Source: Paraburkholderia fungorum (GTDB lineage Bacteria; Pseudomonadota; Gammaproteobacteria; Burkholderiales; Burkholderiaceae). Taken from it: a stretch of DNA of 64,000 nt. The DNA is taken from NCBI RefSeq assembly GCF_900099835.1, contig NZ_FNKP01000002.1:2604001-2668000 (forward strand), written 5' to 3'. The position numbers and the translations under genes are program-made. Positions 1 through 64,000 of the stretch are shown one piece after another. The first letter of the stretch is position 1, and each line of letters begins with the position of its first letter. Under the pieces are notes generated by a model. It was not told the origin of the DNA. It saw nothing but the letters and a program-made list of their open reading frames with translations, and did no database searches.

Positions 1-2739
1 ACGTTCGCCGACAATCTGCTCGTAGCCGAGCGGCATCTTGCTGATGAATGCATGCGCGTCGGCCATCTTCGCGACCTCTTCAATACGCCGCCGATCGGGC
101 ACGTCGTCGCCACTCGCAATGTTCTCCGCAATCGTGCCGGAGAACAGCAGATTGCTCTGCATCACATACCCGATTTGCGCACGGTAATACGCTTTATCGA
201 CGACACCGAGGTCATAGCCGTCTATCGTCATCTTGCCTTCGCTCGGGGCATAAAATCCCACCAGCAGTTTTGCCAGCGTGGTTTTACCGGACCCGCTGCG
301 GCCTACTATAGCCACCAGTTCTCCCGGCTTGATATCGAAACTGATGTTTTCCAGCACGTACGCCGAGTCGTTTTCGCCGTAGCGGAAGTACACCCCGCTC
401 AGGCTGATATCGCCTTGCAACTCGGGCAGCATGACGCGAGACGGTAAATCCTGCGGCTTCTGTTCTGGTTCGATATCGAGTACATCGCCGAGACGTTCCA
501 TTGCAACGCCCGCGTCGTTCAGCATGCTCCATAGACCGACGAGTCCCATTAACGGACTCAATACGCTGCCCATGAAAGCGTTGAATGCAATCAACTGACC
601 AATCGTCATTTCACGCGCCAACACCAGGTTCGCACCCACCCACAGAATGGCGATTGTCGTCGCCGCGTTGAGCAACTGACTGCCAAGTCCGACGAGAATA
701 TTGAATGCATGCGCGCGGTACTGCACTTCGAGCGCTTTCGCGTACTTCTTCTCCCAGCGCAAACGCACTGGCCGCTCGATGCCCATGCCTTTGATCGTCT
801 CCACGCCCGCGAGTGCTTCCATCAAAAACGACTTCGATTCCGTCGATGCAGTGAACACCTCGCGCGCGTAGCTTTTTATTTTTGGCGTGGCCAACGCGGT
901 TAACGCCATGATTGGAATGACGAATGCAATTAGTACAAGCGTCATCTTCACGTTGTAGACGAACATGATGGTGAAGTAGATGAACACCATCAGCAGGTTG
1001 AGTGCAGTCGTGACGGTCGACTCGGTCAGAAACGCGCGGATAGTTTGATTCTCCTGGAAGCGCGCGAAAATATCGCCGGTTTTCCGTTTGGCGAAAAACG
1101 AAAACGGCAGCGACAGCGTGTGTTTGAAGAACTGCGACATCATCGCGAAGTCCATGTTGCGAACCATGAAATTGGCGAGATATGCGCGAATCGACGACAT
1201 CAGTTGCGAAAAGACATTGGCGATAATCAGGCCGCCTATCAGCAGATGCAGCAGGCTCACGTTCTGATGCACGATCACGCCGTCGAGAATGTTCTGGATA
1301 ATCAGAGGCGGAATGACGCCCAGCACCTGAATCACAAAGGTAGCCAGAAACAAATGACCGAGAATCTTTTTATAAGGTTTGAGGTAGCCGACAAAACGTA
1401 TCCACGGCGAACGCGCTGCTGACATCTGCAGCAGATGCGGACCACCGGTAAATAACAGACAAGTACCGCTCCAGCCACGCTCGAAATCTTCGACCGTCAA
1501 TTTCCTGAACCCGAGCGCGGGATCGGCGACCCATACGTAGTCTTTCGACAGACCATACACCACCACGTAGTGATAACCCTCCCAGTGCACGATGAACGGC
1601 AGATCAAACCCACGTAGCGAATCGAAAGTGCATTGCACGCCGCGCGCAGTGAAGCCGAGCGCTTCGCCCGCACGCGCAAGGCTATCAAGCGTGGCGCCCT
1701 GGGTGGTGACGTTGGCTAGTTCGCGCAATTTGCCCAGCGTCATCGGAATACTGTAGTGACGGCAAACCATCGCGAGACACGCCGCGCCGCAATCCATTTC
1801 TTCAGCCTGCTCGACCAGTGCAAAGCGCTTGATAAGCCTCTCGCCGAATTCAGGCTTGCTCTGCAAATCAAGCATCAACGGCAATTTTCGACGCTGCTCG
1901 AGTCGCTTTTGCCGTTGCAATTCGCGGTCGCCGTAGCGAATCCGTTCGTCGAGAACTTCACGCAATTTCGGATTGCGTTCAAGAATGAAGTGGACCGTCC
2001 GCTCCGGTATGACCAATAGCCGCGTGTCGATGCTCGCCACGACCGAAGCCATCTGTTCCTGCCGCATCAAACACGCTTTCTCGCCAAATATCTCGCCTTC
2101 GCCAAGCGTCGCGAGCGTGTAGTCGTGGCCTTCTTCATGTCTGACAATGCGAACTTCGCCTTGGCGCACCACGTAAAGCCGTCGGTCGTCGCGACCGTCC
2201 TGCTTGAGAATTTCCTTGCCCGCAGCGACCCGTTTCACGCCGACGCTGCGCACATACTCTTCGAGTTCCGCCTTATTCAGTTTGCCGCGCAGGTCGAACA
2301 ATTGTGCGACGAAGCCGCCTGCCGAATTGATCGCGACATAGCTCGCGACAAATGCCAATGCGGCCTGATTGCCGGCCATCACCGGCTCGATCGCGCTGCG
2401 GGGAATAAACAGCAATTCGGTTTTCGCCGACGAGCGTACCGATGCTTCATGCACATACGTACGCAGCATCGCTATGTCGGCAAAAATCTCGCCGGCCTTG
2501 CGCACGCCCATGCTGGTTTCCTTACCGTGCTCCTCGGTGAAAATACGTACCGAGCCTGAGCGCACGACATAAAGCCCTTCGGCCACCTCTCCCGTCGAGC
2601 AGACCGTTTCGCCAAACGAATAGAAGCGCGCTTGCGCATAGTCGGCAAGACGCTCGATCTCGTCGCGTGAAAACGGCGAGAGAATCTCCACCGAAGCTAG
2701 AAACTCGGCGGCGGATGGCGCGGTCTGGGGTGCATCCAT
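1..2739 (-). CDS. C39-peptidase ABC exporter with two cyclic-nucleotide-binding domains (C-terminus outside window)
   Basis: Inner-membrane exporter that should cleave double-glycine leaders and pump out the released peptide. The 913 visible residues hold two cNMP-binding-like domains (about 10-120 and 150-265), a C39 peptidase domain with Cys317 in the motif MDCGAAC, the His in HWEGYHYVVVYG and Asp in VADP, a six-helix transmembrane region (about 440-720), and the start of the ATPase with Walker A GRSGSGKTT near residue 812. The signature and Walker B motifs lie beyond position 1. The ATG at 2739 lies 1 base beyond the stop of the isomerase gene, so the two are probably co-translated. The cNMP domains suggest ligand control of export, but no ligand can be read from sequence. 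Confidence 0.93.
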   Translation of the reverse strand, partial: MDAPQTAPSAAEFLASVEILSPFSRDEIERLADYAQARFYSFGETVCSTGEVAEGLYVVRSGSVRIFTEEHGKETSMGVRKAGEIFADIAMLRTYVHEASVRSSAKTELLFIPRSAIEPVMAGNQAALAFVASYVAINSAGGFVAQLFDLRGKLNKAELEEYVRSVGVKRVAAGKEILKQDGRDDRRLYVVRQGEVRIVRHEEGHDYTLATLGEGEIFGEKACLMRQEQMASVVASIDTRLLVIPERTVHFILERNPKLREVLDERIRYGDRELQRQKRLEQRRKLPLMLDLQSKPEFGERLIKRFALVEQAEEMDCGAACLAMVCRHYSIPMTLGKLRELANVTTQGATLDSLARAGEALGFTARGVQCTFDSLRGFDLPFIVHWEGYHYVVVYGLSKDYVWVADPALGFRKLTVEDFERGWSGTCLLFTGGPHLLQMSAARSPWIRFVGYLKPYKKILGHLFLATFVIQVLGVIPPLIIQNILDGVIVHQNVSLLHLLIGGLIIANVFSQLMSSIRAYLANFMVRNMDFAMMSQFFKHTLSLPFSFFAKRKTGDIFARFQENQTIRAFLTESTVTTALNLLMVFIYFTIMFVYNVKMTLVLIAFVIPIMALTALATPKIKSYAREVFTASTESKSFLMEALAGVETIKGMGIERPVRLRWEKKYAKALEVQYRAHAFNILVGLGSQLLNAATTIAILWVGANLVLAREMTIGQLIAFNAFMGSVLSPLMGLVGLWSMLNDAGVAMERLGDVLDIEPEQKPQDLPSRVMLPELQGDISLSGVYFRYGENDSAYVLENISFDIKPGELVAIVGRSGSGKTTLAKLLVGFYAPSEGKMTIDGYDLGVVDKAYYRAQIGYVMQSNLLFSGTIAENIASGDDVPDRRRIEEVAKMADAHAFISKMPLGYEQIVGER

Positions 2740-2740
2740 G

Positions 2741-3493
2741 TTATCGGGCCTCGATAACGTGCTCCTGCGCACGCGCAATCAGCCAGCTTTCACGCAGCAG
2801 GCGCCGCACTTCGGCGGCCACATCCGCGTCGAGCGTGGCGGGATACTTCGCCGTTACGGCGAAAATCTCATAGCACGATCGATCCGCCGAAGGAAATGGA
2901 CCGAGCAGATCGCCCACTGCCGCATTGAATATCTTGGCCTCGATATCCGGCTTCAGCGATCCACGCAGCACTTTTCCGATCACACCGCCGGCCTCGCGGG
3001 TGTCCGCAATTGAATGCTCGCGCGCCATGTCGGCGAAACTGTCGGGGTCGTCGTGCAGATACGAGATCATTTCCTTCGCTTTACCCTCGCTGTCGAGCAC
3101 GATATGGCTCACTTCGATCGAGTCGAACTTCGGTGAATTCAATGCGAAGTAGTCTTTTATCGCCGACTCGTTGCCGACCTCGTCGAGCATCTTCTCCTGA
3201 TACAAACCATCGGTGACGAAGGCCTCAAATTCGTCGAGGCTCACACGGAGAACATCGAGATACTGATTCATATCCGTCGCGCGATGCAGCCCGCGCACGC
3301 GGCGGAACTGATCGGCGCGCTGCTGGATTTCATCGGCGGTCACGACAATGCCCTGCTTTTTCGCAGCGTGCACTGTGAGCTTGTCGCGCACGATCTGCTC
3401 GATCAAACTTTCGAACTGACCAGTCAGTTTCAGAAGACGGATGAACTCAGCCACATCCACGACTTCATCATCGATACGCACTATCGCGGTCAT
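2741..3493 (-). CDS. SurA/PpiC-like peptidyl-prolyl isomerase of the export operon
   Basis: A 250-residue protein with an N-terminal helical SurA-like segment and a rotamase (parvulin/PpiC) domain around residues 125-225 (motifs SIEVSHIVLDSEGKA, AREHSIAD, GGVIGKVLRG). It has no signal peptide or membrane helix, so it should act in the cytoplasm, unlike classical SurA. It lies between the HlyD adaptor and the C39 exporter genes, and its stop is 1 base from the exporter start. This context suggests it holds or folds the leader peptides before export. That role is inferred; the fold assignment is firm. Confidence 0.85.
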   Translation of the reverse strand: MTAIVRIDDEVVDVAEFIRLLKLTGQFESLIEQIVRDKLTVHAAKKQGIVVTADEIQQRADQFRRVRGLHRATDMNQYLDVLRVSLDEFEAFVTDGLYQEKMLDEVGNESAIKDYFALNSPKFDSIEVSHIVLDSEGKAKEMISYLHDDPDSFADMAREHSIADTREAGGVIGKVLRGSLKPDIEAKIFNAAVGDLLGPFPSADRSCYEIFAVTAKYPATLDADVAAEVRRLLRESWLIARAQEHVIEAR

Positions 3494-3541
3494 TTCATCG
3501 GCTCCTTTAATTGACGTGTAATCGGCGTGCTCAAGCGGTAC

Positions 3542-4915
3542 TCAACCCGCTACCTGCCTGAACGGATCGAGACCGAGATCGATCAGGCGCCGCTCGCGCA
3601 CCACGATCTCCGCGTTGGCCGTCATGCCGTAGCGCAGTGGATAACGCGTATCGGCGATCTGGTAGTAATTTCTGTCGAGCGTCACACGGCCTTCGTAGAC
3701 CGGCTGCTTATCCTGTAACGACGGCTTCGTGGCCGGTGAGATATAAGCCAGCGTGCCGCTGATTAGCCCATAGCGCTGATACGGAAACGCGTTGAATTTC
3801 AGCTTGACCGGCAAGCCTTCATGCAGAAAAGCACGATCATGCTCGGCGATTTCTATCTTGAGCACAGGCCGCGCATCTTTCGGCGCGATGCCGCCGAGTG
3901 GGGCGTTTGCCTGGATCTTGTCGCCGCGCTGGGTCGACGTCACGTCCGTGATGACACCCGAAACGGGCGCCAGAATCAGCAGGAAATTGTCCTTGTCGAT
4001 GTTCTCGAAGCGGATTCGCGCAGCAGCTTCGGACACGAGTCGCGCGGTCTGCAATTGCAAACGCAGTTTGTCTTCGGCGTCGGTGATATCGCGCACTGCG
4101 GAATCGTATTGAAGCTGAAGGTCGGTAGTTTGCTGGCCACTGGTTTCGAGTTGTGCGTTGGCCTGCGCGTATTCGTGACTGAGGCGGAAGTCCAGTTCCG
4201 CGAGCTTCGATTGCGCGACACGGTACGCGTTATCGGCTTCCATCGCAGCGGTGCGCTTCTGCTCGACCTGCAATTCGGCAATCCCGCCGCCGCCGGGTTG
4301 TGCGAAGAGTTTCGAATAGCGGTCCAATTCCTGACGCGCTGCCTCGCGCGTGCGACGAGCGTTGTCGAGCACACTGCGCGCTTCGTCCAGTTCGGCCTTC
4401 TGTCCTTCCGCAAGCTTGGTTGTACCTTCGGATACGCGGTTTTCGTGCTGCCGCGCCTCCACTTCCATTTGCGCCTTGAGCGCCGCCGCTTTGCGCTCCA
4501 TTAACGCCTTCTTCTCGGGGAACTGCTTCCAGTCACGTTCGGCGTCTTCGAGTTTGAGTTGCGCCTGTAGCGCATTGCTTGCGGCTTCGATTGCGCCACG
4601 AGCGTTCAATCGTGCGAGCACGTCGCCCTTCGACACCGGCTGTCCCTCGGCGATATACAGATCGGCAAGCTCGCCGTCGATCGGCGCATAGATGCGGCGC
4701 ACTTCCGATTCCGGCGACAGCGTTCCTTGCGCGGACACGATCACATCGGCGCGGCCCACGAACGACCACAACAGCCCGGCGACCACCAGCGCGACCATCG
4801 CCCAGATCAGGGCCCGCGCGATCTTCACTGGCTCGGCGGTCAGAATGGCGATGCCTTCGACGCTGTGATCCTCCAGCGCCTCAGACAACGGCCTAGGGTG
4901 ATTCTCGCGCTTCAC
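3542..4915 (-). CDS. HlyD-family periplasmic adaptor (membrane fusion protein)
   Basis: A 457-residue adaptor joining the inner-membrane exporter to the outer-membrane channel. It has a short cytoplasmic N-terminus, one membrane helix (about 32-52, ALIWAMVALVVAGLLWSF), a barrel-sandwich half (IYAPIDGELADLYIAEGQPV), a long coiled-coil hairpin (about 115-290) and the second lipoyl half with LAPVSGVITDV, then a beta-barrel end. The start is a GTG at 4915 that overlaps the end of the FHA gene by 23 bases, with GGAGG about 9 bases upstream. The layout matches adaptors of C39-ABC peptide export systems. Confidence 0.92.
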   Translation of the reverse strand: MKRENHPRPLSEALEDHSVEGIAILTAEPVKIARALIWAMVALVVAGLLWSFVGRADVIVSAQGTLSPESEVRRIYAPIDGELADLYIAEGQPVSKGDVLARLNARGAIEAASNALQAQLKLEDAERDWKQFPEKKALMERKAAALKAQMEVEARQHENRVSEGTTKLAEGQKAELDEARSVLDNARRTREAARQELDRYSKLFAQPGGGGIAELQVEQKRTAAMEADNAYRVAQSKLAELDFRLSHEYAQANAQLETSGQQTTDLQLQYDSAVRDITDAEDKLRLQLQTARLVSEAAARIRFENIDKDNFLLILAPVSGVITDVTSTQRGDKIQANAPLGGIAPKDARPVLKIEIAEHDRAFLHEGLPVKLKFNAFPYQRYGLISGTLAYISPATKPSLQDKQPVYEGRVTLDRNYYQIADTRYPLRYGMTANAEIVVRERRLIDLGLDPFRQVAG

Positions 4916-7484
4916 TCTGCTCGCCTCCGATCAGACTCAGTTTTGCTTTCAGCAACCCGGGGTCCAGCACCATGCGCAATTCCGTCAGCGAGCGGCGCTG
5001 TAAATCAGCTTCGGCTTCGATATCCGCGAGAAGGCGGTCAAAATCCGCGGGGTGATCGGCCTTCAATTGAGTGTAGATGCGCATGCCCTGTTGCGCCGAC
5101 GTCTGTGCGTCGGAGAGCAATCGCGCCTCGCTGCGGAATCCCGGCGATATGCCCGCCTCCAGCCGTTGCGTTCCGCCAATCGGGCCACTCGCGCGATACT
5201 GCTTCCACAGGCTCTGTGCGCGCAGCAGCAGATCTTGTGCGCGCGCCAATGCCTTGTCGTGTAATGCGGCCACGTCTTTCTGAATCGATTGCACGAACCA
5301 GGAATCCGCTGCGGGGTCGAGACTCGCGTAGAACGACAGCAGGCGCTGGTCGTAATCCTTGCTGCCGCGCGCTTTCTGTAAATCGCCGAATTGATCGAGC
5401 AGGGCTTTCTTGTGTGCAAGTTCTGCGGCGAGTACGTCTGACCATGGCCCCGCAGGCATGGCCTGCAAACCGGCCAGCGCCTGTTGCGCATCGCCGCGCT
5501 GCCATGCGGCGTTCACCGCGTCCTGACGCTGGATCACGTCAGATGAAGGCAGTCGGCTCGCTGCGAGTTGCTGGAATTGCGACTGAAACGGCGGCGTGCT
5601 GAAATGCGCCGATTTCAGCATCGCAAGCAAAGGGGTCAATTGACGACCGAGCGCGGCATTCAAGAGTGCGGTGTACTCCCGCAAATCCGCCCGCACCTGA
5701 TCGAGGCCGGCAAGACGTGGATAACGCTGCGCGTAATCATCGAGTACCGGCGGCAACGCGTCGGGTTTATCGTGCGCCAGTTCGGTGCGTATTGTGCCGT
5801 TCAACCGGTCTATCGCCGCGACATACACCGAATCGTCGCTCTCCAGTTTTCGCAGATGACTTAGCGCCTGCGCATACGGCTCGGCAAATACCGGCACATA
5901 CGAAGCGATCCGGTCGAGTGCACGCTGATGACCCTTCGCGTCGTCGTCCCAGCGCTGCAGCAGATTGTTGATCGTGGCTTCGTCCGCGTACAGATGAATC
6001 GGCGCATCGACGCCGCCGCGCGCGGCCACGAAACGCTCCAGATCTCCAACCCACTGCAATTCTCCGACCAGCGCAGTTGCATCGACATTGTTTTCGCTCA
6101 ACGATTTCATCTCCTTGAGCAGCGCGTCGGCCTGATCGAATTGGGCTTTTTCCAGCGCATTCAGCCAGCCAGGAAGCTTCGCCTTTAATAACGCCTCGCT
6201 CGCCAGCGCACTGACTTTCGTGTCCGTGGGATGACTCGACAGATAGCCTTTCGCGGCCACGACCGCGCTGCTGTAATCGCCGCTCGCGAGCAGGTTCTTC
6301 AATTCACGCTCCGACGAACCATGCAGATAAAGCGCTACGGATATTGCACCTAGCAGGACAATGCCCGCACCGCCCCAGCCCGCAATCCGCTTCATTCCAA
6401 CGCGATCGCCGTCCGCAAAAGCATTGCCGAGTTCGCCCGCAAGCAAACGCCAGCGTCGCGATTTCCCTTTCGCGCTGGCCGCGTTTCCCGAGCCGTTCAC
6501 GCCACTTCCATGGCTCGCTTTATGCAGCCCGTTTGTGCCGTTCGTGCTATTCGCGGTCACGGCCTGTGCGGTGACCGGCTGCGATGCTTCGTTGATTTCG
6601 TCCTCGCGTTGCAGCGCCGGATCGACACAAAAAATATCGAGGAACGAATGCGCGGCACCGACGAATGTGGTCTTGTCGGAATCGGCCGCGTCATCGACGG
6701 CAGGATTGAGGAATAGCTGGGTCACGGTGGGCTCGACTTCAGGGGGCGTTTGCAGCGACACCCTGTAGACGAAGTGGTCGCCGCCAAATGCAACGAGGTC
6801 GCCCTCTACAAGCGGTATCGCCGATTCGTCCAGGCGCTTTCCGCCGACGAATGTTCCATTCGTGCTGCCGAGATCTTCGACATGGAGATCGCCGCCCTTC
6901 AAATAGATATGAGCGTGACGGCGTGAAATGTAATTCACCTGATGCGGATAACGCTCCTTGTAGCGCGAAAAAACGTCGTCCGCCTTGCTGACGAGGAATG
7001 GGAAAGCGTGCACCTCGATGGGTTGCAAGTCCAGGTCGTCGCGCTCCGGTATCAACAGAAGACCCGGTGCAGACGGCGCACTCGCTGCCGCAACGATGCG
7101 AGCACGCGGTTCTATGCTCACGCGATAACAAAGCTCGCCGCCAAAGCACAATTCGTCGCCGGCTCTGACGCGCGACGGGGTTTGCCGGACGGCGACGCCA
7201 TTCACCGTCGTGCCGTTCTTACTCCCGAGATCGGCGACATACACCGCGCCGTGTTCCGTGAAAACCCGCGCATGACGGCGCGATAATCGCGCGATGCGCT
7301 CGCTGGAGTAGTCGGTGAAAGGTGCTTCGCTGCGTCCGATGGCGAACAGGTTGTCGACAATCCGGATCGCGTCGAGCGCGGGACGTTGCGCAGATGCAGC
7401 GGATGCAACCGGCGACAATACGACGTCGAATGCGGCTTCCACGGTCTCACGCATTTCAGCAATCGGAGCTTCGCCTGTGGCCAT
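4893..7484 (-). CDS. Two-FHA-domain transmembrane protein of the export operon
   Basis: An 863-residue protein with two forkhead-associated domains that should bind phosphothreonine. FHA1 (about 45-125) shows GRSEAPF, SRRHARV and LGSKNGTTVNG; FHA2 (about 155-245) shows SRRHAHIY and LGSTNGTFVGG. A Ser/Asn/Gly-rich linker and one membrane helix (about 372-392, GGAGIVLLGAISVALYLHG) follow, then about 470 residues of helical, repeat-like periplasmic region without a domain I recognise. It is translationally coupled to the HlyD gene. Because a transmembrane Ser/Thr kinase is encoded nearby (13286-15463), it is a plausible phospho-dependent scaffold for the exporter. That link is inference. Confidence 0.88.
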   Translation of the reverse strand: MATGEAPIAEMRETVEAAFDVVLSPVASAASAQRPALDAIRIVDNLFAIGRSEAPFTDYSSERIARLSRRHARVFTEHGAVYVADLGSKNGTTVNGVAVRQTPSRVRAGDELCFGGELCYRVSIEPRARIVAAASAPSAPGLLLIPERDDLDLQPIEVHAFPFLVSKADDVFSRYKERYPHQVNYISRRHAHIYLKGGDLHVEDLGSTNGTFVGGKRLDESAIPLVEGDLVAFGGDHFVYRVSLQTPPEVEPTVTQLFLNPAVDDAADSDKTTFVGAAHSFLDIFCVDPALQREDEINEASQPVTAQAVTANSTNGTNGLHKASHGSGVNGSGNAASAKGKSRRWRLLAGELGNAFADGDRVGMKRIAGWGGAGIVLLGAISVALYLHGSSERELKNLLASGDYSSAVVAAKGYLSSHPTDTKVSALASEALLKAKLPGWLNALEKAQFDQADALLKEMKSLSENNVDATALVGELQWVGDLERFVAARGGVDAPIHLYADEATINNLLQRWDDDAKGHQRALDRIASYVPVFAEPYAQALSHLRKLESDDSVYVAAIDRLNGTIRTELAHDKPDALPPVLDDYAQRYPRLAGLDQVRADLREYTALLNAALGRQLTPLLAMLKSAHFSTPPFQSQFQQLAASRLPSSDVIQRQDAVNAAWQRGDAQQALAGLQAMPAGPWSDVLAAELAHKKALLDQFGDLQKARGSKDYDQRLLSFYASLDPAADSWFVQSIQKDVAALHDKALARAQDLLLRAQSLWKQYRASGPIGGTQRLEAGISPGFRSEARLLSDAQTSAQQGMRIYTQLKADHPADFDRLLADIEAEADLQRRSLTELRMVLDPGLLKAKLSLIGGEQSEARESP

Positions 7485-7712
7485 TTTTTATCTGGATCAC
7501 TAAGCGTTTACCCGCTGCGTCGAGAACGCAACGGAAACGGAAAGAACGACTACGGCGAGACGACGTTGTTCTGAAGAGCTGCATGCTTGCTGGCTCCTTA
7601 AAGAGTTTAAGTCACGCATGGCGTGTGTCAATTTTCAGATCATCGGTTAAGAACGCAATCGGCGCGTCACCTGCGGCCTAAATATCCGCGCGTTACGCCA
7701 TTGTTGATTAGC

Positions 7713-9197
7713 TCAGTGTTCCTTTACTTGCGCCTGTACGTCGACGCTCGGCCAGCCGCCGCCCAGCGCCTTGTAAAGCAGAACGGTGTCCGACAGAATC
7801 AGTTGATGATTGGAGAGCAACGCCTGCTGCGCTTCCAATAACGTGCGCTCGGTTTCGAAGACTTCCAGTTGCGACACCACGCCGAGGCGCAATTGAGACT
7901 GAATCTGATCGGCCACTATTTGCAAACGCTCTACCTGCTGCTGCAATTCCACGCGCTGTGCCTTATGCGAATTCAGATTGACCAGCGCATTCTCCACTTC
8001 TTCGAAAGCACCCATCACGGCCACGCGATACTGCTGCTCGGCCACCGTCGATTGCGCCTGCGTGACCTTGACGTGAGCCCGCACACCGGGATCAAGCAAC
8101 GGAATATTGATGCTCGGCATAAACCCGTAAGTGAACGATTTCAGCAGATCGGTCAGCGCGAAACTTGCAGTGCCGGCATGTCCGGTAAGGCTGATAGTCG
8201 GCAATTGCGCGAGTTTGGCCTGGCCGACGAGGTCGTACGCTTCGAGTACCCTGAACTCGGCCGCGACGACATCGGGACGCCTCGCCAGCAATTGCGCGGG
8301 CAGTCCGTCCGGCACGGCAGGCAACTGGACGCGCTGCTGCAAATGTCCTTTTGGTAAATCGAATTCGCCGGCCGGAACGCCGATCAGCGTACACAACGCG
8401 TTATTGGCAATAGCTCGCGACCGCCGCAATTCAAGCAATTCCTTCGTCAGGCGGTTGATTTCAGCCTGCTGGCGCAACACCTGGGTTTGCGGCACGAGGC
8501 CGTTACTGCGCTGCCCTTCGTAGATCGTGAGAATCTGCCGGTTCGTGACGAGGGTTTTCTGCTGCTGATCTATCTGGTCGTCGAATTGCAGAATCTGGAA
8601 GTACGTGCTGGATACGTTCGACACCAGTTCGAGATAACCCGCGCGCCAGTCCGCCTCGCTCGCATGAAATTCCGCCTTCTGCGCCTGCACGCCTTTTTCG
8701 ACTTTGCCCCAGATATCGATGTCCCAATTCACCTGGGTCGCCACGTTGTACTGTTTGGCGAAAGTTTGTCCGGTGGTCTTTTCGAAATCGGCGCCCATGC
8801 CGAAATCCATTGTCGGCAATGCGCCTGCTTTGGCTTCGCCGATCTGCGTGCCGGCCACATCGAGACGCGCGGCCAATACCTTGATATCGAAGTTGCCGCC
8901 AATCGCCTTGCTAATCAGCGTGTCCAGATACGGGTCCTGGAAGCCTTTCCACCAGTCGGGCTGAATCGTCTCGACAGCGGATACCGGCGCACCTTTCTTG
9001 TCCGACCACGACGCTTTAGCCGGAGTATCGGGCCGCTTGTAGTCGGGCATGCTGACATCGATGCATGCGCACAGCGGCAGTGCACACACCAATACCGCGC
9101 AAAGGCTGTGTAGCGTATTCGTCACGCGAATGGCACGCTGCCGGGATCGCGTGAAGAAGAAGCGCTGGCGTACCGATGAATCAAGCGACGCTGACAC
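7713..9197 (-). CDS. Outer-membrane efflux factor of the NodT/OprM type
   Basis: A 494-residue TolC-like outer-membrane channel lipoprotein. The signal segment ends in a lipobox-like LCAC, and the two OEP repeats carry typical motifs such as YLDTLISKA, VNWDIDIWGKV, LLARRPDVVAAEF and INIPLLDPG. The start is a GTG at 9197 with GGAGACAC about 6 bases upstream. It is the first gene of the block reading into the FHA, HlyD, isomerase and exporter genes, with 228 bases to the FHA gene in which I see nothing else. No RND pump is encoded nearby, so it most likely completes the type I peptide exporter. Confidence 0.9.
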   Translation of the reverse strand: MSASLDSSVRQRFFFTRSRQRAIRVTNTLHSLCAVLVCALPLCACIDVSMPDYKRPDTPAKASWSDKKGAPVSAVETIQPDWWKGFQDPYLDTLISKAIGGNFDIKVLAARLDVAGTQIGEAKAGALPTMDFGMGADFEKTTGQTFAKQYNVATQVNWDIDIWGKVEKGVQAQKAEFHASEADWRAGYLELVSNVSSTYFQILQFDDQIDQQQKTLVTNRQILTIYEGQRSNGLVPQTQVLRQQAEINRLTKELLELRRSRAIANNALCTLIGVPAGEFDLPKGHLQQRVQLPAVPDGLPAQLLARRPDVVAAEFRVLEAYDLVGQAKLAQLPTISLTGHAGTASFALTDLLKSFTYGFMPSINIPLLDPGVRAHVKVTQAQSTVAEQQYRVAVMGAFEEVENALVNLNSHKAQRVELQQQVERLQIVADQIQSQLRLGVVSQLEVFETERTLLEAQQALLSNHQLILSDTVLLYKALGGGWPSVDVQAQVKEH

Positions 9198-9370
9198 GAT
9201 GTGTCTCCGATAACACCCTTTTCACTGCGAAATCAAATGCCCTTTTAAGTAAAGCATCGCCCGCGCAGCTTCAGTATCGAAGCGGAGCAAAAAATCAGCA
9301 TGGGGATCGGGCAGTGAAGCAGAGGGTGTGTGGAAAGAACGATTGAATAACAGACGTTTTTGACGGGTCA

Positions 9371-9406
9371 GCCGCGCGAAGGTGAAGTGCCAGGCCTTCG
9401 CGCGGC
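9371..9406 (-). terminator. Hairpin terminator after leader peptide A
   Basis: A perfect 12-bp stem (GCCGCGCGAAGG paired with CCTTCGCGCGGC, 12-base loop) lies 10 bases past the stop of the peptide A gene. A run of five U follows about 10 bases later in the minus-strand transcript. It probably ends the peptide A message and separates it from the outer-membrane factor gene. Confidence 0.7.
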
Positions 9407-9415
9407 CAATGCCGC

Positions 9416-9697
9416 TCAGGACACGTAGATGTTGTTGTTCGAGCTCATGTGCGGAGTGATCGTGGTCGTGACGCCCGCCACGAACGCTGCGTTGTTGCCG
9501 GTGGCGTTCTGGATGTTCATCGTCGAGCTGATCAGTTGAGTGGCGTCCACCGTCTTGCTGTTGTTCGGCGCGTACACCGGCGTGAAATTGAAGTACGACG
9601 ACGACGGGCCCCAACCATTTCCACCGCGTACGGCGCTCATTGCGCGGCTGTCGAGTTGTTCGGTGATGGACAGGTCTTTGATCATCAGCGTGTTCAT
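9416..9697 (-). CDS. Double-glycine leader peptide A
   Basis: A 93-residue peptide. The 26-residue leader begins MNTLMIKDLSITEQLDSRAM and ends SAVRGG, the cleavage signature of C39 exporters, followed by a 67-residue Asn/Ser/Thr-rich core starting NGWGPSSSYF. A longer upstream frame exists, but the ATG at 9697 has a good ribosome site (CAGGAGATTTACC) and aligns exactly with peptide B. The core shares long blocks with peptide B (YAPNNSK, NATGNN). It is transcribed from a -24/-12 promoter and ends at a strong hairpin. It is probably a substrate of the exporter at 1-2739. I do not recognise a named bacteriocin family. Confidence 0.85.
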   Translation of the reverse strand: MNTLMIKDLSITEQLDSRAMSAVRGGNGWGPSSSYFNFTPVYAPNNSKTVDATQLISSTMNIQNATGNNAAFVAGVTTTITPHMSSNNNIYVS

Positions 9698-9750
9698 GGT
9701 AAATCTCCTGAGAAGGGAAACTGCACGGTGTTGCGCAGGTTTTGCGGTTA

Positions 9751-9801
9751 GGTTCGAGCAACTTGTCTGCTCGAGTGTCACTAATGCATGGGCTGTGCCA
9801 G
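9751..9801 (-). repeat. 51-bp promoter repeat, copy A (inverted relative to copy B)
   Basis: Read on the minus strand, this 51-bp segment is identical to 15788-15838 on the plus strand. It holds the -24/-12 promoter and the first transcribed bases of the peptide A gene. Similarity drops in the untranslated leader and rises again at the ribosome site and coding region. The pair indicates a duplicated peptide gene with constrained control sequence. Confidence 0.9.
9786..9800 (-). promoter_or_regulatory. -24/-12 (sigma-54-like) promoter of peptide A
   Basis: On the minus strand TGGCAC is followed by five bases and ATGC, one mismatch from the sigma-54 consensus TGGCAC-N5-TTGC with correct GG-to-GC spacing. 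It lies about 90 bases before the start codon. An identical element precedes peptide B and a closely matching one precedes peptide E. Confidence 0.6.
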
Positions 9802-9964
9802 GGTGAGCTTCCACTCTTCAAAAACTTGCCGGATGCCTTCATTTAAAGGACTTCCTGAGTATCACCTCTTAAAACGCGCGTCGATATCGATTAAAGAACA
9901 ACCTGTGAATGGTGGATCGAAGCCAACATACGAAGCCATGTAGTTGGCCCGCTTGCGACACCGC

Positions 9965-10399
9965 TCATCGCGCAATAACCGTGATCTTCTTCGAGTACAC
10001 CGGCGGGTTATGCGGCATGTGCATGTCGTCGCCCATCAGCAACTGCAACGTGTGCTTTCCCGGCGGCAATTGAATCGTGGTTTCCGTTTCACCCGCGCCG
10101 AAATGCAGATGATTGCGGTCCGATGGAATCTCCTGATCCATCGGCGGCAAGTCGGTATCGATCAATAGATGATGGTGGCCGGTATTCGGATATTTGACGC
10201 CTTTCGGCGCAACGCCCATATAGCGCAGGCCGAACCACACTTTGAACGGCTTGTTGGCGGCCACGACCTGGCCGTCGTTCGGATAGCCGATATAGGCAAA
10301 AGCGGAAGCCGGCGCAGGTGTCGCTCCTGCGAAAACAAAACCGGGCAACGCCAATGCCGCCGACGTCACAAGCGTCGCGACTGCGATGATCCTGTACAT
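9965..10399 (-). CDS. DUF4399 secreted protein 1
   Basis: A 144-residue exported protein with a signal peptide (about 1-24, ending VFAGA) and one DUF4399 domain. Characteristic motifs are YPNTGHHHLLIDTDLP, EIPSDRNHLHFGAGETE and LPPGKHTLQLL. The His-rich loop could bind metal, but function is not established. It lies 46 bases after a paralogue (10446-10931), and the pair forms an operon between peptide A and the caspase-like gene. Whether it belongs to the peptide system is uncertain. Confidence 0.85.
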   Translation of the reverse strand: MYRIIAVATLVTSAALALPGFVFAGATPAPASAFAYIGYPNDGQVVAANKPFKVWFGLRYMGVAPKGVKYPNTGHHHLLIDTDLPPMDQEIPSDRNHLHFGAGETETTIQLPPGKHTLQLLMGDDMHMPHNPPVYSKKITVIAR

Positions 10400-10445
10400 G
10401 AGGTCTCTCCGTCCTGAAGGGCCCGCTTTGAGCGAACGGATCGCG

Positions 10446-10931
10446 CTAGTTCTTTAGCACGGTGATGGTGATCTTCTTCGAATACACGGGCGGCACGTGC
10501 GGTACATGATTGTGGTCGCCGAGAATCAGTTGCAGCGTGTGCTTGCCCGGCGGCAGTTCGATGCGCGCGTCCGTTTCGCCTGCCCCGAAGTGCAGATGAC
10601 TGCGATCCGACGGAATTTCCTGGTCGAGCGCGGGCAGATCGGTATCGATCAGCAGATGATGATGACCCGTGTTGGGAAACGCGACGCCCTTCGGGCAAAT
10701 GCCCATATTGCGCAACCCCATTCGCACCCAGAGTTTGCCGCCGTGAATGACCGCGCCGTCCGACGGCCAGATGATGTATTCCTCCGCGCCGGGCGGCGAC
10801 GGTGTCTGCTCCGCTTGCGCCACAGTTCCGGCGACCACCAACGTCGCGCAAAGCATCACGCGCAATGCAGCAAGGCGTGTTTTGATTTCATCACGTCTGT
10901 TGGACACAACGGGAATCAGGCTTATTCGCAT
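10446..10931 (-). CDS. DUF4399 secreted protein 2
   Basis: A 161-residue paralogue of the 9965-10399 product, with an N-terminal signal segment (LRVMLCATLVVAGTVAQA) and the same FPNTGHHHLLIDTDLP, EIPSDRSHLHFGAGETD and LPPGKHTLQLIL motifs. The ATG at 10931 has a clear ribosome site (CAGGAGAG), which rules out the longer upstream frame. It is the first gene of the DUF4399 pair. The role is unknown; periplasmic location is likely. Confidence 0.85.
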   Translation of the reverse strand: MRISLIPVVSNRRDEIKTRLAALRVMLCATLVVAGTVAQAEQTPSPPGAEEYIIWPSDGAVIHGGKLWVRMGLRNMGICPKGVAFPNTGHHHLLIDTDLPALDQEIPSDRSHLHFGAGETDARIELPPGKHTLQLILGDHNHVPHVPPVYSKKITITVLKN

Positions 10932-11296
10932 AGCGCACTCTCCTGAAGAGTGGTCACGGTCACCTCGGTTGCACGGGGCAAACCGAACGTTCCGGCTGAA
11001 TATCGCGGGCGCGAATGACTGGACGACCACCTCGGTAAAACGGCCGTGCTGCGCTACTTTGTGAATTAGCTTAGGACGTAACTTGCCAAAAAGATACGCC
11101 ACACTCGTTATCCGTATATCTCATTGAGAATACGCGGACAGTGGTGATGCACAAAGCGCGTGCTATGGTTATTAACAGGTTGCAGATGGATGATCGATAG
11201 CGGCATCGATGCCTCGCGCCGGGTACTTCAGTAATCGCTGCGGGCAAGGCGGTCCTCGAATGCCTAGGTTCTGTCCGGGACAAACAGGATGTGAAG
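10932..11296. other. Divergent intergenic region, 365 bases
   Basis: This lies between the DUF4399 pair (minus) and the caspase-like gene (plus) and must contain both promoters. I see no sigma-54-type element, strong palindrome or coding frame here. Confidence 0.5.
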
Positions 11297-13240
11297 ATGT
11301 GGCGAATATTCATGCTGCTGTGCATGGCTGGGGCAATCCACACCTATTGCGGCAATGCCAATGCCGCGACGCAACGTGAGGATACGAACTGGAGCGCGAC
11401 TCCATCCGGCACACACGCCCCACACGCCCCACGTCTTGCACTTGTGATCGGCAACGGCGAGTACGGTGGCCTCCCCCGTTCTCTGCGAGACAATGCGCCG
11501 CGCGATGCCGAAGCAATAAGCGACACATTGCGAGCACTCGGATTCGAAGTCATCACGCGTACGAATGCCAGTCCGCGCGGCATGCAGCAGGCGCTCGGCG
11601 AATTCCGCCAGCGTCTGGGGGCAGGTGGCGTCGGCCTCTTCTATTTCGCGGGACACGGCATGCAAATTGGCCGACAGACTCTGCTTGTTCCCGCAGGGCT
11701 TGATATGCACGCACCCGCTTCGTTGATCAATGACAGCATCGATCTAAACGCCGTATTGCATGCGATGCAGAAGCCGCGCGCCGGTCAATTGAATCTCGTG
11801 ATTCTCGATACGTGCCTGAACAATCCGTTTTCTTCCGGCACGACAAGCGGCGCGGCAAGCGGCACATCGGCGCTTCCCGCCAATACTGTGGTCGCGTATG
11901 CAACGGCAAACGGCAGCTTCGCCGCAGACGGCAGGTACCACGGCATTTACACGAGCGCTTTGCTGAATGCGCTAAACGACGCGCCATCGCGGCAAAATCT
12001 CACCACGCTGTTTCGGCGCGTCACTGCGGAAGTTGTCGAGATCACGAAGGGAGAGCAAAGGCCGTGGATCGCTACATCTCTGGCCATGCCCTTGACGCCC
12101 CCCGCCAGCGTGCAGGGCGACGCGATTGCGCCGCCCGCCTATGCCTATGCAAATACCGACATCGTCGTCATCCCGCATAGCCGGGGCATTCTTCCGAAAG
12201 ACAGCAGCGAGCAGTACGAAATCACGTTCTGGAATTCAATCAAGGACAGTAATTATCCGGCTGATTACGAGGCGTATCTGAAGGCCTATCCTAACGGCAG
12301 GTTTGTCACGCTGGCACACGCTCGAATCGACCGTCTTCGTGCGGCGGCGTCGAATCCACCGGCTGTTGCGGTATCCCCACCAGTAGCACCACCCCAGGTT
12401 ACGCGACCCGCTACGCCGGCAAGCGCCGCAGCGCAAGAACACCCGCATGTGACAGCCGCGCCACCCGCCAGTGCTCCCGCCACTTCATTGGCCGCGCCGA
12501 AGCCCGCCACGCACCCGCCAGTGGCCGGAGAACAGCGGGACTGCGCCACCTGCCCGATCATGATCGCCGTGCCCGCAGGCTCGTTCCCGATGGGCAGCAA
12601 CACCGACGACCCATCCGAGAAACCTGTTCATCACGTGACTATTGCCGCGCCGTTTGCGATCGGCAAATACGCGGTGACGGTCGAACAATGGAACGCGTGC
12701 GTCGCGGCCAACGCGTGTCAGAATTTGACGCCCGAAAGCAACACCAACAAGACCGCACCAGCGCGCGATATCAGTTGGGACGACGCGCAGCAGTACGTGA
12801 AATGGCTCAGCAAGATAACCGGCAAACCGTATCGCTTGCCCACCGAAGCCGAATGGGAATATGCGGACCGTGGCGGCACGACCACTGCCTACTGGTGGGG
12901 CGATCAGATGCGCAAAGGCAACGCGAACTGCAAGGACTGCGGAGATCCGTGGCACAAGGAAGGGCCCGAATCCGTCGGCTCGTTCGCGCCGAATCCGCTC
13001 GGCCTGTACGACATGAACGGCAGCGTCTGGGAATGGACCGCCGACTGCTGGCACAACAGTTACCAGGGCGCGCCTGTGGACGGACACTCATGGGACAGCC
13101 CCGGCTGCGATATGCGCGTCATTCGTGGCGGCTCATGGCGCGAGAACGGCAGCTACATGCTCAGTGCAACCCGCTTCAAATACAGCGCAGGCGTGCGTCA
13201 ATCGCAGGATGGGTTACGAGTCGTCAAAGACCTTAAGTGA
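11297..13240 (+). CDS. Secreted caspase-like protease fused to an FGE/SUMF1-type domain
   Basis: A 647-residue protein with a signal peptide ([18 protein letters not shown], cleavage near NAA). Residues about 45-250 form a caspase-like (peptidase C14) domain with [12 protein letters not shown], catalytic His120 in YFAGHGMQ and Cys173 in [10 protein letters not shown] short [20 protein letters not shown] segment and a Pro/Ala-rich linker follow. The C-terminus from about 419 is a formylglycine-generating-enzyme-like domain ([48 protein letters not shown]). A GTG six bases upstream could also be the start. It faces the kinase gene and lies inside the peptide cluster. A role in peptide processing is possible but unproven. 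Confidence 0.88.
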
Positions 13241-13241
13241 G

Positions 13242-13269
13242 TGCATAACGTAGGTGACGACGTTATGCA
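13242..13269. terminator. Bidirectional hairpin between caspase-like and kinase genes
   Basis: A perfect 10-bp stem (TGCATAACGT / ACGTTATGCA) with an 8-base loop starts 1 base after the caspase-like gene and ends 16 bases before the end of the convergent kinase gene. There is no long T run, so termination in either direction is probable rather than certain. Confidence 0.6.
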
Positions 13270-13285
13270 TGTTATTGCGGGGTAC

Positions 13286-15463
13286 TCAAGGCGCACGCGG
13301 TTTCGTCGTGATCGGCGCAAAGTCGGCAACGAGATGATCCTGCCCATACTTGCCGCCGATTTGCGCGAGCCGCGTATTAAGTGCGCGTAGATAATCGGCA
13401 CGTGATTCGCTTTCCACGCGCGGTTTGTCGAATAGCGGCACGGGCGTGATCAGCAGCACCACCATCTCCGAACCGAATGGTTTTGAAATGATCCAGTCGC
13501 CCGCGCTGCCGATCGTGGCCGAATAATGCGACGGCGCCTGATTATCTTTCGCGCGCGGACTCGGCACCATATGCACGACGCTGCCGTCCAGCTGGTAGTA
13601 GTCGAGATTCACATACGAGTCGTAACCCGGCGTGCTCACATCGACCACTAGCGGATCGCCGTCGCTCAACTGACCATTCGACTGACCGCCTGGCGGCCGC
13701 ACATGCAACTCGGCCACACGGCCCGCCTGCCAGTTGCGGACCCAATAGGGCGCCAGTGCTTTAACGGTGTCGCATTTGTCGTCGGCGAGCGGTTCGACTC
13801 CGAGCGTGAGTGCATCGACACCGGGCAAAGCCGTCAGCGTTTCCTTCAGATGCGCCACGCCGTAACGCTGCGAGACGTAGCCGCGCACCGTCAGCGAATG
13901 ATCCTGCACGGCCGCGGATAGTGCGGAACACGGCACCTGCGCGAGGACGGGCATGACGGCCGCGAGAGTCAGCGCGGGTCTGGGCGCGGGCGATGGCGGT
14001 GGTACAGGTGGCGCTTGAATCGCCGTTGAAGCCGCAGAAGCAGGCGCTGAAGCGTCCGGTGTTTTCGCCGTCGTCGTGTCAGACACCGCAAGAGCAGTTG
14101 CCGCCATTTTTGCGGCCGGGGGTGAACTCGCCTCTGCCGCCGCCTGCGACGTGCCAGCGTCGGCCTGAGAGCCTCCCTGCCGCCCTGGTCCAGAGCGCAA
14201 CGCAAATACCCCTACCGCCGCCGCGCAGACCACGGCAAAGCTCGCAAGCCCCACTTTCGCCAGCGTGCCCGACTTCTCAGCGCGCGCCTCGTTGTCGAAT
14301 TCGGCGATAAAACGCGTCACGCTCGGCATCCGCGTGGCGCGATCGAAAGACAGCGCCGCGCGTAACGCGCGCCACTGCCTGGCATCGAGATTCGCAGGCC
14401 GCTGCGGTTTGAAATCCGCGTTGCGTGCCTGAGTCGCCGACAACCGGTCGAACGGATGATGCCCGGTCAACAGTTCATACGTGATGCAACCAAGCGCATA
14501 GATATCGTCACGCGGATCGGGCTCGCGATGCTCGATCATCTCCGGGCTCGCATACGCGGGCGTTAACGCGCCGAGACTGCCGGGATCGAAAACAGTGGCG
14601 TCGCTCTCTTCTTCCGGACGCTGAAACACGCGCGCAATGCCGAAATCGATCACCTTCACTTCGGCGCCCGTCGTCAGAAACACGTTGGCGGGTTTGAAAT
14701 CGCAATGGACGAAACCGCGCTCATGCGCATACGCGAGCGCGGCACACATGCCGCGCACGATCGGCAGCGCCGCGCGCACGGGCATGCCCTGATAACCGGG
14801 CGTACGCAGTAACTGGCTGAGCGGTTTGCCGCTCAGATACTCCATCGTCAGATAAACAATCGGGCCGTCGCGGTCGAAATCGTAGACCGTGATGATGTTG
14901 CGATGCGCGAGCACCTGCGCCTTGCGCGCCTCGCGCTGCAACGCGACCAGCGAATTCGGATTGCCGCGGAACTGAACGTTGAGAACCTTGATCGCGAGAT
15001 ACGGCTTGCGATCCGACGCTTCGAGTTTGCGCAGATCGAGCGCCTTATACACCGTACCCATGCCGCCCACGCCGAGGCACTCTTCGAGCACGAAGCGGTT
15101 ATTCAGGGTGTCGCCGGTGCCTTTGATCTGATCGTGCCCGACGATGTCGGCTGATCCTGCCGCACTGCCCAGGCTGCCCGCACTGGCGGAGCGCACGGAC
15201 GGAATTTCCACCGTGGTCTGAATGCCGGTTTCCTCGCCACCGGCCGCGACGTTGGACACGCGTAACTGTTCGATGCGTCGGCGGACTTCAACGTAGAGAT
15301 CGTCGGGTAAAGGTGTTTTTCGATGCGCGGTGCCGAGCATCTCCAGCAACTGCGTGGGCGCGAGTCCTTCTGTTGTCAACGTGCTGTCGAGTTGAGCCAC
15401 GAACTCGTCACGGGACAGCTCGCCGTTCTGAAAGTCGTGAATCACACGCGCAAGGCTAGCCAT
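13286..15463 (-). CDS. Transmembrane eukaryotic-like Ser/Thr kinase with C-terminal DUF4384-like domain
   Basis: A 725-residue protein. After about 120 N-terminal residues comes a PknB-type kinase domain (about 125-395): glycine loop LGVGGMGTVY, AIKVL lysine, catalytic HCDFKPANVF, IDFGIARVF and ASPEM. A membrane helix (about 420-440, GLASFAVVCAAAVGVFAL) and a Pro/Ala linker precede a periplasmic part ending in a DUF4384-like domain (DSYVNLDYYQLDGSVVHMVP). A GTG at 15517 gives a slightly longer form; the ATG at 15463 starts the better-conserved-looking MASLARVIHDF. All catalytic residues are present. The nearest likely reader of its phosphosites is the FHA protein at 4893-7484. Confidence 0.9.
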   Translation of the reverse strand: MASLARVIHDFQNGELSRDEFVAQLDSTLTTEGLAPTQLLEMLGTAHRKTPLPDDLYVEVRRRIEQLRVSNVAAGGEETGIQTTVEIPSVRSASAGSLGSAAGSADIVGHDQIKGTGDTLNNRFVLEECLGVGGMGTVYKALDLRKLEASDRKPYLAIKVLNVQFRGNPNSLVALQREARKAQVLAHRNIITVYDFDRDGPIVYLTMEYLSGKPLSQLLRTPGYQGMPVRAALPIVRGMCAALAYAHERGFVHCDFKPANVFLTTGAEVKVIDFGIARVFQRPEEESDATVFDPGSLGALTPAYASPEMIEHREPDPRDDIYALGCITYELLTGHHPFDRLSATQARNADFKPQRPANLDARQWRALRAALSFDRATRMPSVTRFIAEFDNEARAEKSGTLAKVGLASFAVVCAAAVGVFALRSGPGRQGGSQADAGTSQAAAEASSPPAAKMAATALAVSDTTTAKTPDASAPASAASTAIQAPPVPPPSPAPRPALTLAAVMPVLAQVPCSALSAAVQDHSLTVRGYVSQRYGVAHLKETLTALPGVDALTLGVEPLADDKCDTVKALAPYWVRNWQAGRVAELHVRPPGGQSNGQLSDGDPLVVDVSTPGYDSYVNLDYYQLDGSVVHMVPSPRAKDNQAPSHYSATIGSAGDWIISKPFGSEMVVLLITPVPLFDKPRVESESRADYLRALNTRLAQIGGKYGQDHLVADFAPITTKPRAP

Positions 15464-15787
15464 TTGTGTGAAGCGCCGCCGCTGCCGTTGGGCCGGATCG
15501 CATGCGACCGAAGCCACGCAGGCCGATAGAAAAGCTTCCGTAACCAGTTACATGTGCCGCTTCGATACTAGCTCCCGGTCCGTGCTTTCGCAAACCAGGA
15601 TTGGCCCGCGATACGCGTTGCAGGCAGGTGTCGTTCGGTATCCAACAGCATCCGATCAAGTGTCGGACGCAGACCATCGGTTCGCTCGCGCGCGGATACG
15701 CTGCGTGACTTCTCCGTTGATCCGCAAACGGCCCGAAAGCCTTGAATATCAAGCCTTCCGAAAATTTATCAGGATCCTTGAATAAAA
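15464..15787. other. Divergent intergenic region upstream of kinase and peptide B
   Basis: About 320 bases without a supported gene. It should hold the minus-strand kinase promoter and, near its right end, activator sites for the -24/-12 promoter of peptide B. I could not define an enhancer-binding-protein site. Confidence 0.4.
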
Positions 15788-15838
15788 CTGGCACAGCCCA
15801 TGCATTAGTGACACTCGAGCAGACAAGTTGCTCGAACC
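15788..15838 (+). repeat. 51-bp promoter repeat, copy B
   Basis: Identical over 51 bp to the minus strand of 9751-9801. It contains the -24/-12 element and the likely transcription start of the peptide B gene. Confidence 0.9.
15789..15803 (+). promoter_or_regulatory. -24/-12 (sigma-54-like) promoter of peptide B
   Basis: TGGCAC-AGCCC-ATGC, one base from the sigma-54 consensus with correct spacing, 76 bases before the peptide B start codon. It probably drives both peptide B and peptide C. Confidence 0.6.
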
Positions 15839-15878
15839 CAATCGAAAGACTCAAATTTTTTCTTCCAGGAGATTCACC

Positions 15879-16157
15879 ATGAACGCACTGATGATCAAAG
15901 ATCTGTCCATCACCGAAGAACTCGACAGCCGTGCAATGAGCGCCGTGCGCGGCGGCAATGGCTTCGGCCCCTCGTCGTCCTATTACAACTTCAGCCCGAT
16001 CTACGCGCCGAACAACAGCAAAAACGTCAACGGCACGCAACTCATCAGCACCGAGTTGAACATGCAGAACGCCACCGGCAACAACGTCGCATTCGCCGCC
16101 GGTCTCAACTCGACGCTCGCGCCCTGCATCAGCTCGGGCAACAACATCCACGTGTAA
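15879..16157 (+). CDS. Double-glycine leader peptide B
   Basis: A 92-residue paralogue of peptide A. The leader MNALMIKDLSITEELDSRAM continues to SAVRGG, then a 66-residue core NGFGPSSSYYNF with YAPNNSK, LNMQNATGNN and a single Cys in LAPCISSGNN, where peptide A has His. The ATG at 15879 is preceded by CCAGGAGATTCACC. It is likely cleaved after GG by the C39 exporter. Peptide C follows 88 bases downstream behind a hairpin, so the two probably share a transcript. Confidence 0.85.
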   Translation: MNALMIKDLSITEELDSRAMSAVRGGNGFGPSSSYYNFSPIYAPNNSKNVNGTQLISTELNMQNATGNNVAFAAGLNSTLAPCISSGNNIHV

Positions 16158-16164
16158 AGCGCGA

Positions 16165-16203
16165 CGAGGCGAAGCACCCGCAGTTGCGGCCCGCTTCGCC
16201 TCG
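16165..16203 (+). terminator. Intercistronic hairpin between peptides B and C
   Basis: An 11-bp perfect stem (CGAGGCGAAGC / GCTTCGCCTCG) starts 7 bases after the peptide B stop. There is no U run, so it may be a leaky attenuator or an mRNA-stabilising structure that sets the B:C ratio rather than a full stop. Confidence 0.5.
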
Positions 16204-16245
16204 CGCCGGTCACGCCCGTCTTCCGCGCACCTTTGGAGATTCACC

Positions 16246-16530
16246 ATGTCATCCCTCATGATTCGCGATCTGTCCCGCACCCGCGAGCTCGACCGCCACG
16301 CAATGTCGGCGGTGTCCGGCGGCACGGGTAGCAGCGTGCCCGGCCTGCCCTCGGCGTCCGGTCTCAGCGGCATTGCCAACGTCAACGTGTCTATCAACCA
16401 GAACCTCACTCAGATGCAGTACACCAACGTTGCGGCACTCAACAACGTCGGCGTGATCGGCGCCGGTTTCGTGCCGCTGCATCTGAATGTCAGCCCCTCG
16501 TTGTGGGGCGGCAATTACGCTACGGTGTGA
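16246..16530 (+). CDS. Double-glycine leader peptide C
   Basis: A 94-residue peptide with the leader MSSLMIRDLSRTRELDRHAM ending SAVSGG, then a 68-residue core unlike A and B. The core is Asn/Gln/Val-rich with alternating polar and apolar residues (NVNVSINQNLTQMQYTNV) and Gly/Pro turns. The ATG at 16246 has TTTGGAGATTCACC upstream, the same ribosome-site context as peptide B. It is probably a co-substrate of the C39 exporter. I do not recognise the core. Confidence 0.82.
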   Translation: MSSLMIRDLSRTRELDRHAMSAVSGGTGSSVPGLPSASGLSGIANVNVSINQNLTQMQYTNVAALNNVGVIGAGFVPLHLNVSPSLWGGNYATV

Positions 16531-16713
16531 CGACGCGCAGTAGACGGGATACGGGGATTTCCCGACTGCTGCAACCTCATCGCCGAGCCACAAGCTGCAC
16601 ACATTTTTCCTATACTGATAGTGCGACGAGACCACTGCACACAGAACAAAACCCTCGAGCGGCGACCGGCCCATCGCACCGGCCAGCCGCTCGATTTCTT
16701 TTGTGGAGCCGCT

Positions 16714-16932
16714 ATGGCAAAGCTCATCATTAAAGACCTTGCTGACAGTGTCGAACTCGATCGCGAGGCGATGGCCGCGATTGTCGGCGGTGCGCGAGTC
16801 GGCGCGCGTTCGAGCCTGGCCGCGCCTCTGGTGCCCGCATCGACACGCGTTGTCAACTATCCGCCGGGCTTCCCTGGCGCGCATCGGCAAATTGCGATTG
16901 CAGCGATGCGGCGTATCCGGCAAGGCGGCTGA
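16714..16932 (+). CDS. Double-glycine leader peptide D
   Basis: A 72-residue peptide with the leader MAKLIIKDLADSVELDREAM ending AAIVGG and a 46-residue Arg/Ala-rich basic core (RVGARSSLAAPLVP, AAMRRIRQGG). The ATG at 16714 follows TTGTGGAGCC. A longer frame begins upstream with GTG at 16621, but only the short form keeps the leader at the N-terminus. A TATACT box at 16611-16616 could be its own -10 element. The basic core differs chemically from A-C and looks more like an antimicrobial-type peptide, which is speculation. Confidence 0.78.
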   Translation: MAKLIIKDLADSVELDREAMAAIVGGARVGARSSLAAPLVPASTRVVNYPPGFPGAHRQIAIAAMRRIRQGG

Positions 16933-16959
16933 TTTCACCTTCGTACAGGCATCGCAATT

Positions 16960-16992
16960 AAAACGGCACGCGCCGACTGCGCGTGCCGTTTT
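16960..16992 (+). terminator. Rho-independent terminator after peptide D
   Basis: A perfect 13-bp stem (AAAACGGCACGCG / CGCGTGCCGTTTT, 7-base loop) followed by GCTTTTC, 27 bases after the peptide D stop codon. Confidence 0.85.
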
Positions 16993-17177
16993 GCTTTTCT
17001 CGATGCATGCGTACGCCGCATGCCAACTTCCCGAACGCGATTCGTGGGATACGTCCCGACACTTTCGTGCGATTCCGCATGCTCCCTGCGAGCCTGATGA
17101 GCGACACGCAACGCAATCGCCCGCCTGGTCTGGTATCGCAGAGAGACTTTGCCTCGCGGCTCGAAGCTCGCGAAAAT

Positions 17178-17193
17178 TGGCATAGCTCTTGCA
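17178..17193 (+). promoter_or_regulatory. -24/-12 (sigma-54-like) promoter of peptide E
   Basis: TGGCAT-AGCTC-TTGCA matches the sigma-54 consensus at both the -24 GG and -12 GC with correct spacing and one mismatch overall. It lies 55 bases before the peptide E start codon. Confidence 0.65.
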
Positions 17194-17248
17194 GAAATAG
17201 AAGCGAGCACCGCCCCGTGCTCGCCAATCCACTGTCAGGAGTACCGCC

Positions 17249-17461
17249 ATGAAATCCACTGTCATTATCAAAGACCTGCCGCGTTCCACGGACCACGCAC
17301 ACGACGAAGCAACGCTCTCGGCCGACCAGATGAAGATGCTGCGCGGCGGCCGCTCGGTGGTCGTCTCCGTCGGCGGCGCCGGCGGCGCAGTCGGTCATGT
17401 CGACGACTGGGAAATCAACACCGCCATCTTCGAAGGCCGTATCGGCGGGACCTATTTATAG
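17249..17461 (+). CDS. Double-glycine leader peptide E (divergent leader)
   Basis: A 70-residue peptide beginning MKSTVIIKDLPRSTDHAHDE and reaching the cleavage motif in LSADQMKMLRGG, then a 36-residue core starting RSVVVSVGGAGGAVGH and ending GGTYL. The IIKDL opening is shared with peptide D, but the leader is 8 residues longer and lacks the ELDR.AM block. It has its own -24/-12 promoter and its own terminator, so it is expressed separately. The GTG/ATG context CAGGAGTACCGCC supports the ATG at 17249. Substrate status is likely but less secure than for A-C. Confidence 0.75.
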   Translation: MKSTVIIKDLPRSTDHAHDEATLSADQMKMLRGGRSVVVSVGGAGGAVGHVDDWEINTAIFEGRIGGTYL

Positions 17462-17486
17462 GACGCACGAGCGCGCCGAAAATAGA

Positions 17487-17532
17487 AAACCGGCACCTGT
17501 CTCTCGCTCCAGTGGAACCTGGGTGCCGGTTT
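17487..17532 (+). terminator. Rho-independent terminator after peptide E
   Basis: An 11-bp stem (AAACCGGCACC / GGTGCCGGTTT) with a 24-base loop follows the peptide E stop by 25 bases and ends in T-rich sequence (TTTATTAG). Confidence 0.75.
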
Positions 17533-17592
17533 ATTAGCCTGATGAATGCGACGAATCGGCCGCCAGTCAGCACCGAGATCTCCCTTGCTTTT

Positions 17593-17635
17593 TGTATCAG
17601 TCGATATATAATCCGTTTCTATATCGACTGATACA
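17593..17635. promoter_or_regulatory. Perfect 16-bp inverted repeat, probable TetR operator
   Basis: TGTATCAGTCGATATA and its exact reverse complement are separated by 11 bases, 35 bases before the tetR-type start codon. The arms are AT-rich and probably overlap the tetR promoter. The position supports autoregulation and control of the downstream MFS gene. Confidence 0.8.
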
Positions 17636-17670
17636 GAATCAGTTTCAAGCGACGCAAGAGGGATTTCCAC

Positions 17671-18285
17671 ATGGCACGACCCCGCGGATTCGACGAAAAC
17701 GAAGTGCTCGAAGCAGCCAGCGCCGCATTCTGGAACAAGGGCTACGAGGCCACTTCCACGCGCGACCTGGTGAGGTCGACCGGTCTCACGCAGCCCAGTC
17801 TCTACAACGCATTCGGCGACAAACGCGGGCTGTACCTGCGCGCGCTCGAACACTATCTCGAACACACACTGCGCGAGCGGATTGGCCGGCTGGAACGCAC
17901 TGTGACGCCGGCGCAATGCATCACACTGTTCTTCCACGAGATCATCGAGCGCGCAATCGAAGACCCCGACAAGCGTGGTTGCATGCTGGTCAATTCGGCA
18001 CTTGAAACGTCGTCGGAAGACGAGTCGTTTCGCGAAACCGTCGCCGTGGAACTCGCTGAAATTCGTGCGTTTTTCCAGCGGAATCTGGTTGACGCAATGG
18101 ATCGCGGCGAGATTGCCGCCGTCGTTCCAGCGGAAGACGCCGCCTCGCATCTGCTCGCCACGTTGATCGGCATTCGCGTTCTCGCGCGAGTCACGCCGCA
18201 ATACGCGCTGCTTGCCGGCGCTGTGTCGCCTGCGCTGGCTTTGCTCGGCTTACCTGCCCTACCGGCACACGACCAGGACGTCTGA
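17671..18285 (+). CDS. TetR/AcrR-family regulator
   Basis: A 204-residue repressor. The N-terminal helix-turn-helix (about 8-55) shows AASAAFWNKGYEATSTRDLV and LTQPSLYNAFGDKRGLYLRAL, typical of the AcrR/NemR group; the C-terminal helices should bind a ligand. A perfect inverted repeat just upstream is the likely operator. The MFS gene 88 bases downstream is the probable target. The ligand cannot be predicted. Confidence 0.92.
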   Translation: MARPRGFDENEVLEAASAAFWNKGYEATSTRDLVRSTGLTQPSLYNAFGDKRGLYLRALEHYLEHTLRERIGRLERTVTPAQCITLFFHEIIERAIEDPDKRGCMLVNSALETSSEDESFRETVAVELAEIRAFFQRNLVDAMDRGEIAAVVPAEDAASHLLATLIGIRVLARVTPQYALLAGAVSPALALLGLPALPAHDQDV

Positions 18286-18373
18286 GCCGCGCGCCCGACG
18301 AGGCGCTCCACCCCGCTTTCCATCGACATCCGGCAGCGCCGCCATCGGCGGGCGCACCGGTAAAGGACTCGTC

Positions 18374-19615
18374 ATGTCTGCTACACCTGCTACGTCATTA
18401 GATACTGCCCGTCCCACTTCACTCGACGCTCGCGCAATCTTCGCGACTTTCGCGGGACTGTGCGGCAGTCTCGTCGCCATCGGTCTTGCACGCTTCGCCT
18501 ACACGCCGCTGATTCCGTCGTTGATCCAGGCGCACTGGTTCACGTCGTCGCAAGCGGTAACGCTCGGCGCCGCGAATTTTGCGGGCTACCTGGTAGGGGC
18601 GATGATCGGCCGCCCGCTCGCATCCGCATTGTCGAACCGCAGCGCGCTGCGTGTGTTGATGGCAGTCGTCACGGCGGCCTTCTTCGCGTGCGCATTTCCG
18701 CTTTCGATTAGCTGGTTCTTCACATGGCGTCTGCTGTCCGGCATTTCCGGCGGCGCAATCATGGTGCTCGTGGCGACCTCGATTCTTCCGCACATTCCCG
18801 CGGCACGTCGCGGCTTTGTCAGCGGCATGATTTTTCTTGGACTGGGTTTGGGGATTGCCGCATCCGGCACGTTGATTCCAAGGTTGTTGCATCACGGCTT
18901 GCAAGTCACGTGGATTGGACTCGGCGTGCTTGCGCTGGTGTTGACTGCTGCTAGCTGGTTCGGCTGGCCGTCGACGAATCCACCCGCTCCTGCCGCCTCT
19001 TCCACTACGCATCGCGTTGCACAACCGCATGGTCTGACGTTACGCGTGCTGTACGCACAGTACGCAGCGAACGCGCTCGGCCTCGTTCCCGCGATGGTGC
19101 TGCTGGTCGACTTTATTGCTCGCGGTCTCGGACATGGTGCAGCAACGGGCGCCAATTACTGGGTACTGTATGGCGTCGCCGCGATTGCAGGACCGCTGAT
19201 CTGTGGAAACGTGGCCGATCGAATCGGGTTCGGCAACGCCTATCGCATCGCGCTGTTTTTACAGTCGACGGCAGTAGCGATGCTCGCGTTTTCGCACAGC
19301 ACAGTAGCGCTGGTTGTATCGACTGTCATTCTGGGTATCTTCACGCCTGGAATCGTGCCGCTCGTGCTCGGTCGCATTCACGAACTCGTGCCGCACGATC
19401 ACACCGAGCAACGTGCCGCATGGAGTCGCGCAACGACAGCCTTTGCTCTCTTCCAGGCGCTGGGCGGATACGGGTATTCGTTTCTCTTTTCGCACACGAA
19501 TAACAATTACGCGCTGATTTTTGCTCTCGGTGCGGTGGCGCTGGTACTTGCGTTCATTGCTGACTTTGTGGCTTCCCGTCTTGCTGTTGTGCGGCGGGTT
19601 GGTGCGACCGGATAA
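18374..19615 (+). CDS. YbfB/YjiJ-type MFS transporter
   Basis: A 413-residue, 12-helix major facilitator carrier with the GLARFAYTPLIPSLI signature at the first helix, typical of the YbfB/YjiJ group. The ATG at 18374 was chosen over longer upstream frames because the first helix then lies at the usual distance. It follows the TetR gene on the same strand and is probably controlled by it. The substrate is unknown; export of small molecules is a common guess for the family. Confidence 0.88.
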   Translation: MSATPATSLDTARPTSLDARAIFATFAGLCGSLVAIGLARFAYTPLIPSLIQAHWFTSSQAVTLGAANFAGYLVGAMIGRPLASALSNRSALRVLMAVVTAAFFACAFPLSISWFFTWRLLSGISGGAIMVLVATSILPHIPAARRGFVSGMIFLGLGLGIAASGTLIPRLLHHGLQVTWIGLGVLALVLTAASWFGWPSTNPPAPAASSTTHRVAQPHGLTLRVLYAQYAANALGLVPAMVLLVDFIARGLGHGAATGANYWVLYGVAAIAGPLICGNVADRIGFGNAYRIALFLQSTAVAMLAFSHSTVALVVSTVILGIFTPGIVPLVLGRIHELVPHDHTEQRAAWSRATTAFALFQALGGYGYSFLFSHTNNNYALIFALGAVALVLAFIADFVASRLAVVRRVGATG

Positions 19616-19770
19616 GTATCGGCGAATAAGATTCCGACATGTTTTTCCGCCTGGGCACGGGGCTTGCTCAATAGAAATATCGATACTGCCTTTAGCAAGT
19701 CGGCGTTCGACGTAGGCATTGCGTGGCTGTCGTGAAGGCAGGTCCAATCAACCAGGCGGAGGTCATTTAT

Positions 19771-19926
19771 ATGTTGGGAACTATTCTTCTGATCGTGCTG
19801 ATTCTTCTCCTCATCGGTGCGTTGCCTTCGTGGCCGCACAGCCGGGCATGGGGCTATGGCCCGACGGGCGGGATCGGCGTCGTGCTGATTGTCGTCATCG
19901 TGTTGCTGGTTGTCGGAGTGATATAA
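19771..19926 (+). CDS. DUF3309 small membrane protein
   Basis: A 51-residue protein, MLGTILLIVLILLLIGALPS then WPHSRAWGYGPTGG and a second hydrophobic helix. This is the DUF3309 pattern: two membrane helices joined by an aromatic/Gly turn. The ATG at 19771 has GGCGGAGG upstream, and a longer in-frame start at 19723 lacks this. Function is unknown; it is often seen near stress genes in Burkholderia-type genomes. Confidence 0.85.
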   Translation: MLGTILLIVLILLLIGALPSWPHSRAWGYGPTGGIGVVLIVVIVLLVVGVI

Positions 19927-19987
19927 CCGGCGCAGGTTGAAGCGCTTTCGTACGCGCGCGTTAGCTACTCCGACGCTCGCCAAGCAG

Positions 19988-20031
19988 GCCGCCGGATATC
20001 GATGCAGTTCGCTGCACCGATATCCGGCGGC
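19988..20031 (+). terminator. Long hairpin terminator after the DUF3309 gene
   Basis: A perfect 14-bp stem (GCCGCCGGATATCG / CGATATCCGGCGGC) whose loop contains a second short hairpin (GCAG-TTCG-CTGC), followed by TTCGTT. It lies 61 bases after the DUF3309 stop. Confidence 0.75.
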
Positions 20032-20110
20032 TTCGTTATGTCGATTGGCGGAATATCGTCATACGGTGTCACGTCCGGGAAACGCCCGGCAACGAAAAAC
20101 GGAGAACGCG

Positions 20111-20911
20111 ATGGAAAATTTACTCGCCAATCAGGTTGCGCTGGTTACAGGCGCCAGTTCCGGTATCGGCTTTGGCGTCGCCAAGGCGCTAGCGAAAGCA
20201 GGCGCGGCGGTGGCATTGAATTATCATTCGCATCCCGAATCAGCAGAACAGCTTGCCGACGAAATCGAAAAAGACGGCGGCTCGGCGTTCGCGGTTCGTG
20301 CTGACGTATCCGATCCGTCGCAAGTCGAGAAGATGTTCGACGCGTGCCGCGCACGCTTCGACACTGTCGATATCGTGGTCGCGAACTCCGGTCTGCAAAA
20401 AGACAGCGCGTTTGGCGACATGACATTGGAAGATTGGCAAACGGTGTTAGCGACCAATCTGACCGGACAGTTTCTGACGACCCAGGCTGCCGTTAAAGAA
20501 TTCCGCCGACGCGGCCAGAGAAACAATTCCAGAGCGCTCGGCAAGATCATTTGTATGAGTTCGGTTCACGAGGTCATTCCATGGGCCGGGCATGTGAATT
20601 ACGCGGCATCCAAAGGCGGAATTCAGATGTTCATGAAATCGCTCGCACAGGAAGTCGCGCCGGAGGGCATTCGAGTGAATTCAATTGCGCCGGGAGCAAT
20701 CCGCACGCCGATCAACAAGGATGCGTGGAATACAGAAGCCGCGTTGAAAAAACTATTGCAACTGATTCCGTATGGTCGCGTGGGTGAGGTAGAAGACATC
20801 GGCGAGGCCGCTGTGTGGCTGGCTTCAGATGAAAGCGACTACGTGGTTGGCACCACCCTGTTCGTCGATGGCGGCATGACCTTGTATCCCGGTTTTGCAG
20901 ATAACGGATAA
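20111..20911 (+). CDS. Short-chain dehydrogenase/reductase (glucose 1-dehydrogenase-like)
   Basis: A 266-residue classical SDR with nucleotide motif TGASSGIG near residue 13, the NSG variant of the NAG motif, catalytic Ser in MSSVHEV and the YAASK Tyr/Lys pair, plus the C-terminal LASDESDYVVGTTLFVDGGM typical of glucose 1-dehydrogenases. The ATG at 20111 follows CGGAGAACGCG. It is probably monocistronic, and the substrate is not determined by sequence. Confidence 0.88.
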   Translation: MENLLANQVALVTGASSGIGFGVAKALAKAGAAVALNYHSHPESAEQLADEIEKDGGSAFAVRADVSDPSQVEKMFDACRARFDTVDIVVANSGLQKDSAFGDMTLEDWQTVLATNLTGQFLTTQAAVKEFRRRGQRNNSRALGKIICMSSVHEVIPWAGHVNYAASKGGIQMFMKSLAQEVAPEGIRVNSIAPGAIRTPINKDAWNTEAALKKLLQLIPYGRVGEVEDIGEAAVWLASDESDYVVGTTLFVDGGMTLYPGFADNG

Positions 20912-21149
20912 GCGTGACTTCCCGATTTACTCGCCGCGTTGAAGCGCGAAAGCAATGACACATTAGCGAATACTGCAATGCGCAAGGCTGCCGATCACCG
21001 ATACATCGGCGATCGGGCACAGTACGTAGAGACGTGTTGTGCAATGCCCATACACGCCACACACGCGGCGCGAATCACCAGTCTAATCAGGCACGCCTAA
21101 TGCTCTATTCCCTTCGTACTCAAACTACGACACGAAAGGAGTTCACATC

Positions 21150-21224
21150 ATGCCTTATCTTCTCGGTTGGCTTCTCGGCGTTCCGTTGATCGTGCTGGTC
21201 ATTCTGTATCTGATTTTCCATTAA
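21150..21224 (+). CDS. 24-residue single-helix membrane protein
   Basis: MPYLLGWLLGVPLIVLVILY then LIFH and stop. A strong ribosome site (GAAAGGAG, 9 bases before the ATG) and almost entirely hydrophobic content support a real gene rather than chance. A hairpin terminator follows about 110 bases later. It resembles tiny conserved hydrophobic proteins of proteobacteria; function is unknown. Confidence 0.7.
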   Translation: MPYLLGWLLGVPLIVLVILYLIFH

Positions 21225-21333
21225 GCCCGCAGCACCTGCGTCGTTAATCAAACCAGACGATCGATTGACGACGGGCTTATTGACCCGTCACTTACTGCTC
21301 TCTTACTCTCTCGCGACCCTCGCTGGTTGCATG

Positions 21334-21365
21334 AAAGGCGACGCCCGCATTCGCGCGTCGCCTTT
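21334..21365 (+). terminator. Hairpin terminator
   Basis: A perfect 10-bp stem (AAAGGCGACG / CGTCGCCTTT, 12-base loop). It is the likely end of the 24-residue protein message. Confidence 0.65.
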
Positions 21366-21535
21366 CGCATTCTGAATCGGATCGCGAACTGCGAAGCGTG
21401 GCGCGCGCGCATCGGTGCAGACATCTTTTCTTCTTGCACTGCGGAAAATAGAAGGTAAAACTAGCTTCACTTGTCCGGGAAAATGCCATATCTGCACACG
21501 TGCGCCGACACGGCGTCACGCGGAAGGAGGGACCG

Positions 21536-21922
21536 ATGGCACATAACGAGTACGCGCTTTCGCATCAGGAAGTGGTGAAGGCCATCATCATCGACCAGCA
21601 TATTCACGAAGGTTTATGGACGCTCAACATCAACTTCAACGTCGAAGCTAGTCACGCTCCGCGAGTACACGATCCCACTCTAACGGTGACGATCAAGAAT
21701 GTCGGCATCATGCGCGCGCCGCCGACCGACCCTTTCGCTGTCGATGCCGCGCTCATCAATCCAGTCCCTGCGGAGCCGGTTGCAGAAACGGCACAAACAG
21801 CGACTCACGCGAACGGTGCAAACTCAACTCATCTACCCGACGGCAGTATGCAATTTTGCCGCGATGTGTACCGGAGTATCGCCGTGCAAAGTGCAATAAA
21901 GCCGCGCTCCAAAACAAGCTGA
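21536..21922 (+). CDS. Hypothetical protein
   Basis: A 128-residue protein starting MAHNEYALSHQEVVKAIIID, with a very good ribosome site (GGAAGGAGGG) before the ATG at 21536. The first 65 residues look like a compact beta-rich unit (EGLWTLNINFNVEASHA, PTLTVTIKNVGIMRAPP); the rest is low-complexity Ala/Thr-rich sequence. There is no signal peptide or membrane helix. I do not recognise the family. Confidence 0.65.
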   Translation: MAHNEYALSHQEVVKAIIIDQHIHEGLWTLNINFNVEASHAPRVHDPTLTVTIKNVGIMRAPPTDPFAVDAALINPVPAEPVAETAQTATHANGANSTHLPDGSMQFCRDVYRSIAVQSAIKPRSKTS

Positions 21923-22003
21923 CTGGCGGAACCGAAAACGATTTTTCAGGCGCGGGAGATGTCTGCCGAAACGGCGGTCAACGCGAAACGCCGGCTGACT
22001 AAC

Positions 22004-22624
22004 TCAGCGGACCGCCGCCATCACCGCGCCCATTCCGACCAGCAACGTGCCCATTAGACGGTTCACCGCGCGCATGCGCGTCGGCCGTTGCAAGACCGTA
22101 CGCAGCCGATGAGAAAAAATCGCCGTCGACGCCACGCCCAATGCGAACACCACTGCAAACGTAGCGGCCAGCAACAGGTATTGCTGATTCGCCGACCAGC
22201 GCCCATCGCCCGACGGCGTGCTGATGAACTGCGGAAAGAACGACGGAAAGAACAGCAAGGTTTTCGGATTGAGCCCGGAGGTCGCGAAGCCGCGCCAGAA
22301 CATGCCGCGTTGCCGCGTGCCATCGACGGGAACGGTAAGAGCACCGCTGCGCCATTGTTTGAAGCCGAGATAAACCAGATACACCGCGCCGCCCCAGCGA
22401 AGCGCAATCAATGCGCGCTCGTCGATCAGCAGCAGCGAGTTCAGGCATAACGCGGTGAAGATCAGTTGCACGAGCACGGCACAGGTGCCGCCCCACACAC
22501 CGGGCAATGCGGCACGCCAGCCGGCGCTGAGCGCCTGGCTCATCGTCAGCACGTTGACGGGGCCAGGGGAATAAACGAGAACGAGTGAAGCGAGAAGAAA
22601 CGAGACGTACAACTGGATCGACAT
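22004..22624 (-). CDS. LysE/RhtB-family amino-acid exporter
   Basis: A 206-residue membrane protein with the LysE hallmark YSPGPVNVLTMSQALSAGWR near the N-terminus and GFATSGLNPKTLLFFPSFFPQFI in the middle; about six helices. The ATG at 22624 was chosen over a longer frame because it sits directly before the first helix. An Lrp-type regulator is encoded divergently 390 bases away, the usual partner of amino-acid exporters. Confidence 0.9.
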   Translation of the reverse strand: MSIQLYVSFLLASLVLVYSPGPVNVLTMSQALSAGWRAALPGVWGGTCAVLVQLIFTALCLNSLLLIDERALIALRWGGAVYLVYLGFKQWRSGALTVPVDGTRQRGMFWRGFATSGLNPKTLLFFPSFFPQFISTPSGDGRWSANQQYLLLAATFAVVFALGVASTAIFSHRLRTVLQRPTRMRAVNRLMGTLLVGMGAVMAAVR

Positions 22625-23014
22625 CGGCGGGCATCGGTTACGGCATTGCCGACGCGCGACATCCGTAAGCGCGCAAATCGAGGACTCGTGCGCAAGGATA
22701 TTCGCCGGCAAGCATTCGGTTGGGAACATGCGCCCATGCCCGGCGAGCGCGTCTCCCGGCGATCGTGACGCCGGAATTCGCCCGCGTGCCACCCTCCTGT
22801 TAGGGCAGCGACACACCATCGGGCAGCTTGTGGCTGAAATGGACCGTAGGCGAGGAAACCCGCGGCCCGGATGGTGATGCCGGGCATGAATGCATGGTGA
22901 AAATATACCCGGATTGTGGCTGGATAGGCTTCTGAATGTCCTGCATTCTCGATACCAAATCGGTAGTTTGTTCCGTTAAACTGGCATTCATCAAAACAAT
23001 CTTCCGACACCGCT
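22625..23014. other. Divergent LysE/Lrp intergenic region, 390 bases
   Basis: It holds the promoters of the exporter and of the Lrp-type regulator and presumably Lrp sites. I see AT-rich sequence next to the Lrp start (22960-23005) but no clear palindrome or gene. Confidence 0.45.
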
Positions 23015-23488
23015 ATGACCACCCGAAATCGTCCGATCGACAATCAGGATCGCAAGATCATGCGCGAGTTGCAGAAGAACGCCCGGCTGACGAATGCCGA
23101 ACTCGCCGACCTCGTTGGAATGTCCACCACTGCTTGCTGGAACAGGACGCGGCAGCTCGAAGAGTCGGGCCTGATTCGCGGATACGTCGCGCTCATCGAT
23201 CAGGAAAAGCTCGGCCTCTCGGACACGGTCCTGATCGAAGTCACGCTCGACCGTCATGAAGAGGAAACCTTGCATCGCTTCGGCGAAGAGTTGGCGCTGC
23301 TGCCCGAGGTGCTCGACGCCTATCTGATTTCCGGCGAATACGATTACCTGATCAAGGTCGCGGTGCAGGGCACCGCCGGATACGAGCGTTTTTTGCGCGA
23401 AAAGCTTTATCGGATCGCGGGTATCCGACATAGCCGTTCGATGTTTGCGCTTCGATGCATGAAGAGCATTCCGTCGGTTGCGGTGTGA
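23015..23488 (+). CDS. Lrp/AsnC-family regulator
   Basis: A 157-residue regulator: N-terminal winged helix (IDNQDRKIMRELQKNARLTN, STTACWNRTRQLEESGLIRG) and a C-terminal RAM ligand-binding domain (LISGEYDYLIKVAVQG). Full family length with no defects. It probably responds to an amino acid and controls the divergent LysE exporter. Confidence 0.92.
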   Translation: MTTRNRPIDNQDRKIMRELQKNARLTNAELADLVGMSTTACWNRTRQLEESGLIRGYVALIDQEKLGLSDTVLIEVTLDRHEEETLHRFGEELALLPEVLDAYLISGEYDYLIKVAVQGTAGYERFLREKLYRIAGIRHSRSMFALRCMKSIPSVAV

Positions 23489-23794
23489 ACCTTTGCGCCG
23501 ACGTTTTTAGCGCAATTCGTGGTAGTGAATGACGTCGGCTACGCGAGCGGCAGATATGGTCTGCGTGGCGGGTTGGCAGCGACGTCGCGGTATGCTGCCC
23601 GGTCGGCTCCCGATCTACGGAAGGAAGTGCGGCTCACCCAGGCGCAATGCTGAGCAGCGAAGCCGGTTGTGCTGCGATACGCATTCGGCGGCGGTCCTTC
23701 CTGAAAATGAGTTCGCCGTGACAGCCTCAGACTAACCACGCGCTCAACGTCGAACGATGGCGGTGAGGCATCCGGCCATCTCGCGCACACGACC
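23489..23794. other. Intergenic, 306 bases
   Basis: This lies between the Lrp-type regulator and the convergent MFS gene. Overlapping open frames have no recognisable content. I see no gene or strong terminator. Confidence 0.4.
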
Positions 23795-25048
23795 TCACTC
23801 GTCGCGTAACGGCTTCTGAAAAAAGGCCAACAGCGCCCCCGCCGCCAGCAGCAACGCCGAATACACCAGCCCGCGCGCAAGCCCCGCGCCGTCCGACACC
23901 CAGCCGATCACCATCGGTCCGACGATCTGTCCGAACGCGAACACGATCGTGAACGCGCTGATTCCCCTCGCCCAATGGCTCGCCGAAAAATTGTGGCGCA
24001 CGAAAGCCGTGGTCGACGCCACCGCCGACAGAAACGTCGCGCCGAACAGCACGCCGGACACGAACGCCACCCACGGCTGTGTGAACAGCGCGGGCAGCAG
24101 CGTCGCAATCGCGAGCAACGCGTTGAGCACCGCGAGCGCGCGACCGCCGCGCATCCGGTCGAGCAAGCCGGACCACACGCGCGCTGACACCACCGTCGCC
24201 AGTCCGAGCAGCAGATAGAAGCCCGTCACGACCGTTGCGCTCATGCCCGCGTTGCGCAGCAGCGCGACGATGAACGTCATGTAGCCGATATAGCCGACGC
24301 CGAACAGGCCGTAGCCCGTCAGCATGATGCCGAAACGCGACCAGCGAGGTGAGTCGATTGCACCGGAAACCGGAGCCGCCGACGCTGATCCCGATACCGA
24401 TCCCGCGCTCGCATGCGTACTCTCGATCCTGCGCGCCGCGCCGATCGCGACCGCCGCGAACACCACGCACGCCACCGCCAGCGCGAACCACGCGAATTGC
24501 CAGCCGTGCGCGACATTGAAGATAGTCAACGGCACCAGTACCGACGACGCCACGATCCCCCATCCCGTGCCGCCGTAATAGAGGCCGAGGACAAGCCCCG
24601 CATCGCGCGGTCTCGCCGACGCCAGGCGCGCGGCCAGCACGCCGCCGCTGATGAAGATCGCCGCGCTGGTCGCGCCGGTGACGACGCGCAGCACGAGCAG
24701 CGAATGTGTGTCGGCGAGCAGGCCGCTGCCCGCCATCAAGATCGCCGTCGATACGCAACCGGCGCCGAACAGCATGCCCGCCGACCAGCGGCGCGCGAGC
24801 CGAGGGAAGGCCAGCGCGCCGAGCAGATAGCCGAGCGCATTGGCGGTATTCATCGCGCCCGCCTGGGCGAAGCTCCAGCCGAGGTCGAGTTTCATCGACG
24901 GCAACAGCAGCGCGTAGGCGAAGCGGGCGAGCCCGAGCGCGATTGCGCTGCCCAGCGATAGCGCCGCGGCCAGCATCAAGGTGGGGGCGCGTTGGCTGTC
25001 GTCGGCGGAAGTCTGGGGTGAGGCGACGTCGAATGAAGTGCGTGACAT
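23795..25048 (-). CDS. YbfB/YjiJ-type MFS transporter 2
   Basis: A 417-residue 12-helix carrier with the GLARFAYALLLPSMK signature of the YbfB group, the same subfamily as 18374-19615 but clearly diverged. The ATG at 25048 (MSRTSFDVASP) was chosen over a much longer frame starting near 25330 whose extra part looks non-coding. It is encoded divergently from the nitroreductase. Substrate unknown. Confidence 0.87.
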   Translation of the reverse strand: MSRTSFDVASPQTSADDSQRAPTLMLAAALSLGSAIALGLARFAYALLLPSMKLDLGWSFAQAGAMNTANALGYLLGALAFPRLARRWSAGMLFGAGCVSTAILMAGSGLLADTHSLLVLRVVTGATSAAIFISGGVLAARLASARPRDAGLVLGLYYGGTGWGIVASSVLVPLTIFNVAHGWQFAWFALAVACVVFAAVAIGAARRIESTHASAGSVSGSASAAPVSGAIDSPRWSRFGIMLTGYGLFGVGYIGYMTFIVALLRNAGMSATVVTGFYLLLGLATVVSARVWSGLLDRMRGGRALAVLNALLAIATLLPALFTQPWVAFVSGVLFGATFLSAVASTTAFVRHNFSASHWARGISAFTIVFAFGQIVGPMVIGWVSDGAGLARGLVYSALLLAAGALLAFFQKPLRDE

Positions 25049-25311
25049 GGGGCGGGTGTATGTGGGCAAAAATGCTGCGGGCCGTGACGGCGAAAAGTTT
25101 TTTATGTGCCGCTTCGCCATCATAGCCGGGGGTGGCGGGCTGGCTTGACCGTTAGTTGCGCTAGTGAGGGTGCCGCTGCAACGACCGTGAGAATTCGGGT
25201 TTCTGCTCGATCCGATGCGCAAATAGGTTTGACTCGCGCCGCGAGAGACACCTCCGCACCCGCCGCTGGACAACCTCCCGACAACCATCACGCACCGAAC
25301 AGGTGCCTTGC

Positions 25312-25332
25312 AAATGCGAATGATTTGCATTT
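25312..25332. promoter_or_regulatory. Fur-box-like palindrome
   Basis: AAATGCGAAT-G-ATTTGCATTT is a 10-1-10 palindrome with one mismatched pair, 16 bases before the nitroreductase start. Its AT-rich GC-flanked pattern resembles iron-box sites of beta-proteobacteria, but its match to the classic E. coli Fur consensus is only partial, so another regulator is possible. Confidence 0.5.
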
Positions 25333-25348
25333 ACCTAAAAATTGAGCG

Positions 25349-26044
25349 ATGATTCATCCCACGACATCTTCCGAACAAGCAACCATGACCACGCTCGACC
25401 TCAGCCGCGCCGATACCGACACGTCACCGCCCGCCACGGCCCCCGCCGTCGGCGCCGCGACGCCTGAAGCGTCGGCGGTACTCGACGTGCTGCTGTCGCG
25501 CCAGTCGCATTGGCCGCTCACGGAACCCGGTCCGGCCGATGCCGAGCTGGACCTGATCGTCGACGCCGCGTTGCGCGCGCCCGATCACGGCAATCTGCGG
25601 CCTTGGCGCTTCGTCACGATTCGCGGCGAGGCTCGCGGCGCGCTCGGCGATCTGCTGGTCGACCTCGCCTGCGCACGCGCGCCGGGCGAGCCGCGTTCGG
25701 CGCACGCGCATCGTCGGCAGAAGGCTTTTGCCGCGCCCCTGGTGATCGCGCTCGGCGCGGCGCTTTCGGCTCATCCGAAAGTGCCCGAAGTCGAGCAGTT
25801 GCTCGCGGCCGGCGCGGCGGCGATGAACATGCTGAATGCGATCCACGCACTCGGTTATGGCGGCTTCTGGGCCACCGGACCGGACAGCTACGAAACGCGT
25901 CTGCACGATGCCTTGGGGTTCGCGCCGAACGAACGTCTGCTCGGTTTCCTGTTCGTCGGCACGCCGAAAAACCCGGGACAACCGCCGCAGCGTCCGGCCC
26001 GCAGCGCACACGTGCGCGAATGGCTGCCTCCGCAGCTGGCCTAA
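25349..26044 (+). CDS. YdjA-like nitroreductase-family protein
   Basis: A 231-residue flavin-dependent oxidoreductase: FMN-phosphate region LLSRQSHWPL, then ALRAPDHGNLRPWRFVTI typical of the YdjA group, and GYGGFWATGP near the C-terminus. The start could be 25349 or the internal ATG at 25385; the first 45 residues are a disordered Ala/Thr-rich tail. The Fur-like palindrome next to its start suggests iron or redox control of this gene and the two downstream. Confidence 0.85.
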   Translation: MIHPTTSSEQATMTTLDLSRADTDTSPPATAPAVGAATPEASAVLDVLLSRQSHWPLTEPGPADAELDLIVDAALRAPDHGNLRPWRFVTIRGEARGALGDLLVDLACARAPGEPRSAHAHRRQKAFAAPLVIALGAALSAHPKVPEVEQLLAAGAAAMNMLNAIHALGYGGFWATGPDSYETRLHDALGFAPNERLLGFLFVGTPKNPGQPPQRPARSAHVREWLPPQLA

Positions 26045-26215
26045 GTGTCAAGCGAAGTGGGCACTCGCCAGCGTTGGTTTCGACCGATGCCGGCACCCGA
26101 CGCAAGCCCGGCGTCACCGCCTGTCCGTCGCACGCGTTCTAGCGCTGGCCTGCGACGCGGCTTCCGTTCAACCCGGCCGGCGCGACTCATGGACCGTGTC
26201 CAGACAGGAGCATCG

Positions 26216-26695
26216 ATGAACTTCCGCTCTCAATTCAGCAGCCGTCCCGAACTGATCGACGATCATCCGGTCGACCCAGCCGATGCACCCGATCGCACGG
26301 TCCTCACCGCCGTGCGCACCTGGTTGCGTCCGGCGTGCGAGACCGCGCGCGGCGGCGTCCACTGGCGCGACATTCTGAGCGGCGTCGGCTTGCGACAGGA
26401 CGGCATCGAACATTTCGATCTGCTGATGCGCTCGCTGAGACACGTGTCGTATCGTCCGCTCGACATGCGCTGCCGTTGCGCCAGCGATCTCGGCAAGGAC
26501 GAGGCCGTGATCCTGCAAACCATCGCGCTACTGCAAAAAACGCATAGCGGCGCCGCGTTGCGCATGTTGAGCGAATGGCTGCCCGCGCCCGCCGTGAGCG
26601 GTGTGCTGAAGCTGATCCGCTGGTTCGCGATCGATCTGCTCGACGCGGGCGTGGAACTCGATGTGCAGGCGCGCCGCGTCACGTACATGCATTGA
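26216..26695 (+). CDS. Hypothetical protein
   Basis: A 159-residue protein with no recognised domain. It starts MNFRSQFSSRPELIDDHPVD at 26216 after ACAGGAG and contains LRHVSYRPLDMRCRCASDLG and a helical C-terminus; no signal peptide or clear membrane helix. It lies 12 bases before the phosphopantetheinyl-transferase-like gene, so the pair is surely co-transcribed. A role linked to that partner is plausible; no function is assigned. Confidence 0.7.
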   Translation: MNFRSQFSSRPELIDDHPVDPADAPDRTVLTAVRTWLRPACETARGGVHWRDILSGVGLRQDGIEHFDLLMRSLRHVSYRPLDMRCRCASDLGKDEAVILQTIALLQKTHSGAALRMLSEWLPAPAVSGVLKLIRWFAIDLLDAGVELDVQARRVTYMH

Positions 26696-26707
26696 GGACG
26701 TCAGCCC

Positions 26708-27529
26708 ATGCCCATGGAAGTGGATCTGGCGCCGCTGGCGCCTCCATCCGACGCAGTTATCGCCGATAGCGCCGACTCGCCCCCCGCACCGCTACCACTG
26801 GCCAGGACCGCACACGCGATCGCATCGACGCCGGTCCCCGCTTTCCACTCGCATCCGCTGACGCGGCGCTATCCGGGCGGCGTCGCCGCGCCGCGCGCAA
26901 ACGAGTTGCACCTTTGGCGATTCCGTTGCGAATGGCTGCCGGTGCCGGTTCAGGAAGGCGACACATGGTTATCGAAAACCGAGCGCGAACGCGCGCGGCT
27001 TCATCCGAACGCCGCGCTGCGCAAGCGCTTCGTCAGCGCACGCGTGGTGGTGCGATGGATCGTCGGCAATCTGTTCGACTGCGAGCCGCAGCGCGTCGAA
27101 TTGCAGGACGACGGCAACGAGAAATTGCGTGCGCGTCATCCTCGCGACGGTCGCGGCATCACCATCGATATTGCGTATGGCGGCATCTGGATCGTGATCG
27201 GAGTGGCATCGGCCACGCTCGGGTTGAGCGTCGTCACGCCGTCGCCCGGCAGCGAACCTGACGAGTCATCCGAAACATCGCGGCGACGCGCGCGTTACAG
27301 CAGCCTTTGCAATGCGTTGCGCTACGCGCCGGTGGATATCGACGGCGCGCTGCTGTCGGACGATGTATCGAACAGCCTGCTCGAACTCGGTGAGCATGGC
27401 GATTGGCACCTGCTCGATCTGCCGATGGGCGGAAAGATTCGCGCTGCGGTCGCGATTGCCGAGCAGGTGATGGCGGTGCACACATTCGGCTGGCCGAAGG
27501 GAACCGTGTTTGATCGGCCTTGCAGATGA
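26708..27529 (+). CDS. Degenerate 4'-phosphopantetheinyl-transferase-like protein
   Basis: A 273-residue protein. After a Pro/Ala-rich 60-residue tail, about residues 68-170 follow the N-terminal plan of Sfp-type transferases: ELHLWRFRCEWLPVP, TEREREARL-like helix (SKTERERARLHPNAALRKRF), then ARVVVRWIVGNLF. The NxSHS step is replaced by IDIAYGGIWIVIGVA, and I find neither the metal-binding D-x-E nor the catalytic W..KEA..K motif. It is therefore probably not an active transferase. A true Sfp-type enzyme is encoded convergently 16 bases away. Relationship is inferred from pattern, not alignment. Confidence 0.6.
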   Translation: MPMEVDLAPLAPPSDAVIADSADSPPAPLPLARTAHAIASTPVPAFHSHPLTRRYPGGVAAPRANELHLWRFRCEWLPVPVQEGDTWLSKTERERARLHPNAALRKRFVSARVVVRWIVGNLFDCEPQRVELQDDGNEKLRARHPRDGRGITIDIAYGGIWIVIGVASATLGLSVVTPSPGSEPDESSETSRRRARYSSLCNALRYAPVDIDGALLSDDVSNSLLELGEHGDWHLLDLPMGGKIRAAVAIAEQVMAVHTFGWPKGTVFDRPCR

Positions 27530-27545
27530 ACAAACTGCGCAGCTT

Positions 27546-28244
27546 CTAGCTTGAGAACGGCGTCTCCGACCACGCGAGACACGCCGCATACGCATTTGGC
27601 GCGGCAAGCCAGTGTGCGGAGATAACGCGCATGTCGTGTGGAATCCGGTTGCGCAAAATCACGCGTGATGCGTCGCGCGGCAGCACGGTCAAATGCTGCA
27701 ATCCTTCGATAATGCCTACGCCCGTTGTTTTGACCAGCGCTTCTTTCGCGACCCAGGCGTCATAAAACGCCACGTTCTGCTGCGCGATCTCGAGTCCTTC
27801 GATCCACGCTTTTTCGGCAGGATCGAGCGTCAGCGGCGCGACCGAACGCCAATCGAATTGAGCACGCCGGTGTTCGATATCCACGCCCACGCGACGCACC
27901 GGCGACATCGCGATCAACCCATACGAACCCGCATGCGATACGTTGAAATCGACATGGTTCGAATCTGCCAATCGGGGACGGCGGTCTGCGTCGTGTGTAA
28001 AACGAACGGCGTGTGGCGCGATGCCGAGACGTCGCGCAAGTTGCTCACGCAACGCGACGCGGACGGTAGCAAAACGCAACGTATCTTCATGACGAAGATA
28101 TTTGCGCGCGCGAACGCGTTCGTCGTCGCTGAGCGATGAGAAAGCGTCTTCGTCCAGCGACACATGAAAAGCCAGATCGACCCGCCACAACGAAATGTCG
28201 GACGGGCCTTCATGAGATAGCGAAATAGGCTCGATGGAATACAT
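27546..28244 (-). CDS. Sfp-type 4'-phosphopantetheinyl transferase
   Basis: A 232-residue enzyme that should transfer phosphopantetheine from CoA to carrier-protein serines. It has ISLWRVDL, SLSDDERVRARKYL, VDFNVSHAGSYGLIAM, the metal site VGVDIEHRR and WVAKEALVKTTG with the catalytic Lys/Glu. Full length and intact. No polyketide or nonribosomal synthetase is encoded in the window, so its partner lies elsewhere. Confidence 0.92.
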   Translation of the reverse strand: MYSIEPISLSHEGPSDISLWRVDLAFHVSLDEDAFSSLSDDERVRARKYLRHEDTLRFATVRVALREQLARRLGIAPHAVRFTHDADRRPRLADSNHVDFNVSHAGSYGLIAMSPVRRVGVDIEHRRAQFDWRSVAPLTLDPAEKAWIEGLEIAQQNVAFYDAWVAKEALVKTTGVGIIEGLQHLTVLPRDASRVILRNRIPHDMRVISAHWLAAPNAYAACLAWSETPFSS

Positions 28245-28327
28245 CGCAGAAGTTCGGTTGTGAAACGCGCGCTAAAGAATAAACGCGACTCTAACCTGGA
28301 TCACGTCCGAACCGGCAATGCCCCTGA

Positions 28328-29227
28328 TCAAATCCGCTGCGCCTCTTTCGGCACGCCGCGCAGCAGCGCGATACCGCTCACGAACAACAATGCGGTCAAC
28401 AGATACAGCGCGTTATCCATACTGCCCGTATGCGTCTTGATCAGACCGATCACCCAGGGGCTCACGATGCCGCTCGTCATGCCGATGCTGCTGATCAACG
28501 CAATGCCCGCCGCAGCCGCTGTTCCCGACAGATAACCCGAAGGAACAGTCCAGAAAATAGGCAATGCGGCGAATATCAACATGGCCGCTACCGACAGAAT
28601 GGCAAGCATCGCGGGAAAGCTGGTCAGATGCAGCGTGAGCAATGACAGCGCTATGCCGCCGCCAATCGTGCAAACCGCAAAATGCCGGCGACGCTCGCCC
28701 TGTCGATCCGAATGACGCGCGATCAGAATCAGTCCGACTGCGCCGACCGCATTCGGAATCACGGTATAGAGGCTGATGGCGAGAACATCGTGAATGCCGA
28801 AATCGCGGATCATCAGCGGCATCCAGAAGTTGAGCGTCAACGATGCGCAGGTCAGCGAGAAATAGATAAACGCAAAGAGATAAACCCGTGGATTGCGCAA
28901 TGCCTGCATGAACGAACGCGACGAATGCGCGTGCTCCGGCGAGCCGTGCCGGCGATCTTCATCACGTTGCGCGATCAGCCGCGCTTTTTCATCCGATGTG
29001 AGCCAGCTGGCGTGCTGCGGGCCATCCACGAGATAGAACGCCGCGAGCAGGCCAAGCACGATCGCGGGCGCGCCTTCGATCACGAACATCCACTGCCAGC
29101 CGTACAGGCCCAGCACGCCGCCCATGTCGCGCATGATCCAGCCGGATACCAGGCCGCCGAGCACACCCGCCACCGCGACGCCCGCGAAGAAGATCGACAG
29201 CACGGCTGCGCGCCGCCGCGCCGGATA
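28328..29227 (-). pseudogene. 5'-truncated MFS transporter (ACS/anion-cation symporter type)
   Basis: About 300 residues from YPARRRAAVLSIFFAGVAVA to the C-terminus of a 12-helix carrier, including the central loop and last seven or eight helices (LYGWQWMFVIEGAPAIVLG, IYFSLTCASLTLNFWMP). Reading upstream, the conserved frame stops abruptly: the codon before Tyr is TAG (29230-29228) and no N-terminal helices follow. Roughly the first quarter to third is missing, so this is a remnant. The break coincides with the start of AT-richer sequence leading into the PAAR island. Confidence 0.8.
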
Positions 29228-30070
29228 CTAGAGATCCGTGACAAGCCCGCGTGGCATCTATTGAACAACGTCTATCGGACGATGTAGTTGGTACAGAGAA
29301 AGTGCATGAATACTGCCAAACAACTCGTGAGTTACGGGAGTGCAGCCGTTGATGAAGAAAACCGAGAAGCCGAACGGCTACGCGTTCGACACCGGAACGA
29401 CAATGCACGTTGAACAGTATGCGCGTATCGCCCACTTCGAATTGATGCGGATTGGAGTGATAGCGCAATTTCAAAAATATTGAAGCGTTGCGGGATATCG
29501 AGGCCATCGCAAAAACTGCACAAATGATGGCACTAGGGAAAAAATTTCCCACAGAAAAAGGAGAATTAAACATCGAAAAATAGAACCGCTTTCACTAATG
29601 CGATCCATCTGGTCTGTCTGGCCACATGTGTGTTCTAGGCCCGATCTCACGCCGTTTTTTTGAGTCACTCGATCATCACGATACTTTTTTGCGAATAGGT
29701 AGAAAGCATAAAGTAATTCATAAGTGTCACAAATTGACAAGCAGCGTAGAACTACGTTGTGGATAGTGATAGCGTTGGCCGATTCACATCGCGCTATATA
29801 GATATCGATTTCCAAAAATGATTTCTTCCACTTGCAACAGTACTCACTACTCCAAGTTCAACCAGATATCACCCAAGCATGAACGCGATGCGATGCGTGA
29901 GGACGATTGTCAAATTGCACGCGACAAGGCATTGCTGCCAGGTAAATCCTCTCTTACGTAATCCATAGCGATTTCCAGGCCTGTCGGGTTGTGGACACGC
30001 ATTGAATACCCGTTTCGTCGTAATTGCCTAACCCGCGCCATTGGCGCATTTACTGTTGAGGGACACTGTA
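29228..30070. other. AT-richer junction region without a supported gene
   Basis: About 840 bases between the MFS breakpoint and the first PAAR gene. Base composition is clearly lower in GC than the neighbours. A short plus-strand frame ends at TAG 29285-29287 (LEIRDKPAWHLLNNVYRTM) and a 35-codon frame starts at 29306, but I recognise neither. It is probably debris from insertion or deletion plus the promoter for the PAAR genes. Confidence 0.5.
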
Positions 30071-30742
30071 ATGCCGGAACAGGAACGTAAAGGAACGCAT
30101 TACCACTTCGCTACAACTGCCGCGCTTACCGAGCGCGGTGGCCGGGTTACTACGGCTTCGAAATTTACGCTGTGCGGCTTGGGTATTGCCCGCGTTGGCG
30201 ACGTCGTGACATACCCCAATGGAAGCGAAGCGGTCATCGTGGACGGAGCGGGATACGCTTCCACCCTTGACAACCGGGCCGCCGCTCTAGTCGGTTCTCA
30301 CCTGAGCAACGGCGACTGGATTATCGAAACGCCATGGGGACACCTTGCAAAAGGGTTGTTCATTGAAAATGGAAAAGACGTGCCCGGCTTGTTCGATGCA
30401 AACTGGACACCCCCGCCGAAAGAGTCGGTCGCCCGCTTTGCGGTTTTCGGCGCGACTACCGCTAAGGGTGGCATGGTGCGCGAAGTATCGAGCGAATGGG
30501 CTATCGACGGAACGCATCGCAAGGCCGCGAGCATTGGCGATTTTGTCGAGTACGAAGATGGAACCCGTGCACGCATTATTACGGGCATTGGCATTCCCGG
30601 CGATAAGCGTAACCGCTATGCGGTCGTCGGCAGTCTCCTGGATAACGGTGACACGATTACCGATAGCCCGCATCGCGATCCGCGCACGTCCACCATTTTT
30701 GTGCCCATCAATGAACGTGGCGTCGCGTTGATTCGCCACTAA
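30071..30742 (+). CDS. Tandem PAAR-like domain protein
   Basis: A 223-residue protein with two similar halves. Each has a G-G-V/M element (TERGGRVTTAS; TAKGGMVREVS), a GD-x-V-x-Y-x-x-G-x-x-A-x-I unit (VGDVVTYPNGSEAVIV; IGDFVEYEDGTRARII) and GS-x-L-x-NGD-x-I (VGSHLSNGDWII; VGSLLDNGDTIT). This is the PAAR-like repeat of type VI spike-tip proteins. The ATG at 30071 has GAGGGAC upstream. First gene of a five-gene PAAR block; no VgrG is nearby. Confidence 0.75.
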   Translation: MPEQERKGTHYHFATTAALTERGGRVTTASKFTLCGLGIARVGDVVTYPNGSEAVIVDGAGYASTLDNRAAALVGSHLSNGDWIIETPWGHLAKGLFIENGKDVPGLFDANWTPPPKESVARFAVFGATTAKGGMVREVSSEWAIDGTHRKAASIGDFVEYEDGTRARIITGIGIPGDKRNRYAVVGSLLDNGDTITDSPHRDPRTSTIFVPINERGVALIRH

Positions 30743-30753
30743 AGTGGCGAATC

Positions 30754-30945
30754 ATGGTGCGTCGTATTGCGGTAGTCGCGGACCAACTCGATACGGATGG
30801 TCCGATTAACCCCTATAAGGTTCCGATATGCGCGTTTGGCTATAGCGCATCAATCGGTGGCCACGTCTACTGTGAACCCTGCAAGAGCGTCGGCACGAGC
30901 GACGCAAACCGTTTGATGATTTATCTCGGACACAAGGAGGGCTAA
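30754..30945 (+). pseudogene. PAAR protein remnant with internal deletion
   Basis: A 63-codon frame. The N-terminus (MVRRIAVVADQLDTDGPINP, then GGHVYCEPCKSVG) resembles the first half of Burkholderia PAAR proteins, and the last 13 residues (ANRLMIYLGHKEG) match the C-terminal end of the next gene (ARRLHIYLGHREE). The second half of PAAR and the DEQF/LPDTYYTVR extension are absent. The simplest reading is a PAAR gene collapsed by an internal in-frame deletion. Its stop overlaps the next start. Confidence 0.6.
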
Positions 30946-31469
30946 TGCGAGTTCCAGTGGTCAGATTCGGCGATCCCACCACCACGGGCGGGAAAGTGAA
31001 TGCACTGCACAACGATATGACAGACGGCGGAAAAGCCATTGCGCTGCACGGAGAGCGTGCAACGTGCGGTAATTGCAAAGGCACATGGCCCATCTTCGGC
31101 AGTGCACACGCGATGCGAAATGGTGGGCGGGCCGCTGTACTGCATGGCGATAACGTTCTATGCCCCTGCGGCCAGAATCGAGTTATCTCGATGTCCGACA
31201 GCTGCTTTTACCATCGCCGCCCAGGTGAAGATGGAAGCGTGGCTAACACTCGTTCGTCCGCAAGCGTTGACCCGCAATCGGTCCAGCATGACGAGCAATT
31301 CACTCTTCAGGATGCAACCGGCCGCGCGCTGCCAGACACGTATTACACGGTCCGGTTGCCATCCGGCCAGCTTGTTCATGGCGTCACTGACGGCATTGGT
31401 CGCACAGAGCGATGCGCAACCGAAGGCGCGCGACGCCTCCATATCTATCTAGGGCACCGGGAGGAGTAA
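30945..31469 (+). CDS. PAAR-domain protein with C-terminal extension (1)
   Basis: A 174-residue type VI spike-tip protein. PAAR domain, residues 1-90: VRFGDPTTTGGKV, GERATCGNCKGTWPIFG, AVLHGDNVLCPCG. C-terminal extension, about 100-174: HDEQFTLQDATGRALPDTYY, TVRLPSGQLVHGVTDGIGRT, RRLHIYLGHREE. The ATG overlaps the stop of the preceding remnant, and the next gene starts directly after its stop. The extension may be an adaptor to an effector. Confidence 0.85.
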   Translation: MRVPVVRFGDPTTTGGKVNALHNDMTDGGKAIALHGERATCGNCKGTWPIFGSAHAMRNGGRAAVLHGDNVLCPCGQNRVISMSDSCFYHRRPGEDGSVANTRSSASVDPQSVQHDEQFTLQDATGRALPDTYYTVRLPSGQLVHGVTDGIGRTERCATEGARRLHIYLGHREE

Positions 31470-32030
31470 ATGTCCGGCATCTACCATGCAGCGGTCGAAG
31501 ATGATCCGTTGACAAGCGGCAACGGAAGCTGTGTTTATTCCTATAAGCAGTACCGCACGATTACAGGTGCAGATGGCAACCGCCACCGCCTTGCTTTTAG
31601 CGGCGATGGCGCGCATTGCCCCAGATGCGATAGCACGGGCCTGATTACCTACGGTTCCAGTCCCGGCACTCGGCATCCCCTGATTGATCATGTGAATGGC
31701 GGGCGCCGTCAGGCTGTCGGCGGCGATATCGTTCTGTGCAAGTGCGCCGATCCGCCCCGGATCATTGCGGAATATCGGCGCATGGTTAATCGCAACCGAG
31801 GCGAAGAAAGAGCGGCGTCGATCGCCAGAACGTCCGCGCGGAACTTCGGCCAAGACAAACAATTCATGCTGACCGATGGCGAGCGTAAGGCCCTCGCGGA
31901 TACCTATTACACCGTTCGAACGACTACCGGCGAACTCCAGCCTGACGTTACCGGCTCATTCGGCAGAACGACTCGCTACACGACGAAAGACGCGCAACGC
32001 CTGCATGTATGCATCGGCCGCAGGGAATAA
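31470..32030 (+). CDS. PAAR-domain protein with C-terminal extension (2)
   Basis: A 186-residue protein of a different PAAR subtype: long Cys-containing insert (GDGAHCPRCDSTGLITYGSS) and GGDIVLCKCADPPRIIAEY, then the shared extension (QDKQFMLTDGERKALADTYY, TVRTTTGELQPDVTGSFGRT, AQRLHVCIGRRE). It starts immediately after the previous stop, with GGGAGGAG upstream. The PAAR halves differ between copies while the extension is conserved. Confidence 0.8.
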   Translation: MSGIYHAAVEDDPLTSGNGSCVYSYKQYRTITGADGNRHRLAFSGDGAHCPRCDSTGLITYGSSPGTRHPLIDHVNGGRRQAVGGDIVLCKCADPPRIIAEYRRMVNRNRGEERAASIARTSARNFGQDKQFMLTDGERKALADTYYTVRTTTGELQPDVTGSFGRTTRYTTKDAQRLHVCIGRRE

Positions 32031-32032
32031 AA

Positions 32033-33130
32033 ATGTCTGATCGACTGGCGGCAGATGGAGACCGCACCTCAACAGGCGGGGAGGTGACAGGCCACAGCGG
32101 CATCTATAACGAAGTCGGAAAAATGCATGCACACAAGGAGAATCTGGCGACGTGTGGAAACTGGAAAGGAGGATGGCCGATACATGGCATCGTCAGCGGC
32201 TGGATGGATGACGACTATCCCATGGTCATCGATGGCGACCGCGTGTTGTCTCCGTGCGGAAAGAATCTTGTCGTCGCGTCGAGCGCATCGAACGCGTTCT
32301 ATTCGGAAGGCAGAGGTGCAGCACAGGCCGAGTGCCCGCCGGAGTTCCTCAAGACTGACAGATACGACGAACAGTTCACCCTTGTTGATGCCAACGAAAC
32401 GCCACTCCCTGACACCTATGACACGGCTCGCAGGCCTTCGGGTGAACTGCGACTCGCACAACCGATTCACGGGACGAACTGGACGCTATCGAACGGAATC
32501 GGCTCAATCAATCAAGAGTTATCTTGTTCACAAACAGGGAGGCCAATGCCTGACGCACTTGCAACCGCTTTAACGAACACCAACCCGAATTCCAGCGTTA
32601 GCGCCCAGACGGAAAGACTCAGTAAACCCTGGAAGCTGTCGGATGACGGCGTTGCTTTCATGGCCGTATGTGAAAGTGGCGTCATGAACGGCACCTATAT
32701 GGGACTGCCTGTTATTGATGGAATGATTCTAAAAGTTTATCTGGATAGCAAGGGATTTCCTACGGTCGGCTTCGGCCACAAGGTTATTCCTTCGGATCAT
32801 CTGCATGTGGGTGACACGATTTCGGTAGAGCGAGCATGACAGCTCTCAAAAATAAATTTTTCAGAAGCGGAGTCCGCAATCAATCGTCGGATACGCGTCC
32901 CGTTGCATCAATACGAATATGATGCACTAGTAAGCATGGCTTTTAACGCAGGATCGGGACAGGGGATCGCATCATTAGTTGGCAAGGTAAATTCAGGTCA
33001 ATACGATGACCTACCATCTTATATTCGCGGGTATCGCGCCGGTGGAATTGAGTGGCGTCGCGCGCTAGAAGCACGACTTTTTAAAACAGGGAACTATGAT
33101 GCGAGACACGGGAGAGGCATTGTTATATAA
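32033..33130 (+). pseudogene. PAAR-lysozyme type VI effector interrupted by an in-frame TGA
   Basis: A 365-codon frame if the TGA at 32837-32839 is read through. The N-terminus is a PAAR domain (DRTSTGGEVTGHSG, ENLATCGNWKGGWPIHG, VLSPCGKNLVV), then the DEQFTLVDANETPLPDTYDT extension. From about residue 200 it is a GH24-like lysozyme: Glu in CESG, Asp/Thr in YLDSKGFPTVGFGHKV. After the TGA the same frame continues with SEAESAINRRIRVPLHQYEY, DALVSMAFNAG and IEWRRALEARLFKTG. The stop therefore cuts the lysozyme fold in half. A CGA-to-TGA change would explain it. Confidence 0.8.
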
Positions 33131-33557
33131 ATCGGGAAAATCGGTCATGATGGTGCTGGCTTTAGTTGTATTTCAGCCGGTATATGCTGATGAAATTATT
33201 GATGATGCCAATTGCATGCAACACCTCGGCGGTGGTGGATTTGGGGATTTCGATTGTTACGAACATCATGCTAAAAGTCTTGGAGCCGATAGCAAGAAAG
33301 TCGCGGCTGCAATTAAAGCGACTCACGGAATTACCGGCGCAAACAGGGCAAAGCTTGCGCAGTATATGACTGCACAAGATCAAGTAGCAAAGGCTTGTGA
33401 TTTATCTAACAAACTTGCATTCGATTGGAATATTGAATCTTCTCCTAAAACCCACGTCGATTTATATGATGTTATTGGAGCTCGTTGTCAATACTCTTTA
33501 CGAAAACAGCAGAATGACTTTTTACATGATCTCTATTCGATAAAAACGGGTAACTAG
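33096..33557 (+). CDS. Secreted candidate immunity protein (LprI-like cysteine pattern)
   Basis: A 153-residue AT-rich gene overlapping the end of the lysozyme effector by 35 bases. The N-terminus has a signal peptide (LLYKSGKSVMMVLALVVFQP, cleavage after VYA), so the product should be periplasmic, where a lysozyme effector would act. The mature part has Cys in DDANCMQH, FDCYEHH, AKACDLS and GARCQYS, a spacing loosely like lysozyme-inhibitor LprI-type domains. Start: ATG at 33096 or 33099 with AGGGA upstream. Effector-adjacent placement makes immunity the best guess. Confidence 0.6.
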   Translation: MMRDTGEALLYKSGKSVMMVLALVVFQPVYADEIIDDANCMQHLGGGGFGDFDCYEHHAKSLGADSKKVAAAIKATHGITGANRAKLAQYMTAQDQVAKACDLSNKLAFDWNIESSPKTHVDLYDVIGARCQYSLRKQQNDFLHDLYSIKTGN

Positions 33558-33585
33558 CTGCAGATTTGGTGCACAACGCGTGCGA

Positions 33586-33633
33586 TGGCGTCGGCGACTG
33601 GAAGCGCGGCTTTTTCAAACAGAAACGGAATAA
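33586..33633 (+). pseudogene. Leftover lysozyme C-terminal tail
   Basis: Sixteen codons reading WRRRLEARLFQTETE and stop, matching the tail WRRALEARLFKTG of the interrupted lysozyme about 530 bases upstream, also at DNA level. It lies just after the candidate immunity gene. It is probably the end of a second effector copy whose body was lost by recombination. Confidence 0.6.
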
Positions 33634-33863
33634 TCCGCGTCGAAACCTTGCGATACAGCAGGTCGTCGTGCGCAGCAGCTGATACGCCCGGCTCTAGCGC
33701 GGGGGCGAAAGATTGGCTCATCGGTTATCTCCAAACGTGCGGGTCCAGCGGACCCATTGAGTCCGGCGTCTTGATGCGCCGCTTTCGTGCTTTGGTGCTT
33801 CCTTGATTTCGTGCTGCGTGCTTGATTGCACGTGACGCGAATGGTCACGCGCGTGCCGCCGCT

Positions 33864-34100
33864 TCAGGCGGCCAGCGAATGCGACTCCGCGTTCTGAACC
33901 ACCTTATCGATCACCCCTTCACGCGCATGCTGCAATGCCTCGATCAGCGTCGCGTAATCGCCGATATGATTCGCGAGCAACAGAATCAATTGCGCATTGG
34001 CCGACTGACTCTGCGCATCGTCGAGGTCGCGGTGCATATCGATCAGCGCCTCGTAGAAGTCGTCCGGGCGGGCGAGATTCGGTTGAATATTGAGTGCCAT
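33864..34100 (-). CDS. DUF2783 protein
   Basis: A 78-residue protein (MALNIQPNLARPDDFYEALI, then DMHRDLDDAQSQSANAQLIL) of the DUF2783 family, which accompanies FAD-dependent aromatic hydroxylases. It lies 54 bases after the hydroxylase gene. Function unknown; it may be a small helper of the oxygenase. Confidence 0.85.
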   Translation of the reverse strand: MALNIQPNLARPDDFYEALIDMHRDLDDAQSQSANAQLILLLANHIGDYATLIEALQHAREGVIDKVVQNAESHSLAA

Positions 34101-34154
34101 GTGTTTGTCTCCTGCTATTTTTCGCTATTGCGCAGTGCCTGCGTGCGCAGCTCT

Positions 34155-35867
34155 TCAGGCCGTTCCTTCGACACACAACGCGCGCTTCAATGCGTGCTCG
34201 ACGGCACGCGTATCGAGTTGCCGCCACCGTGCGCAAACGTGCTGGTCCGGCCGGATCAGATAGAACGTGCCGTGTGGTGCGTCGTAACGCGAGCTTGCGA
34301 GACCGTCGGCGTCGTGCGCGACCTGCACGTCTTCCGGCAACATGGAACCAACCTGCGCATCGCCGCACATCACGACAACGAGCTTCAACGGTATCGATCC
34401 GGTCCGCAGTGAATTCAATGAAGCGAGCGCCGCCTGATCGACACCCTGATCGCTGCAAAACAGCACGCCGGTAAATTGCTGACCGAGTTGCTGCAACAGC
34501 CACGCCGGTTGTTCATTCACCTGCACGGGCGCGTCGACGCACGATGCACCCGGCACCAACGAACCGCCAAAGTTCTCGCGGTCCGCTGTATTCAATGGAG
34601 AATCACGCAACACCGCAGGCACGGACAACCGCCCGCTATTCGCCAACGGACGCGCGAACGGATGATGCCGCGCGAGCTTCAGCACAGCATCACGGAAAAC
34701 GCGGCTCACAGGACTCTTCGGCGTGATGAAATCGGTGGAACGCGTGGAGTTGCGGATGTTTTCGTCAGCGGCAAATTCGCGTTCGCTTGCATACGTATCG
34801 AGCAACGCGTCCGACGCCCGGCCGTCGAGCACCATCGCCAGTTTCCATGCGAGGTTCTCGGCGTCCTGCATGCCGCTATTCGCGCCGCGCGCGCCGAACG
34901 GCGACACGCCGTGCGCGGAATCGCCCGCGAACAATACGTTGCCGTGCCGGAAGCGCTCCATCCGCAAACACGAAAACGTATAGACGCTGACCCATTCCAG
35001 CTCGAACTTCGCATCGGCGCCCAGCAATGCGCGCACGCGTGGAATGACGCGCTCCGGGGTTTTTTCCAGCACGGGATCGGCATCCCATCCCAGTTGAAAA
35101 TCGATCCGCCATACGTTGTCCGGCTGACGATGCAACAGCACCGACTGATTCGGATGAAACGGCGGGTCGAACCAGAACCAACGCTCGGTCGGAAAATCCG
35201 CTTCCATTTTGACGTCGGCAATCAGGAAGCGGTCCTTGAACGTCACGCCTTTGCTATCGAGTCCCATCAGCCGACGCATTGGACTGCGCGAGCCATCGGC
35301 AGCGACGACATAACGGCCGCGCAACGGATACGCACCGTCCGGCGTTTCGACGGTCAGCGTGACGCCGGCATCGCACGAACCCGGTGTGCCGTTCTGCTGC
35401 ACGCCCACTACTTTGCTCTTCCAGCGAATCTCCAGATTCGGCATTTCCTGCGCACGTTCGAGCAGAAAACCTTCGACGTAGTACTGCTGCAAGTTGATGA
35501 ACGCGGGCCGGTTATGACCCGCCTCAGGTTGCAGATTGAACGTGTACACGAGTTCGTTTTTCAGGAACACCTTGCCGACATTCCAGCTGATGCCCTTATC
35601 CACCATCCGTTGACCGCAGCCGAGCCGATCGAAGATATCGAGCGAGCGCTTCGAAAAACAGATCGCCCGCGAACCGGTGGACAACGAACAATCGTCGTCG
35701 ACCAGTACGACCGGCACGCCCTGCTGCGCGAGATCGATGGCGGTCGCGAGACCGACCGGTCCTGCGCCAACCACGATCACGGGATAGGCCGCCTGTTCGT
35801 CGCCTTGCGCGCTTTGCTCACGGCAAGGCTGGTAGTCGAACGACAGCGCCTGGTAGTTGATGCTCAT
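34155..35867 (-). CDS. FAD-dependent aromatic hydroxylase (MhpA/PheA-type)
   Basis: A 570-residue flavoprotein monooxygenase. Motifs: VIVVGAGPVGLATAIDLAQQ (FAD GxGxxG), VVAADGSRSPMRRLMGLD (DG motif), VLFAGDSAHGVSPFGARGAN (GD motif), then a C-terminal thioredoxin-like domain. The ATG at 35867 has GGAGACA upstream; a longer frame to 35936 lacks this. The DUF2783 gene and the MBL-fold hydrolase lie in the same operon, matching a ring-hydroxylation pathway. The exact aromatic substrate is open. Confidence 0.9.
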   Translation of the reverse strand: MSINYQALSFDYQPCREQSAQGDEQAAYPVIVVGAGPVGLATAIDLAQQGVPVVLVDDDCSLSTGSRAICFSKRSLDIFDRLGCGQRMVDKGISWNVGKVFLKNELVYTFNLQPEAGHNRPAFINLQQYYVEGFLLERAQEMPNLEIRWKSKVVGVQQNGTPGSCDAGVTLTVETPDGAYPLRGRYVVAADGSRSPMRRLMGLDSKGVTFKDRFLIADVKMEADFPTERWFWFDPPFHPNQSVLLHRQPDNVWRIDFQLGWDADPVLEKTPERVIPRVRALLGADAKFELEWVSVYTFSCLRMERFRHGNVLFAGDSAHGVSPFGARGANSGMQDAENLAWKLAMVLDGRASDALLDTYASEREFAADENIRNSTRSTDFITPKSPVSRVFRDAVLKLARHHPFARPLANSGRLSVPAVLRDSPLNTADRENFGGSLVPGASCVDAPVQVNEQPAWLLQQLGQQFTGVLFCSDQGVDQAALASLNSLRTGSIPLKLVVVMCGDAQVGSMLPEDVQVAHDADGLASSRYDAPHGTFYLIRPDQHVCARWRQLDTRAVEHALKRALCVEGTA

Positions 35868-35914
35868 CTTGTGTCTCCATCCGTCTCTGCGTCGCTTTGC
35901 GCTTATCGTTGCTG

Positions 35915-36874
35915 TCAGCCTTGCAGCGCGTCCCACATTTCCTTGTCGCGCTGCGCGGTCCAGATGCGCGGATGCGTGATGCCGCTGGCTTCATCGAAAG
36001 CACGCGACACATCGAACGGCAGGCAATGCTCGTAGATGAAAACGTGGCCGAACTTCGGGTCCATCGCCTTGCGCGTGTGCGCCATCGCGGCCTTCAGATC
36101 GAGCTTGTCCTTGAACGCTTCACGGCCTGCCTGCAGCAGCGTGGTGACGAAGTCTTTGGTGTAGTCGAGACCTTTGTTCACATCGGCCGGAGTCAGCAGC
36201 GCGGGGCCACGCCCCGGCACCAGCTTCTCCGCATTCAGCGCACGCAGCGCTTCGAGCGTGGCAGGCCACTGTTCGAGTTGCGCGTCGCCGCAGTAGCACG
36301 CTGCGTCATATTCGACGAGGTCGCCGGAAAACAGCACCTTTTGCGACGGCAGCCACACGACCGTATCGCCCTTTGTATGACCCGCGCCGAGATGCGCGAT
36401 GCGCACTTCGAGCTTGCCGAGAAACAGCGTCATTTCCTTGTCGAACACGAGCGTCGGCCACGTCAGACCGGGCACGGTTTCGACACCGGCAAACAGACGC
36501 GGAAAGCGTTCGATTTCCGATTTCATATCGGCCTCGCCGCGCTCGACGATCATCTCGTACGTGCCGCGGCTCGCGATCACCTGCTGCGCGCCTTCGTCGA
36601 AATAGGCCGATGCGCCGAGCACGCGCACTGCGTGATAGTGCGACAGCACGACGTATTTGATCGGCTTGTCGGTGACGCTGCGGATCTTCGCGATCAGATC
36701 CTGCGCCATGGCGGGCGTGGCGGTGGTGTCGACGATCAGCACGCCGTCGTCGCCGATGATCACGCCTGAGTTCGGATCGCCCTCGGCGGTGTACGCGTAC
36801 GCGTTCTCGGACAACTGGGACCACGTGACTTTCTTGACTTCCAGGTCGGCCTGGGATGCGAATGCCTTTGCCAT
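35915..36874 (-). CDS. MBL-fold metallo-hydrolase
   Basis: A 319-residue metallo-beta-lactamase-fold protein. The usual HxHxDH metal motif appears as SHYHAVRVLGAS, which lacks the Asp-His pair; other sites LGAGHTKGD and FSGDLVEYD are present. I recall this variant from related hydrolases near FAD hydroxylases. It lies 47 bases before the hydroxylase and is first in that operon. Metal content and substrate are uncertain. Confidence 0.85.
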   Translation of the reverse strand: MAKAFASQADLEVKKVTWSQLSENAYAYTAEGDPNSGVIIGDDGVLIVDTTATPAMAQDLIAKIRSVTDKPIKYVVLSHYHAVRVLGASAYFDEGAQQVIASRGTYEMIVERGEADMKSEIERFPRLFAGVETVPGLTWPTLVFDKEMTLFLGKLEVRIAHLGAGHTKGDTVVWLPSQKVLFSGDLVEYDAACYCGDAQLEQWPATLEALRALNAEKLVPGRGPALLTPADVNKGLDYTKDFVTTLLQAGREAFKDKLDLKAAMAHTRKAMDPKFGHVFIYEHCLPFDVSRAFDEASGITHPRIWTAQRDKEMWDALQG

Positions 36875-37140
36875 GCTTGTCTCCGTCGAAGTTGGACGTG
36901 AGGCGAGACGGCCGGCGGCGCACCGGTGGTGCGGGCTGACGGTATGGGAGGACTTGTCTCGCCCCGTTTCTGCTCTGTGAATGCGCCGGTGTGTCGGGGT
37001 GAATGCATCTTATGGCTGGCCCAGTTTATTTGTCAATAGCGAAATGTATCGCTATACGCAAATTGCGCGAAGCCTAAGATGGAGACGGAACTGGATGGCC
37101 ATTCGGTTAACATGGACCCTTTTTACGGACGGGCGCGGGT

Positions 37141-38001
37141 GTGGGCAAAGCAGCGAAACCGGCCACCGGCCAAGGCGCGGGCGGCAGCGAGACGACGGAC
37201 GGCGGTAAGACGCAACGCGGCATCCAGAGCGTGGAAGTGGGCGGCCGCGTCCTGCTTGCGCTCGCGCAGGCGCGCGCACCGCTGGCTTTATCCGATCTCG
37301 CCAGCGCCGCGCAGATCGCGCCGGGGCAAGCCCATGCGTATCTGGTGAGTCTGAGCCGCCTGGGCCTCATCAAGCGTGACGAGTTGTCGGGGCGCTATGA
37401 ACCGGGGCCGCTGTCGCTGCGGCTCGGCTTGCTGCATCTGGAGAATCAGCCCGCGTTTCGCGCCGCCGTGCCGCGCGTGGCGGCGCTGGCCGAGGCAATT
37501 AGCTTTAGCGTCGCGATCTGTATTGCCGGGCCGCAGGGGCCGACCATCGTCCGCTACGAGCACGCGGGGTTTCCGCTGCACGTCAATCTGCATGTGGGCA
37601 CGTTGATGTCGCTTCCGGCGACATCGACGGGACGGGTGTTTTGCGCCTATTTGCCCGCCGACGTGCTGGCCCGGATGTGGGCGAATCAATCGGGCGGCCC
37701 GGCAGGCAGCGCGATGATTCCGCCCGACCAGAGCGCTGCATTCCAGGCCACGCTGAACGCGATCCGCACGCGCGGCCTGGAATCCAGCGTGGATGCGCCG
37801 AGCCCCGGCATCAGCAGTCTGAGCGCGCCCGTGCTGGATAGCGACGGCCGCCTGCTGCTCGCGTTGACCGTGATCGGCTCGACCGGTTCGATCGACGTCG
37901 CCGCCGACAGCGCCACAGCCCGCGCATTGCTTGCCACCGCCCGCGATATCGGCATCGAACTGGCCGCCGCGCCTTCCCTGTTAGCGTCTTCCGCATCGTG
38001 A
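37141..38001 (+). CDS. IclR-family regulator 1
   Basis: A 286-residue regulator with N-terminal winged helix (RGIQSVEVGGRVLLALAQA, LSDLASAAQIAPGQAHAYLV) and C-terminal effector domain (GPTIVRYEHAGFPLHVNLHV). The first start in frame is the GTG at 37141; a TAA lies 31 bases upstream. It is divergent from the MBL/hydroxylase operon and probably controls it. Its TGA overlaps the start of the second IclR gene by 4 bases. Confidence 0.88.
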   Translation: MGKAAKPATGQGAGGSETTDGGKTQRGIQSVEVGGRVLLALAQARAPLALSDLASAAQIAPGQAHAYLVSLSRLGLIKRDELSGRYEPGPLSLRLGLLHLENQPAFRAAVPRVAALAEAISFSVAICIAGPQGPTIVRYEHAGFPLHVNLHVGTLMSLPATSTGRVFCAYLPADVLARMWANQSGGPAGSAMIPPDQSAAFQATLNAIRTRGLESSVDAPSPGISSLSAPVLDSDGRLLLALTVIGSTGSIDVAADSATARALLATARDIGIELAAAPSLLASSAS

Positions 38002-38918
38002 CCGATTCTCCCGACCTCTCCCCCCTTTCGTCCGCCGATGCGAAACCGCAGCGCGGCATCCAGTCGCTCGACAACACCGGCGAGTTGCTCGGTGCACTGG
38101 TCGCCGCGGCGCGGCCCTTGAGCCTGCGCGATCTCGCCACCGCTGCCGGCATGCCGCCCGCGAAGGCGTTTCCGCATCTGGTGAGTCTGCTGAAAATCGG
38201 CTTGCTCGACCGCGACGCGTCCGGTTGTTTCGCGGCGGGGCCGCTCGCACTGGAGCTGGGTTTGATCGGCTTGCAGCGTCTTTCGCCGACGCGCGAAGCG
38301 GAGCCTGAAGTGGTCGAACTGGCGGCATCGACGGGGATGAGTGTCGCGATGGCCGTGCTCGGTCCGCTAGGGCCGACTGTCGTGCGCCTGGAAGAATCGG
38401 CGCGGCCGTTGCATGTGAGCTTGCGGGTCGGCACGGTGATGTCGCTGGTGAATACCGCGATTGGCCGCGTGTTTTCCGCCTATGTCGCGGACGACGTGCG
38501 TGTGGGTCTGCTGATGCAGGATCATCTGCGGCTCGCGGGTGCCGATGCCACGGAGGTGTTTGCGGGAAAGACCGCAGCTTCGAAAGCAGGTGGCGGCGTC
38601 GTAGCAAACTCGCTCGCACCGCTGACTCAAGCCTACGCGCAGCGCCTCGCGCAGATCCGCGCGGACGGCATCGACACAGCCTTGAGCCGGCCCGTGCCTG
38701 GCATCAGCACGTTGGCCGCGCCGGTGCTCGATCACACGGGCAGCATCTGCCTCGTGCTTGCGTTGATGGGTCCAAGTGGGAGCTTCGACAGCGAAACGGC
38801 GGGCGGCCCGGCGCAGACCTTGCGCGCGGCGACATCGCGGTTGTCGCGCAGATTCGGCTGGATTGCGGCGATAGGCGAACATCCCCGCGAACAGCGCGGC
38901 GCAGAGAAAAACGCCTAA
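37998..38918 (+). CDS. IclR-family regulator 2
   Basis: A 306-residue paralogue of the preceding gene: RGIQSLDNTGELLGALVAAA, LRDLATAAGMPPAKAFPHLV and GPTVVRLEESARPLHVSLRV. It starts at GTG 37998 in a GTGA overlap, so it is translationally coupled. It contains a central insertion (about 170-210) not seen in regulator 1. The pair may act as a heteromer or answer two pathway intermediates. Confidence 0.87.
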   Translation: MTDSPDLSPLSSADAKPQRGIQSLDNTGELLGALVAAARPLSLRDLATAAGMPPAKAFPHLVSLLKIGLLDRDASGCFAAGPLALELGLIGLQRLSPTREAEPEVVELAASTGMSVAMAVLGPLGPTVVRLEESARPLHVSLRVGTVMSLVNTAIGRVFSAYVADDVRVGLLMQDHLRLAGADATEVFAGKTAASKAGGGVVANSLAPLTQAYAQRLAQIRADGIDTALSRPVPGISTLAAPVLDHTGSICLVLALMGPSGSFDSETAGGPAQTLRAATSRLSRRFGWIAAIGEHPREQRGAEKNA

Positions 38919-39778
38919 TTCCCGGTCGCTTCCGGCTCGTGCGACGCGAGACGCGCCTTCGCATGCCGCATCTTTTCAAGCGTCTTCGGACCGGCTTTAA
39001 GCGCGACGCCGATAGCGAGCGCATCCATGATGCACAGATGCACGAGCCGCGAGACGCCTGGCGTATTCGGATCGATCGGACTCGGTACGCGCAGCAGCAA
39101 GGGAATATCGACCAGCCACGCCAGCCGCGAGCCGACATTGGTCAACGCGATGGTCGTAGCACCTCGTTCCTTCGCAATCTGGATGCTCTCGTTCACTTCG
39201 ACGCTGCGTCCCGAATGCGAGATCGCAAACGCGACATCGCCGGGCTCCATCAAACCGGCGTAAAGCCGTTGCAGATGACCGTCGGTAAAAGCCGTCGATG
39301 CGATATCGAGCCGTAAAAACCGCAGCGCCGCATCTTGCGCGACCAGTCCCGACCCCGATCCCACGCCAAAGAAAAACACTCGCCCCGCGCTCGATAAAGC
39401 CGCAATCGCGCTCTCCACGACCGTAGGATCGAGCGCGCCGCGCGCATGCGTAATGCCGTCGATCGCCGCTTCGCCCACCTTGTCCATCAAGGTCTGCACG
39501 TCGTCGTCGCGCGCGACCGCCGTCGACGCATACGGCAGTCCGCCCGCCACGCTTTGCGCCAGCAACATCTTGAAGTCACGCAGACCATGCGCGCCGATCG
39601 CGCGGCAAAAGCGCGTGACCGAGGGCTCGGACACCTCCGCGCGCTGCGCGAGTTCGGTGATGCTCGCGCGCATCGCGAAATCGACGTCGCTCAGCACCAT
39701 CTCGGCGACCTTGCGCTCGGCGGGCCGCAAGCTGACCAATGCGTTGCGGATGTGGGGAATCAAGTTCGGTGCGGACAC
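38915..39778 (-). CDS. RpiR/MurR-family regulator with SIS domain
   Basis: A 287-residue regulator: N-terminal helix-turn-helix (MRASITELAQRAEVSEPSVT, RFCRAIG) and C-terminal phosphosugar-binding SIS domain (RVFFFGVGSGSGLVAQDAAL, DVAFAISHSGRSVEV). Its end overlaps the end of IclR 2 by 4 bases. Next to the UgpC ATPase and the sugar-type ABC genes, it is the likely regulator of that uptake system. Confidence 0.92.
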   Translation of the reverse strand: MSAPNLIPHIRNALVSLRPAERKVAEMVLSDVDFAMRASITELAQRAEVSEPSVTRFCRAIGAHGLRDFKMLLAQSVAGGLPYASTAVARDDDVQTLMDKVGEAAIDGITHARGALDPTVVESAIAALSSAGRVFFFGVGSGSGLVAQDAALRFLRLDIASTAFTDGHLQRLYAGLMEPGDVAFAISHSGRSVEVNESIQIAKERGATTIALTNVGSRLAWLVDIPLLLRVPSPIDPNTPGVSRLVHLCIMDALAIGVALKAGPKTLEKMRHAKARLASHEPEATGN

Positions 39779-39841
39779 CCGGTGTTCCTTAAGGGTTAAA
39801 TGAATCCGCGTGGTGCGCAGCCTTTATCGGCAACACGCGGT

Positions 39842-40924
39842 TCAGACCAGCCTGCGTCCGCTCTCCGTATCGAACAGATGAATATGCTGAGCCGGAAAAC
39901 GCAGCGTGACACGCTGGCCCGGCTCGACGCTCGAGCGCTGGCGAGTCGTCACGCACCACGTATTGCCGCCAATTTTTCCATACAGATGCGTTTCCGCGCC
40001 GGTCGGCTCGACCACGTCGACATCCATGGCCGCGTCCGGCGCGGCCGTCATGGTCTCGATGTGTTCGGGCCGCACGCCGAGCGTCACCTTCGCGCCGACT
40101 TTCGCCGAGGCAGGCGTGCTTTCCAGCACGATCTCGCCACCATCTGCGAGTTTCAGCGCGAGACCTTGTCCTTGCGCGCGATTCACGATCACGCCTTCGG
40201 CGAAATTCATCGACGGCGAGCCGAGAAAACTCGCGACAAACAGGTTCGCAGGACGATCGTAAAGCTCCAGCGGACGACCCATCTGCTCGATGCGCCCCGC
40301 GTTCATCACGACGATGCGGTCGGCCATCGTCATCGCTTCGATCTGATCGTGCGTGACGTAAATCACCGTGTTTTTAAGCCGCTGATGCAGCGCCTTGATC
40401 TCGGTACGCATCTGCACGCGCAGCTTCGCGTCGAGATTGGACAGCGGTTCGTCGAACAGGAACAGCGACGGCTCGCGCACCACCGCACGCCCCATTGCCA
40501 CCCGTTGCCGTTGACCACCCGACAAAGCACGCGGTAAACGATCCAGGTAGCCGCCCAGGTTCAGCATCTTCGCCGCAGCTTCGATACGCGGCTTGAAACT
40601 CTCCGAGGATTCCTTACGAATGCGTGGCCCGAAGGCAATGTTCTCGTAGACCGACAGATGGGGATAAAGCGCGTAGCTCTGGAACACCATCGAGATATTG
40701 CGCTGCTGCGGCGCGAGCGTATTCGCGCGCGTGCCGCCGATCATCAGATCGCCGCCGCTAATCTCTTCGAGCCCCGCCACCATGCGCATCAGCGTGCTTT
40801 TACCGCAGCCGGACGGCCCGACCAGCACGACGAACTCGCCGTCGTCGATGTCGAGATCGATGCCGTGCACCACCTGCGTGTCGCCATAGCGTTTGAAGAT
40901 GCCGCTCAGTTGCACTGCTGCCAT
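39842..40924 (-). CDS. UgpC/MalK-type ABC ATPase
   Basis: A 360-residue ATPase for carbohydrate uptake. Walker A GPSGCGKST, Q-loop FQSYALYPH, signature LSGGQRQR, Walker B LFLFDEPLSNLD, His-loop VTHDQ; C-terminal OB-fold regulatory region (LGVRPEHIETM). The permeases and binding protein are encoded divergently from 42111, with the SDR gene between. Substrate unknown. Confidence 0.93.
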   Translation of the reverse strand: MAAVQLSGIFKRYGDTQVVHGIDLDIDDGEFVVLVGPSGCGKSTLMRMVAGLEEISGGDLMIGGTRANTLAPQQRNISMVFQSYALYPHLSVYENIAFGPRIRKESSESFKPRIEAAAKMLNLGGYLDRLPRALSGGQRQRVAMGRAVVREPSLFLFDEPLSNLDAKLRVQMRTEIKALHQRLKNTVIYVTHDQIEAMTMADRIVVMNAGRIEQMGRPLELYDRPANLFVASFLGSPSMNFAEGVIVNRAQGQGLALKLADGGEIVLESTPASAKVGAKVTLGVRPEHIETMTAAPDAAMDVDVVEPTGAETHLYGKIGGNTWCVTTRQRSSVEPGQRVTLRFPAQHIHLFDTESGRRLV

Positions 40925-40995
40925 GCTGTCCTCATCGTCTTGCTGCGTTTGCGTTGCGTGGTTCGTGTATCAGGCGAAATTCGCGTGATACCGGT

Positions 40996-41769
40996 TCAAA
41001 GCGATTCGAGTGTCAGTTCTTCGGCCATCAACCGGTTGCCCGCCATCAGGCCGCCGTCGACAGGCAACATGACACCGGTGATGACGCGCGCCATTGGCGA
41101 GGCGAGAAACAGCACGGCGTCGGCAATGTCGTCGGGCGTGGCGAAATCGCGTAACGGGTACCACTTTTTCAGATCCTCGAACACCTTCGGATTCTTGTCG
41201 ACACGGGCCTGCCACGCCTGCGTCTTCACCGTGCCCGGACAGACGATGTTCGCGCGAATGCCGTAACGGCCCAGCTCGATGGCCAGCGCTTTCGTGTAGC
41301 TGATCAGCCCCGCTTTCGCCGCGCTATATGCGGGATGACCGAGCGCGGCGAGTCCGTTCACCGAGCCGATCAACACCAGCGCGCCGCGCTGCCGTTCGAT
41401 CATCGACGCGCGCACCGCTTCGACCGTGTGATACGTGCCGTTCAGATTCAGATGAACGTCGCGCTGCCAGGTGGCGGCGTCGGTCGTGGCGAGCGTCAGC
41501 CCTTGTGCCGCGCCCGCGTTGGCAACCAGCACATCCACCGGGCCGCGCAACTTCACCGCTTCGGCCACCGCGTGCTGCACCGCGGCGGCATCGCCGAGAT
41601 CGGCGACGACCGGTGTGACATGTGCGTCGCCCAGTTGTGCGGCCAACGCATTCAGCGCGGCCGCGTCGACGTCGAGCGCCAGCACCGTGTCGCCCTGCTC
41701 GACGAAACGTTTGCACAACACACTGCCGATGCCACCGCAAGCGCCCGTTACCAACACCACACGATTCAT
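40996..41769 (-). CDS. Short-chain dehydrogenase/reductase
   Basis: A 257-residue classical SDR: VTGACGGIGSVLCKRF, NAGAAQG, catalytic Ser in LIGSVNG, YSAAK Tyr/Lys pair and the C-terminal MLPVDGGLMAG. Encoded with the UgpC ATPase and divergent from the binding protein, so it may oxidise the transported sugar or polyol. Substrate not predicted. Confidence 0.88.
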   Translation of the reverse strand: MNRVVLVTGACGGIGSVLCKRFVEQGDTVLALDVDAAALNALAAQLGDAHVTPVVADLGDAAAVQHAVAEAVKLRGPVDVLVANAGAAQGLTLATTDAATWQRDVHLNLNGTYHTVEAVRASMIERQRGALVLIGSVNGLAALGHPAYSAAKAGLISYTKALAIELGRYGIRANIVCPGTVKTQAWQARVDKNPKVFEDLKKWYPLRDFATPDDIADAVLFLASPMARVITGVMLPVDGGLMAGNRLMAEELTLESL

Positions 41770-42110
41770 GTCCGCCTCGCTCCTCGACCTTCGCCAACCG
41801 GCGCCGGATTAGCGTGTAAATTTCCTACAAACGCGAAGTTCACTGCTTGTCTAGTCATCCCGAAGTTTGGGTATGCGTGACATTGCGTTATGCAGAATAC
41901 CCCTGCTTTACAGCATCTTATGCACAAAACGGGCTGAGAAAAAATATGGCAGACCCTACGTGACAAGCAATTTTGCGTCATGTAGGATTTTTTCAAACAA
42001 TTCACCCCAAGCGGCCGGCGACGGCAGCAGACCACCCCACCATCGTTGAGTTGATGGGACCGGAAAAAAGCGCTCAAGCGCCGACTCCGGCCGACACAGG
42101 AGAGAGAGAA
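41770..42110. other. Divergent intergenic region, 341 bases
   Basis: This lies between the SDR gene and the binding-protein gene and should hold both promoters and RpiR sites. I see only a weak inverted pair GGGTAT / ATACCC around 41869-41903 and no gene. Confidence 0.4.
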
Positions 42111-43343
42111 ATGTCGTTGCATGCCCGTGCTTCCCTCGCGCTAGGCAAAGTCGCCGTCGCGCTCGCGTTTGCAGGTATCGCCGTCGCGGCTCACGCCGAC
42201 ACGGTTCGCGTGACCGTCGCCCACTACAGCGATGCGACCGCACCGTACTTCGAAAAAATGGCCCGCAATTTCGAAAAGGCCAACCCCGGCACGACGATCA
42301 AGATCGAAGACGTGAACTGGGACACGCTGCAACAGAAGCTGCAAACGGACATTTCAGGTAACGCCAACGCCGACCTCGCGATTGTCGGCACGCGCTGGCT
42401 GCTCGACTTCGTGAAGGACGACGTGGCCGAACCGCTCGACGGCTACATGGACGCGAGCTTCAAGAACCGCTTCATCGGTCCGTTCCTGGCTCCTGGTCAG
42501 ATCAACGGCAAGACCTACGGTCTGCCGATCGCCGCTTCGGCACGCGCGCTTTACTACAACAAGGATCTGCTCGCGAAAGTCGGTTACCCCGACGGCCCGA
42601 AAACGTGGAACGACGTGATCGACGCGTCGAAGAAACTGAAGGCGCAGGGTATTGCGGGCTTCGGTCTGCAAGGCAAGGAAATCGAAACCGACGTCTACTA
42701 TTACTACGCGCTGTGGACCAATGGCGGCGACGTGGTCGGCAAGGACGGCAAGGCAGCGTTCAATTCGCCGGCCGGCATCAAGGCGGCCACGCTGTACAAG
42801 TCGATGATCGATCAGGGTCTGACGCAACCGGGCGTGACCGGCTACAGCCGTGAAGACGTGCAGAACCTGTTCAAGCAGGGCCGCGTCGCGATGATGATCT
42901 CGGCACCGTTCCTCGCGAAGCAGATCAAGAAGGAAGCGCCGAATCTGAAGTACGGTATCGATCCGATTCCAATGGGCACGACGCACGCCACGTACGCCGT
43001 GACGGATTCGATCGTGATGTTCAAGAACTCGAAGGTGAAGAAGTCGGCGTGGAAGTTCCTCGACTATCTGTTCACCAAGGAACCGCGTGTCGAGTTCACG
43101 ACGACCGAAGGCTTCCTGCCGACCACCAAGGCTGAAGCAACGGACCCGGCGTTCAACGACCCGGACACCAAGGCGTTCGTCGCGTTGCTGCCGACTGCCC
43201 ACTTCGCACCGACCGTCACGGGCTGGGAAGACACCGCGAAGGCCGTGACGGATTCAATGCAGTCGATTTACCTCGGCAAGGCACAACCGGCTGACGCGTT
43301 GAATGCAGCGGCTACGCAGGCGAACAAGTCGTTGGGTCATTGA
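42111..43343 (+). CDS. Sugar-type ABC substrate-binding protein
   Basis: A 410-residue periplasmic protein with signal peptide (VALAFAGIAVAAHA, cleavage before DTVRV) and an extracellular solute-binding family 1 fold (YYNKDLLAKVGYPDGPKTWN, DVIDASKKLKAQGIAGFGLQ, YGIDPIPMGTTHATYAV). Ribosome site AGGAGAGAG before the ATG at 42111. First gene of the uptake operon. Ligand unknown. Confidence 0.93.
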   Translation: MSLHARASLALGKVAVALAFAGIAVAAHADTVRVTVAHYSDATAPYFEKMARNFEKANPGTTIKIEDVNWDTLQQKLQTDISGNANADLAIVGTRWLLDFVKDDVAEPLDGYMDASFKNRFIGPFLAPGQINGKTYGLPIAASARALYYNKDLLAKVGYPDGPKTWNDVIDASKKLKAQGIAGFGLQGKEIETDVYYYYALWTNGGDVVGKDGKAAFNSPAGIKAATLYKSMIDQGLTQPGVTGYSREDVQNLFKQGRVAMMISAPFLAKQIKKEAPNLKYGIDPIPMGTTHATYAVTDSIVMFKNSKVKKSAWKFLDYLFTKEPRVEFTTTEGFLPTTKAEATDPAFNDPDTKAFVALLPTAHFAPTVTGWEDTAKAVTDSMQSIYLGKAQPADALNAAATQANKSLGH

Positions 43344-43392
43344 ACCCTGCGGTGATCTATTCGTGATTGTGTTTGTCTTTGTCTGAATACGG

Positions 43393-43427
43393 AACGCGCG
43401 CCGCCATAGACCAGGGCGGTGCGCGTT
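43393..43427 (+). terminator. Intra-operon hairpin after the binding-protein gene
   Basis: A 13-bp stem with one G-T pair (AACGCGCGCCGCC / GGCGGTGCGCGTT), 49 bases after the binding-protein stop and 94 before the first permease. Such hairpins usually protect the binding-protein message and lower permease expression. Confidence 0.6.
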
Positions 43428-43521
43428 TCGGTCGTAATGCACTAGCTGCACTCGTTGCACTATCCGGCCCATCCCGTCGCGCCCACTGACTAACGCGGAC
43501 GCGTCTTACGATCGAGCACGC

Positions 43522-44412
43522 ATGAGCCGTTCCGCTTCTTCGCGCCTGCAAGCGCCCTGGTTGCTGATTGCGCCGAGTTTGATACTGGCGCTGTTCATCA
43601 TCAGCTATCCGATTTTCAACATCGTGTGGCAATCGCTGCATGAGGTATCGCGTTTCGGCGCGATTCGCGACTTCACCGGTCTGCAGAATTTCCAGACGAT
43701 TTTCGACGACCCCATATTCCTCGCTTCCGCCCGGCGAACGATTGTCTGGACCGTCAGCGTCGTGGGCGGCACAGTGCTGATTTCCGTGCCGGTAGCCCTG
43801 GTGCTGAACCAGGATTTCTATGGACGCGGCGTAGCACGCACCATCGTGATGCTGCCGTGGTCCGTCTCGCTGACCATGACCGCCGTGGTCTGGCGCTGGG
43901 CCTTCAACGACGACTACGGGATGGTCAACGTCACGTTGCAGAGACTCGGGCTGATTAGCGGCCCGATTCACTGGCTCGCCACGCCCGAACTCGCGTTTCC
44001 GGTCGAGATCGCCGTCGGCATTCTGGTGTCGATTCCCTTTACGGTGACGATTCTGCTCGGCGGTTTGTCGTCGGTGCCGGGCGATATTTACGAAGCCGCG
44101 CGCATGGACGGCGCGAGCGCGTGGCAGCAGTTCCGCAAGCTGACCATGCCGTTGTTGAAGCCGTTCATCAACATGACGATTCTGCTGAACGTGATCTACG
44201 TGTTCAACTCGTTCCCGATTATCTGGGTGATGACGCAAGGCGGTCCCGACAACAGCACGCACATTCTCGTCACGTATCTCTATGAGCTTGGCTTCCGGCT
44301 GGGGCGTCCCGGCGAAGCAGCCGCCGTCTCGCTGATCATGCTCGTCATGCTGTTCGTTTTCTCGATCGCCTATCTGCGCCTGCAGCCCGCGAAAGAAGGA
44401 GATCCGTCATGA
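43522..44412 (+). CDS. Sugar ABC permease, MalF/UgpA type
   Basis: A 296-residue six-helix permease with the EAA-loop EAARMDGASAWQQFRKLTMP. Start ATG at 43522. Its stop overlaps the next permease start in ATGA. Works with 44409-45260, the binding protein and the UgpC ATPase. Confidence 0.93.
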   Translation: MSRSASSRLQAPWLLIAPSLILALFIISYPIFNIVWQSLHEVSRFGAIRDFTGLQNFQTIFDDPIFLASARRTIVWTVSVVGGTVLISVPVALVLNQDFYGRGVARTIVMLPWSVSLTMTAVVWRWAFNDDYGMVNVTLQRLGLISGPIHWLATPELAFPVEIAVGILVSIPFTVTILLGGLSSVPGDIYEAARMDGASAWQQFRKLTMPLLKPFINMTILLNVIYVFNSFPIIWVMTQGGPDNSTHILVTYLYELGFRLGRPGEAAAVSLIMLVMLFVFSIAYLRLQPAKEGDPS

Positions 44413-45260
44413 GTCTCAGCGTCAAGATGAAGCGCTCGTTGTGGTGCTGGCTCGCGTTGTCGCCACTCGTAGTGGTCGTATTGTTTCCGTTCGCGGTGAT
44501 GTTGTTCACCGCGTTGAAACCGGCTTCGGAAATCTTCGTCTACCCGGCGCGCTGGTTGCCCGTGCATTGGCAATGGCGCAATTTCGTCGATATGTGGGAA
44601 GCCGCCAACTTCGGCGTGGCGCTGCGTAACAGCACGATCATCAGCTTGCTGTCCACGGCGCTCGCGCTCGCGGTGAGCCTGCCGGCCGCTTATGCACTAG
44701 CCCGCTTTCCATTTCGCGGACGCGGTTTGTATCGCCAGTTTCTACTCGTCACGCAGATGCTGTCGCCGATTCTGCTGGTGGTCGGTCTGTTCAGGCTTGC
44801 CGCAATGATTCCGTTTGGGGACGGCAATCTGGTCGACTCGAAGATCGGCGTGATCGTGTCTTACGCGGCGTTCAATATCGCGTTTGCCGTATGGATGGTG
44901 TCGTCGTACTTTCAGACCGTGCCACGAGATCTCGAAGAGTCGGCGTGGCTCGAAGGATGCGGGCGCACCCGGGCGGTGTTCAAGGTATTCCTGCCGCTGG
45001 CGGTGCCGGCAATTGTCGTGACCGCGATCTTCACGTTCATCAATGCATGGAATGAATTTGCCGTTGTCTATACGCTGATCCGTTCGCCGGAAAACAAGAC
45101 GCTCACGGTGCAGGTGACGGATATGGTCGCGGGGAAATACGTCGTCGAATGGCATCTGGTGATGGCCGCTACGCTTTGCGCCACCTTGCCGGTTTCGATT
45201 GTGTTCGCCTGGCTGCAGAGGTATCTGGTGAAGGGCCTGGCTTTGGGAGCAGTTAAGTAA
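44409..45260 (+). CDS. Sugar ABC permease, MalG/UgpE type
   Basis: A 283-residue six-helix permease with EAA-loop EESAWLEGCGRTRAVFKVFL. Translationally coupled to the previous gene by a 4-base overlap. Last gene of the uptake operon; two hairpins follow. Confidence 0.93.
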   Translation: MSLSVKMKRSLWCWLALSPLVVVVLFPFAVMLFTALKPASEIFVYPARWLPVHWQWRNFVDMWEAANFGVALRNSTIISLLSTALALAVSLPAAYALARFPFRGRGLYRQFLLVTQMLSPILLVVGLFRLAAMIPFGDGNLVDSKIGVIVSYAAFNIAFAVWMVSSYFQTVPRDLEESAWLEGCGRTRAVFKVFLPLAVPAIVVTAIFTFINAWNEFAVVYTLIRSPENKTLTVQVTDMVAGKYVVEWHLVMAATLCATLPVSIVFAWLQRYLVKGLALGAVK

Positions 45261-45270
45261 AACTTGCGTA

Positions 45271-45304
45271 GCGCGCGGCAAACAGGTTTTGTTCTGCCGC
45301 GCGC
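45271..45304 (+). terminator. Terminator after the sugar ABC operon
   Basis: A perfect 10-bp stem (GCGCGCGGCA / TGCCGCGCGC) followed by TTTGC, 10 bases after the last permease stop. Confidence 0.75.
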
Positions 45305-45318
45305 TTTGCATTCATCCG

Positions 45319-45347
45319 AGGGCGCCCGCTATCACCCGGGGCGCCCT
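45319..45347. terminator. Second hairpin, bidirectional
   Basis: A perfect 9-bp stem (AGGGCGCCC / GGGCGCCCT) between the permease gene and the convergent DUF1330 gene, with TAT-rich flank; could end transcripts from either side. Confidence 0.6.
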
Positions 45348-45365
45348 TATTCCGATAGCGCCGCG

Positions 45366-45659
45366 TTATTCCGTGCCGCGCACAATCCGCAGATCGCGCT
45401 CCACACCGTCGCCCAGCGCTTCGAGCGCCTTCTTGTACGCGTCGCTTTCGTAAGCGGCGACCGCCTGTTCGTAGGTCGCAAACTCGATGACGACCGTCCG
45501 CTCCTTCAAACCCTGCTCACGCGCTTCATCCGCCACACCGCGCACGATGAATTTGCCACCGGCAGCGGCCACTGCCGGCGCGGCGAGTTGCGCATAGGCG
45601 GCGAGTTTCGCCGCGTCGTTCGTCTTGCGATAGCTGGTTACCCAATACCCTTTGCTCAT
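45366..45659 (-). CDS. DUF1330 protein
   Basis: A 97-residue dimeric alpha-beta barrel-type protein: KGYWVTSYRKTNDAAKLAAY, ARGGKF-like AAGGKFIVRG and RTVVIEFATYEQAVAAYES. The ATG at 45659 follows AAGGAGATTCAA; longer frames upstream lack family similarity. Monocistronic; function unknown. Confidence 0.88.
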   Translation of the reverse strand: MSKGYWVTSYRKTNDAAKLAAYAQLAAPAVAAAGGKFIVRGVADEAREQGLKERTVVIEFATYEQAVAAYESDAYKKALEALGDGVERDLRIVRGTE

Positions 45660-46183
45660 TTGAATCTCCTTGTTCTTCGGTTCGGAAGCTGACGCTGCCG
45701 ACATAGTAGCAAAGAGAGATGGTGCGGTTCGGTGGCGCGGGCATTCGTGCCTGAGCGGAGACGATCGTACTTTTTCGGTCTCGATGCGCGAGGTTTCTGC
45801 AATCGCTCCCTTCATAGCTGTTCGGGCAAACGCCCCTTGTTCCGTCGCGCGACGTAGGCCTGTATCGACCGCCTGGCCGGGGGAGGCCGCAATAAGCACG
45901 TACCTTCTACCCCATGTTGTCAGCCGTTTGTATGGCTGCTCGCCCGAGGCATCACGCTGACGCTGTCAAAAAAAATTCACGGCATCGAAAAAATTGGGAA
46001 TAAAAGGAAGCTTCATCGTGTTTGACCATACGTAGACAGCAGCAAACATCCGGCTTGCCGATTCAGGCAAAAGCCTTCGAATGCCGCTCCAGTCTCAGAC
46101 GGACCGTATCCAGGCGCACGAACAGCTTCACCTTGCACTCACGCGTACGGTGATCTTCATCATTAATTAGTTAGGCATCCGCA
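45660..46183. other. Intergenic, 524 bases
   Basis: Upstream of the DUF1330 gene and of the two small secreted proteins. Part is AT-rich (45960-46010, AAAAAAATTC). I see no gene; it probably holds the promoter of the 46184 gene. Confidence 0.4.
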
Positions 46184-46333
46184 ATGAAACTCAAATTTCT
46201 CACCTTCGCGGCAATGGCGCTCTTTGCTTCGATTGGCGTCGCGACTCAGGCTTCAGCAAAAGAACACAAGCCGACGAACACGCAACAGTGCGTGGGCCCC
46301 GCCGGTTATTGCACGCCATATTTCGGTAGCTAA
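46184..46333 (+). CDS. 49-residue secreted protein with CVGP...FGS tail
   Basis: A tiny exported protein: signal peptide MKLKFLTFAAMALFASIGVA then TQASA, a short linker (KEHKPTNTQQ) and the C-terminus CVGPAGYCTPYFGS. The last 14 residues match the end of the next gene product (CVGPVSFCNPFFGS). The two Cys could form a disulfide loop. It has a weak ribosome site (TTAGG); co-transcription with 46397 is likely (63-base gap). Confidence 0.7.
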   Translation: MKLKFLTFAAMALFASIGVATQASAKEHKPTNTQQCVGPAGYCTPYFGS

Positions 46334-46396
46334 ACACGCCGCATTGTCTCGGCTATTTCTACCAGTCAACTCATCCCGTTTAAAGGAATTTCCATC

Positions 46397-46747
46397 ATGA
46401 AAAAATCTCTCGTTTGTTTCGCTCTCGCTGCCGGCGCATTGGCTGTTCCCGCTCTCAGCTTCGCTCAATCGAATGCACCGCTCACACGCGCTGAAGTGCG
46501 CGCCGATCTGATCCGCGTCGAACAGGCGGGCTACAACCCTTCGACGAGCGACGACGCCAACTATCCCGCCGATATCCAGGCTGCCGAAGCAAAGATCGCC
46601 GCGCAGGATAGCTCGCAAACCACTCAGTCCGAATACGGCGGCATGCCCCAGAATGGCAACTCTTCTTCCGGCAAGCCCGAACGCATGCAGATGACGCCGG
46701 AATGCGTAGGCCCGGTAAGTTTTTGCAATCCTTTCTTCGGTAGCTAA
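46397..46747 (+). CDS. DUF4148 secreted protein with CVGP...FGS tail
   Basis: A 116-residue exported protein: signal peptide ending LSFAQ, DUF4148 region (PLTRAEVRADLIRVEQAGYN), a Gln/Ser/Asn-rich linker and the C-terminus CVGPVSFCNPFFGS. Ribosome site AAAGGAA. DUF4148 proteins are abundant in Burkholderia but of unknown role. Sharing its tail with the 49-residue neighbour suggests a common partner or processing step. Confidence 0.85.
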   Translation: MKKSLVCFALAAGALAVPALSFAQSNAPLTRAEVRADLIRVEQAGYNPSTSDDANYPADIQAAEAKIAAQDSSQTTQSEYGGMPQNGNSSSGKPERMQMTPECVGPVSFCNPFFGS

Positions 46748-46990
46748 TCGATGCATATATAGAATCCTGCTTCGCTTGCTCCACAAGCAGGATTCCTACT
46801 AATTTGTTGAGCAATAGTCCCGCAAGCAGATTATCGCCCTCCTTGCACTAACCGCTCATCACACGACCCCAGTGCGATCAAGCCCAAAAATTTCCTGACA
46901 CACACCCCGGACACCGCCCCGACACTTTTCCGACACACGTATGTCGTAACGTTCGAGGTTTGCTCCGACGGACCTGCTCAGGACACTCCT

Positions 46991-47992
46991 TTGACGAAAC
47001 CGCTTGCACTCGGTGCGACCATTTTGCTGGCCATCATCGGCGTCGGCTTTGCCATCGGTGCGCCGTTTCTGTTGGGCTCTGATGCCATCGTGGCCGGACT
47101 GCAGGCTGCGTCGCCTCATCTCATCGTCATGCTGGCCGCGAGTGCGCTCGTCAGTGCAATGGCCAAAGCAGGCAAGCAGCAATTGATGCAGACCGCGTTG
47201 GGCCTGCACATACGGTTTCCGCGCACGCTTGCGATCACCTTCGTCACCGATGCGGCGTTTCTGGGCTCACCGTTCGGCGCAGCGGGATATGGCGTGAATC
47301 TCGGGCTATTGCAACGCGCCGGCGCGTCGTGGACCCAGGCGACCACCGTCGTCAGCGGCGACCAGGCGCTCGATCTCGCCTTCTTTGCAATAGCAGTGCC
47401 GGTTTCGATCGTCTCTTGTATCGGTTTGGTGAGCGGGCTGATTGCGCCGATGTCGCTGCAAGTCGCGGCCTGCGTTTCGCTCGGCGTTATCGCGCTAGCA
47501 TTCGGCATCTGGCGATACCGGCGACAACTCGGTGCGAGTGTTCACCGCGTGCTCGAACGTGTCGGCATAAAAAATGAGCGCCCCGCGCAGTGGCGCGCGT
47601 TCGTCGTCAACGTGCGCCAGCAATGGACGCATCTACTCACCGGACCACGCTGGCAACTCGCCGTGCTGCTTCTGCTGACCACGACCCAATGGCTGCTCCG
47701 CTATGGCGCGTTGTGGTTCATTCTGCTTCAGTTGGGTTATGCGCTGCCGCCGGGCTTTGTCGTGGCCGTCCAGGCGCTGGTCCTGCACGCTGCGCTGTGG
47801 ACCGGCATTCCCGCTGGCGGTGGTGGCGGCGACCTCGGGCTTGCCGCCGCATTCGGCTCATGGGTACCGCGAGCGACAGTCGGAACCGCCCTCATACTCT
47901 GGCGATTCGCAACACTATTCTGTCCGCTGGCGTTGGGAGCCTTCGGCATTGCGGCTTTGGCGCTCGTTCGCGTCGGCACCAAACGCGCGTAA
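46991..47992 (+). CDS. Flippase-like integral membrane protein (lysylphosphatidylglycerol-synthase TM type)
   Basis: A 333-residue, about eight-helix membrane protein of the AglD/YbhN group (LVSAMAKAGKQQLMQTALGL, FVTDAAFLGSPFGAAGYGVN, IPAGGGGGDLGLAAAFG). The start is a TTG at 46991 with AGGACAC upstream. Convergent with the glycosyltransferase gene, with 5 bases between. The pair suggests lipid-linked sugar or glycolipid work. Confidence 0.8.
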   Translation: MTKPLALGATILLAIIGVGFAIGAPFLLGSDAIVAGLQAASPHLIVMLAASALVSAMAKAGKQQLMQTALGLHIRFPRTLAITFVTDAAFLGSPFGAAGYGVNLGLLQRAGASWTQATTVVSGDQALDLAFFAIAVPVSIVSCIGLVSGLIAPMSLQVAACVSLGVIALAFGIWRYRRQLGASVHRVLERVGIKNERPAQWRAFVVNVRQQWTHLLTGPRWQLAVLLLLTTTQWLLRYGALWFILLQLGYALPPGFVVAVQALVLHAALWTGIPAGGGGGDLGLAAAFGSWVPRATVGTALILWRFATLFCPLALGAFGIAALALVRVGTKRA

Positions 47993-47997
47993 GCGGA

Positions 47998-48780
47998 TTA
48001 TTGCGGCGTGTCTGGAACGCCCCTCATGCGAGTCGCAAAAGACACGCGCCCATGCGCGACCCTCAGGCGCGATAACCGTACCGTCTGCGAGATCAATGCA
48101 AGCGGATAGACCACCCGCAGCAGGTCGGCAATCATCCGCCATTCCGCGCGAACGCCGCGCCAATAGCCGAGCTTTTCGGTCTTGCGTGCCTGGGTGACAT
48201 GCGGCCAATGCGTGACAGCAATTCGCAGGCGTCGATCGATGATCAGGCGGTTCATAAACACTTCGATGCCGAAGCGTGGCAGCGCGCGAATCTGCACGAC
48301 CGACTCCTGCAACAACGCCTTCCTGACCACGCGCTCGCCCGAAACGAAGTCGAGGCCGATAGCACGAAAAATCGCGAGACTGTTCTGCCGCAGGCTGATG
48401 CTGACATCCGCGCGGCCTGTAATCACGGGGGCCGCGAGCGCACTAATATGCTCTGTAGCAAGCCCTTTGAGGTCGGCGTCCAGCAGCATCAGCAGATCAC
48501 CGCGTGCGGCGGCGATGCCATCCATCATCGCTGCGCTTTTGCCGCCGTTCGTGGCGCGCGCGATCAGACGTACCGAAGGAAACTGTTTGACGATATCGAC
48601 CGTGCCGTCGGTGGACCCGTCGTCGACGACAATGACTTCGCCCAACGCCGCATGCATGGCGGCGACGGCGAGTACTTGCCCGATGCGAGGCGCTTCGTTA
48701 TATGCGCAGATGATGCACGAGATGAATTGCGAACCGTATGCAGAGGAGCTGGCGGTCATAGGCAAATGAAAGGTGTGCAT
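47998..48780 (-). CDS. Family 2 glycosyltransferase
   Basis: A 260-residue GT-A enzyme: ISCIICAYNEAPRIGQVLAV, VIVVDDGSTDGT, the ATNGGKSAAM helix and MLLDADLKGL (DxD-like). No clear C-terminal membrane helix beyond a hydrophobic stretch near 225. Start ATG at 48780, or 48759. Acceptor unknown. Confidence 0.9.
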   Translation of the reverse strand: MHTFHLPMTASSSAYGSQFISCIICAYNEAPRIGQVLAVAAMHAALGEVIVVDDGSTDGTVDIVKQFPSVRLIARATNGGKSAAMMDGIAAARGDLLMLLDADLKGLATEHISALAAPVITGRADVSISLRQNSLAIFRAIGLDFVSGERVVRKALLQESVVQIRALPRFGIEVFMNRLIIDRRLRIAVTHWPHVTQARKTEKLGYWRGVRAEWRMIADLLRVVYPLALISQTVRLSRLRVAHGRVSFATRMRGVPDTPQ

Positions 48781-49083
48781 TGAACGCTATAACTGTTACG
48801 TCATGCGCAATGAAAGGGTATTAGAGTCGCTGCCCATCATACGCGAGCGTACCCACTACTTTTGTGACCCGGCGTGAATCGCAAAGACGGTTCGCAAAGA
48901 TCGTGCCGCCACTCGGTCCGCTTGAACATGATCATGCAAACATGGTCGCCTCACTTCGAAACCTCTCATACATCCACGCGAAAACCAGCTTAGCTATTAA
49001 GCGTTTTGTGCACTACGATTGCCTTTGCATGTGACGAGCCCGTGTACGCCGATCACGTCACAGCCCACAAAAGGAGACATCGA
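48781..49083. other. Intergenic, 303 bases
   Basis: Divergent region between the glycosyltransferase and the NHL protein genes. Nothing recognised beyond the ribosome site of the latter. Confidence 0.4.
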
Positions 49084-50232
49084 ATGAGCGAACACTATGG
49101 GTCGTTTTGTCCGTGTTGTGGAAGTACAGAGCATCGGGCAATGAGCCGCCGCATGTTCATGAGTCTGATCGCCGGCTCCGCTGCCGCACTCGCCATGCCC
49201 ACCGCTTTTGCCGATGCACAGGACGTGCCGTCGATTGCTTACGACTCCGTTGCCAACCCCGTTCTTTTGCCGAAAGACACCTATCTGGGCGAATGTTCCG
49301 GTGTAGCGCTCAATTCGCGCGGCCACATCTTCGTACTGTCTCGCGGCAACACCAACGGGCCTGCCTATGGCGCAGCTGCCGCACAGCTTCTGGAGTTCTC
49401 GCCCGACGGACGCTTTATCCGCGAGATCGGCCACAACCTGTACGCGTGGTCGTTCGCGCATACCGTCAAGGTGGATCGGCAGGACAACATCTGGGTGACG
49501 GACAAGGGCTCCGACATGGTGATCAAGTTCACCCCGGATGGACGCGTCGCGATGGTATTCGGCCGCAAGCAGGAGGCCGCTGATGAAGAAACCGGGCCGC
49601 TCAAGCATCCCAATCCGCCGCTGCCTTCCGAACCCGGCCGCTTCCGTCAGGTGACGGACGTAGCGTGGGACGCCGCAGGCAACACGTACATCAGCGACGG
49701 CTATATCAACTCGCGCGTCGCCAAAGTGGATCGCGACGGCAACTGGATCAAGTCATGGGGCGACCGTGGCACGGGTCCGGGACAATTTCATACGCCGCAC
49801 AGTATTGCGCTCGATGCGCACGACAACATCTACGTCGCGGATCGCAGCAACCGGCGCATTCAGGTGTTCGACACCGAAGGTAATTTCAAACGGCAGTTCA
49901 CGATCGACGTGCCCGTGCCGCCCGACGCGCGTCCGGCAATCGGCAACATGCCCGACGAAGCGGCCATTGCAGCGGGCACGTTTGCGCCGGGCTCACCGTG
50001 GGCCATCTGCATTTCACCGGGACCGAACCAGGTGCTCTACAGCGCCGACGCATTTCCAGGGCGCATCTACAGGATGACGCTCGACGGCAAGGTACTCGGC
50101 GTACTCGGCAAAGCAGGCAAGCAGCCGAAACAGTTCGGCTGGATTCATCAGATGGCGTGCCCATCGGAGAATGTTTTATTCGTCGCCGAGCTGTTGAACT
50201 GGCGCGTGCAGAAGCTGATTCTGCACGCGTGA
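49084..50232 (+). CDS. NHL-repeat beta-propeller protein with CPCC and Tat-like N-terminus
   Basis: A 382-residue protein. The N-terminus has a CPCC motif (GSFCPCCGSTEH) before a twin-arginine segment (SRRMFMSLIAGSAAALAMPT). The rest is a six-bladed NHL propeller (LEFSPDGRFIREIG, ADRSNRRIQVFDTEG, LFVAELLNWRVQKLIL) like that of peptidyl-alpha-hydroxyglycine amidating-lyase-type proteins. Ribosome site AAAGGAGAC. Catalytic lyase function is not shown by sequence alone. Confidence 0.8.
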   Translation: MSEHYGSFCPCCGSTEHRAMSRRMFMSLIAGSAAALAMPTAFADAQDVPSIAYDSVANPVLLPKDTYLGECSGVALNSRGHIFVLSRGNTNGPAYGAAAAQLLEFSPDGRFIREIGHNLYAWSFAHTVKVDRQDNIWVTDKGSDMVIKFTPDGRVAMVFGRKQEAADEETGPLKHPNPPLPSEPGRFRQVTDVAWDAAGNTYISDGYINSRVAKVDRDGNWIKSWGDRGTGPGQFHTPHSIALDAHDNIYVADRSNRRIQVFDTEGNFKRQFTIDVPVPPDARPAIGNMPDEAAIAAGTFAPGSPWAICISPGPNQVLYSADAFPGRIYRMTLDGKVLGVLGKAGKQPKQFGWIHQMACPSENVLFVAELLNWRVQKLILHA

Positions 50233-50244
50233 TTCACTCGCCGC

Positions 50245-50685
50245 TCAGTCGTAATGACGTGGCTTGTGATGACGGTTGCGGGAGCGGTATCCACGAGAAT
50301 AATCGTTCGAATACGAGTTGGAACGCGAGATGTTGCCGCCCAGCGCCGAGCCCGCGCCGCCGCCCAATGCCGCCCCGACGAGACCGCCTCCGCGACCGCC
50401 CATGGCATTGCCGGCCGCCGTGCCCGCACCGCCGCCCAGCGCGCCGCCGATGATCGCACCCGTGCGCTCGCGCCGGTTCGACGTGACCGCGCCGCCTGCG
50501 CCGCCGCCGACCGCACCGCCGATCACCGCGCCGGTGCTGCCGCCCACCGCGCCGCCCAGGGCCGCGCCCGCGACGCCGCCGAGCGCGCCGCCGAGCATGT
50601 TGTTCATATCGCCGGCCATTGCCGACAACGACGCTGCTGCGGTGAGTGCCGCCACAGCGACCATCCGGATGAATCTGTTCGACAT
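50245..50685 (-). CDS. Glycine-zipper secreted protein
   Basis: A 146-residue protein with signal peptide (VAVAALTAAASLSAMAG), repeated GGALGG/GGAVGG zipper motifs (about 30-115) and a basic Tyr/Arg/His tail (RGYRSRNRHHKPRHYD). Such zippers insert in membranes or oligomerise. Convergent with the NHL gene. Confidence 0.85.
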   Translation of the reverse strand: MSNRFIRMVAVAALTAAASLSAMAGDMNNMLGGALGGVAGAALGGAVGGSTGAVIGGAVGGGAGGAVTSNRRERTGAIIGGALGGGAGTAAGNAMGGRGGGLVGAALGGGAGSALGGNISRSNSYSNDYSRGYRSRNRHHKPRHYD

Positions 50686-50893
50686 ATCGAGGTAGTTTTG
50701 TTTTTGAGACGGCGCGAGTATAGCGACGTTTTTGAAAGCCCGTTGTAACCGTCTCGCAGGACCTCGGTAAGACGTGTAACAAAATGAAGCGACTCGACGC
50801 CAGGGGATTGACGCGCCGCGCGAAAAGCAAAATCGCGGGTCATCGAATGACGATGGCCCGCGATTGATTGCTTATTTGACGCGTATTACGTGT

Positions 50894-52591
50894 TTATCCG
50901 CGGCGTTTCTTTTTCAGCTCGATCGTTTCGAACAGTTCATAGTTCGGCGTTGGTGTCTGATCGGCGCCGGGTGCGTGGTAGTAGTTCATCGTGATGCTCG
51001 TCTCGCCGCCCGGATGGCCCGGATCGTGATCGAACACCGCAATGCCGTAGCCCGTGCCGGTGTCGCGCTGCGCCGACCAGATTGCATCTTCGACGGCATC
51101 CGCACCGGCTCGCACGAACGTGCCTGCGGTCGTTGTCGATGCAACGGGGCGGTTGGGCCGCGTGAAGATGCGTGCTTGCGGCAAACCCGTGCCCGCATCG
51201 ACGCCATACACGTCGAGCGGCGCACTCGTGCCGCCGCCGCCGAGGATCAGGTGAATCGTGCCGTGGCTCGTGTCGAATGTCGATGCCCCCGCCGATACCG
51301 CCGACATCACCGGCTTCGGCTGCAACGTATCGACCGGACGCCCGGAGGCGATGTCGGTGCCCTTGTTGTGATTGCAACCGCGCACGGGATAGCTGCGCTC
51401 GTAGTCGTGATCGTGCCCGCAGAGCACGAGGTCGACGCCGTAACGGTCGAACAGCGGCAGCCACGCTTCGCGCAGGCCCTTGTCCGAGCCGTTGCCCGTC
51501 TGCGACGAACTCAGCGCGTCCTGATGCATCTGCACGACGATCCAGTCGATGTCGTCGTCCTTCGATGCACGGCTCAGCACGTTTTCCAGCCAACGCGTCT
51601 GCTCGCCGCCGCTATATCCGCGCACATAGAGCGAGGTTCCCGGTTGAATCGGCGGATTGCCCGTGCTCGCGGCAGGCACCAGCGGTGCGGGACCGGCGAC
51701 GAAAGCGGCCGCGTCCTGATAGACGACGTCGTCGGCATCGAGCGAGACGAAGAGCACCGAGCTCACGCGGAAGGTGTACCAGCGCCCCTGAAAACGCGTG
51801 TGATTATCCGGCAGCGTATAGCGCGCGAGATACGACGCCAGGCCCTGTTCGCCGTTATTGAATTCGAGTTCGTGATTGCCGGGACACGGCATCCACGGAC
51901 GATTCGCCGCCGACGTCTGTGCGTTATTGCCGAAGTCGCGCCACACTTCAGGCTGTTGCGTCGGGTTCAGATTGGCGTAGCAGAGGTCACCGTTGAGCAG
52001 GTGAAACAGCGGCTGAAAACGCTCGACTGCCTGCACCGCGAAGCGGCTTTGCGGCGACGACAGAACCCAACCGGTATTCGGCGTGGCGAGATCGCCGTAG
52101 CTCGTCCAGCGAAACGGCTTGCGGCCGTGCGGCGCGGTGCGGAAGCTCGCGGTGAAAGGTTGACCCGCGTTGCTGTCGTTCTCGGCGGTCACTTCGTACT
52201 GGTAATTCGTGTCCGGCTTCAGATCACGCAGACGCGCGTGATAGGTGAACACGACCTCGCCGTTGAGGCCGTCGGTATAGGTGCTTTGAATCGCGTGCAC
52301 CGTTTGCCGACCGCTGTCTCCTCCGCTGATGCGCACCAGCGGCTTTACGGCCGGCGCCAGCGATGCCCACGACACAATAACCTCGCTGGCCGGGTCGTTG
52401 CCCCAGGTCAGGTGGATTTGCTCGGGCGTGCCGTCAGGCGTACTGCTGCCCGCCCGCGCCGCCGATGCAAGCGTGCCCGCCGCCGTTGCCAGACTGGACG
52501 CGCCGGCGAACTTCAAAAACCCTCGACGCGAGACAATGGATGCGCCCTGATCATCAGTTGCAGAAGGACTGGTGACTTTTCTGTTCGACAT
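50894..52591 (-). CDS. Purple acid phosphatase-like metallophosphoesterase
   Basis: A 565-residue exported enzyme: Tat signal SRRGFLKFAGASS, an N-terminal Fn3-like domain (HLTWGNDPASEVIVSW) and a metallophosphoesterase domain with GDLAT, LNGDLCYAN, PCPGNHELEF and CGHDHDYERSYP. The ATG at 52591 was preferred over 52645. Probably a periplasmic phosphatase; substrate unknown. Confidence 0.9.
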   Translation of the reverse strand: MSNRKVTSPSATDDQGASIVSRRGFLKFAGASSLATAAGTLASAARAGSSTPDGTPEQIHLTWGNDPASEVIVSWASLAPAVKPLVRISGGDSGRQTVHAIQSTYTDGLNGEVVFTYHARLRDLKPDTNYQYEVTAENDSNAGQPFTASFRTAPHGRKPFRWTSYGDLATPNTGWVLSSPQSRFAVQAVERFQPLFHLLNGDLCYANLNPTQQPEVWRDFGNNAQTSAANRPWMPCPGNHELEFNNGEQGLASYLARYTLPDNHTRFQGRWYTFRVSSVLFVSLDADDVVYQDAAAFVAGPAPLVPAASTGNPPIQPGTSLYVRGYSGGEQTRWLENVLSRASKDDDIDWIVVQMHQDALSSSQTGNGSDKGLREAWLPLFDRYGVDLVLCGHDHDYERSYPVRGCNHNKGTDIASGRPVDTLQPKPVMSAVSAGASTFDTSHGTIHLILGGGGTSAPLDVYGVDAGTGLPQARIFTRPNRPVASTTTAGTFVRAGADAVEDAIWSAQRDTGTGYGIAVFDHDPGHPGGETSITMNYYHAPGADQTPTPNYELFETIELKKKRRG

Positions 52592-52947
52592 GTCTTGTGT
52601 TCTTGTAGTGGGGTGGAAGAACGCCAGGACCTGAGCGGCGTGCATCGTGCACGGCCGGACGAGTGCGTGACGAAGGTTTCCAGCGATCCTAGCTGCGAAG
52701 CTATGACATCCAGATGAAAGAAACGGATACGCCAGGGCTCAGGATCACAGACAACAGAACAGAAAGAGCATTGCTTGAGTGGCAGGCAAAGGCTGCCGGA
52801 TTGACAGAAACGTGCGGGTATTCAGAATTTTTTGCAGCGACGAGACCGACAGGGAATCGCAAGGAGGCCGCTGTTTAGCGTTTTCAAATTCACGCTTATA
52901 CGACTCAACGGCCAACCTTGCGTGTACTACGCGTACCCGGCTCTTTT
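52592..52947. other. Intergenic, 356 bases
   Basis: Upstream of the phosphatase and downstream of the 74-residue protein gene. No supported gene; phosphatase promoter expected, but I cannot place a box. Confidence 0.4.
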
Positions 52948-53172
52948 TCAGGTCTGCGGATTGGTGTTGTCGTCCGACGCCTGGACGTTGTCGGCTTGCT
53001 GCGTGTCGTCGTCTTTCTTCTCGATCATCGATTCGAGCTTGCCCGCGCCTTCAAAGCCGGCAATCGCGGCGATGCCTTTGGTCAGAAGACCGGCTTCCGG
53101 GTCCACTTTTTCAGCGGCTTCAACGGCAGCGATTGCTCCCGCGATCTTTCCTGCTTCGTCCAAAAGTCCCAT
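52948..53172 (-). CDS. Small hypothetical protein
   Basis: A 74-residue protein, MGLLDEAGKIAGAIAAVEAA then EKVDPEAGLLTKGIAAIAGF, with a charged Asp/Gln-rich tail. The ATG at 53172 has GGAGAGCGAC upstream; the longer frame to 53301 lacks such a site. Amphipathic N-terminal half; family not recognised. Confidence 0.65.
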   Translation of the reverse strand: MGLLDEAGKIAGAIAAVEAAEKVDPEAGLLTKGIAAIAGFEGAGKLESMIEKKDDDTQQADNVQASDDNTNPQT

Positions 53173-53349
53173 GTCGCTCTCCGTGAAAATAGTGAATTTG
53201 CATCCTCTCACGAAGTCGACGCGATGTCGCGGAAAGTAAAACCGAATTAATGATGTGATGTAGCCGCGAGGGTTCGCGCTTCGAACGAAGTCTGTAAGCA
53301 CGGCGAAAGTGTGAGCGTGATCCCGAAGCTCTTAAGATGCTCGATCCGG

Positions 53350-53769
53350 CTAACGCGCGGGCGGCTGTGGATTATTCGCCGGATTGGTATCGAATCTGGA
53401 AACGCGCGTAATACCATTGGCGGCGACCAGCTTCAGTAGCTCCTCTTCCAATGCATCCGTCACGCTCTTTTCATACACCTCCGCGCCGTTCACATAGACC
53501 GTGAACGATTGCAGATACTTCGCTTTCTTCTCCGGGTTCTCAATGGTTTCGCGAGTCCACTGATAAAGCGGATAGTGTTCCGTTCCGAGCCTCTCTGCCT
53601 CGCTAACGTAGTCGGCGAATGCATCGAATTGACACTTCAGTGAAGCGTTGTGCCGGAGCAAAATATCCTGGAGCGCGGGACGGATCGTGGCAGTCGCATC
53701 TGCACGCAAGGCTTCTGCGAGTTCGGGCGAAACAGTCAGCCTCAACTGAAATTGCAAAGCGGCGTTCAT
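53350..53769 (-). CDS. Hypothetical protein
   Basis: A 139-residue soluble protein (MNAALQFQLRLTVSPELAEA, LKCQFDAFADYVSEAERLG, FTVYVNGAEVYEKS). Mixed alpha-beta, no signal peptide. It lies 21 bases after the end of the GGDEF-EAL gene on the same strand and may be co-transcribed with it. Not recognised. Confidence 0.65.
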   Translation of the reverse strand: MNAALQFQLRLTVSPELAEALRADATATIRPALQDILLRHNASLKCQFDAFADYVSEAERLGTEHYPLYQWTRETIENPEKKAKYLQSFTVYVNGAEVYEKSVTDALEEELLKLVAANGITRVSRFDTNPANNPQPPAR

Positions 53770-53790
53770 GCTTGTCCTTCGTAGCGAAAT

Positions 53791-55740
53791 TCAGTGGCGG
53801 GCATTCGCGGCTGTGTCTTCGGAACTCGTCGCAAGCAACTCGTCGATCTGCGCAATCTCTTCGCCCCTCACCGGTTTGCCTAGTAGAAAGCCCTGGGCGT
53901 GTGTGCAGCCGCACACACGCACGAAATTCAACTGCTCCTGTGTCTCGATGCCTTCCGCCGTGGTCGGCATGCCGATTTCCCGTGCCAGCGCCACGATTCC
54001 GCGAACCACCGCTGCGGATTCGCGCCCGTGCACAGACTCTCGCACGAACGAACTGTCGATCTTCAGCTTGTCGAACGAGAAGCGTACGAGGGTAGACATG
54101 GTGGAAAAGCCGGTACCGAAATCGTCGAGCGCCAGTCCGATTCCCAACGCGCGCAGCCTCGCGACATTGCGCCGGGTAACCACGTCGTCGCTCAACAACA
54201 CAGTTTCCGTGACCTCGATATTAAGGCGCACAGGTGGCAGCTTCGTTCTGCGGAGAATGGCCGAGACCGTCGATGCAAATGATTCTTCGCGCAACTGAAC
54301 CGGCGACACGTTCACGGCGACGATGGCTTTATCGCGCCATTTCACGGCTTCCGTGCAGGACTGCAGCAGCACCCATTCGCCCAATGCGAGGATCAGGCCG
54401 GTGCGTTCCGCGGTCGGAATAAATGCGGACGGTGGCAACTCGCCTCGCGTGGGATGCGTCCAGCGCAACAGCGCTTCACGACCCGTCACCGCACCGCTGC
54501 CGAGGTCGACAATCGGCTGATACTCCATGCGCAAACCGCTGAACGATTTGAGCGCCCCTTCCAGATCGCTGCGCAAAAGACTCAGGCTTTCATCCGATAC
54601 GTGCTTGTCGGCGTCGAACACCGCGAACGCGCTTTTACCGCTGCGTTTGACCGCATACAACGCCCGGTCGGCGCAAATCAGCAATTGCGGTCCTGTTTTC
54701 GCGTGCTCCGGGTAGAGCGCGACGCCGACGCTCGCGCCGATATGCACGAGCGCCTCGCTCAGCGCGAATGGCCGCGCGAGTGTCTTGACGATATGGTCGG
54801 CCAGAACGCGGGCGTCCCGCACCTCTCGCGAGCAGTCGGAAATCGCGACGAATTCGTCGCCCGCGAGACGTCCAACCAGATCGCCGCCGGGCAGAACTTC
54901 ACGCAGACGAGTCGCCGCTTCCTGAAGAATCTGGTCGCCGGCAGCGTGGCCCAGGCTGTCGTTGATGGCCTTGAAACCATCAAGGTCGATCAGCAGAACG
55001 GCAAACGACTGATCCTGCCGGAACGCGCCTAACTCGGTGCGCTCCAGCAGAAGTTCGCTGATACGCGCGCGGTTTGGCAAACCGGTGAGGCTGTCCTGAT
55101 GGGCGAGACGGTGGCTGTTTTCGCGCGCCAGCAACAACGCGACCGTGTCGCGATTGCTGCGCAGCGCCACCGTGAAGAAGCCAGCCGCGCAGAACGGCGC
55201 CTGAAACAGCAGCACGAGCTTGCCGTTACCAGGCGACAGCACCGCGCCGATGCCGAGCAGCGTGAGAATAAACGTGATCTGCAAAAGCGCGAGCCGCGGC
55301 GTGCCGGCGTTGCGCCCCGCCAGTCCGCCGATCACCCCGACCGCACAAACGTTTCCAAGCAGGAAGAGCGTCTGGCTTCCGCTAATGTTGCATAACAGAG
55401 TGCCGAATCCGAACAGCACGCTCCACAGCAGACTCGCCAGCAGAAACGCGGAAGTCGGCGTCGGCCGGTTTTGGGCGCTGCGCACGCGGGACAGCCAGAT
55501 CAACGCAAGCCGGACCATGAGCAACGCGATGACGGCGCCGCCCCACGCTGCATAGAGGGGAATGGGATAGAGGTAATACGCGGTGGCGCAAACGCTGATT
55601 TCGCAGATCGACGCGAATACGATCGATAAGGTACGCGTGAACAGATTTGCAAGCAGGATCTGCCGATTGTCCGCGCTCAGGTTTTGAGCGGAAGACACGA
55701 CCCACTTGAAAAATGGAGACCTTGGTTCGCTAAAAGCCAT
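53791..55740 (-). CDS. Membrane GGDEF-EAL protein
   Basis: A 649-residue c-di-GMP protein. About six N-terminal helices (30-190), then a GGDEF domain (about 215-375) with the motif AGDEF instead of GGDEF, and an EAL domain (about 385-640) with TGREALLRW, VNVSPVQL, NIEVTET, LDDFGTGFS, LKIDSSFV and TAEGIET. The EAL residues look complete, so phosphodiesterase activity is likely; the AGDEF site may be active or regulatory. Start ATG at 55740, or 55773. Confidence 0.92.
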   Translation of the reverse strand: MAFSEPRSPFFKWVVSSAQNLSADNRQILLANLFTRTLSIVFASICEISVCATAYYLYPIPLYAAWGGAVIALLMVRLALIWLSRVRSAQNRPTPTSAFLLASLLWSVLFGFGTLLCNISGSQTLFLLGNVCAVGVIGGLAGRNAGTPRLALLQITFILTLLGIGAVLSPGNGKLVLLFQAPFCAAGFFTVALRSNRDTVALLLARENSHRLAHQDSLTGLPNRARISELLLERTELGAFRQDQSFAVLLIDLDGFKAINDSLGHAAGDQILQEAATRLREVLPGGDLVGRLAGDEFVAISDCSREVRDARVLADHIVKTLARPFALSEALVHIGASVGVALYPEHAKTGPQLLICADRALYAVKRSGKSAFAVFDADKHVSDESLSLLRSDLEGALKSFSGLRMEYQPIVDLGSGAVTGREALLRWTHPTRGELPPSAFIPTAERTGLILALGEWVLLQSCTEAVKWRDKAIVAVNVSPVQLREESFASTVSAILRRTKLPPVRLNIEVTETVLLSDDVVTRRNVARLRALGIGLALDDFGTGFSTMSTLVRFSFDKLKIDSSFVRESVHGRESAAVVRGIVALAREIGMPTTAEGIETQEQLNFVRVCGCTHAQGFLLGKPVRGEEIAQIDELLATSSEDTAANARH

Positions 55741-55980
55741 GACCTGCGCATTTCTGATGGTTGGTGGACTCAAACGGTCGTGCGCAGCAATTATTACGTA
55801 AACTTAATTCGTCAGGTTATTCGGGGAGGAGGTGTTGTCAAAAGTGTCGCATTTCGACATGAAGCGCCGGTGTCTGCGCGCCTGCGAGCGGGCAAATTTC
55901 ACGCGTGTTGTGTGGGACTGACCACAGGCTACGTTGTCGTTACCGCTCTGAACTTTGCCGCGCTGGACCGTTGCGCGCGT

Positions 55981-56955
55981 TCAGAACCGGTAACCGATAC
56001 CGCCCAGAATCACATCAGTGTCGCGGCTATAGCGGGTCATCACGCGATTCCACGTGACGCGCGCCGACCAGTTGCGTGTGACGCGATACGACGCCGACAT
56101 CGACACGAGGCCGGACAGGATGCCGTCACCGCTCGTTCTGGTGTCGCCCGAATCGCCATGATGGATCGCCGCGTAAGCGCCCGCGCCGACGCCGAGCGAC
56201 AGGCGCTCGTCGAGGAACGCGCGGGTCAGCCACAGTTGCGCGGTCGCGCCGTCCCGACGCGCGGTCAGGCCGCTGCCTTCGTGCAGATAGCCGACCGTGG
56301 CGTCGAGATAGTTCGTCAATCCACGCCGGTACTCGATCGCTTCAGCCCACGAAGTCTGCGATTCGAGACTGTTCAGGATCGTCGTGCCGGCCATCAACGT
56401 GATTTCGTTGTTCGTGACCTTGCTCGTGCGCGGCAGTGCGAAATCGCGCGGGCCCGGCGTGTCGGGTGCGTCCAGTTGATAGCCGATGCCGAGCATGACC
56501 GCCGTAGTCGACTCCCCGCCCGCCACCTGCACGTGATTGAGTTGCAGATTGCCGGTCCAGCGGTGCGACGAATACCACGTGGCACGCGCGCTATAAACGA
56601 CGCCCCAGCCATGAGTGTTCGAATAGCCCGCGCCTTGCGAAGCGGCTTCGGTATCGAAGTAGCGATAAGGGCCGACGCCGAGCGAAAAGACCAGGCGTCG
56701 CTGCATCAGCGGAAGTCGTCCCCACAATTGGGCGACCGGTCCATCGCGGTGATGATCGGGGATATGGCCTTCATTGAGCCACGTGAGACTGCCTGCGAAA
56801 TACTGGTTAATACCTTCGGTGTAATCGAGTGCCCACGAATAGGAGTGGGCGTGCCCGCCGGTTAACGGGCCAGCGTAGAAAGAAATCTCCTGAGCAGACG
56901 CACCGCGCGCGCACAGGGCGGCAGCGGCGCAGGCAAGGATCCTCGTGAATTGCAT
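55981..56955 (-). CDS. Outer-membrane beta-barrel protein with internal duplication
   Basis: A 324-residue protein with signal peptide (ILACAAAALCARGASA) and a C-terminal aromatic (GGIGYRF), as in outer-membrane barrels. Two halves share WA-x-x-x-[DE]Y-x-x-G-[LI]-x-x-Y, EG, RDG-x-x-AQLW and RL-x-x-SLGVG (residues about 40-115 and 200-280). Function unknown. Confidence 0.75.
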   Translation of the reverse strand: MQFTRILACAAAALCARGASAQEISFYAGPLTGGHAHSYSWALDYTEGINQYFAGSLTWLNEGHIPDHHRDGPVAQLWGRLPLMQRRLVFSLGVGPYRYFDTEAASQGAGYSNTHGWGVVYSARATWYSSHRWTGNLQLNHVQVAGGESTTAVMLGIGYQLDAPDTPGPRDFALPRTSKVTNNEITLMAGTTILNSLESQTSWAEAIEYRRGLTNYLDATVGYLHEGSGLTARRDGATAQLWLTRAFLDERLSLGVGAGAYAAIHHGDSGDTRTSGDGILSGLVSMSASYRVTRNWSARVTWNRVMTRYSRDTDVILGGIGYRF

Positions 56956-57462
56956 CGTCGTGGTAGATGTCGGTTCGTAGTGGGAAGCACAGCGGCTAAC
57001 AGCTAACGAATCCAGTCGTTGCCTGTGGAAATTGTGGCACGACCTCGCTCATTCAATATGAATTACGCTAACAATCGGCATTCGCATTACGCGAATAAAT
57101 GCCTGAAAAAACATTACTATTTATGACGATGAAATTATTCGAATTTCGAGAGCTTTGATTTAAGGCGATTTTTTTGTATTCCGCCATTAAGCGTAGTCTA
57201 TTTTCACGAGTACCGGAGTTGTCATGGAGCGTAAAATACGGAAATAAAACGATATGTGGCTGCTGAATAATTTGCGCTGAATGCCGCCCGGTTTTCACGC
57301 TTCTGGGCGCCTCTTGTCGGCCGCCCGTGCGGGGACTTTCGGTATGATGGCGGACTCGCGCCGCAACGAAAGTTCGCGCAGGCGGGCTGCGCAGATCGCG
57401 CAGCGATTCGCCGCAAGGCGCCGCTCATTCATCCATTCACGACAATTCAGAGGAAGACAGCC
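56956..57462. other. Intergenic, 507 bases
   Basis: An AT-rich stretch (about 57050-57260) stands out from neighbours. No gene recognised; ppnP promoter expected toward the right end. Confidence 0.4.
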
Positions 57463-57783
57463 ATGTCGGCAGCAACCCAATTCGATCAGGTTTCCGTTAT
57501 CAAACGTGCCAACGTTTATTTCGACGGCAAGTGCGTGTCCCATACAGTTCTGTTTGCCGACGGCACGCGCAAGACGCTCGGCATCATCCTGCCGGGCACG
57601 CTCAACTTCGGCACAGACGCGCCGGAACTGATGGAAGTTCAGGCCGGCCAATGCCGCATCCGTCTCGAAGGCAGCGAAGAATGGAAGACGTATGGCGCTG
57701 GCGAATCGTTTTCGGTCCCGGGCAAGAGCCGCTTCGATATCGACGTGACTGAAACGCTCGATTACATTTGCAGCTATCTGTAA
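57463..57783 (+). CDS. ppnP: Pyrimidine/purine nucleoside phosphorylase PpnP
   Basis: A 106-residue cupin-like enzyme matching the DUF1255/PpnP family over its full length: [40 protein letters not shown] and [14 protein letters not shown]. It phosphorolyses nucleosides. ATG at 57463 after GAGGAAGACAGCC. A 7-bp hairpin follows. Confidence 0.93.
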
Positions 57784-57797
57784 GAACCGCGCATGAA

Positions 57798-57822
57798 GGC
57801 ACAGGCGACCTTCGTCTGTGCC
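57798..57822 (+). terminator. Short hairpin after ppnP
   Basis: A 7-bp stem GGCACAG / CTGTGCC 14 bases after the ppnP stop; no U run, so weak. The remaining 380 bases up to 58201 hold no gene I can support. Confidence 0.4.
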
Positions 57823-58201
57823 GGAGAAGAACCTGATCACCCTGTTCGCAATGCTTTCTGACGCGTTGCAGAGCGCGCACACAGCGCTCAAATCCATACA
57901 TCCAATCAGCGTTTCGTAATGCACCGTAAGGACTCGCGGTAACAACGCGCGCCTGTCGGATATTCCATTGAACTATCCCGTCGACAGTCGATCCGTTAGA
58001 AGATGAAGTGAACACTTCAGGCACTCGTGCAGGAACACTGCATCCACCAACTCGCAATTGGGAGTGCCTGAAATCCATCTCAGGGAATGATGCAATCAAT
58101 AGCAGTCCGATGCTGCGGCTCGCATTGTTCGAGTGATTCGCGCCGCCCTGTTCCTGTCATCTACTGCGTATCGGTCCATGCGCGCCAACGGAGATACTCC
58201 C

Positions 58202-58675
58202 TTGCGAATCCCCAAAATTACCGTCCTCTTTCTGATCACTCTGCTGTCGGGTTGTGCAACTTACCGGATGCACGAAGCGCGAGAACAAACCGGCGAACTC
58301 GTCGGGTCAAATATTCTCGATCTGGTGCAATCGGTCGGTATTCCCGACAAGACAATGAAAGTGATTAGCACGGGAGGCCCGACTGACCGGATGACCGCTC
58401 AGTGGAATTTCTCCAATTCGGACTCTGCGTTAGATATGACCCTCGTCCTGCTCGACGTGAAAGTGGGCGGCGCAGGCAAATGCAGCATGACAGCGACCGT
58501 GGATCGCTGGGGCGGCAAGGTACTCGCCGTCAACTTTCCGCAGGCGCATAGCGACAGCATCGGATCGGATTACAGCGCCTGTGAGCCTCTGGTAGAAGAA
58601 GCAATTACGCACATGCCGCATACGCCAATCAATCCAAAATACGATGCGTTCGCTCTGGTCGGCGCGGCGAAGTAA
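58202..58675 (+). CDS. Hypothetical lipoprotein
   Basis: A 157-residue lipoprotein with lipobox LLSGC (signal MRIPKITVLFLITLLSGC). The TTG at 58202 has GGAG 8 bases upstream and gives a normal signal; an ATG at 58178 gives a longer N-terminus without ribosome site. The mature part carries Cys in AGKCSMTATVD and YSACEPL. Family not recognised. Confidence 0.7.
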   Translation: MRIPKITVLFLITLLSGCATYRMHEAREQTGELVGSNILDLVQSVGIPDKTMKVISTGGPTDRMTAQWNFSNSDSALDMTLVLLDVKVGGAGKCSMTATVDRWGGKVLAVNFPQAHSDSIGSDYSACEPLVEEAITHMPHTPINPKYDAFALVGAAK

Positions 58676-58755
58676 TACTGTTCTCCGTTCGCGACAACAC
58701 AGCATAAATAACAGTACTTTCGTATTGCCGACATAGCCTGCGTCGGCAATACGAA

Positions 58756-59085
58756 TTACTTGCCCTCGGGCAGGCCTCCGTGAAAAGGCCCGAATAAATG
58801 CGCCGCCATCACTGCCATCAGCAACGCGCCGAGACCGGCCGAAGTGGCATCCGCCGTGATGCGAATATCGAAATCGCCGACACGACAAATCAGCAGATAA
58901 CCCACCACAAAATTAAACGCTCCCCACAGCACATTGACCATGGCTGAGGACAGGCCTTTACCTGGCGGCTTCGCAAACGGACTCTGAAAAGACCGGCCCA
59001 TCATTCCACTGACAAAGTGCGGAATGGCATTGGCGACAAACGCTCCGCCAAAGAAGTACGAAAGGTAATGGTGATACGGCGGCAT
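58756..59085 (-). CDS. Hypothetical membrane protein
   Basis: A 109-residue protein with about three helices (YLSYFFGGAFVANAIPHFVS, VLWGAFNFVVGYLLI, LGALLMAVMAAHLFG). Divergent from marR across the 20-bp inverted repeat, so probably controlled by it. Function unknown. Confidence 0.78.
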   Translation of the reverse strand: MPPYHHYLSYFFGGAFVANAIPHFVSGMMGRSFQSPFAKPPGKGLSSAMVNVLWGAFNFVVGYLLICRVGDFDIRITADATSAGLGALLMAVMAAHLFGPFHGGLPEGK

Positions 59086-59133
59086 CTGAACGCTCTCCCA
59101 TCGTCACAACGACGTGTGAGCCAAGATTCTCAC

Positions 59134-59178
59134 TATTCAGCCAAACTTGCAAGTTTACCTTGCAAGTTTGGCTGAATA
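59134..59178. promoter_or_regulatory. Perfect 20-bp inverted repeat, probable MarR operator
   Basis: TATTCAGCCAAACTTGCAAG and its exact reverse complement, separated by TTTAC. The left side contains the self-palindrome AACTTGCAAGTT. It sits between the divergent membrane-protein and marR genes and should control both. Confidence 0.85.
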
Positions 59179-59223
59179 AATTCATGCTTGATACCTGCTC
59201 AATCTGAATACGCTCCGAAGCAC

Positions 59224-59652
59224 ATGCCCAGTAAAACTTTCCAGCAATCCGTCCTCGATCTGATGCAGGCGGTCGGACTGCTGCTGCGCCGCGCCCGCAA
59301 TGAAGGCGGCACCAGCGAGCTTTCAATGACCGAATCGGTGGTCATGTCGCGACTGGCGAATGACGGTCCGGCCACCACCGCAGCACTCGCACGCGCCGAA
59401 GGCATGAAGCCGCAGTCGATGGGCACGACCGTCAATTCGCTCGAAGAAATGGGCATCGTGAAGCGCAAACCGCATGCAACAGACGGCCGGCAAATGCTGA
59501 TCGAGCTCACGCCAAAAGGCGTTCAGCTGCGCAAGCAGAATCGCGAGGCCAAGCAGATGTGGCTCTCGCAGGCTATCGCCGAACTCGACGCCGATGAGCG
59601 CGATACCTTGTTCAGAGCCGCCGACATCATCAGAAAGCTGGCGGGGAAATGA
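59224..59652 (+). CDS. MarR-family regulator
   Basis: A 142-residue winged-helix repressor (SMTESVVMSRLANDGPATTA, QSMGTTVNSLEEMGIVKRKP, HATDGRQMLIELT). The ATG at 59224 was chosen over 59188. Translationally coupled (ATGA) to the EmrB-type exporter. Confidence 0.92.
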   Translation: MPSKTFQQSVLDLMQAVGLLLRRARNEGGTSELSMTESVVMSRLANDGPATTAALARAEGMKPQSMGTTVNSLEEMGIVKRKPHATDGRQMLIELTPKGVQLRKQNREAKQMWLSQAIAELDADERDTLFRAADIIRKLAGK

Positions 59653-61040
59653 GCAGCAAAAGCGGCAGCAATAGCGTCGACGCGCTGGTCTGGAAAGTGG
59701 CGATCGTCGCCGTGATCGGACCGTTCATGACGCAGATCGATTCGACCGTCGTCAATGTCTCGCTGTCGGCGATAAGCCACGCACTCGATTCGTCGATAGC
59801 GACTGCGCAATGGATCGTCAGCGGCTATTTGCTGGCTATGGCGTTAATGCTTCCGCTCAATGGCTGGCTCGTCGACCGGATTGGCGCGAAGCGTCTCTAT
59901 CTGATCGGCTTTGCGAGCTTTACATTGGCGTCGGTTCTATGCGGCGCGGCGCAAACAATGACGGAGTTGATCTGCGCACGCGTATTTCAGGGGCTGATAG
60001 GCGGTGTGCTCGCGCCCATGACGCAAATGATGATTGCGCGCGTAGCAGGAAAAAACATGGCGCGTGTGATGGGCTACGCCACGTTGCCCATTCTGCTCGG
60101 CCCCATTCTCGGTCCGGTATTGGCGGGTGCGGTTCTCGCCCACTCCACGTGGTCGTGGCTGTTCTATCTCAACGTGCCGGTCGGCATTCTCGGCGTCGCA
60201 CTGGCCGCGTTGCTGCTTCCCGGCGACACTCTGGCCTCACAGAAGCGCCCATTCGATTTCGTCGGCTTTGCGCTTATTTCACCGGGACTCGTGGCTGTTA
60301 TCTACGGGCTGCAGAACGCTTCGCGTAACGACGGACGCTGGCTTCTACTGGCGGGCTGCCTCTGTCTGGCGGGCTTTCTGCTGCACTCGGCACGCAAGGG
60401 CAATTCCGCATTGATCGACGTGCGGATTTTTGCGAACCGCACGTTCTCCGTCGCCGCCATTACGCAGTTTTTCGCCAATGGCGTGATGTTTGGCCGGCAA
60501 CTCGTGGTGCCTTTATACCTGATCGCGGGCTGCGGGTTGTCGGCCGCACATGCGGGCTGGCTCGTCGCGTCGACCGGCGTCGGCATGATGTGCTCGTTTC
60601 CGCTAATGGGATTTCTGACAGAGAGATTCGGCTGCCGCAAAGTCGCGGCTGGAGGCGCGTTGCTGGCCTTCCTGAGCACACTGGCGTTCCTGTGGATGAC
60701 AGCGCACCAATTCTCGGCCACATGGGCCGTCATCAGCCTGTTTCTGGCCGGCGCCGGGCAGGGAACGATCAGCATTCCATCGATATCGGCCGCCTATTCG
60801 TCGATTCCGAAAGCGAGGTTGCCCGTCGCCAATACGGCGCTCAATATCGCGCAAAGAATCAGCGGCCCGATAGCGACGACGCTCCTCGCCGTGGTCATCT
60901 CGTTGACCACACAGAGCCCTGCTAGTGCCGAACCCCGGCAATTCCTCGTGGCCTTTGCGGCACTCAGCGCTCTGCATTTGCTGGCTTTCGCAGCGGCGCT
61001 TTTACTTCCGCTACGAATTCAACGCGCCGCCGAAGCCTGA
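59649..61040 (+). CDS. EmrB/QacA-type (DHA2) MFS drug exporter
   Basis: A 463-residue, about 14-helix exporter: TQIDSTVVNVSLSAISHALD, WLVDRIGAKRLYLIGF, RVFQGLIGGVLAPMTQM and GPILGPVLAG. Overlaps marR by 4 bases, forming a repressor-pump operon. Confidence 0.92.
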   Translation: MSSKSGSNSVDALVWKVAIVAVIGPFMTQIDSTVVNVSLSAISHALDSSIATAQWIVSGYLLAMALMLPLNGWLVDRIGAKRLYLIGFASFTLASVLCGAAQTMTELICARVFQGLIGGVLAPMTQMMIARVAGKNMARVMGYATLPILLGPILGPVLAGAVLAHSTWSWLFYLNVPVGILGVALAALLLPGDTLASQKRPFDFVGFALISPGLVAVIYGLQNASRNDGRWLLLAGCLCLAGFLLHSARKGNSALIDVRIFANRTFSVAAITQFFANGVMFGRQLVVPLYLIAGCGLSAAHAGWLVASTGVGMMCSFPLMGFLTERFGCRKVAAGGALLAFLSTLAFLWMTAHQFSATWAVISLFLAGAGQGTISIPSISAAYSSIPKARLPVANTALNIAQRISGPIATTLLAVVISLTTQSPASAEPRQFLVAFAALSALHLLAFAAALLLPLRIQRAAEA

Positions 61041-61083
61041 CTTACCTTGGCAATTCAGGCCCGGCGATCTGCTCTTGATACGC

Positions 61084-61539
61084 TTATTGAGTCGACGCGT
61101 GCGTCCTGAGGAAGGGCACAAAACCATTCTGCGTCTTGAGGATTTTCTCTGCGCACTCGTCGTAATCCGAACCCTTCGCACCGTCGGGCCCGTACATACC
61201 GCGGCATTGCGCGAACAGGGTGAGCGTCGCGCCGCTACCCTTCGCGTCGCGGCTCGCTGAAAATGCGGCTTCGCCCGAGTCGTAAGGCGCGTCGGTTTCG
61301 ATAGCGACCGCGTCGGCTCGCGTCACCTTCGTCTCGGAGTGTTGTTCGATATAGCGTTTGGTCAGCGCCCAGGCCGCGTCGCAATTCGCCGGAACGCAAT
61401 CGACCGCCGCGTTACGTTGCGCGTCGGCGAGACCGCTTTCGTTGTGGAGGAATTGCTGCGCCTTCGTCTCCTGCTTCTCAGGCGATGAGCAACCAGCCAA
61501 TGCAAGCGCAACCAGCGCAAAAGCAGCGATCTTCTTCAC
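61084..61539 (-). CDS. Hypothetical lipoprotein
   Basis: A 151-residue lipoprotein: MKKIAAFALVALALAGCSS with lipobox ALAGC. The GTG at 61539 has GAGGTG 6 bases upstream, better than the GTG at 61560. Mature part has VDCVPANCDAAW and AQCRGMYGPDGA with four Cys. Not recognised. Confidence 0.75.
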   Translation of the reverse strand: MKKIAAFALVALALAGCSSPEKQETKAQQFLHNESGLADAQRNAAVDCVPANCDAAWALTKRYIEQHSETKVTRADAVAIETDAPYDSGEAAFSASRDAKGSGATLTLFAQCRGMYGPDGAKGSDYDECAEKILKTQNGFVPFLRTHASTQ

Positions 61540-61692
61540 GGATAACACCTCTATAGCCACGTTCGAGCGCGATTATAGCTGTGCGCAGCGGGCTTTCGCA
61601 GAATTGGCGTCCGTGGTCTCACGTGCATTCGCGCGCCGGAATGCCTGGCGCGAATCAATGTGAAGACAAATGTCAGCGTGGCGCCTGCAACG

Positions 61693-63225
61693 TTAAAGCT
61701 GGAACTGCGCGACCGAATCAACCAGCCGCGCGGCCTGCTGCCTCAGGCTCTCGGCGGCCGCCGCACTCTGTTCGACCAGCGCGGCGTTCTGCTGCGTGGT
61801 CTGATCCATCTGACCCACCGCTGCGCCCACCTGCTCGACGCCGCTACTCTGCTCTGCACTTGCCCGGCTGATCTCGCTCACGATGACCGTCACGCGTTGA
61901 ATCGCGCCGACGATCTGCGCCATCGTCGCGCCCGCTTCGTCGACCAGCGCGTTGCCGTGATCGACCCGCGCGACGCTCGCCGAGATCAGCGACTGGATCT
62001 CGCGTGCCGCCTGGGCGCTGCGCTGCGCGAGGCTGCGCACCTCGGTTGCGACGACCGCGAAGCCGCGGCCCTGCTCGCCCGCGCGCGCCGCTTCGACGGC
62101 CGCGTTGAGCGCGAGAATATTGGTCTGGGCCGCAATACCGTCGATGATGCCGATGATGTCCGCGATCTTGCGCGAACTCTCGTTGATGCCCTTCATGGTC
62201 TCGACGACCTGGCTCACCACGTTGCCGCCCTTCAGCGCAACCGACGAAGCGCCCGACGCCAGGTTGCTCGCTTCACGTGCATTTTCGGCGTTCTGCCTGA
62301 CAGTGGCGCTGAGTTGTTCCATCGACGCCGCCGTCTGCTGAAGCGCGCTCGCCTGTTCCTCGGTTCGCTGGCTCAGGTCCGCGTTGCCGGACGCGATCTG
62401 CGCCGAGCCGGTCGCGATGGAGTCGCTACTGTTGCGCACCTGGCCGACGATATCCGCGAGCGAGACGGTCATCGCCTTCATCGCGGCCATCAGGCTCTCG
62501 GTGTCGCCCGGTTGCACGTGCAGGTCGACATCGAGCTTGCCCTGAGCGATCTGGCGCGCCGCTTCGCGTGCGTCGTCGGGCTCGCCGCCGAGCTTGCGCG
62601 TCATCGCACGCGAAAACATCACGGCGCCTGCAATACCGGCCAGCACCGTCAGCGCCAACGCGCCGAAGCTCACGAAGATTGCGCGCGTCTGCTTCGCCCT
62701 GGCCAATGCGCCCGCCGCAGCGGCCCGCTGGACAATCTTGACACCGGACTCGCGCAGCAGGATTACCGGCTCCCGGTCGATGCCGTCCATCGCCTGATCG
62801 CCGACGGCGATATCGAAGCCCGACGCCTTCAACTGGTCGAGTGCCTTGCGATACGCCTGCCCCATCTCCTTGTGCAGAACATTGAATCGTTCGATCTTCG
62901 TGCGCGCTTCGCCGGGCGGCAATTCGACCGCGAGCTTTTCGGTGGCGGACTGCACAGCCTGCTCGTATTTCTGGAACGCGCTCCAGTACTTGTCGAGTTG
63001 CTGAGGATTCTTGCCGCGCAGCACGATGTCCTTGCCGTTCTGCACCTGGTTCTTGAAAGCGATCAGCGCATCGGACACCTGGCGGGCTTGAGCACCATCT
63101 ACCTCGATGATCCGTTCGTATGCGCTGGCGGCATCGTTCATCTGGAAAACCCCGAACAACCCCGCCACCGATGCCACCAGCAACGCAGCCCCCAACGCCA
63201 GGGGAAGTTGATGGACCAGTTTCAT
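61693..63225 (-). CDS. Methyl-accepting chemotaxis protein (Tar/Tsr type)
   Basis: A 510-residue chemoreceptor: helix 1 ([20 protein letters not shown]), four-helix periplasmic domain, helix 2 near 185-205, HAMP, and signalling hairpin [40 protein letters not shown]. No C-terminal CheR/CheB pentapeptide (ends FQL). Ligand unknown. Confidence 0.94.
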
Positions 63226-63810
63226 GTATCAGCCTCTTAAGTAAAGCCCACGCTCTGAACGCGGGCTATGCCGACACGCTTTGCCATGTAGCTGATGGCG
63301 AGATCGAAAGCGTGTCGGGTCTCCGTTAATTTTTTTGGCGAGGCATCTTACGGAATCGCTTTCTGGTCTTGATTGTTGACGCGATTGCCGAGGTTTCGAC
63401 GATGACCCGATTTTTTATCGATACGCGGGCCGGGTGGCCAGGGGCCGGACTTATCGCCTCGATTCGCTAACGATATTGGAGGATAGGGCACACGTCTCTG
63501 CATAAAAGTGAGTTTCAATGGCACTTTTGTTAGCTGACGTCATGCGGCCAACTTCAGATAGACGGATGCGGCGAGGGCGTCGCCTGTCGAACACAAGAAA
63601 AACCAGGCGACCGAATTGGCAGGGATGGACTGCGGAGACGCTCGCGGCTCTGGTGAGCCGTCGAGGTACGGGTGATGCAATGGGTGTTTGCCGCGCCAAA
63701 GCTGGCTCGACAGAAGGTCACGAGCGCGACAAGCCACCGTTAATTAGCGTGGCCGTCGCGCCTCTTCTCTACCTGCACCATCTATTCGGTTAAAGGCGTT
63801 TGCGCAGCCT
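63226..63810. other. Region without a supported gene
   Basis: Several short overlapping frames on both strands but none with a ribosome site and recognisable content. Confidence 0.4.
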
Positions 63811-64000
63811 TCAAACAAACACATCGATGATGCTGCCTAGCAACCCGAGTACCGGCACCACACTCGAGGCGGCAGAGGAAACATCGCTGGCGAAACGCGC
63901 AACGGACTGAATAGGATTAGAACTCGCCGACGACGTTGTCGACTGACTGGCCGATTGATATGCCGACTGATACATCGGTGAGTAAAGGGCACTTGCCACG
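63811..64000 (-). CDS. Possible C-terminus of a small protein (runs off window)
   Basis: Sixty-two codons, Ser/Ala-rich then hydrophobic (SVVPVLGLLGSIIDVFV). A GTG at 63999 is the first start seen but the true one may be beyond the window. Low support. Confidence 0.3.
   Translation of the reverse strand, partial: VASALYSPMYQSAYQSASQSTTSSASSNPIQSVARFASDVSSAASSVVPVLGLLGSIIDVFV

What the first reader, a model, noticed from the sequence alone, without database searches (positions are those of the whole stretch)
1..17461. Candidate undescribed peptide-export system: five leader peptides with a C39 exporter, FHA protein, Ser/Thr kinase and caspase-FGE fusion
Five small genes share an N-terminal leader ending in GG, four with the pattern LMIKDL..T.ELD..AMSAVRGG. 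Beside them is a complete exporter set: C39-ABC, HlyD adaptor, outer-membrane factor and a cytoplasmic isomerase. Double-glycine leaders are the known C39 substrate signal. The additional FHA, kinase and caspase-FGE genes are not part of ordinary bacteriocin export and suggest a regulated or modified product. I know of no described system with this exact set.
Basis: partly seen in the sequence, partly recalled or inferred. Interest (0 to 1): 0.82.

Follow-up and report, generated by a model that had tools for sequence, protein, structure and literature searches.

The report
Kinase-equipped, sigma-54-driven peptide exporter
Many Paraburkholderia and related soil bacteria carry an apparently undescribed set of genes that seems to make and export small proteins, with its own gene switch and a kinase-phosphatase pair that probably controls the export machine; what the small proteins do is not known.

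Summary
In detail: five double-glycine (GG) leader ORFs lie beside a C39 ABC exporter with HlyD, outer-membrane factor, PpiC isomerase, FHA protein, Ser/Thr kinase and caspase-FGE protein. Off the window's left edge lie the exporter's end, a sigma-54 activator, a PP2C phosphatase, a sixth GG peptide and an LRAT-domain gene. In 119 distinct Burkholderiaceae loci the exporter core is in every eligible locus. Of 144 Paraburkholderia genomes 111 have both peptides and FHA gene, 32 neither, 1 peptide only. A sigma-54 site precedes 101 of 104 F-type and 110 of 135 A/B-type peptide genes (shuffles 2-3%); it is rare before other genes except LRAT (79 of 100, weaker). In five Caballeronia-type genomes the kinase has moved but stays beside peptides. 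Best reading: a PCAT/type I exporter whose cargo is transcribed by its own sigma-54 activator and whose machine is probably gated by a phosphothreonine-FHA switch, as in type VI secretion. Export, gating and cargo function are untested. Ten literature searches showed no description.

The parts
1..2739 (-). C39 peptidase-containing ABC exporter with two N-terminal cNMP-fold domains; 3' end lies outside the window (frame of 1031 aa at L004:13683-16778)
   Evidence: Pfam PF03412 7.7e-38, PF00664, PF00005, PF00027 x2; full frame; C330, H403, D419, Walker A, LSGGQ at >=98% of rows, 103 orthologues. The start at 2739 is the first ATG in the listed frame, read by eye
2741..3493 (-). PpiC-type peptidyl-prolyl isomerase, probably cytoplasmic; matches TIGR04500 below its cut-off
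3542..4915 (-). HlyD-type periplasmic adaptor
   Evidence: PF13437 2.3e-19; TIGR01843 171 bits, below its cut-off 208.65
4893..7484 (-). FHA protein: two FHA domains, one TM helix, ~450-residue all-helical domain predicted periplasmic
7713..9197 (-). outer-membrane factor, NodT family
   Evidence: PF02321; TIGR01845 308 bits over cut-off 210
9416..9697 (-). GG peptide pepA (A/B type, 93 aa)
9785..9800 (-). sigma-54 -24/-12 site of pepA (TGGCACAGCCCATGCA), 87 nt before ATG
9911..9927 (.). candidate activator-binding palindrome (GTTGGC-N5-GCCAAC type, 2 mismatches)
9965..10399 (-). DUF4399 gene a (hydrophobic N-terminus, HHH motif)
   Evidence: PF14347 5.9e-37; 111 of 111 eligible distinct loci
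10446..11102 (-). DUF4399 gene b (hydrophobic N-terminus)
   Evidence: PF14347 5.7e-37; 110 of 110
11291..13240 (+). caspase (C14)-FGE-sulfatase fusion protein
   Evidence: PF00656, PF03781; His122 and Cys175 in 97% of rows, 93 orthologues; 36 of 36
13286..15517 (-). Ser/Thr kinase with TM helix; C-terminal DUF4384 match below cut-off
   Evidence: PF00069 7.4e-40, PF14326 1.6e-4; K177, D273 (HCD), DFG in all 24 orthologues aligned
15789..15804 (+). sigma-54 -24/-12 site of the pepB-C-D unit, 74 nt before pepB ATG
15879..16157 (+). GG peptide pepB (A/B type, 92 aa)
16246..16530 (+). GG peptide pepC (94 aa)
16714..16932 (+). GG peptide pepD (72 aa)
17011..17027 (.). candidate activator-binding palindrome (2 mismatches)
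17178..17193 (+). sigma-54 site of pepE (TGGCATAGCTCTTGCA), 55 nt before ATG
17249..17461 (+). GG peptide pepE (70 aa), atypical leader; 71% identical relative in G026

Best explanation
A dedicated PCAT/type I export system for several classes of small proteins. A sigma-54 activator in the exporter operon (outside the window) switches on each peptide transcription unit through -24/-12 promoters and an upstream palindrome. Peptides, perhaps kept export-competent by the cytoplasmic PpiC protein, are cut after GG by the C39 domain and leave through ABC-HlyD-OMF. A membrane Ser/Thr kinase with a predicted periplasmic part, a PP2C phosphatase and a membrane FHA protein form a phosphothreonine switch that probably gates the machine, as the PpkA-PppA-Fha module gates type VI secretion. 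The two cNMP-fold domains of the exporter add a second, unidentified input. Cargo is more likely extracellular structural or matrix protein than a bacteriocin. Shown by sequence: gene content, synteny, co-occurrence, promoter sites, intact catalytic residues. Inferred: cleavage and export, activator-promoter pairing, kinase-FHA gating, cargo role.
For: Co-occurrence of FHA gene and peptides in 144 genomes: 111 both, 0 FHA only, 1 peptide only, 32 neither, Fisher p=3e-31 (not corrected for relatedness). In 119 distinct loci: S54 116 of 116 eligible, C39 118 of 118, HlyD 119 of 119, FHA 118 of 118, OMF 113 of 113, DUF4399 111 of 111 and 110 of 110, caspase-FGE 36 of 36, PP2C 103 of 108, LRAT 76 of 80, pepF 88 of 90, pepA 102 of 113, kinase 19 of 29; the 10 loci without kinase come from genomes among 14 searched, all 14 of which have a kinase orthologue. 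Sigma-54 sites: F 101 of 104, A/B 110 of 135, shuffles 2.6% and 2.0%; controls PP2C 0 of 109, S54 0 of 117, C39 0 of 118, PPI 1 and HlyD 1 of 119, FHA 4 of 119, OMF 12 of 118; before pepF in all 8 genera sampled, 34 of 35; 67-68 nt before the first gene of 8 of 8 tandem peptide arrays. Palindrome: F 82 of 101, A/B 57 of 110, shuffles 1.6% and 1.4%. In 5 Caballeronia-type genomes the kinase lies 0.1-1 Mb away (4) or on another contig (1), still beside peptides; 4 of 5 keep B-C-D with a sigma-54 site 71-73 nt before B, the fifth (G354) shows only D. Active-site residues kept.
Against: No transcript, proteomic or secretion data. Kinase-FHA-exporter contact rests on co-conservation. PP2C is missing in 5 of 108 eligible loci and no GG peptide was found in 5 of 119 distinct loci. 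The genome has a second C39-ABC exporter with HlyD- and TolC-like neighbours (L239; neighbours by eye) that could share cargo. LRAT, not a peptide gene, also has a sigma-54-like site in 79 of 100 loci, and OMF in 12 of 118. PepC and pepD have no promoter of their own; the palindrome is absent before the own pepB and in 2 of 8 genera. Both cNMP domains have Glu/Gln where CRP has its phosphate-binding Arg (CRP position recalled, aligned by eye), so a cyclic-nucleotide ligand is doubtful.
Confidence: 0.7

Rival explanations
1. A class II microcin/bacteriocin locus: the GG peptides kill neighbours and the rest is export and regulation.
For: GG leaders with C39-ABC/HlyD/OMF are the classic microcin export set (recalled). 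PepA cores evolve fast (median dN/dS 0.51 against 0.29 for its leader). Tandem peptide arrays in 4 of the 5 peptide-rich genomes looked at.
Against: No gene recognisable as a dedicated immunity gene was seen in or beside the arrays (filtered ORF lists). The pepF core is as constrained as its leader (dN/dS 0.137 and 0.125). Several distinct peptide classes sit at fixed places across genera and the family is in 112 of 144 genomes of the genus.
Confidence: 0.2
2. A signalling system: exported peptides inform sister cells, as proposed for the cNMP-bearing PCAT HetC of Nostoc.
For: HetC is the closest described exporter layout found: N-terminal cNMP domain + C39 + ABC, needed for heterocyst differentiation, the cNMP domain reported to be involved in ppGpp binding (PMC10986499, passages read).
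Against: Cores of about 35-70 residues in several classes and tandem arrays of near-identical copies are unusual for a pheromone; no receptor was identified or sought.
Confidence: 0.2
3. A RiPP cluster whose product is chemically modified (caspase-FGE, LRAT and PpiC as maturation proteins), akin to graspetide clusters.
For: PpiC matches TIGR04500 at 5e-28; a Micromonospora graspetide cluster has a TIGR04500 protein (MirC) with a synthetase and a PCAT, and the precursor was modified when co-expressed with synthetase and MirC (PMC13097080 section 8 read). A distant cNMP-PCAT locus outside the family, L137, has a RimK/ATP-grasp gene. Caspase-FGE and LRAT keep catalytic residues.
Against: PpiC is below the TIGR04500 cut-off (98.3 against 180 bits). 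No ATP-grasp, radical-SAM or cyclase family was hit by the locus genes profiled (lanthionine-synthetase and TOMM models hit only the kinase domain, below cut-off). DUF4399 proteins have signal-like N-termini and caspase-FGE seems to by eye, so they would act after export.
Confidence: 0.2

Closest known systems
HetC-type peptidase-containing ABC exporters (Nostoc PCC 7120)
   Same: N-terminal cNMP-fold domain, active C39, ABC core; regulated export (PMC10986499, passages)
   Different: Two cNMP domains here; candidate cargo lies beside the exporter, whereas that paper says no GG-leader gene was found near hetC; no kinase/PP2C/FHA/sigma-54 set appears in the passages read
Threonine-phosphorylation pathway of type VI secretion (PpkA-PppA-Fha; recalled, no paper read)
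   Same: Membrane Ser/Thr kinase, PP2C phosphatase and FHA protein encoded with a secretion machine
   Different: The machine is a C39/type I exporter; no T6SS family was hit by the locus genes profiled
Rv1747 of M. tuberculosis, ABC transporter with FHA domains (structures 6ccd, 6cah appear; control by the kinase PknF recalled)
   Same: An ABC transporter tied to pThr-FHA recognition
   Different: FHA is part of the ABC protein there; no C39 or GG cargo (recalled)
NHLP/Nif11-type bacteriocin export (TIGR03796/03797/03794)
   Same: C39-ABC with HlyD partner
   Different: All below curated cut-offs; four window peptides hit no Pfam family and the fifth only an unrelated one below cut-off
TIGR04500 graspetide partner PPIase clusters
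   Same: PpiC-like protein next to a PCAT
   Different: No ATP-grasp enzyme found here; below the TIGR04500 cut-off

Membership tests
C39 peptidase-containing ABC (PCAT) / type I export | Active C39 catalytic residues plus ABC core | tested here: met
   C330, H403, D419, Walker A, LSGGQ and Walker B D954/E955 at >=98% of rows, 103 orthologues; Pfam
C39 peptidase-containing ABC (PCAT) / type I export | Membrane-fusion protein and outer-membrane factor in the locus | tested here: met
   HlyD and NodT OMF; 119 of 119 and 113 of 113
C39 peptidase-containing ABC (PCAT) / type I export | GG-leader substrates cleaved and exported | tested here: inconclusive
   Leaders present and co-occurring; cleavage and export not testable here
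T6SS threonine-phosphorylation pathway | STK + PP2C + FHA with conserved catalytic/pThr residues in the locus | tested here: met
   (kinase relocated in 5 of 14 genomes asked)
T6SS threonine-phosphorylation pathway | T6SS structural genes in the locus | tested here: not met
   No T6SS family among hits of the locus genes profiled
NHLP/Nif11 bacteriocin system | Exporter above TIGR03796/03797 and HlyD above TIGR03794 cut-offs | tested here: not met
   552/853 and 403/709 bits; 72.6/156
Graspetide cluster with TIGR04500 partner | PPIase above TIGR04500 cut-off | tested here: not met
   98.3 against 180 bits
Graspetide cluster with TIGR04500 partner | ATP-grasp graspetide synthetase in the locus | tested here: not met
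   No ATP-grasp family among hits of the locus genes profiled
Microcin/bacteriocin | Dedicated immunity gene with each precursor | tested here: inconclusive
   None recognised in ORF lists; small or novel immunity genes could be missed
Microcin/bacteriocin | Killing activity | not testable with these tools
   needs bench assay
Sigma-54-controlled regulon | -24/-12 elements before cargo genes and a GAFTGA activator in the locus | tested here: met
HetC-type PCAT | N-terminal cNMP-fold domain | tested here: met
   PF00027 x2, 3e-34
HetC-type PCAT | Nucleotide (ppGpp) binding by that domain | not testable with these tools
   needs a binding assay

The most novel reading that the evidence does not exclude
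A new secretion system: a type I peptide exporter under a T6SS-like phosphothreonine switch that builds an extracellular multi-component assembly (possibly amyloid-like) from several peptide classes plus lineage-specific tandem-array peptides, all transcribed on demand by one sigma-54 activator. A, C and F cores may share an ancestral 'Q..Q.Q.V.V.N' motif (hhalign on core-only profiles: E 1e-3, 3e-4 and 5e-5 for single pairs, probabilities only 20, 38 and 67%), and AlphaFold is fairly confident for residues 51-90 of pepB (block means 81-87, whole-model pTM only 0.31).
Probability: 0.3. Interest if true: 0.86.

Novelty: new variant of a known kind. Interest (0 to 1): 0.72.

Why it matters
If right, kinase/phosphatase/FHA control, best known from type VI secretion (recalled), is also wired to a type I peptide exporter in over a hundred species (111 of 144 genomes of the genus, one genome per species), and the cargo comes with its own sigma-54 regulon. 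It would also be a cNMP-bearing PCAT whose likely cargo sits next door, which makes the cargo question left open for HetC testable in a relative. Strains such as P. xenovorans LB400, where the locus is on chromosome 2 (L153), make genetics feasible.

Tried and rejected
Foldseek of the pepB model against PDB: 0 matches; DSSP gave nothing for that model, which may be a tool failure. The helical half of the FHA protein gave only weak TPR-like hits and VIA-align barely tested that part. FHA also matches PF16697 (Yop-YscD cytoplasmic domain, an FHA-type fold by recall) above its cut-off; not read as a T3SS part. Solved structures for DUF4399: none. PADLOC: partial ATPase, kinase, AAA, caspase and cNMP matches; no defence reading adopted. 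Rfam and tRNA: none. Phages: no PPI match; plasmids: 18 records, 4 at 75-76% (three Caballeronia, one B. stagnalis replicon) and 14 under 30% (13 cyanobacterial, 1 Herpetosiphon); no annotation was held for the two stretches opened. No GG peptide was found in the nine non-family loci L131-L139; seven of them were scanned for sigma-54-like sites, and the few found were not before a leader of this type (best 14.5 of 15, before a 920-aa ORF in L132). In the order the PPI profile at E<=1e-35 matched 3 of 300 genomes, all in the own family, and missed at least six others of that family. In the class sample (369 genomes) two exporters outside the family are strong full-length relatives, G639 73% and G606 68%; they keep S54-C39-PPI-HlyD-FHA-OMF on contigs that end close to the activator gene.

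Literature: ten searches of an open-paper library; no description of this system was seen in listings or in what was opened: passages of PMC8939145, PMC13097080 (section 8), PMC9088363, PMC10986499, PMC12322963, PMC3482391 and PMC8277102 (of which only the first 300,000 of 747,799 characters are held). The rest of the listings were not opened.

Weak points of the counts: the 131 family loci include genomes held under two names; one search recounts on 119 distinct by PPI DNA. Loci were found through FHA or PPI, so those two are present by construction. Shuffles are mononucleotide and the loci are related, so the chance rates are not independent-trial probabilities. Peptide classes were set by hand-written regular expressions; C and D are undercounted because the named loci do not reach them. 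The first dN/dS run misplaced the leader/core cut for A; one search corrects it. The lists compared were copied by hand.

Full report
WHAT IS THERE. The window is G000:C2:2604001-2668000 of an 8.58-Mb, 4-contig genome whose named peptide homologues and nearest named loci are Paraburkholderia. The window cuts the C39 gene; the flanking stretch L004 shows its end, a sigma-54 activator overlapping its stop (L004:12325-13686), a convergent PP2C phosphatase gene (11538-12308), a sixth GG peptide just before that (11245-11532, 95 aa) and an LRAT-domain gene (10269-10763).

THE LOCUS IS ONE CONSERVED SYSTEM. A search with the FHA protein found relatives in 111 of 144 genomes of the genus at E<=1e-10 and in 130 of 349 genomes of the family at E<=1e-30, 8 of 25 genera. 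Fetched loci keep one order: LRAT, pepF, PP2C, S54, C39, PPI, HlyD, FHA, OMF, pepA, DUF4399 x2, caspase-FGE on the other strand, kinase, pepB-C-D. In 119 loci distinct by PPI DNA every eligible locus has S54 (116), C39 (118), HlyD (119), FHA (118), OMF (113), both DUF4399 (111, 110) and caspase-FGE (36); PP2C 103 of 108, LRAT 76 of 80, pepF 88 of 90, pepA 102 of 113, kinase 19 of 29. 'Eligible' means that the fetched stretch reaches 1.5 kb past the usual place. The ten loci without the kinase come from genomes that were all searched: 14 of 14 genomes asked have an orthologue, best stretches at 52-65% identity. There it still stands beside peptides: in L242, L244, L245 and L246 next to B-C-D with a sigma-54 site 71-73 nt before pepB; in L243 only pepD was found.

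PEPTIDES FOLLOW THE SYSTEM. The A/B-peptide profile matched 112 of 144 genomes of the genus at E<=0.001; all 111 FHA-positive genomes are among them and one (G130, E 4e-5) has no FHA relative. In the own genome 5 of 6 matches are in the locus; the sixth is a leader-like ORF at C2:1157557 next to genes that look like cytochrome oxidase by eye. A leader profile found 271 GG peptides in 114 of 119 distinct loci. Classes are A/B, C, D, E and F. In four of five peptide-rich genomes looked at there are tandem arrays of near-identical copies, two blocks per genome with 3-7 copies each (L231, L232, L234, L235); ten copies compared in L231 are 86-100% identical in DNA. The pepF core is under clear constraint (dN/dS 0.137; leader 0.125), the pepA core much less (0.507; leader 0.286), against 0.07-0.18 for PPI, S54, FHA and PP2C in a third of the same loci.

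A SIGMA-54 REGULON. Sites with invariant GG and GC and a score of at least 13 of 15 lie before 101 of 104 F-type genes (median 61 nt) and 110 of 135 A/B-type genes (75 nt); shuffled upstreams give 2.6% and 2.0%. Among other genes the counts are 0-4 of 109-119 (kinase 0 of 18), OMF 12 of 118 and, as the clear exception, LRAT 79 of 100, mostly with scores under 14. The site precedes pepF in 34 of 35 loci spread over 8 genera, pepE in both genomes checked, and 8 of 8 tandem arrays at 67-68 nt; pepC and pepD have none, fitting an operon behind pepB. Upstream lies a GTTGGC-N5-GCCAAC-like palindrome within 2 mismatches in 82 of 101 F and 57 of 110 A/B upstreams (shuffles 1.6% and 1.4%), mostly about 97 nt (F) or 110/143 nt (A/B) before the site. 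It was not found before the own pepB and was found in 6 of 8 genera. The locus activator keeps GAFTGA, Walker A and B in 128 orthologues. That this activator binds this palindrome is inferred.

A PHOSPHOTHREONINE MODULE. Kinase (K177, H-C-D273, DFG), PP2C motifs and both FHA signatures are conserved (24, 117 and 115 orthologues). Kinase and FHA protein each have a TM stretch, and the FHA model shows two FHA domains, a TM helix and a long helical domain with block pLDDT mostly 80-92. By analogy with the T6SS module (recalled) the kinase may sense a periplasmic state and the FHA protein may hold or release the exporter. This is the least tested step. The cNMP-fold domains lack the CRP-type arginine (by eye); HetC's domain is reported to be involved in ppGpp binding and was not protected by cAMP (passages), so another nucleotide is possible.

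CARGO. Four of five window peptides match no Pfam family, and pepD only an unrelated one below cut-off; NCBIfam gives only weak sub-cut-off hits, TIGR04149 (a GG-leader RiPP domain) for three of five. AlphaFold on 48 sequences gives leader pLDDT about 50 and 81-87 for residues 51-90, pTM 0.31, and no PDB match. Conserved classes at fixed places, constrained pepF, multi-copy arrays and no evident immunity gene lean away from a bacteriocin and towards an extracellular assembly or matrix; the fast pepA core leans the other way. This is a lean, not a result.

WIDER RELATIVES. Outside the family, G639 and G606 keep the six-gene core. More distant cNMP-PCAT loci share parts of the set by sequence: FHA in L133, L135-L138; S54 in L135-L138; PPI in L135, L136, L138; HlyD in L134, L136-L138; PP2C in L137. 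OMF genes were profiled in L135 (two) and L138 (one), and a RimK/ATP-grasp gene in L137; an ORF in L138 that looks alike by eye had no Pfam match. This hints that a regulated export chassis has been used with different cargo.

NOVELTY. Each part is known; the combination, its sigma-54 regulon and its spread were not seen in the papers searched (calls listed under Tried and rejected). I file it as a new variant of a known kind (PCAT/type I peptide export) that works like the T6SS phospho-switch without being a T6SS.

Noticed in passing
L231, L232, L234, L235 (genomes G046, G134, G021, G106): Head-to-tail arrays of near-identical GG-peptide genes (SNYN...AAFGGGFASP type), two blocks of 3-7 copies per genome, each block with its own sigma-54 site 67-68 nt before the first gene.
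   Followed up: partly
L236 (G026), 3116-4677 and 16355-17000: The pepB and pepC genes are duplicated about 13 kb apart with other genes between, as if an insertion split and copied the peptide operon.
   Followed up: no
L133-L138 (genomes of other families of the class): Distant cNMP-bearing C39 exporters with FHA, PPI, HlyD or sigma-54 activator relatives in varying combinations; L137 also has PP2C and a RimK-like ATP-grasp gene.
   Followed up: partly
L239 (G000:C1:2980000-2992000), 2176-6808: A second C39-ABC exporter gene in the same genome with HlyD- and TolC-like neighbours (by eye); no GG peptide of this family matched there.
   Followed up: partly
L238 (G000:C1:2920000-2933000), 3690-7910: A stand-alone 238-aa C39 peptidase among proteins with signal-like N-termini and no Pfam match; by eye reminiscent of Fap-type amyloid operons.
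   Followed up: no
L241:7405-7680(-) (G000:C2:1157557): A lone GG-leader-like ORF with a different Cys/His/Gly-rich core, next to genes that look like a cytochrome o-type oxidase by eye.
   Followed up: no
window 17671-19615(+): A TetR-like regulator and an MFS-like transporter (by eye) right of pepE; a similar pair stands right of the second peptide copy in L236; not regarded as part of the system.
   Followed up: no
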